In this document: one piece after another, positions 1 through 23,123 of the stretch | Layout: each line of letters starts with the position of its first letter | How positions within the stretch are numbered: the stretch's first letter is position 1 | Source: a virus | DNA: 23,123 nucleotides | Strand: one strand, 5' to 3' | Virus record (IMG/VR): IMGVR_UViG_3300048028_000230 | Location: 1-23,123 of that record | Translations under genes and position numbers: made by a program | The notes under the pieces: model-generated | Databases searched by the model: none | What the model was told of the DNA's origin: nothing | What the model saw: the letters and a program-made list of their open reading frames with translations, nothing else

Positions 1-636
1 GGTGCCGCTATCGCCTCCTATTGGATTCCAAACACCAAGAACATCTTGAACACTATCTGCTACATCTCCACCATCAAATGAATTACTATATTTATTGAAC
101 TCAGTTGGAAATATTGTTTCTAGTTTGCTCTGGATTTCGCTGTCATTGAAAAACTTATTAACCAAGCCCTCCTGAATCATATCAGTATTAACAAATATTT
201 CTGATGGAATTGGATTGGGAATACCCTCTGGTTGATTTATGGCGTTTCTTACCTTTAATCTATATGCTCCATCTAGAAATTGAAGACCACTGTAGTACAT
301 ATGATTTGAAATCTGAGCATTATTTGTAATAGCATCAGGCGCATCGTCAAGATTCGCATACTTCATCACATCTTTCAATTCAGAGTAAGAATTATTAAAG
401 AAAATCTTACCTGCTTGCAAGTTATTATTTGTGAGGGTTGCCTGCGAGTTAATAGCAGTAATGATATTACCTCGATTGGTTTCAGTATTAAGTTTAGATA
501 AACTTAAAACATAATTAGAAACTGTATCAGCATTAACACTTCTACTCGTTGAGTTACCTGCGTCATCAACAATAGCAAATATATCACCATCTGTGAGGTT
601 AGTAGTTGCTGTTAAATCTGTAAACTTCTTAGCCAT
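1..636 (-). CDS. Tail-fibre-like structural protein, N-terminal 212 codons (cut by left window edge)
   Basis: Reading from an ATG at 634-636 there is an open frame with no stop down to base 1, so the gene continues beyond the window. The product begins MAKKFTDLTATTNLTDGDIF followed by AIVDDAGN. This opening (a 'FTDLT ... L.DGD.F.IVDD' pattern) is common at the start of phage fibre or appendage proteins, where a short beta-rich adaptor precedes the shaft. The rest is polar, rich in Asn, Ser and Asp, with no signal peptide or membrane segment. An AGGA ribosome-binding site lies 9 bases before the ATG, and an exact T4-type late promoter octamer lies just upstream, so it is probably transcribed separately as well as by read-through. 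It follows a fibre gene, which supports a role in the virion periphery. The exact function and the C-terminal receptor-binding part cannot be judged. Confidence 0.7.
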   Translation of the reverse strand, partial: MAKKFTDLTATTNLTDGDIFAIVDDAGNSTSRSVNADTVSNYVLSLSKLNTETNRGNIITAINSQATLTNNNLQAGKIFFNNSYSELKDVMKYANLDDAPDAITNNAQISNHMYYSGLQFLDGAYRLKVRNAINQPEGIPNPIPSEIFVNTDMIQEGLVNKFFNDSEIQSKLETIFPTEFNKYSNSFDGGDVADSVQDVLGVWNPIGGDSGT

Positions 637-663
637 TCTTAATTGTCCTTGATATTAATGCTT

Positions 664-671
664 TATTTATA
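664..671 (-). promoter_or_regulatory. T4-type late promoter (TATAAATA) before the left-edge fibre gene
   Basis: The minus strand reads TATAAATA, the exact T4 late-promoter -10 consensus recognised by the gp55 sigma factor with the gp33/gp45 coactivators. It sits in the 37-base gap right after the TAA stop of the upstream fibre gene and 28 bases before the next ATG, leaving room for a short leader containing AGGA. The position makes a chance match less likely than elsewhere in this AT-rich sequence. Confidence 0.7.
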
Positions 672-673
672 GT

Positions 674-2359
674 TTAGTCTGATATTCTTTTCCAAATATA
701 CACTACTTGGTATGGCGGTAAGTTGTTATGTGACTGTCCTATAGTCACTGCTTGAACTCCAGTATCAGTCTCTCTTCCATACACTTTACCACTATACTGG
801 TATCTGTGTGCATCTGCATCCGAGCCAGGACCCTGCGCTCTATCTAAACCAACATCTGAAATAGCAGAGTTAGAGTCATTATAGAGATAGAATTGTTCGT
901 CATTCCAACCTACATTGCTGTGAATATGATCAGGAATATGTTCCGTGTCTAGAATCTCTCTAGTATTGCCACCAGTTGTATCAGCACCGTTTGTTGAAAA
1001 TCTGGAATTTTTAATATGTACACCATTTACAGTGACATCTATGTCGGGGTGAGTAGCATCATCTCGCACATCAGAACTCATTAGTAGTGTTATAGTAGTT
1101 CCAACAATATTAGTAACTGTTGCAGTTCCATTTGCAGGGAGATCAACATTATAACCACTAATATTTGAGTATGACCCATCGCCAATGCTAAAATCTAGTA
1201 CATCTCCAACAGAAAACGGAACTCTATTGTCTCTATTTGCATCCACAGACCCGTTAGTTTTGTTAAGGTGTGCAGATACCACAGTAACTTCAACTGTTCT
1301 TCTTTGCCCAGCCAGTACTTTTAAAGTGTCGAGTAGCGACCCGGAATCGTGACCAATTAAAGTTCGACCTTCTGCATATCTTTCCCAAGTACCAAATCCT
1401 AAACCACCAGACGCTCTTGAACCGTTTGGGCTTACATTGCTTGTTGTTGTGTATAGTGAACCGACAGGGTATACTGCTTGCAAAACGGCAGTGATGCCAG
1501 CCTCAGATAACGTGTCAGCAGTACCTGCAAATGTTTTGGCTGAAGCATCGAGAACTTTATCGTTATTGCCACCCGGATCATATACATCACCATACAGATC
1601 ACCAGTTATACCTGCAGAAGATGATATTGTTGTGAATGCACCAGATAGTGGATTAGTATTTCCTATTCTAACTCTATTAAGTGTAGAGTTTGTATTATTA
1701 GTCCCCAGAACAACCAAGTCTGTAAAATTACCAGTGCTTGCTGTATTTGCTCCAATTGGAGTGTTGTCTATAGCACTAATACCACCACCCTCAACAACTA
1801 ATGTTGTAAATGCACCAGTACTTCTATTACCGGCGGCACCTGCTCCCATACTAACTCCAATAATTCCACCAGATAACATTGTTGAAGATATTGTTGCCGC
1901 AATATTTCCTACAGAAGTTATTGCACCACTCGCTCCATCAATGTCTATAGCAAAATCACCTTTACCAATTTGTAAATTTGAGTGATCAGCATCAGTCTTT
2001 ATATGCCAAGTAGAAGTTTCTCCACTTCCTTGAGTAAACTGTATTCTAGCTGTTTCATCAGCAGAACCTTGCGCTGTCGATATTTGATTTACAAACAATG
2101 CACCATGAACATCAAGATTTGAGTCTATTTCTACTTCACTAGCACTATCAGTCTTGATAATCTTATCTACAGTAATGATATGTCCTGATTCTAGAGTAAT
2201 GTTACCATTCAGCGCAATATTACCTTCATTATTATCGCCCGCAGTGCCTGCATTAGTCATAGTTACGGCTTTACCCATCCCTGCGCCTATTGCGTTAGTG
2301 ACATCTCGCCACTGACCAAATGTAGTTGAATTGTTTATCGTAGATATTGATACACTCAT
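674..2359 (-). CDS. Short tail fibre / gp10-like protein with tail-collar C-terminal domain
   Basis: The 561-residue product opens with a 'TTFGQWRDVTN' segment typical of marine myovirus fibre proteins. A beta-rich shaft follows, with three spaced copies of an 'STGAFTTL'-like strand (residues about 178-245). From about residue 293 the sequence 'YPVGSLYTTTSNVSP', then 'GFGTWERYAEGRTLIG', and the last residues 'NNLPPYQVVYIWKRISD' match the C-terminal domain of T4 baseplate protein gp10 and related tail-collar domains, which bind fibres or form trimer tips. Residues about 353-443 look like an extra beta domain inserted between the GRTLIG and HIPDHIH segments. The ATG overlaps the TGA of the upstream gene (ATGA), so translation is probably coupled. 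It is probably a trimeric fibre anchored at the baseplate rim. It may be a short fibre (gp12 role) or a gp10 equivalent; sequence alone cannot decide. Confidence 0.75.
   Translation of the reverse strand: MSVSISTINNSTTFGQWRDVTNAIGAGMGKAVTMTNAGTAGDNNEGNIALNGNITLESGHIITVDKIIKTDSASEVEIDSNLDVHGALFVNQISTAQGSADETARIQFTQGSGETSTWHIKTDADHSNLQIGKGDFAIDIDGASGAITSVGNIAATISSTMLSGGIIGVSMGAGAAGNRSTGAFTTLVVEGGGISAIDNTPIGANTASTGNFTDLVVLGTNNTNSTLNRVRIGNTNPLSGAFTTISSSAGITGDLYGDVYDPGGNNDKVLDASAKTFAGTADTLSEAGITAVLQAVYPVGSLYTTTSNVSPNGSRASGGLGFGTWERYAEGRTLIGHDSGSLLDTLKVLAGQRRTVEVTVVSAHLNKTNGSVDANRDNRVPFSVGDVLDFSIGDGSYSNISGYNVDLPANGTATVTNIVGTTITLLMSSDVRDDATHPDIDVTVNGVHIKNSRFSTNGADTTGGNTREILDTEHIPDHIHSNVGWNDEQFYLYNDSNSAISDVGLDRAQGPGSDADAHRYQYSGKVYGRETDTGVQAVTIGQSHNNLPPYQVVYIWKRISD
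1620..1830 (-). repeat. Three fibre-shaft repeats (S-G-x-F-T-x-L/I type)
   Basis: Within the 561-residue fibre protein the strands STGAFTTL, STGNFTDL and LSGAFTTI recur at roughly 30-residue spacing, with 'TPIGANT' and 'IGNTNP' just before the second and third. This is the usual repeating strand-turn pattern of phage fibre shafts, seen here at protein level. The DNA copies are diverged. Confidence 0.6.
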
Positions 2360-2544
2360 TTTTTAATCTCTTTAACAGTTTTTTGTAATAGGTCCATAGC
2401 AGTTTCTAATTTTACAATTCTCTGCTCTAATCCTTTAATGTATTTATCTTGTTTATGCTTGACCACAGCTTGCTTATAAGCAGAAATGTCGGTGTTAACT
2501 GCACCGACTCCGCTTTTAGATGTAACAAATTTGTCGATCTCCAC
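2356..2544 (-). CDS. Small 62-residue coiled-coil protein
   Basis: A 62-residue protein with a GTG start. The GTG shares its first base with the TAG stop of the giant upstream gene (TAGTG), and its own TGA overlaps the ATG of the downstream fibre gene (ATGA). This two-sided overlap strongly suggests a real, translationally coupled gene. No good ribosome-binding site precedes the GTG, consistent with dependence on re-initiation. The C-terminal half (about residues 33-62, from 'DKYIKGLEQRIVKLETAMDL') has I/L/M/V at heptad spacing with Lys/Glu between, and reads as an amphipathic coiled coil. The N-terminal half is polar. I recognise no family. Placed between a giant baseplate protein and a fibre, it could be a small oligomerising linker or a fibre chaperone; that is inference. 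Confidence 0.7.
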   Translation of the reverse strand: MEIDKFVTSKSGVGAVNTDISAYKQAVVKHKQDKYIKGLEQRIVKLETAMDLLQKTVKEIKK

Positions 2545-5500
2545 TATGTTACCGCCACCGCATCAAATCTATCAATTATTGGGAAAAGATTAATATCGGG
2601 TGTGATACTATTCAGGTCAGGGGAATCTAGTTCATCGCTAGTGCTATGTCTCAATACAAATCTTAACTGGAATGATGTGTACTCAGGTGGAGTCGCCCCT
2701 TCATTTAAACTATACTCATAGTGTCGATAATCATTAGGGTTACTCAGATTAGAATACTCTTCTGGGTTAGCCAAAATAAGTTTGTTATCCACAAAATTTG
2801 TTTTAGAATCTGGATTACTATTTCGTCTAAATCTAGCATATACATCAATCATTGTGCCAGCAGGTCTAAACGCATCAATGAAAACACTTAGCCCAACAGC
2901 AGGTAAAGCGTTTTCTAACATTACTTCTCTAGAAATCCAATTAGATGTAGTATTTCCATTAGAGTCATTAGTAATATCAACTTGAACAGCACACATTCCA
3001 GTCAGTTCTGTGTCTAGTACAGGCGAAACAGAACTCATTCCTTTATTAGACAAAGTTGCTCTGATTCTAAAGTCTTCTTTAAATGTTCCACCACTTCTTA
3101 ATTGCTCACTCTTGCTTATAATACTACGCATACCACCAAAGCCATATACATACTCACCTGATGAAATTGGCTTATCAATCACATAATTTTCTGAATCATT
3201 CTTTTCAAATAACTCTAACTTAGACCCAGTATTAATTGTATTATCGATTGCGACTTTAGGCTCAAAATATGATAGCTTGAAAGTATCTGTACTTGTGATT
3301 TTTGCTTCAGCCCCAGTTCTCACAGACCTAATAATCTGCGTGTTAGGCCTAACTGTTCCATTGTAATTTTGCGGATTAGCCGGCAAAGTACCTGCAACAA
3401 ACACATCACCCTGTTGCGGGTTAGAGCCTGCTCCAACATCTTGCCATGCGGCAGTATGACCCGCACTATCACCAAGTGTTACAATAGTGTATGTTGTTCC
3501 AGTAGCTATTTGATTAAAATTCTGAGATGCATTGTTGTCTATAAAGTTACCTGCTTTTGCAGAACTTTGTTTTAGATGTAACTTACTTGGATCGGCAGAA
3601 CTGTAATGTGAGACTATGCCGGCAACAACGAGACTGACTTGTACAGACACACCGCCTTCGGCAGTAATTGGTGGATAAGGAGAATCTAGTGTAAATGTAC
3701 CACCATCACTCTGTCCAGAAACTATTCTAGCAACAACTTTATCTGATACAGTACTATCAGAAGCCTGCACAAGAACATAGTCGCCTTCATTAAGTGCAAT
3801 AGTGCCTGCGCCAGGAGTCAGTATAGTAGGCGCATTGTTATCATCAAGGCCGCCACCTATTGTCATAGGGTATACTGTGTTTGCTGGGTTTGTGACATAC
3901 ACGAGTTCATCATTCTCAAAATGAATAATGTCAGATGTTCCTGTGGCTCTTGCATTGTCTCTTATGGTTAAAAACTCTACATCATCAGGAATCAGATCAA
4001 CCGTTCCGTTAGTAGTACTAAAGTCACATCTATTAATTACAAATTTCAAATCTTCATCTACATTAGGCTTCCATGAACTATCGTTTGTTGATACGAATAA
4101 TTTACCATCACCCCAATCACTTACTGACGATTCAACTACAGCGGTATTCAACTTAGATAAACTAGGGTTACCTACCTTAGATGTGAATAGCACATACTGC
4201 GGAGCGTTTGCATTTGGTTTAATAGTAAATGCATACTCAGTATCGGTTCTCAATTTAACTGGATTATCGAACTTAAACTTTGTTGCTTGAGTTCCGTTGA
4301 CTGATGACACAAGAAGCGGATCAAACTGAGATAATGTTTTGCTTGCAAATGGTAAAATATTTTTAGATGGATATCCATCTATGACTTCTCTTATCTGTAG
4401 TGTGACTCCAAAATTGGAACTAACCGTTCTAAAATAAACATCAATATCATTAATATATGCAAATCGTGAATTACCAGTCGAAGCAGATTTGATTTTGAAT
4501 GTTTGTGCAATAGGATCGCTTCCACTAGATCCGAATGTTCTATCTGGTTCAGCACTCTCCATACCACTAATAAATGTAGTAAATGTGCTGCCGTCATGAG
4601 TAACTTCTTTGGAGAAACTGTTTGCTCCTTCTAGAGGTCTGGTGCTATAACTTAATTCCCTTCCATCAAAATTATTTCCTCTAAATGCAACTTTAGCATA
4701 AGATGATGAAAAATCTTTTATGTCATCGTATGTAGCCACATCAGCTATTTCTAAAAAGTTGAATCCATCTGCTATAACTGTTTTACCAGGAATCAGAGCG
4801 GTGGCTCTAAGCACTCCATATTTATCAGTGAACAACTCATAAGCGGCACCAGGAGTAAGGCTGACTTCCGTATTTTGATCTAACATGACTTGATCATGTG
4901 CATTCCATCGTTTATCAGCCTTTACTCCGTTTCTGTATGCCGAGTTAGTGTTCTCAAGACCTTGTTTTATATTGATCAAATTTTCTGCTTTTTTATCGAA
5001 ATATACATAATGTCGTGCATTTGGTCGTAAACCAGTTGCAAATATTTTTATTCCCTGAGGGGCAACAAATGGAATAAATATATGGGTTGATATTTTCTTA
5101 CCAAACAGATCAGAGGTTGATCCATAGGGGAAGTAAGCTAATACACTCTCATGAGGGTCTGCTCCTACATCCCTTTCATCGACTTCTACAAATGCTGTTT
5201 CCTTTGTCTTAAATACTCGTGACTGTAGATCAGAAATTAATTTATTGGCTGCTACTTTGTTATAGTTTGCCGCATTGGGTTCGACAAATGTTTGTATATA
5301 CTCCATTTGTGCCTGATAAGGGATAGACAAGTCAACAGTAGAGTCTGCATAAGGATTATTAAGATAGTCAACATCTGAACTAAATCTAGGGTACATATCA
5401 GCTTCACCATCATATTTGTAGGTGTTTGTGACAGTATTTCTAGTATCAGTTGCATATGGCTGAGAAACAACAGGCACCGTTTGTGCATTGGGTGCTAGTG

Positions 5501-8462
5501 TAATCACTTCTGTAAACGCATCTGAAGTAGCTGTAGTGGAAACATTTGAAAGTGTTGATCTATCAGCTTTCAAATTTATGTTATAGCGATTTACGGCAGG
5601 CATCAAAACACCATCGCCCCCAATGGCTGAACGATATAATGGATCAAGTATATCAGATCCTTTAAAGTCATTAAAGTTGTCAGTTAATATGGCGTTTTTA
5701 AATCTATGTCCAGTATCATTTGCGATTACAATATTATTGGCACGATCTTCAGCAGATGTAGACTTCACATATGTAGTGAGGGCAGTTAACCTTTTATCTA
5801 AATCTTCAATATCTTTCATCGTGTATACTCTATTAGAAGTATTCAGTATTCGTATGGCATTTTTTCCACGAACACTGGTAGAGTTGCCAGGTATCAACAC
5901 ATCGGCAATCTTATATAAATTATTCAATTCTAATGGAGCCGGTTTATCACTTTCATCACCACTGATTAGTAGTGTATCGCCATACTCGTTTAATACAACA
6001 CTATCAACTCTCGACAGATAGTGTTCTATCGTGCTATTGATCACACTATTGACAGCAAGCATTCCAGTATGACTGCCTGCGCCCGGAAACTTCTCTCGAA
6101 CAAGAAGACTATCTGCATCAGCTAAAGCCATGTAACTAGAAATTAGTGAAAAATCAGACGCAGGTTCTTTTACTGACTGCTTATATTTTCTAAAGTCATA
6201 CAAAGTTAAAAGATCATGAGATACGCCATCATCTGTAGTATAATTTCTTAAATATTGTTTTGCTGATTCTGGATAACTATTCGCAGTCAGATAGCCACTG
6301 CTATCGATGTTGTCTAGTTTAAGACACTTCAACTCTACTATTAAATTATTTGCAGAAGGTGCAGTCTCTCCGCTTCGTAATTCTATGTAAGAAGTATCGT
6401 ACATGGTATCTGTCTGATTGTTGACAAGGAAAAACTTAGATGTGACATCAGTTAGTGAGTCGGGATTGTTCGTTCCGTCACTGCTAACTAAAATCTTTTC
6501 TATACTAACTACATTAGAATTTCCTAAAGTAGCACCCCTAAATGCAGAGTCATATTGAGTTTTAACGAATCCACTAACAAGCACTAAATCATCATGCGTT
6601 TCACCAATAGTGGTTTGATCGTAATAAACAATAATACTAGTAGGTGTGCCTGCAGGGAACCTTACTGTCATTCCAGTAAATACTCCACTTACATCTTTAC
6701 TAGCACTTACTAATATGGGTCTGTAGATTCTAGGTGTTTGCTCACCCGAAGGAGTTGCAATACCAAATACATTATCATTTGCTATAGGTTGACTTACGCC
6801 TGCATCAGCATTGATTACCGCATCTACATTATTACCTTGACCATCGTCAGCTAACGAGACACCAGATTTTCTAACCCTTCTCGTAATAACAGTATTGCTA
6901 ACAGACTTAATAGACTCTGCTCCTATGTCAAAAAGCATAGCACTCTTTGTCTGGTCGAACAACTTACCACTATTGGTTAATGATAGCTTGTTGCCTACAT
7001 ACGAGCCTGGGAGCGAATCTGCTATTGCTGTTGGTACTGCACTTTCTTGACCCGCTAATTTTCTAACATTAAACACATAGATTCTGCCCGCAGTAATATT
7101 TGCGATATTACATGAACCAATTTTAGTCGATCCATTATACAGGTCATAATCTCTACTAATGTCTGTCTCAGTACCATCGTTAGCCGAATCTACTGAGTTG
7201 GGGCTTTCTAGAGGATGAATCGGTTGAGCATTTGTAGCATTAAATGTAAAATACTGTCCATAATTTACACCAGTAGATTGATTAGGTTTTGTTTGACTAC
7301 TCACAGTAGGGCTTAGTGGTAATTGTATTTTGTTTCTATTGGTAACTTCTCTACCATAAACATACGCCTTACCGGGCATTACTTCTACATTTGGTGTACC
7401 ATTTGCATCTTTTACTAGTTTGGAATTTAATCCAGAAACGACATAGTTACCAGACTCATCATAACGTCTTCTAGCATTTTCATCACTAATCGCATTATAT
7501 TCTGTAAACTCACGAATACGAATAGGGTTACCACCGACATATCTAATTAAAGCAAAAAAGTTTTCTGGCTCTGAGTCAGTTGCGTATGTTACTAGTGTAG
7601 GCACTAACTGCAATCTATCAGCGCCCGGAGCATTTTGATTATTAAATCCAGATGCATTATCTAGAAGTGAAGAATCTTGATTTGAGTCAATAATGTTTTC
7701 TTTTACGCTGAACCCAACAGAAACATTATTTACAATAGCAGAGTTTGTGGGGTCTTGACCGGGTATATCACTATATCTAGTTACAATAACAATTTGTTCA
7801 TCGACAAAGATAAAATGACCTTTTTGATATACAACACCCTCTTCACAAGAAACAGCAAAACATTTACCAACATGATCAGAACTTTGTGCAGGAGGGTTTT
7901 GTGTAGTTAATACTAATTCTACACCATCAACAAGTACTGGTGAACTTTCTCCAGTTGGGTTGTATACTCTTAATGTTTCGCCTTTACCAAACTGCTTTGC
8001 GCCTGCAGTTATCTGCGATGTAGATGCATTATCAGAAAATCCAATGTAGTTAATAAAGAATGTTTTTAAGTTAGGTGCTTGTGTTTCGAATCCATTAAGA
8101 CCCTTTACGATTTCGGCTTTAAGTCCACTATCCGAACCAACTAAGATGTATCTACTTTTTTCACCTGAAGTTGCAGTAGCAAACTCATTGTATAAAGATG
8201 GGTCAGTAAACCCGGGTTGATCTTGCAACTTAACATAGTTCAAGTCATCACGAGAAGTCAAGTTAATGCCGCTGATGATAGTACCTTCTTTATACACATT
8301 TGAGCCAAATCGCTCAACTTGCTTCTGTAGAATAGTCTGAAGCTGAGTTAACTCTCTTGCTTGAACAGCCCTAGCAGGCTTGAACAAAACACGGTTAAAC
8401 TGTTTCGCCTCATCGAAATCATCGTAGTACGGATCTACATTTAAATCTTTATTGATACCCAT
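2544..8462 (-). CDS. Giant DUF4815-type baseplate/tail structural protein (1972 residues)
   Basis: The N terminus (about residues 10-65) carries the signature of the phage DUF4815 family: 'DPYYDDFDEAKQFNRVLFKP' then 'RAVQARELTQLQTILQKQ' and 'GSNVYKEG'. This family is found in large virion proteins of marine T4-like phages. Later there is a beta-rich region around residues 1280-1500 with 'DPIAQTFKI', 'DIDVYFRT' and 'LQIREVIDGYPS', and a conserved-looking C-terminal domain containing 'SPVLDTELTGM' and 'YTSFQLRFVLRHS'. A copy of the dispersed W/G-A module lies at about residues 1649-1705. No membrane segments or enzyme motifs were seen. Start: ATG preceded by AAGGAAAGAG, overlapping the stop of gp8. 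It lies where T4 has gp9, gp10 and gp11, so it may replace one or more of those peripheral wedge and fibre-connector proteins; that is inference from position. Confidence 0.75.
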   Translation of the reverse strand: MGINKDLNVDPYYDDFDEAKQFNRVLFKPARAVQARELTQLQTILQKQVERFGSNVYKEGTIISGINLTSRDDLNYVKLQDQPGFTDPSLYNEFATATSGEKSRYILVGSDSGLKAEIVKGLNGFETQAPNLKTFFINYIGFSDNASTSQITAGAKQFGKGETLRVYNPTGESSPVLVDGVELVLTTQNPPAQSSDHVGKCFAVSCEEGVVYQKGHFIFVDEQIVIVTRYSDIPGQDPTNSAIVNNVSVGFSVKENIIDSNQDSSLLDNASGFNNQNAPGADRLQLVPTLVTYATDSEPENFFALIRYVGGNPIRIREFTEYNAISDENARRRYDESGNYVVSGLNSKLVKDANGTPNVEVMPGKAYVYGREVTNRNKIQLPLSPTVSSQTKPNQSTGVNYGQYFTFNATNAQPIHPLESPNSVDSANDGTETDISRDYDLYNGSTKIGSCNIANITAGRIYVFNVRKLAGQESAVPTAIADSLPGSYVGNKLSLTNSGKLFDQTKSAMLFDIGAESIKSVSNTVITRRVRKSGVSLADDGQGNNVDAVINADAGVSQPIANDNVFGIATPSGEQTPRIYRPILVSASKDVSGVFTGMTVRFPAGTPTSIIVYYDQTTIGETHDDLVLVSGFVKTQYDSAFRGATLGNSNVVSIEKILVSSDGTNNPDSLTDVTSKFFLVNNQTDTMYDTSYIELRSGETAPSANNLIVELKCLKLDNIDSSGYLTANSYPESAKQYLRNYTTDDGVSHDLLTLYDFRKYKQSVKEPASDFSLISSYMALADADSLLVREKFPGAGSHTGMLAVNSVINSTIEHYLSRVDSVVLNEYGDTLLISGDESDKPAPLELNNLYKIADVLIPGNSTSVRGKNAIRILNTSNRVYTMKDIEDLDKRLTALTTYVKSTSAEDRANNIVIANDTGHRFKNAILTDNFNDFKGSDILDPLYRSAIGGDGVLMPAVNRYNINLKADRSTLSNVSTTATSDAFTEVITLAPNAQTVPVVSQPYATDTRNTVTNTYKYDGEADMYPRFSSDVDYLNNPYADSTVDLSIPYQAQMEYIQTFVEPNAANYNKVAANKLISDLQSRVFKTKETAFVEVDERDVGADPHESVLAYFPYGSTSDLFGKKISTHIFIPFVAPQGIKIFATGLRPNARHYVYFDKKAENLINIKQGLENTNSAYRNGVKADKRWNAHDQVMLDQNTEVSLTPGAAYELFTDKYGVLRATALIPGKTVIADGFNFLEIADVATYDDIKDFSSSYAKVAFRGNNFDGRELSYSTRPLEGANSFSKEVTHDGSTFTTFISGMESAEPDRTFGSSGSDPIAQTFKIKSASTGNSRFAYINDIDVYFRTVSSNFGVTLQIREVIDGYPSKNILPFASKTLSQFDPLLVSSVNGTQATKFKFDNPVKLRTDTEYAFTIKPNANAPQYVLFTSKVGNPSLSKLNTAVVESSVSDWGDGKLFVSTNDSSWKPNVDEDLKFVINRCDFSTTNGTVDLIPDDVEFLTIRDNARATGTSDIIHFENDELVYVTNPANTVYPMTIGGGLDDNNAPTILTPGAGTIALNEGDYVLVQASDSTVSDKVVARIVSGQSDGGTFTLDSPYPPITAEGGVSVQVSLVVAGIVSHYSSADPSKLHLKQSSAKAGNFIDNNASQNFNQIATGTTYTIVTLGDSAGHTAAWQDVGAGSNPQQGDVFVAGTLPANPQNYNGTVRPNTQIIRSVRTGAEAKITSTDTFKLSYFEPKVAIDNTINTGSKLELFEKNDSENYVIDKPISSGEYVYGFGGMRSIISKSEQLRSGGTFKEDFRIRATLSNKGMSSVSPVLDTELTGMCAVQVDITNDSNGNTTSNWISREVMLENALPAVGLSVFIDAFRPAGTMIDVYARFRRNSNPDSKTNFVDNKLILANPEEYSNLSNPNDYRHYEYSLNEGATPPEYTSFQLRFVLRHSTSDELDSPDLNSITPDINLFPIIDRFDAVAVT
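3348..3516 (-). repeat. Dispersed W/G-A module copy in the DUF4815 protein
   Basis: Encodes residues about 1649-1705, including 'GTTYTIVTLGD', 'AAWQDVGAG' and 'GDVFVAG', ending near 'NGTVRP'. The pattern G-x-x-Y-x-I, then W-x-x-V-G-A, then G-x-x-F is shared with copies in gp53, gp7 and gp8 in this window. Confidence 0.6.
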
Positions 8463-8478
8463 GTTTTATACTCTTTCC

Positions 8479-10458
8479 TTAAAAATCAAACGTGAACTTT
8501 ATTTTTTCGTTTTTAGTGCCATTTCTTGTTATTGGTGAAAAATCTATAAAATGTAATAGTTCTCCAGAATACACATCATACTGTCCATATGTAATGGATT
8601 CAGCTACTTTATTATTTATACTAGTCGTAGATGTAGGTGTAGACTTAACATAAAATATACCCTTCTGGAAATCGTGCATAAAGTCTCCATAATAATCTAC
8701 CAAGAATACTTTAGTTTTTTCAGCCACTGCGTCATACACGACATCATGTATTCTGGCTTTTACCACTTCAAATCGATAGTCGTAATCGTTAGCAGAAGTA
8801 TCAACTGCGCTTCTAACAAAAGAAACTGTACCCTTTGTAGTATCGGGTAAACTAATTGTTGATGTAGAAGTAAACTCTGTTCCAACTTCATTTGAAGTTG
8901 CGCCTATTGACTGCCACTGTGCTAAAGTCATAGTCTCTGGTGAAGGGTCAACTATTTTGCAGATTATACCCGGACTTAAATCTTTGACCCCTACAGTTTC
9001 GATAAACTGTTCGATATAGTCATTTTGTTGACCACCACCCGAAAGTCCACTTGCACTAGAGTATAGCTGATAGTGATTTCCGTCTAGCTGTATTACTGTT
9101 CTATTATCAAAGTCTCCATCAGTAGGTGTAACTGGATTACCAGAAGAATCTGAAAATGTTGGATTTTTAAGAAGACCAACAACAGAATATGTGCTAGTGT
9201 CTGGAACATAAGCGGAAGATCCCTGAAATACTGTAGCTATAGTCAACTTACTCATAGCAAGTTCATTGATTGGGTCTGAACCATGTCCACCTTTAGGGGA
9301 AACAATTGCACGAAGAACAGTTGGATTGTCTCTTACAGAAGTTGATCCCTTTAAGAAAGGTGGGTATACTACCTGCGCCGTTGCAAACTTATACTTAGTT
9401 CCTCTAGAATCGAAAGCAATATTTTTTAGTGTTCCATGTTCATCTATCTTACCGTATGCTTTACATCTTTCTCCACCAACCTCACTTTGACTAATCAATA
9501 TCTTTATCACTAACTGATATATTTGTTGAGCAATAAATGTGTCCTCAGTTTCTACACTCAGTGTAATTTGATTAGTATCTGACGAGGTTGTTGACGCAAT
9601 AACATCATATAGTTTACCAGTATTTTTATCACGAAGATACATATTCGCATACGCATTTGGATCAGTATAAAGAGTTCTTCCACTTATAACTGTAGTACTA
9701 ACAACAACATTTCTGATATTACTGCCTGATGCAGAAGTGTCTGGATTCACACAAGTAACATCAGATGCGTCATTTATGCTATTTGCAGGACCGAAAAGAT
9801 ATTGATTGAATTGACTATCAAGTGTGCTTTCTATCGCAATTCTAGAAATACTTTCTTTTGCGTTAAGAACTACTTGTTCTTCACCATATCCACCTGCACC
9901 AGTAACATACTCTGGTAGTGGTAGACTATCTGCTGATCTAAATTGTTCAGCATCATCAGCAGTAACTGTAAACATCTTATGCCATACATACCCATCAGAG
10001 CCAGTAAAGAACTGATAGTTAGATGAGTCTGTTGCGCCAACAATGTCGGTTGATGGTGCGCCATTATTATTATCGATACACTTTAGAACTATAAAACTAC
10101 CATTATCTAAACTAATAGTAACAATCATATCGAGCGTCTCAATGTCTTTTGTGTCATCAAACGCATCATAAACTCTACCCGATGTCCAGGCATTTTCTAA
10201 AAACATATATCTTGCGAGGTTAGTACCTGATGATCCACTTTGACCACCACGAGTCACCACATCTATTTTTGTACCAAAAATTGCTCTTCTCTGAAACTCT
10301 CTCTTAGAGAATTGCGTATTACTGATAGGACCACCTGCTCGATATTCTGAAACAGTTTTGGCAGTAGATGCCACAACATAGAAGTTGTCGTTCTCTAGAC
10401 TTTTATATAAGTTTTTAGTCGTTTCTGTTTTAAAATTTTCTGTTATAATTTTAGTCAT
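8479..10458 (-). CDS. gp8: Baseplate wedge protein gp8, enlarged
   Basis: The 659-residue product resembles T4 gp8 (334 residues) at both ends. The N-terminal part has 'TENFKTETTKNLYKSL', comparable to the T4 opening, and near residues 153-175 'GSDGYVWHKMFTVTADDAEQ' parallels the T4 'GDGYVWEYLFEI' segment. The last residues 'YSGELLHFIDFSPITRNG' and 'EKIKFTFDF' parallel the T4 ending, with an acidic-aromatic turn followed by I-x-F-T-F. T4 gp8 is a wedge dimer that joins gp10, gp7 and gp6. The extra length lies in the middle and includes a copy of the dispersed W/G-A module at residues about 489-549. Gene order (gp6, gp7, YHYH protein, gp8) follows T4 apart from the inserted YHYH gene. A GAGAAGA sequence precedes the ATG, and the upstream gene ends with tandem stops TAA TAG 15 bases earlier. 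Confidence 0.78.
   Translation of the reverse strand: MTKIITENFKTETTKNLYKSLENDNFYVVASTAKTVSEYRAGGPISNTQFSKREFQRRAIFGTKIDVVTRGGQSGSSGTNLARYMFLENAWTSGRVYDAFDDTKDIETLDMIVTISLDNGSFIVLKCIDNNNGAPSTDIVGATDSSNYQFFTGSDGYVWHKMFTVTADDAEQFRSADSLPLPEYVTGAGGYGEEQVVLNAKESISRIAIESTLDSQFNQYLFGPANSINDASDVTCVNPDTSASGSNIRNVVVSTTVISGRTLYTDPNAYANMYLRDKNTGKLYDVIASTTSSDTNQITLSVETEDTFIAQQIYQLVIKILISQSEVGGERCKAYGKIDEHGTLKNIAFDSRGTKYKFATAQVVYPPFLKGSTSVRDNPTVLRAIVSPKGGHGSDPINELAMSKLTIATVFQGSSAYVPDTSTYSVVGLLKNPTFSDSSGNPVTPTDGDFDNRTVIQLDGNHYQLYSSASGLSGGGQQNDYIEQFIETVGVKDLSPGIICKIVDPSPETMTLAQWQSIGATSNEVGTEFTSTSTISLPDTTKGTVSFVRSAVDTSANDYDYRFEVVKARIHDVVYDAVAEKTKVFLVDYYGDFMHDFQKGIFYVKSTPTSTTSINNKVAESITYGQYDVYSGELLHFIDFSPITRNGTKNEKIKFTFDF
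8613..8620 (-). promoter_or_regulatory. Possible internal late promoter (TATAAATA) within gp8
   Basis: An exact TATAAATA octamer on the coding strand lies inside the 3' end of gp8 (codons for S-I-N), about 150 bases before the ATG of the giant DUF4815 gene. It matches the T4 late consensus exactly and could give that gene extra transcription. In AT-rich coding DNA a chance match is possible, so confidence is moderate. Confidence 0.4.
8811..8991 (-). repeat. Dispersed W/G-A module copy in gp8
   Basis: Encodes residues about 489-549 of gp8, with 'LSPGIICKIVDPS', 'AQWQSIGATSNEVGTEFTST' and a final 'KGTVSF'. It keeps the W-x-x-I-G-A and G-x-x-F positions. The usual Tyr of the first strand is Cys here. 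T4 gp8 has no such segment as far as I recall, so it looks like an inserted domain. Confidence 0.6.
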
Positions 10459-10473
10459 TTTCTTCTCGATCTA

Positions 10474-11397
10474 TTAAGAGCGAACCTCTTTAGTACTAGT
10501 TCCTATTATGTATGGGTACGCTGGCGTACTTAAATTGTTATCTGCATATGTTAAGAAATATGCGTATGTTCCGTTTTTAAAATCAGGCGTTATACAGAAC
10601 CTACCATTATGCTCATCCAAAACATCTGAGGCAGAATCTGCGACATGAACATAATCTTCCACATAAGCCCCTGCCGCTAAGTCGCCTCTACCTTCGGGTA
10701 AAATTTCTTTTTCTTCGTAACCACTTTTCATTCTAATTACACTACTTGTTGGATCATTTGCATCTGAATATCCAAAGGGCCCATAAATTGGATATCCATC
10801 TAGTGCAAATCCAACTATTTTAGAATGTCCACCAGTAAAAGTGACAGCGCCGTTATTATCTATTTCTTGCGGGTGAGCCAGATAGTTTCCATTAAAGCTA
10901 GTGTTTTTATAATATGGGCTAGCATCTCTAAGAGTCTCGTTGTTAGTAAAACCATTAACAAAGAATGCGTTACCTCTATATCTATATTCTATTTCTTCAC
11001 CTTCTGATGCTCCATCACATAAATCAAATGAAAATCTAGTAGAATTAAGAGGGCTTTGAGAGTCCCATGTAAGCCCAGTACCTGCATCTTCGTCATCTTC
11101 CCAACTTATCTGCACTGCTGAAGTATAAATGGGAACTCCATTTAATGTAACACCAACTGGTTCATTTAATTCTACAGGTGTTGGAGTACCTGGCAAAGTT
11201 TCACGATCACCATTCGATAAAATTTTACCACCCTCACCGCCTCTGTAGTTTATACTATAGACTTTACTCTGATCGGCTATTTCTGTATTTTGACCAACAA
11301 AAACCCTGTTTCCAGAATTCACTGGCTGACCCAATACATCTACGCCAGCAAAGGCTGGGTATGGATCACCATCAGTAGTAATTTTTATTATAGCCAT
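10474..11397 (-). CDS. YHYH-domain virion protein (307 residues)
   Basis: The second half carries the hallmarks of the YHYH family: 'GGHSKIVGFALDGYPIYGPF' (about residues 189-208), then 'LDEHNGRFCITPDFKNGTYA' and 'YPYIIG' near the end. The eponymous Y-H-Y-H motif is degenerate: the expected site reads 'GNYLAHP', keeping only the first Tyr and last His. The N-terminal 100 residues are beta-rich with no recognised domain. There is no signal peptide, unlike many bacterial YHYH proteins, which are exported. It lies between gp7 and gp8, 10 bases after gp7 and 15 before gp8, so it is probably a baseplate or tail component. The biochemical role of YHYH domains is not established. The start is the ATG at 11395-11397; another ATG five bases upstream is out of frame. 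Confidence 0.75.
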   Translation of the reverse strand: MAIIKITTDGDPYPAFAGVDVLGQPVNSGNRVFVGQNTEIADQSKVYSINYRGGEGGKILSNGDRETLPGTPTPVELNEPVGVTLNGVPIYTSAVQISWEDDEDAGTGLTWDSQSPLNSTRFSFDLCDGASEGEEIEYRYRGNAFFVNGFTNNETLRDASPYYKNTSFNGNYLAHPQEIDNNGAVTFTGGHSKIVGFALDGYPIYGPFGYSDANDPTSSVIRMKSGYEEKEILPEGRGDLAAGAYVEDYVHVADSASDVLDEHNGRFCITPDFKNGTYAYFLTYADNNLSTPAYPYIIGTSTKEVRS

Positions 11398-11407
11398 TTC
11401 ATTTAAC

Positions 11408-14400
11408 CTATTGTGTTATCGTTCCTGATTCTACAACTGTAGAAACTTTAATTATTTCAGGGTCTCCACCATCATCACCCTGATTAGTCTCAAACACTTC
11501 ACCATCTATATCAGTTATTGTTATTTTCTCGAAAACATATCCCTCTAAAAAGCCTGCTGTAAACGATAATACTGCTCCAGTAGCATAGTCACCGAGTTTG
11601 AAAAAGGTGCTGTCTGCGGCTTTAGCAATAACTTTATAGTAATCAAGCGGTACAACTGCTTTTGTTGTTTCGTGTGTTGCGGCACCAGAAACTTTAACGA
11701 TATCGTTAACTGCAATATTAGTGAATGGGTCTGGATTCGCAGGGTTGACAGAGACAACTCCATCGGAAGCAAGTTGATACTCAGTACCCGCTACAGGCAC
11801 ATTAGTATTTTCAATAAACCCTGACGCAAGCAACGAAACTGTGTTAACATCGTAGAAATTAATTTCAACTGATAGATCGCTATCTACATCACTGTTACTA
11901 TTTATCAAAGATGTGCTAAACATTTTTGTACCCACAACACCTACAGTATCTTTAACTAGAGGAGTGTATAAGCCTGGGTCAATGATAGATGCGATATCAT
12001 ACGAATACTCTTGATAATAATCATTGTCATGTAGTCTTTGTCCAGAGGTGTGACCCAAGAAAGAGGAATTTGTCTTCCATCTACCACCAGTATTACCCAT
12101 TCCTAGAGTTCTAACATTTCCAGTTGCAATAACTTTATTATAACTATCGCTTGACGGGTTTAAGTTTATGATATCTACAGTTGCATTGTCATCATACTTA
12201 TATCCAGTATGTGTTATTTTAGCATCCAGTAATTGTCCACTACTAAATGAAGCTGAACCTAAAATGTTTGCATTCGCACCCATAGATTGCGAAGTTTCAT
12301 CTTTTCTAATCATAGATATATTTTTATCTACAGATCGAATGTTAACAGGAACAGATGTGTCGAAGCCATAAAAACTCATTGGTCTAAAGTAATAATCCTT
12401 ACCAAGCTGTTTTAAGAATCGATGTTTTGATTGATACTTTTGAGTTTCAATTGCAAATGTAGTCACACTATTTCCATATGGAACTGCATCAGTCACTGCT
12501 GTTGTACTTATAGCCAATCCTGCAACATCTTCAGCACTTAAATCATTAACGGAGTCAATCGCTTCCGATGGAAGAACGATCTCTTGTACTATCATTTCGT
12601 TAGGTTCTAATGTAAAATCTGCGGATTCAAAATTAACTATGACATCTTTCTTGTCGAATCTAGCAATTTCTTCATTTAAGACTCTAACTTGTGTGTCATT
12701 TTCGTAATTGATGCCTGGTTGATCATTGCTTATCTCGCTTATAGTGCCTATATCAAATGTGATTTTTGTAAAGGCTTCTCCAAATGGGGTGTCTATATTT
12801 TGCAATCCACCATTAAGTGTACCAGTCATCTCGTATTCAGCATCACCATATCTGTCATTGGGGTTTGCTGTACTAGGGTCGATTAGTTCTCTATAGTAGT
12901 CACCAATTTGATCTCTTATTATACTAACAGTTTCTTTATTCGAGATACCAGTAATATTAAAGTTTGAAGATTCGTTTAACGCACTTATCTTTGAACACTT
13001 TACTGGTTGAGAGTAATCACCGTTCAGATATCCAAAGAATTTGGTAGTAGCGCCTGGTTCTGCGGGCAACACTCTTTGTTCGTCAGAACCACTTATCAAT
13101 GGATTACCAAAAACACCACCAGAATTGAAATACTCATTAGCATTGGATGCATTAGAAACACCAACAACATTTAATATATCTAAGCAGATACCTGTTCCAC
13201 TAACAGAGTCTGGCTGTGGGTCAGTCGCTGTAAATCTAACTGGAGTGGTTTGACCACCATTAGCATGAACAGCAGACACATCTATAACTTTTCCTGTTCC
13301 AGTTACAGTTGGCTGTGGATTAGCCGCTTGAAACTTAACGCCCTGTGTAAAGTCTGTTCCAGTAACACCCACATCAGCCCAATGTTGTAAGGTAGTAGTT
13401 CCGGGGTCTTTAATGATGTATGTTCGACCAGGCACCAAACTATCTACATCCAAATCAAAATCAGTTATGTTTGTAAAGTCTAGACCAACAGAAACCCAGC
13501 CTGCATAAGAAGTTGTACCCATGTCACTAACAATATATTCTCGCCCAGCAATCAAATCTTTTACAGAGAGATTATATACACTGTAGTGAGCATAATTATT
13601 ACTTGGGGGTGCAGAGTAAGATGTTCCTATTGTCAACTTAGGTAAAATACGATTTTCTGCTAGATATCTAAACCATCTACCATAGACTTGTTTGATTGGC
13701 GAGAAGATAGCATCGAATCTAGCTAGAGTTGAGGGTACTACAACACCACTACTAAGTTCAATTACATTTGTATTCAGTTCACTAAGTTTAGAGTTTGTGA
13801 ATATAAAGTCTTCACCTGCTATTCCTTTAGTTGCACCAATCTTAGCCCAATCACTTGCTGTTAGATTTGTGCCAGGGTGAACGATTGTGTATAGTTGACC
13901 ATTGTCCAGTTCAGATAATCCAAGATTACTATCAAATCCAAACTCAGCAGTAACTGGAATAACAGGAGATATAGTTGGAGTTCTATCAATAACATCAGTA
14001 CCACTTTGTGCGCCACCACCTGCTAGATTCATAGTTGCGTCAGAAGTTGATAACCATTGATCATTATCACCATTTCCATCATCAATACCATTATTGATAG
14101 CAAGAAGATAGCTAGACATTATATTAACATCTGATAGTGTAATATCAGTAGCAATAGAACTTAAATCACCAATGCCAGCAGTACCAGTGAAATTACCAAG
14201 TGCGCCTGCACCATAAGAAGACTCTTGTTTAATAACTTTAGTAAGTCCAAGATTTGGTGTATCAAATGTCGGCGCTTGACCTTGACTAAGTTGATATGCG
14301 TTAAAAAAGGAATCATAAAGAAGATTTCTTAATGTCACACCGTTGTAGTTCCAAGTCTGACCAAGAAATTCAAATAGCCCAGTCTTATCTGCTTTTGTTT

Positions 14401-15472
14401 CAATATAAAGAAGTGGATGTTGATAATCAATAACTGTAGCTGAACCAGTAATACTATATTGTGTAGCAGGTCTATCATTCGTATATGTCTCTTGTCCATC
14501 GTATGTTACAGTAGACCCAGGAAACACAAGTGTATCACCTGCTTGAATGGGAGTAGTTATTTCTTCGTCTACTACAAGAACTTGATTACTAATACCAACA
14601 TCTTGTACAGTAACAGATGTAGAACCTGGCACTATGTAACCAAATCCACCATCAATAATTTTATAGTTTATTGATCCAATTTGTGCGCCAGATACTTCGC
14701 TTACAATACCCTTAGCACCAGTACCATCTTCTCTTGATCTAAACTCTACTATATCACCAACACTCTGCTCAGGTAATCGATTGCCATCATTGACCACAAT
14801 AGAACTTAACGATCCTGATATTAACTTACCGACATTTCTAATTGTATTATTACCATCTGCATCTGCGCCCAATACTTCAAGTGCATCATCAGACGAGAAT
14901 CTACCCTTTAGATTTGATAGATAAACAACTGGAGTTAAAGCGCCTGAAAAGTTTACAAACACGATGTCATCAACAAACGCAGAAGCAAGAGTCAGATCAC
15001 CAGTGATGGTGTTACCTCTTTTTATGGGATAATCATTTACATCATATACAGTAGTCATCTCAAGGAACTCTTCACCGCCCCAAATAGAGTCAGATGGTTT
15101 TAGTATAGAAGAACTAGGATAGACTACTTCAATGTCTTCGTTAAAGAATAATCTAAACAATAACTCAAGAGATTCTTGTGATCCTTTTCTTGTGTATAGA
15201 TCATCGATATGTTTGATAATAAAACGAATATCAACTGCTGGGTCTGTTTGAAGTGGAAGATCATTAAGGTGCTTATTCTTATAATACACCATAAACGAAG
15301 TAAGAGTAGTATCAATATCTCTTAGTTTGGGAATGTCACGATCCATCTTCTCGTCAAGATGCTTATAATAAGCCTCAACAAAAGATATTAGAAATTGACT
15401 ATTCTCTTTATAGACATCAGGAAACTGACTTGTAATGTCGGAATAGATATTGTCTCTTATCGCAATTGGCAT
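11408..15472 (-). CDS. gp7: Baseplate wedge protein gp7-like, 1354 residues
   Basis: It directly follows gp6, the T4 position of gp7. The N-terminal ~125 residues ('FPDVYKENSQFLISFVEAYY', then 'DDLYTRKGSQESLELLFRLF' and 'NEDIEVVYPS') resemble a segment in the C-terminal part of T4 gp7, where a helical region with F-x-E-A-Y, Y-x-T-K-G, L-F and N-E-x-(I/V)-E-(V/I) occurs. In T4, gp7 is the wedge initiator that binds gp10, gp8 and gp6. Here the large N-terminal part of T4 gp7 is missing and about 1200 mostly beta-rich residues follow instead. Residues about 517-775 hold three W/G-A modules and a degenerate half copy. There are no enzyme motifs or membrane segments. The ATG is 3 bases after the gp6 stop, with a GGAA sequence about 10 bases before it. 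The gp7 identity rests on position plus the N-terminal match. Confidence 0.68.
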   Translation of the reverse strand: MPIAIRDNIYSDITSQFPDVYKENSQFLISFVEAYYKHLDEKMDRDIPKLRDIDTTLTSFMVYYKNKHLNDLPLQTDPAVDIRFIIKHIDDLYTRKGSQESLELLFRLFFNEDIEVVYPSSSILKPSDSIWGGEEFLEMTTVYDVNDYPIKRGNTITGDLTLASAFVDDIVFVNFSGALTPVVYLSNLKGRFSSDDALEVLGADADGNNTIRNVGKLISGSLSSIVVNDGNRLPEQSVGDIVEFRSREDGTGAKGIVSEVSGAQIGSINYKIIDGGFGYIVPGSTSVTVQDVGISNQVLVVDEEITTPIQAGDTLVFPGSTVTYDGQETYTNDRPATQYSITGSATVIDYQHPLLYIETKADKTGLFEFLGQTWNYNGVTLRNLLYDSFFNAYQLSQGQAPTFDTPNLGLTKVIKQESSYGAGALGNFTGTAGIGDLSSIATDITLSDVNIMSSYLLAINNGIDDGNGDNDQWLSTSDATMNLAGGGAQSGTDVIDRTPTISPVIPVTAEFGFDSNLGLSELDNGQLYTIVHPGTNLTASDWAKIGATKGIAGEDFIFTNSKLSELNTNVIELSSGVVVPSTLARFDAIFSPIKQVYGRWFRYLAENRILPKLTIGTSYSAPPSNNYAHYSVYNLSVKDLIAGREYIVSDMGTTSYAGWVSVGLDFTNITDFDLDVDSLVPGRTYIIKDPGTTTLQHWADVGVTGTDFTQGVKFQAANPQPTVTGTGKVIDVSAVHANGGQTTPVRFTATDPQPDSVSGTGICLDILNVVGVSNASNANEYFNSGGVFGNPLISGSDEQRVLPAEPGATTKFFGYLNGDYSQPVKCSKISALNESSNFNITGISNKETVSIIRDQIGDYYRELIDPSTANPNDRYGDAEYEMTGTLNGGLQNIDTPFGEAFTKITFDIGTISEISNDQPGINYENDTQVRVLNEEIARFDKKDVIVNFESADFTLEPNEMIVQEIVLPSEAIDSVNDLSAEDVAGLAISTTAVTDAVPYGNSVTTFAIETQKYQSKHRFLKQLGKDYYFRPMSFYGFDTSVPVNIRSVDKNISMIRKDETSQSMGANANILGSASFSSGQLLDAKITHTGYKYDDNATVDIINLNPSSDSYNKVIATGNVRTLGMGNTGGRWKTNSSFLGHTSGQRLHDNDYYQEYSYDIASIIDPGLYTPLVKDTVGVVGTKMFSTSLINSNSDVDSDLSVEINFYDVNTVSLLASGFIENTNVPVAGTEYQLASDGVVSVNPANPDPFTNIAVNDIVKVSGAATHETTKAVVPLDYYKVIAKAADSTFFKLGDYATGAVLSFTAGFLEGYVFEKITITDIDGEVFETNQGDDGGDPEIIKVSTVVESGTITQ
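13176..13254 (-). repeat. Half copy of the W/G-A module in gp7
   Basis: Encodes 'VRFTATDPQPDSVSGTGICL', which parallels the second half of the preceding copy ('VKFQAANPQPTVTGTGKVID'). The DNA is also similar (a shared GGCTGTGG element followed by GTCGC versus GCCGC on the plus strand), suggesting a local partial duplication. The W/G-A first half is absent. Confidence 0.55.
13279..13446 (-). repeat. W/G-A module copy 3 in gp7
   Basis: Residues about 675-731: 'LVPGRTYIIKDPGTTTLQHW', then 'ADVGVTGTDF' and 'GVKFQAANPQP', ending 'GTGKVIDV'. It is one of the most complete copies in the window. Confidence 0.65.
13462..13570 (-). repeat. W/G-A module copy 2 in gp7
   Basis: Residues about 634-670: 'LIAGREYIVSDMGTTSYAGW' then 'VSVGLDFTNI'. 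It is short: the G-x-x-F second half is missing and the next copy starts a few residues later, so copies 2 and 3 are nearly tandem. Confidence 0.6.
13755..13921 (-). repeat. W/G-A module copy 1 in gp7
   Basis: Residues about 517-572: 'LDNGQLYTIVHPGTNLTASD', then 'WAKIGATKGIAGEDFIFTN'. The Y-T-I, W-A-K-I-G-A and G-x-D-F positions are all present. Confidence 0.6.
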
Positions 15473-15475
15473 ACT

Positions 15476-17236
15476 TTATGATTCCAATGGAGTTACATTA
15501 ACTGTTACGTCTTCACCACGAATTACAATAATACGATCCTTTGGTGGTTTGATATCTTTGTTTACAGTATTGGCAGTAAACTTGATTGCATTATTTGCAA
15601 ATGAATCTACAGTAATAGCACTTAGTTTAACAGCACCAGTAGCATAGTCAATTGTACCAATCGAAGGCTGAAATACATCTTGAGTATCAGTACTAGCAGT
15701 CACTAGCATAATGTTACCATTACCATCATCTTGTGCAGTTACAAGAGAGCCACTTACAGTAAATGGTGTTGATATTACAGAAGGCTTAAATGAAGTAAAG
15801 CCTAGTGTAGTGTCAAATGGATATGGTTGTACTAACTGTGCTTCAAACGAGAAAGCAGGAGAAGCAGATACGCCTAAGTCTGGAACATACTCAATGATAG
15901 GCTTACTTACAATATCAGTCGATACAATAGAAGTATCAACAGCATCCAGATAAGCCGCTAGTCGTGATTGTCTCAATGTCTTATTGAAGTCATTAAGATT
16001 AGTATTTTGATAAGTGATAACAGCGGCATTCACTTCAGCCTGTATCTGAGAAGCACTCTTGGTAGTAACATTAGGATCATATGTAACATTAATCACACTA
16101 CCAACAAAGATGAACTTAGCAATTACAAAGACAGGCTCAATCGTAAGTGGAGTCTTATCTCGTAGATAGCGTTTAAAGTTAGCAATCTCATAGTCAGCAA
16201 CACCCTCACCACCAACTACGTCAACAGAGATAATCACTTTACCAAACTGTGGGGGTGTTACCTCGTCTCCACCATATACAGAGATTGCTTGAATGTTAGG
16301 AAAACGAGAACGCAGTAGAGTCTCATAGTCTTTTTTTGTAATTGCTCTTTCTTGTATCTGAGCCGCCTTTGGAGCAAAAGTCCGAATCGAGTCAATGTCT
16401 TCTGATGCTCTTCCGCCCGAAGACTGAGATGTTACTTCAATCACTATTCCAGAAGCGCCGCCAAAAGCGCCCAAAGTCAATGAAGTCACGCCGTTAGCGG
16501 GAGCGCCGGCAGTCAGTCTATACGTTACTTTTATATTATCAGTAATTGTTGGTTGTAAACCAAAGCGATTTTCACCAAACTGTATCGAGTACTTGCTATC
16601 GTTCTCAGGCTGTAAATAGAATACCTTATCTGTAGCTTCAACGCCATAGATATCGCTTCTATATGTGTATGACTCACCATTTACAGTAACACGAATACTA
16701 CGAGTATCAACTGCTTCATTAGATAGTACAGCATTTGAAGAAGATATACTTTCAGTAAAGATACGCCCTTCGTATGCTTCTAAGTCAGCGACAGTATATA
16801 GGCTTGAGTTTGTTGCACTCTTTACAGCAGTATATGCTTTCTCTGTAATGAAGTTATATGTCTTATTACCACATCTACCAATAAGTGTTGTGCCTTCTGG
16901 TATCTCAAAGTAGTTGCTTGGATTATTAGGATATGTTACACTGACATTACACTTGACCATAGCACTACGTCTTGAAGTAGGCAGATAGTTAAGTTCTTTT
17001 GCATGAGAGATAACACTATTACGCTGTGTGGCACTATCCAAAAACATTTCAGATATTGCTAGATTGTAATAGTATGTGTTATAGAATGTATTGTATGATA
17101 GTACATCTAGCAGTACATTCATGTTCGAACCTTCATAATCAAAGTCTTTAAACTGTGATTGATTCTTTAGAAATGTCTTGAGTTCTTCTTTTGTTGCAAA
17201 GAAATCAGGTGCCTGTACTGGTGATATATCTGTCAT
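15476..17236 (-). CDS. gp6: Baseplate wedge protein gp6
   Basis: The 586-residue product (T4 gp6 is about 660) has the classic gp6/baseplate J-like opening: 'FDYEGSNMNVLLDVLSYNTF' then 'YYNLAISEMFLDSATQRNSV' and 'HAKELNYLPTSRRSA' (residues about 34-94). A central region has 'VFYLQPENDSKYSIQFGENR' and 'GVTSLTLGAFGGASG', and about residues 287-320 contain 'IDSIRTFAPKAAQIQERAIT' with 'DYETLLRSRFPN', the conserved J-protein motif. gp6 dimers form the inner ring that holds the wedges together and switches during sheath contraction. It starts with an ATG sharing one base with the gp25 stop (TAATG), so translation is coupled. It ends 3 bases before gp7. The gp25-gp6-gp7 order agrees with the call. 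Confidence 0.92.
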   Translation of the reverse strand: MTDISPVQAPDFFATKEELKTFLKNQSQFKDFDYEGSNMNVLLDVLSYNTFYNTYYYNLAISEMFLDSATQRNSVISHAKELNYLPTSRRSAMVKCNVSVTYPNNPSNYFEIPEGTTLIGRCGNKTYNFITEKAYTAVKSATNSSLYTVADLEAYEGRIFTESISSSNAVLSNEAVDTRSIRVTVNGESYTYRSDIYGVEATDKVFYLQPENDSKYSIQFGENRFGLQPTITDNIKVTYRLTAGAPANGVTSLTLGAFGGASGIVIEVTSQSSGGRASEDIDSIRTFAPKAAQIQERAITKKDYETLLRSRFPNIQAISVYGGDEVTPPQFGKVIISVDVVGGEGVADYEIANFKRYLRDKTPLTIEPVFVIAKFIFVGSVINVTYDPNVTTKSASQIQAEVNAAVITYQNTNLNDFNKTLRQSRLAAYLDAVDTSIVSTDIVSKPIIEYVPDLGVSASPAFSFEAQLVQPYPFDTTLGFTSFKPSVISTPFTVSGSLVTAQDDGNGNIMLVTASTDTQDVFQPSIGTIDYATGAVKLSAITVDSFANNAIKFTANTVNKDIKPPKDRIIVIRGEDVTVNVTPLES

Positions 17237-17649
17237 TATCTTACCCTACTAAGATCGATTGAAAGTGATGAGTCTCTGTTACTATTTATTACGCTAAAAA
17301 TAATCTGCACTGATATAGCGTTACTATCTAAATTAGCTTCTACTATAACATCTTTTACATCACAGCGAGGCTCATATGTTCTTATTGTTGTTTTAATATT
17401 CTCTTTTAATATAAGGGCAGTATTTGCAGTCATGTTCTCAAACAAAGACCCTCGTATATCACACCCTATATCAGGCTGAAACAATCTTTCACCACGATCA
17501 GTCATAATGAGATTGCGTATACTATCTCGTACAGCATTCTCATTTATTCTACGGGCAAGGTCTTTTCTACCTGGGATCTGTTCTAGATTTGATCCAAAGT
17601 CTGAAAAGAACTCAACCGGTCTTGTTCTTGGTGTAAGTTTTGATGCCAT
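17236..17649 (-). CDS. gp25: Baseplate wedge protein gp25 (GPW/gp25 family)
   Basis: At 137 residues it is close to T4 gp25 (132). The conserved GPW/gp25 elements are present: 'NLIMTDRGERLFQPDIGCDI' followed by 'RGSLFEN' (residues about 47-73), and 'TIRTYEPRCDVKDVIVEANL' (about 87-106) with the E-P-R motif. The C terminus 'DSSLSIDLSRVR' has the usual final strand. gp25 sits in the wedge core next to gp6 and gp53 and helps start sheath polymerisation. An AGGGAA ribosome-binding site lies 5 bases from the ATG, and a late promoter octamer sits in the 32-base gap upstream. This is the first gene after that gap, so gp25, gp6 and the following genes may form a separate late transcription unit. Confidence 0.93.
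   Translation of the reverse strand: MASKLTPRTRPVEFFSDFGSNLEQIPGRKDLARRINENAVRDSIRNLIMTDRGERLFQPDIGCDIRGSLFENMTANTALILKENIKTTIRTYEPRCDVKDVIVEANLDSNAISVQIIFSVINSNRDSSLSIDLSRVR
17283..17290 (-). promoter_or_regulatory. Possible weak late promoter (AATAAATA) before gp6
   Basis: The minus strand reads AATAAATA inside the 3' end of gp25, 47 bases before the gp6 ATG. It differs from the T4 late consensus only at the first base. Similar NATAAATA matches occur elsewhere in coding DNA here, so this is a weak call supported mainly by position. Confidence 0.3.
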
Positions 17650-17668
17650 TTTTATTCCCTTTATAGAT

Positions 17669-17676
17669 TATTTATG
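17669..17676 (-). promoter_or_regulatory. Late promoter (CATAAATA) before gp25
   Basis: CATAAATA on the minus strand lies 5 bases after the stop of the M15 peptidase gene and 19 bases before the gp25 ATG, in one of only two gaps over 30 bases in the window. It matches the NATAAATA form of T4-like late promoters. The leader would hold AGGGAA as the ribosome-binding site. Confidence 0.58.
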
Positions 17677-17681
17677 CTATA

Positions 17682-19598
17682 TTACAAGCGTTTCTTTTTA
17701 AAGCTATCAATAGCGTGTTCATCTAATAGCAATGCGTTTATCGTTAAATCTTCACCACTAAACCCTTTCTGCCAACCTCTACGAGGACCTAGATCAAGAT
17801 GTAGATGTCCAGTATATATTCCAATACCAGTAAAGCCTGCTCTACTAGCGGCAACTACAGTGTCATCTCTATTCTTAGTGGTAACAAATATGTCAATAGC
17901 AAAGCCAGAGTTATGTGAGTTCATTGAAGTACCACCTACAGTGTCTTTATCAGCACGAGGCACAAATGCTTGCTTGACTTCATATGACTCGCCTGTCTGT
18001 GCAACAACACGAAGTAGTCTAGCCCATACACTACTGTCTATCTCTTTCCATCCCTTACTTGTTTTAACAGGCTCACTAAATGTGATGTTTGATCCAAGAC
18101 CAGATTCACTCAGACCAAAGATAGCATTATTCTCTTCTTCTGATGCATTAGGTCTTGTTATAAAGTCTGCATTTCTATTAGAGGGGCTTACATTCTTATA
18201 GGTATCTTCTACTTTCTTTAACTTATCTCTTCGTGTTTCTTCACTCACTCGTATAGCACCATACTTAACGGCTTGTTTTGTATTCTCTGCACTCTGTGAT
18301 TTAAGTGCTTTTGCGTTTGAGCCAATACTATTTGCCATCTTGTTAAGTTTCAATGCAGGCGCCATTAACTTAGCTTGTAAGTCTTGAGCAATTTGACATA
18401 GACGAAACATTACATTAGCAATGTTCTCGGGCGTAAGTCTCTCAAACTGACCGGCTAGATTTGTTATAAGTGCTTCCATATCTGCTAGAATAGACTTTAC
18501 ACTTGCGTCTTCAAGATAGTCATTTATCTGTTGCATTGTCTTATTCAACTTCTTCATAATAGCAGAAGCGGCACTCTCCATACCTTTAAGAGTAAGAAGT
18601 ACAGAGCCAGCGGCGGCAAGTGCTAGATTCTTTGCCTGATTCACAGCACCTTCTATTACATTTTGTAGTATCTGCATTAATGATTCAAGTACACTACGTT
18701 GCTTAATACTCTCAATTAGCTTGAGTGGGTCTTTCTCTAATAGATTTGTTAGTTGGTCAATCTGTGTACGCCCTGCTTTTACTACAGCAAAGGCTTTAGT
18801 GAGATCAGCAAGTACATCGTTATATGCACCACAAGCAGAAGCAGTTAGTTCTTGACCAATGTTAATCGCAAACTGAAAGTCCAATGCCTTAAATGTACGA
18901 TATAGCAATACAGGCAATATAGTCGTACTACCACCTAGTACAGACAATAACTCAGTTCTTGATAGTCCATCATCACTACTAAATGTTTGTTGTTCTCCAA
19001 ATGGACCTGGGCCTCCACTTGTACTAATGTTCGAAGTATCACCACCCAGTATAGATGTATTTCCAGAGCCAGTGTCTATAGTAGGTATACCTGAAGTACC
19101 ACTACCACCAACTCCAATACCATCGCCTGCTCCACTACCAGTACCTGAAGTACCATCGCCTGCTCCACTACCACTACCAGTGCCTGAAGTACCATCGCCC
19201 GTGCCAGTACCTGTCGTACTTCCTATATTTGTTGTCGTAGTACTTGACGAAGTGGGCAAACCTGTGTTATAATCATCTAGTACCTTCTGTAATTCTGTTA
19301 CATCCGTGTTATTATCAAGAGTAAACTGTGCTATATCAGTGGGGGTGATTCTTCCATCCTCGCTAACTTTATTTGCTAGTGATGGAAAATCGTCAAGTGG
19401 GGTGTTTGCAAGCGCATTATTAAGACCATTTGTAAGATTAATAATGGCATTTCTATCCACACTATCTAGTGGATTAGTCGTATTTACGAGTGTAGATAGA
19501 TCAAGAATAGCGTCAGCAAGAGCAGAACTCGTTACATTTAGCGTTTCATCTGCGTTTTTACTACCCAGTGGCGTAGTATTATCACATATAGTACTCAT
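17682..19598 (-). CDS. Baseplate-associated protein with C-terminal M15-type zinc peptidase domain
   Basis: The 638-residue product has four visible parts. The N terminus (about 1-108) is helical and polar. Residues about 109-190 are low-complexity Gly/Ser/Thr-rich with tandem repeats. Residues about 230-480 are largely helical and coiled-coil-like, with an Ala-rich hydrophobic stretch ('AKNLALAAAGSVLLTL'). The C terminus (about 510-625) has the M15 peptidase signature: 'MNSHNSGFAIDIFV' with His562 and Asp569 in S-x-H-x-x-G-x-A-x-D spacing, and 'GHLHLDLGPRRGW' with His600 and Asp602. By analogy His562, Asp569 and His600 would bind zinc. Such enzymes cut peptide cross-links in peptidoglycan. 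It begins one base after the gp5-like gene (GGAG nine bases before the ATG). Since that gp5 lacks lysozyme, this protein is probably the particle's wall-cutting enzyme. A separate lysis endopeptidase is less likely given the long structural N-terminal region. Confidence 0.75.
   Translation of the reverse strand: MSTICDNTTPLGSKNADETLNVTSSALADAILDLSTLVNTTNPLDSVDRNAIINLTNGLNNALANTPLDDFPSLANKVSEDGRITPTDIAQFTLDNNTDVTELQKVLDDYNTGLPTSSSTTTTNIGSTTGTGTGDGTSGTGSGSGAGDGTSGTGSGAGDGIGVGGSGTSGIPTIDTGSGNTSILGGDTSNISTSGGPGPFGEQQTFSSDDGLSRTELLSVLGGSTTILPVLLYRTFKALDFQFAINIGQELTASACGAYNDVLADLTKAFAVVKAGRTQIDQLTNLLEKDPLKLIESIKQRSVLESLMQILQNVIEGAVNQAKNLALAAAGSVLLTLKGMESAASAIMKKLNKTMQQINDYLEDASVKSILADMEALITNLAGQFERLTPENIANVMFRLCQIAQDLQAKLMAPALKLNKMANSIGSNAKALKSQSAENTKQAVKYGAIRVSEETRRDKLKKVEDTYKNVSPSNRNADFITRPNASEEENNAIFGLSESGLGSNITFSEPVKTSKGWKEIDSSVWARLLRVVAQTGESYEVKQAFVPRADKDTVGGTSMNSHNSGFAIDIFVTTKNRDDTVVAASRAGFTGIGIYTGHLHLDLGPRRGWQKGFSGEDLTINALLLDEHAIDSFKKKRL
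19119..19215 (-). repeat. Tandem repeats coding for a Gly/Ser/Thr/Asp linker
   Basis: Two and a half imperfect copies of a 33-39 base unit (plus strand core CCATCGCCTGCTCCACTACC followed by AGTACCTGAAGTA or a close variant) encode GTG-SGTGSG-AGDG-type repeats at residues about 128-160 of the M15 protein. They probably form a flexible tether. Such repeats can change length by slippage. Confidence 0.75.
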
Positions 19599-19599
19599 T

Positions 19600-21144
19600 C
19601 TAATCGTCTCCAGTTGGCATAATGCCCGTAATAAATGACTTCAATCTTTTAATAATAGCTTTTTTCTTTGCTTGACTCTTAGGTAAAGTGCCTGGTGACA
19701 TAACAGTTGCGACTTCTGTCGTTGATACCTGGGCATCTTTTAAGTCTTTTTGCGCCCCTCTTGTAGAGTCAATAGAACTAATTGTACTGGTAGCAGCCTC
19801 TTGTGTACCATTACCAAGTTGTACTGTAGCATTCGAATCTAGGTTCGCTATATCACTTGATTTCATATTCAGAGTACCACCAGAAGCAACAATATCGACT
19901 TTCTGTGCTGTTAAATTTGCTATAGTTGTGCCTTCTAGGCTTAGTTTACCACCCGCTTTACCCGATAAATTCACCCCCGCATCAAGATGAATGATGTCTG
20001 GAGTGTTAATTTCGATGCCATGATGATCGGCATCTGCATAAGGTATTGTCTGTTCTGACACTGCCGGAGTGCCTTTACAACTGATTTTAGTGTATGTTTC
20101 GCTGAACATATTGGTCTTATAGGTGTCAATATGAAAGTCTCCAGAGAGTGCTTGTACATAAAAACCACCTTTAGTGTCGTCATCTCCAGTCGCAAACTTC
20201 ATATTACCCTTAGCACCTACGTTAATATCATCGCCTGTGGCAAGTACAGAGATGCCATTTGCACTCATATTTGTCTTCACCCCAGCATGAAGATTCATAT
20301 TAGAGCGGGCAGTGACGTTAAAGTTCTCACATTCAATGTCTAAATCACCACTTACAAACACCTTACCAGAGCCAGTTTCGACCTTGAGTGACCAATCTTC
20401 TTGTACATTTGTGTGTGAAGAACCTGTAACATAACTTGACAAGACCCCATCAGTTGTGTTATACTGATCACCAAAGGACTTAATAAAGATAGTGCCGTTC
20501 GGATCAATCTGAAACACGGAGCCCGAACTGTGGGACATCAAAATGTAATCACTCGATTCACTCTCTGCTCCATCGCCCATGACAATAAAGTTATCACCAT
20601 TCTTAGAGGCAAATACTCTATTATTTAAATTATTTTCGGGCATAGCAATAGGTGGCTCGTCAAACGTCTCTTCACTCAGTGCTTGTTCTATAAAGGATTC
20701 TTGTGATGATCTCTGTATGAGTGTCTGCCCTTTATCTAAGTCTTCACCGCCCTGATAGCGATGTAGTTCAGGCTTACCATAGTTGTGTATAGACTCTGGT
20801 GGTAGATAGCCATCTTCACCGGGTTCTCCAGTACCACCGGGCAAATTTAAATGCATACCTGGCAATCTTCCCATAATCATAGGCTGTTGTGCTTCTCGCC
20901 CGTCTACAAAGAAACCAAATACCCAATCACCAATCGATGGAATGACTGGCGACACACCATAAGAACCATCTAATACAGTTGCCCAAGGCAAATGAGCAGT
21001 TGGAACACTATCTTCGACATCAGAAGAAACACGAGGCGGATGTATACCAAACGCTCTGACTCGTACTCGACCTGCATTTGTTCTATCATGAGTATCTTCT
21101 ACAACACCCACAAAGTGCAACATATTATTAAATCCACCTGCCAT
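19600..21144 (-). CDS. gp5: gp5-like baseplate hub/spike protein without lysozyme domain
   Basis: Residues about 8-105 form the gp5/VgrG-type OB-fold: 'FVGVVEDTHDRTNAGRVRVR', 'LPWATVLDGSYGVSPVIPSI' then 'GDWVFGFFVDGREAQQPMIM' and 'GRLPG'. After an acidic linker (about 105-180), residues about 185-480 are a Gly/Asn/Asp-rich run of short beta strands such as 'VFVSGDLDIECENFNVTARS' and 'LSLEGTTIANLTAQKVDIVA', consistent with the trimeric beta-helix spike of T4 gp5. At 514 residues it is shorter than T4 gp5 (575). The lysozyme domain that T4 has between the OB-fold and the helix is absent: no E-x8-D-x5-T lysozyme pattern is seen. It sits at the tail tip as the membrane-puncturing needle, bound to the upstream hub protein. 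The ATG overlaps the stop of the 28-codon ORF (TAATG), with GGGGA as ribosome-binding site. Confidence 0.87.
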   Translation of the reverse strand: MAGGFNNMLHFVGVVEDTHDRTNAGRVRVRAFGIHPPRVSSDVEDSVPTAHLPWATVLDGSYGVSPVIPSIGDWVFGFFVDGREAQQPMIMGRLPGMHLNLPGGTGEPGEDGYLPPESIHNYGKPELHRYQGGEDLDKGQTLIQRSSQESFIEQALSEETFDEPPIAMPENNLNNRVFASKNGDNFIVMGDGAESESSDYILMSHSSGSVFQIDPNGTIFIKSFGDQYNTTDGVLSSYVTGSSHTNVQEDWSLKVETGSGKVFVSGDLDIECENFNVTARSNMNLHAGVKTNMSANGISVLATGDDINVGAKGNMKFATGDDDTKGGFYVQALSGDFHIDTYKTNMFSETYTKISCKGTPAVSEQTIPYADADHHGIEINTPDIIHLDAGVNLSGKAGGKLSLEGTTIANLTAQKVDIVASGGTLNMKSSDIANLDSNATVQLGNGTQEAATSTISSIDSTRGAQKDLKDAQVSTTEVATVMSPGTLPKSQAKKKAIIKRLKSFITGIMPTGDD

Positions 21145-21230
21145 TACTTATTCCCCATCGTCACATAGATACTGTAAGTGATTGATATCACTAAACAAAT
21201 TCCAAGAAAGTTATTCCATTCAAGTTCCAT
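21144..21230 (-). CDS. Small hydrophobic peptide (28 residues), single predicted membrane span
   Basis: The frame reads MELEWNNFLGICLVISITYS followed by IYVTMGNK. Its ATG shares one base with the TAA of the upstream hub gene (TAATG), and its own TAA shares one base with the ATG of the gp5-like gene (again TAATG). It therefore fills exactly what would otherwise be the largest gap in the window. Residues about 8-25 are hydrophobic enough for one membrane span. The N terminus carries two Glu and the C terminus a Lys, suggesting N-out/C-in by the positive-inside rule. An AGGGCGG sequence lies about 9 bases upstream of the ATG. I recognise no family. It could be a membrane peptide of the tail tip, a small lysis or exclusion peptide, or simply a coupling ORF. 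Coding status rests on the junction geometry and hydrophobicity. Confidence 0.6.
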   Translation of the reverse strand: MELEWNNFLGICLVISITYSIYVTMGNK

Positions 21231-22582
21231 TAGGTATATCCGCCCTTTGTAATCTGTATTGATTGCTTATGTAAATCGTCACTAAAGGTAGATGATATGC
21301 CTGTCACAATATATCGACCACTTCTCTCATGGTCTACTTCTCTATTGCCGCTGACTGTATTACTAATCTTATATAGTTCAAGATTAATTACCCTGCCTGG
21401 ATACAGCTTAATACGCCCATTAATCTCCAGTATCATAGAGTTAACAGCAAAGTGATAGTCCACAATAGGCTTTGCCGTATAGTTCTCATAGAAATGCTGA
21501 TAAGGCTTCTTCATATTCTGTTGCCCTTGGCTCTGCCCGATCTGAGGAAAGTCTGTCAGTAGATACTCCTCAGGCGCCGTCTCTTGCCCCATGTATCGAT
21601 CAAGAAAGGTCTGGCTGTGCGTTAGCTTAATCTTCGAAGGGAACTCTTTGTCGCCGACTTCAGTAGAATAATCATACTGGCGTTCGATACGAGTCCTTGT
21701 CGTTGGATCAAGTTCGGTCACGGTACGCCGATAGGTCCCAGACTTCATATCTTTGAATGTATCGACCTTCGTGCCTAGATTGAAGTCGTTTACAGACTGT
21801 TGGGCAATTCTCTGCCCGGGTCCTGTGTTGTCTTCTAACGTGTTGTAGATAAAATAAAGCGGGTTTTTATCGTCATCGTTTAGGGCGTCTAAATCGCCGT
21901 ATTTTTCGACCAGGTACTCAGGCGTACAAAAATAATACTTCTCTCTTGTCTCAAAGAATCTATATAATGCTGTTTTATTTCTTGTACTGTATGCCCTTCT
22001 ACTTAAAAATTGCATTGCGGCATCGGCTTTAAGGTTTGGTATGACAAGAGTTTGTTCTCCATCTGTTTCTTCTATCTCTATCTCTTTATCATAGTCTTTA
22101 TTGCCTGTTAACATAAAGGTATCATAGATATCTTGTACGATATCACTTATTTTTGTATTACTATAGGACTTTCTTATACCTTTTGAGTCGCCTTGTAGCT
22201 TTTGTACTGATGTGAATCGTACTGTATATTTCATCATTCTATCGTTTGTTGAGGCCGCTGGCTGAATATCTTCGATGGAATATAGAAAAAATTTGTGCGT
22301 GGCGCTTTCGCCATAGAAATCTGTGTATGTTAATTCAATTTCTTCTTCTCCAATCAACGGAACATCTTCTAATAGATTGTCGGATTCATTAATAATTGCG
22401 AAGCCCGAGACGAATGGGGAGTTCATTGACTCTGTGATACCCCAGTTAACAATGGTTTTTGTGACTTCAATATGTTCAGGCAGAGAGTTATTCTCGCTAT
22501 CCGAATTAATATTCTCTTCTATGATAGGCTTTATCTTAAAAGATTTAAGCGTATAGAAGCCTGCGTTAGTAACATTATCCAT
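21230..22582 (-). CDS. Baseplate central hub protein, gp27/gpD-like
   Basis: The 450-residue product precedes the gp5-like spike, as expected for the trimeric hub that carries it. Features of the gp27/late-control D fold include an N-terminal beta region with 'GEEEIELTYTDFYGESATHK' and 'FFLYSIEDIQP' (about 78-110), a helical segment 'SNTKISDIVQDIYDTFM' (about 141-157), and a C-terminal barrel: 'ILEINGRIKLYPGRVINLEL', 'SGRYIVTGISSTFSDDLHKQ' and 'SIQITKGGYT'. The 'G-R-x-x-L-x-P-G ... G-x-Y-x-V' pattern followed by a final amphipathic strand is typical of gpD-like hub domains. T4 gp27 is 391 residues, so it is somewhat longer. The ATG overlaps the gp53 stop by 8 bases. The gp27 assignment is by fold pattern and position; pairwise similarity to T4 gp27 is weak. 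Confidence 0.7.
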   Translation of the reverse strand: MDNVTNAGFYTLKSFKIKPIIEENINSDSENNSLPEHIEVTKTIVNWGITESMNSPFVSGFAIINESDNLLEDVPLIGEEEIELTYTDFYGESATHKFFLYSIEDIQPAASTNDRMMKYTVRFTSVQKLQGDSKGIRKSYSNTKISDIVQDIYDTFMLTGNKDYDKEIEIEETDGEQTLVIPNLKADAAMQFLSRRAYSTRNKTALYRFFETREKYYFCTPEYLVEKYGDLDALNDDDKNPLYFIYNTLEDNTGPGQRIAQQSVNDFNLGTKVDTFKDMKSGTYRRTVTELDPTTRTRIERQYDYSTEVGDKEFPSKIKLTHSQTFLDRYMGQETAPEEYLLTDFPQIGQSQGQQNMKKPYQHFYENYTAKPIVDYHFAVNSMILEINGRIKLYPGRVINLELYKISNTVSGNREVDHERSGRYIVTGISSTFSDDLHKQSIQITKGGYT

Positions 22583-23123
22583 CGTTTAATATGATCTCAA
22601 GTTGATCTTTAATTGTGGCTAGATAGCCCTTGTTAACTAATTTTATTTCTCGTCTTTCTTCATTAATATTAAATTCATAGTCATATGCTCGAACTGGATA
22701 GAATTCACGAGCAGGATTATCAATTGATGGCACAGTCAATATGGGTTGTAATGTAGCAAGAGTGGCGGCGATTGCTGAATATGTATTAGCAGTAACTTCT
22801 GCACCCACCACTGGTTCAAATGTACTATCATTTGTGAAGAGTCTCCATGCGGCAGTCGATAAATCACCCAGACTTTTAATAACATATGTCTCGCCAGCAA
22901 CAACGGCTCTTGCTTCTATTGTTTTACTATTACCAAGAGAGACAAATGTTGCACGATTTGTTGTGACATCAGGATCATATTGGCTTTGATAGTATACAAT
23001 ATTAGATGCTATTTGATCATTTTTCGACCACTCAAGAACTGCATCGCCTGTTAATGCAGACTGTTCAGCGTATTGAGCAATAATATGTCTCTCTAAATTC
23101 TCTTGACTCTTAGGCCATTCGCT
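22575..23123 (-). CDS. gp53: Baseplate wedge protein gp53, C-terminal part (cut by right window edge)
   Basis: The frame is open from base 23123 to the TAA at 22575, giving 182 codons with no start inside; an internal GTG at 22809-22811 lies mid-frame and is not a convincing start. The C terminus 'YDYEFNINEERREIKLVNKG' followed by 'YLATIKDQLEIIL' matches the usual gp53 ending, in which a strand-turn with (I/N)-N-E-x-R-R-x-I precedes a final helix. 'EFYPVRAYDYEF' just before also fits. gp53 is the wedge protein that clamps adjacent wedges around the hub in T4. About 50 residues in the middle (from 'VAGETYVIKSLGD') resemble the dispersed W/G-A module, an insertion relative to T4. T4 gp53 is 196 residues; here 182 are visible with the N terminus missing. 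It overlaps the next gene by 8 bases. Confidence 0.78.
   Translation of the reverse strand, partial: SEWPKSQENLERHIIAQYAEQSALTGDAVLEWSKNDQIASNIVYYQSQYDPDVTTNRATFVSLGNSKTIEARAVVAGETYVIKSLGDLSTAAWRLFTNDSTFEPVVGAEVTANTYSAIAATLATLQPILTVPSIDNPAREFYPVRAYDYEFNINEERREIKLVNKGYLATIKDQLEIILNDG
22767..22916 (-). repeat. Diverged W/G-A module copy in gp53
   Basis: Encodes 'VAGETYVIKSLGDLSTAAWR' and then 'FEPVVGAEVTAN'. The first strand (G-x-x-Y-x-I-x-x-x-G) and the W are preserved. The second half is more diverged than in the gp7 and gp8 copies. Confidence 0.5.

Follow-up and report, generated by a model that had tools for sequence, protein, structure and literature searches.

A small uncatalogued module recurs in four baseplate proteins of a T4-like phage and in virion proteins of many other phages

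Are the short, similar segments found in four baseplate proteins of one phage copies of a single module, and if so, what kind of module is it? The window, which is the whole stretch of DNA analysed, is a complete virus record of 23,123 bases, and its minus strand carries a T4-like baseplate gene block in the order gp53, hub protein, gp5, M15-peptidase-type protein, gp25, gp6, gp7, YHYH protein, gp8, DUF4815 protein and fibre proteins. Gene order was compared with that of Sinorhizobium phage phiM12, whose counterpart of the hub protein carries a gp27-like annotation and after which the M15-peptidase-type protein is named by position. Phages of the phiM12 type are also the closest cultured relatives among the gp6 matches listed, at 39% identity. 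A profile of gp53 orthologs matches solved T4 gp53 (5hx2/5iv5) in a PDB profile search with E 8.4e-8; this search is the only one that used alignment A3, in which the module's last strand is misplaced, and its weak matches to arenavirus glycoproteins were read as chance. The four host proteins are as follows.

22575..23123, minus strand: gp53 baseplate wedge protein, cut by the contig end (phrog_232)
11408..15472, minus strand: gp7-like baseplate wedge protein, host of copies 7a-7c (phiM12 gene order)
8479..10458, minus strand: gp8-like baseplate wedge protein (phrog_438)
2544..8462, minus strand: DUF4815 protein (PF16075)

The initial annotation had marked six segments as one module dispersed through otherwise unrelated proteins. 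All six translate in frame within the four proteins it named, and the profile comparisons described below identify them as homologous copies of one module of 45-65 residues, with the following boundaries.

22758..22916, minus strand: copy in gp53, beyond a LysM-like stretch (leave-one-out and other-phage profiles)
13763..13918, minus strand: copy 7a in gp7 (profiles; predicted strands and helix)
13460..13567, minus strand: front half of copy 7b in gp7, with beta1, beta2 and helix (profiles, predicted structure)
13271..13453, minus strand: copy 7c in gp7, very probably nested within 7b (profiles; modelled alone, pLDDT 92.3)
13163..13243, minus strand: putative back half of 7b (PVRFTATDPQPDSVSGTGICLDIL), past the nested 7c (alignment, matrix scan, predicted strands)
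8803..8994, minus strand: copy in gp8 (leave-one-out and other-phage profiles)
3333..3524, minus strand: copy in the DUF4815 protein (profiles; longer contigs of relatives)

Single copy-to-copy comparisons are often weak by themselves, and a chance pairing of the DUF4815 copy with gp5 scores 10.6 bits, level with some true pairs. Profiles built from any five copies nevertheless recover the sixth in place in 6/6 runs, at 9.8 to 36.2 bits, and the best non-module score in these runs across the 12 window proteins scanned is 5.5 bits. A profile from other phages scores gp8 at 20.1 bits, DUF4815 at 15.7, 7c at 13.5, 7a at 11.9, gp53 at 10.3 and 7b at 3.3, and at E<3 it finds nothing in the 12 proteins beyond the six copies and the back half of 7b; this profile and the matrix used for gp7 are not wholly foreign, as their source loci include clade DUF4815 (L139, L140). 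An iterated clade profile, searched against 85 loci (80 + 3 + two window pieces) plus the window, finds 168 domains in 101 ORFs of 61 loci, with repeated and near-identical contigs counted, and has no match at E<10 in the same 1829 ORFs reversed. Profile searching finds the module in 12/12 complete records from related phages, and a near-identical phage with a longer contig (gp6 100% identical) has two further copies, in downstream fibre-like proteins. Across 44 aligned copies, Y14, I16, G20, G31, G40, F43 and G56 are near-invariant. The claim of a module shared by otherwise unrelated virion proteins is thereby borne out at the level of profile homology. The two results that had been named as grounds for abandoning it, no HMM similarity between copies or different folds integral to each protein, did not arise, the folds being those of the gp7 copies.

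Structure prediction, which covers the gp7 copies only, points to one common fold. AlphaFold2, given 7c alone with the 44 aligned modules, returned a 64-residue model with pLDDT 92.3 and pTM 0.77, in which strands at 2-4, 13-18, 42-44 and 57-60 flank a helix at 24-30, and the same order of elements is predicted for 7a, 7b and 7c in the context of gp7 (pLDDT 73.4). The module is thus predicted to be a compact, independently folding beta-beta-alpha-beta-beta mini-domain; the independent beta domain first envisaged does fold by itself in the prediction (pLDDT 92.3), but as alpha/beta and not as pure beta. The best likenesses among solved structures are FeoA, IdeR and the manganese-dependent repressor (Z 4.8 to 2.8), followed by eIF-5A (2.3), and the FeoA/IdeR-type matches span 51-55 residues at rmsd 2.8-3.2; a Foldseek search of the PDB gave no E-value below 1 (best 1.2). 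With Z up to 4.8, Foldseek E >1, no Pfam match and a context of virion genes, the likeness to FeoA and to the C-terminal, SH3-like domain of IdeR and manganese-dependent repressors is at most one of fold. A tip attachment protein J and a YHYH protein are among the 11 matches in BFVD, all to predicted phage proteins, that have probability >=0.99 (E 0.0012 to 0.049).

The Pfam, PHROGs and NCBIfam libraries searched contain no family dedicated to the module. In Pfam, all matches of 20 clade copies stay at E 0.1 or worse and those of the canonical consensus (the form found in other phages, below) at 0.01 or worse, PHROGs gave no significant family for either, and the PDB sequences gave no match below E 0.2. 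Six single-copy matches in NCBIfam, searched with the clade copies only, have E 0.017 or worse and were read as chance. PHROGs families of the host proteins may contain the module within their own profiles. Of the papers listed by searches of the open-licence PMC literature, none was seen to describe the module.

In gp7 the three copies first reported were all recovered, but as one copy, 7a, plus a nested pair. The segment previously placed at 13462-13570 is real but is the front half only of 7b, whose back half lies at about 13163-13243. The sequence of 7b ends past its helix, a complete 7c follows, and then comes a stretch, FTAT..PQP...GTG..C.D, that alignment finds in the window and, varied, in gp7 orthologs reaching that far. 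A matrix scan of the window's module-masked gp7 ranks the back half of 7b as the top site, with 10.6 bits vs 2.5 for the next. With a two-part scoring matrix built almost entirely from other-phage modules, the expected site in module-masked gp7 comes first in 8/15 sequences (the window included), third in 2/15 (L011, L008) and outside the top three in 5/15 (L020, L016, L082, L036, L047); by local profile the back half alone stays below significance, and the other-phage profile gives it -1.7 bits (E 2.1) in the window proteins. The AlphaFold2 model of 286 gp7 residues (16 sequences; pLDDT 73.4, pTM 0.70) has the order strand, strand, helix, then the complete 7c, then strand, strand. That 7c is an insertion nested inside 7b is well supported, if not proven. 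Insertion into the module recurs among relatives: a further long insert interrupts 7c in nine of them, and L056 has an entire extra module within the 7a loop. The long insert in 7c (HGF..GDKV-like) resembles by eye E1_FCCH, a Pfam hit of L134, but Pfam had no match in four gp7 regions with this insert, and we therefore claim no name for it. At least one copy of the module is present in 35/51 distinct long gp7 ORFs, window pieces and near-identical contigs included.

The presence/absence comparison proposed at the outset finds the module variable in gp53 and in the SU10-type adaptor. The window holds only part of gp53, near-identical to the L003 protein. Among 28 distinct gp53 ortholog sequences, 9 have the module by profile, those of L021 and L022 have a diverged copy visible in the alignment, and 17 are without it, 15 of them flush across the site and the other 2, from L046 and L048, filled by a different or a decayed insert. 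The gp53 module requires at least two changes when placed on a gp6 tree of 30 loci, and a single origin would be compatible with the starred branches of that tree. The adaptor of L197 has a 46-residue copy, and the same site has none in DSL-LC04 (80% identical over the 134 residues compared), HTVC027P or HTVC023P. In L173 and L177, adaptors of the same family lack the module at the L197 site but have it elsewhere, near the N terminus, which gives this family two module sites.

Presence is steadier in gp8 and DUF4815. The module lies at one site in 36/36 distinct clade gp8 orthologs longer than 550 residues (profile E<0.05), a count that leaves out five ORFs of 550 residues or fewer without a match and one short ORF with one; at E<0.001 it is found in 44/50 ORFs, repeats and fragments included. 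The gp8 site in phiM12, Cr30 and HTVC008M has no module. For DUF4815, the module is present in 7/7 longer contigs, about 270-290 residues ahead of the C terminus, the site being called the same from this distance and not from an alignment. On the shorter loci the clade profile finds it in just 3/44 DUF4815 ORFs, at least partly because these loci end before the module.

The initial annotation saw the module as moving among virion genes. The variable sites agree with movement, but most copies were inherited in place and moves are rare: for 88/104 clade copies the nearest relative below 70% identity sits in the same host protein, a tally that treats all gp7 copies as belonging to a single host and pools the 11 copies from unassigned proteins. 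The clearest candidate for a transfer pairs the gp7 of L022 with a 473-residue protein of contig G008 (33 identities in 62 columns). In gp8 the module averages 33% identity vs 52% for the remainder of the protein and is less identical than its host in 622/625 pairs, which are not independent. Over the 9 closest gp8 pairs listed, dN/dS is 0.12-0.28 for the module vs 0.08-0.17 for the host, while among the 25 pairs listed the more distant ones reach 1.02 for the module at high dS, which makes them difficult to interpret. Substitution rates thus indicate purifying selection on the gp8 module that is clear only for close pairs.

The suggestion that similar segments occur in other phage proteins proved correct on a broad scale. 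Many other phages have a tighter, canonical form of 46 residues, read in L142, and one exact-pattern scan of IMG/VR viral contigs gave at least 190 confirmed loci, 80 of which were kept. Taken together with earlier loci and 2 loci from GTDB contigs, and after removal of repeated contigs, these give 143 domains in 89 ORFs (73 distinct sequences) of 88 loci; the reversed control has 0/2239 ORFs at E<10. The two forms find each other: at E<0.001, with repeated contigs counted, the canonical profile finds 76 clade domains and the clade profile finds 90 domains in 50 ORFs. Once module-masked, the 89 ORFs yield 31 BLAST clusters (27 with a looser cut), but PHROG matches are shared between several clusters (3287, 511) and the clade DUF4815 makes up another, so the truly unrelated host families number fewer than 31.

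The hosts are mostly virion proteins. PHROGs were scanned with 29 host proteins, representing 26/31 clusters plus L134, L135 and S-TIM54, a non-random sample because it was found by similarity searches; 24/29 match tail, head-and-packaging or connector families, counting L135, whose best PHROG is a lysis family (amidase) with a connector second. The host proteins of L206, L204, L183 and L212 match PHROGs families of no known function or none, and that of L230 is PstS-like, which is no known virion part. Named hosts include the SU10-type adaptor, a T4 gp15-type sheath stabiliser, the phrog_376 tail protein, which we take to be T7-like, internal virion proteins, the distal tail protein, central fibre J, tail spikes and another baseplate wedge protein.

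One copy is found in cyanophage S-TIM54, within an open frame of 1337 residues that carries a virion-protein annotation (E 1.5e-21), and two Manatee Spring phage genomes, which are not known to come from cultures, have one each. Profiles A2 and A5 find the module in 0/15 of the first-chosen cultured phages, which include phiM12, VP4B and T4, the last in agreement with the initial annotation; the search was repeated with A5 because A2, a profile from clade copies only, finds the canonical form poorly. A5 is positive in 8/8 other records, which were chosen for earlier matches, and the Listeria phage record L234 has no profile match. BLAST-type searches of cultured phages with clade copies gave nothing or weak matches (E 0.8; Vibrio phage VP4B at E 8, two records), a failure probably due in part to masking of the GTGTGT tail, as matches to the canonical form stop at residue 29-31. 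An HMM consensus scan of viral contigs and a scan of GTDB contigs with the L056 copy found no relative; the 2 GTDB loci came from a scan with the canonical form.

What, then, is the module for? We favour the reading that it is a self-contained display insert accepted in loops of phage virion proteins, and judge the chances of this to be even. The ends of the module would lie close to each other, so that insertion into a loop would leave the host fold undisturbed, and the module would project from the virion surface. There it would most likely provide an extra contact surface, through docking of neighbouring virion parts such as fibres or through weak adhesion to cells; the decoration or handle role first proposed is plausible. 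It would spread by rare recombination, be inherited in place thereafter, and diverge faster than its host protein while retaining its core pattern. The idea of an insertable module thus gains from homology and from the absences in gp53 and the adaptor, and loses in that mobility is rare and most copies are inherited. Against display, no long gp8 ortholog or DUF4815 contig read lacks the module, which there has the look of a built-in part; the conserved columns reveal no shared binding site (below); constraint in gp8 is evident only for close pairs; and one host is the PstS-like protein of L230.

The main rival is that the module is a tolerated passenger with no common function, inserted harmlessly into loops, scattered by recombination and kept because it is hard to excise or has been recruited locally; we regard this as possible, if on the unlikely side. 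The columns conserved in at least half of the 44 copies hold mostly glycines, aromatics, aliphatics and small residues and look structural, so no shared binding site is visible, and this lack of a conserved polar site is what a passenger would leave. Host proteins, insertion sites and copy numbers also differ widely, and other sequences occupy the same hole, at the gp53 site in L046 and L048, in the 7a loop and in 7c. A passenger fits poorly with gp8, where retention is 36/36 and the purifying selection seen in the 9 closest pairs listed (dN/dS 0.12-0.28) suggests that the copy is useful, and with the preference for virion proteins (24/29, though in a non-random sample found by similarity). 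A broader proposal, that this uncatalogued autonomous domain is a common surface part, independently inserted and self-nested, which supplies interchangeable contact points possibly for one class of partner, we consider rather doubtful.

It is improbable that the module is a specific binder of sugars or cell surfaces, as proposed for Ig-like phage domains. Tail spikes, fibres, the distal tail protein and central fibre proteins are among its hosts, and in gp8 it outpaces its host protein in divergence, but it is also found in proteins expected to be internal or connecting (SU10 adaptor, internal virion proteins, sheath stabiliser) and has no conserved candidate binding residues. The very improbable reading that the segments are integral to their proteins and alike only by convergence on a beta-hairpin pattern could call on the retention in every long clade gp8 ortholog and DUF4815 contig read, but it is largely refuted by the recovery of copies with leave-one-out and other-phage profiles, by reversed controls that are empty at E<10 (1829 and 2239 ORFs), by flush absence in gp53 and adaptor orthologs and by the single fold predicted.

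A display insert has parallels among known systems. Ig-like phage domains are small, recur in unrelated virion proteins, vary in presence among related phages and are probably displayed on the surface. The module likewise recurs across unrelated virion proteins, but the Ig-like domain is a sandwich of about 80-100 residues whereas the 64-residue model of the module consists of one helix and four short strands; neither clade copies nor the canonical consensus match the Ig families of Pfam, and the module sits inside proteins and inside its own copy. A survey of domain mosaicism describes in general how fragments shuffle between baseplate, spike and tail fibre proteins of phages (PMC10684548, Nat Commun 2023); it deals in ECOD domains and shared sequence fragments, whereas the module has no Pfam or PHROG family to itself. 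Another parallel is Anabaena phage A-1(L), where the baseplate wedge protein gp31 carries an inserted domain that in gp31B, one of its two forms, holds the long tail fibre (PMC10966104). That insertion domain has about 100 residues as against 45-65 for the module, and would give the docking role a precedent by analogy. Decoration proteins of the Hoc/Soc type are gene products of their own, whereas the module is part of a longer ORF at every locus listed. An intein or homing endonuclease would have a splicing or nuclease domain, which the module, at 45-65 residues and with no Pfam match, does not; no exact word longer than 5 bases is common to the two ends of one adaptor copy.

That some domains of phage virion proteins are promiscuous was already known. 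This one is uncatalogued in the libraries searched, is common in IMG/VR, and shows probable self-nesting as well as clean gain or loss at orthologous sites, in one case between adaptors that are 80% identical. A profile of the module would annotate parts of many uncharacterised virion proteins, and the copy in S-TIM54 makes the function of the insert directly testable in a cultured phage.

Three further carriers of the module, a 45–65-residue insert domain of phage virion proteins, were noted in other loci (L-numbers denote the compared loci and contigs). A tail-type protein (L135:752-3025) contains three to four degenerate copies in tandem, and a spike-like protein (L141:1612-4659), encoded in a phage record that has an IMG number of isolate style, carries one copy in its middle part. 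The third is a PstS-like phosphate-binding protein (L230:3527-5335), whose contig was assigned to a Klebsiella pneumoniae MAG; because PHROGs classes this protein as a phage auxiliary gene, that contig may come from a phage and have been binned wrongly.

Two other proteins of the window were also noted:
17682-19598, minus strand: protein containing a long linker rich in Gly, Ser and Thr; it occupies the position that an M15 peptidase holds in the gene order of Sinorhizobium phage phiM12
10474-11397, minus strand: YHYH-domain protein, flanked by gp7 and gp8

By PHROG matches, the YHYH domain is also found within far longer virion proteins of other phages.

In gp7, module copy 7c is broken by an additional long insert in L012, L081, L023, L020, L079, L016, L036, L047 and L056, and the loop of copy 7a holds another insert in L036 and L047. 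A Pfam scan of four gp7 insert regions matched no named family. At the gp53 site, L046 and L048 have a different or decayed insert, while the other orthologs have either the module or nothing; the site is possibly an insertion hot spot.
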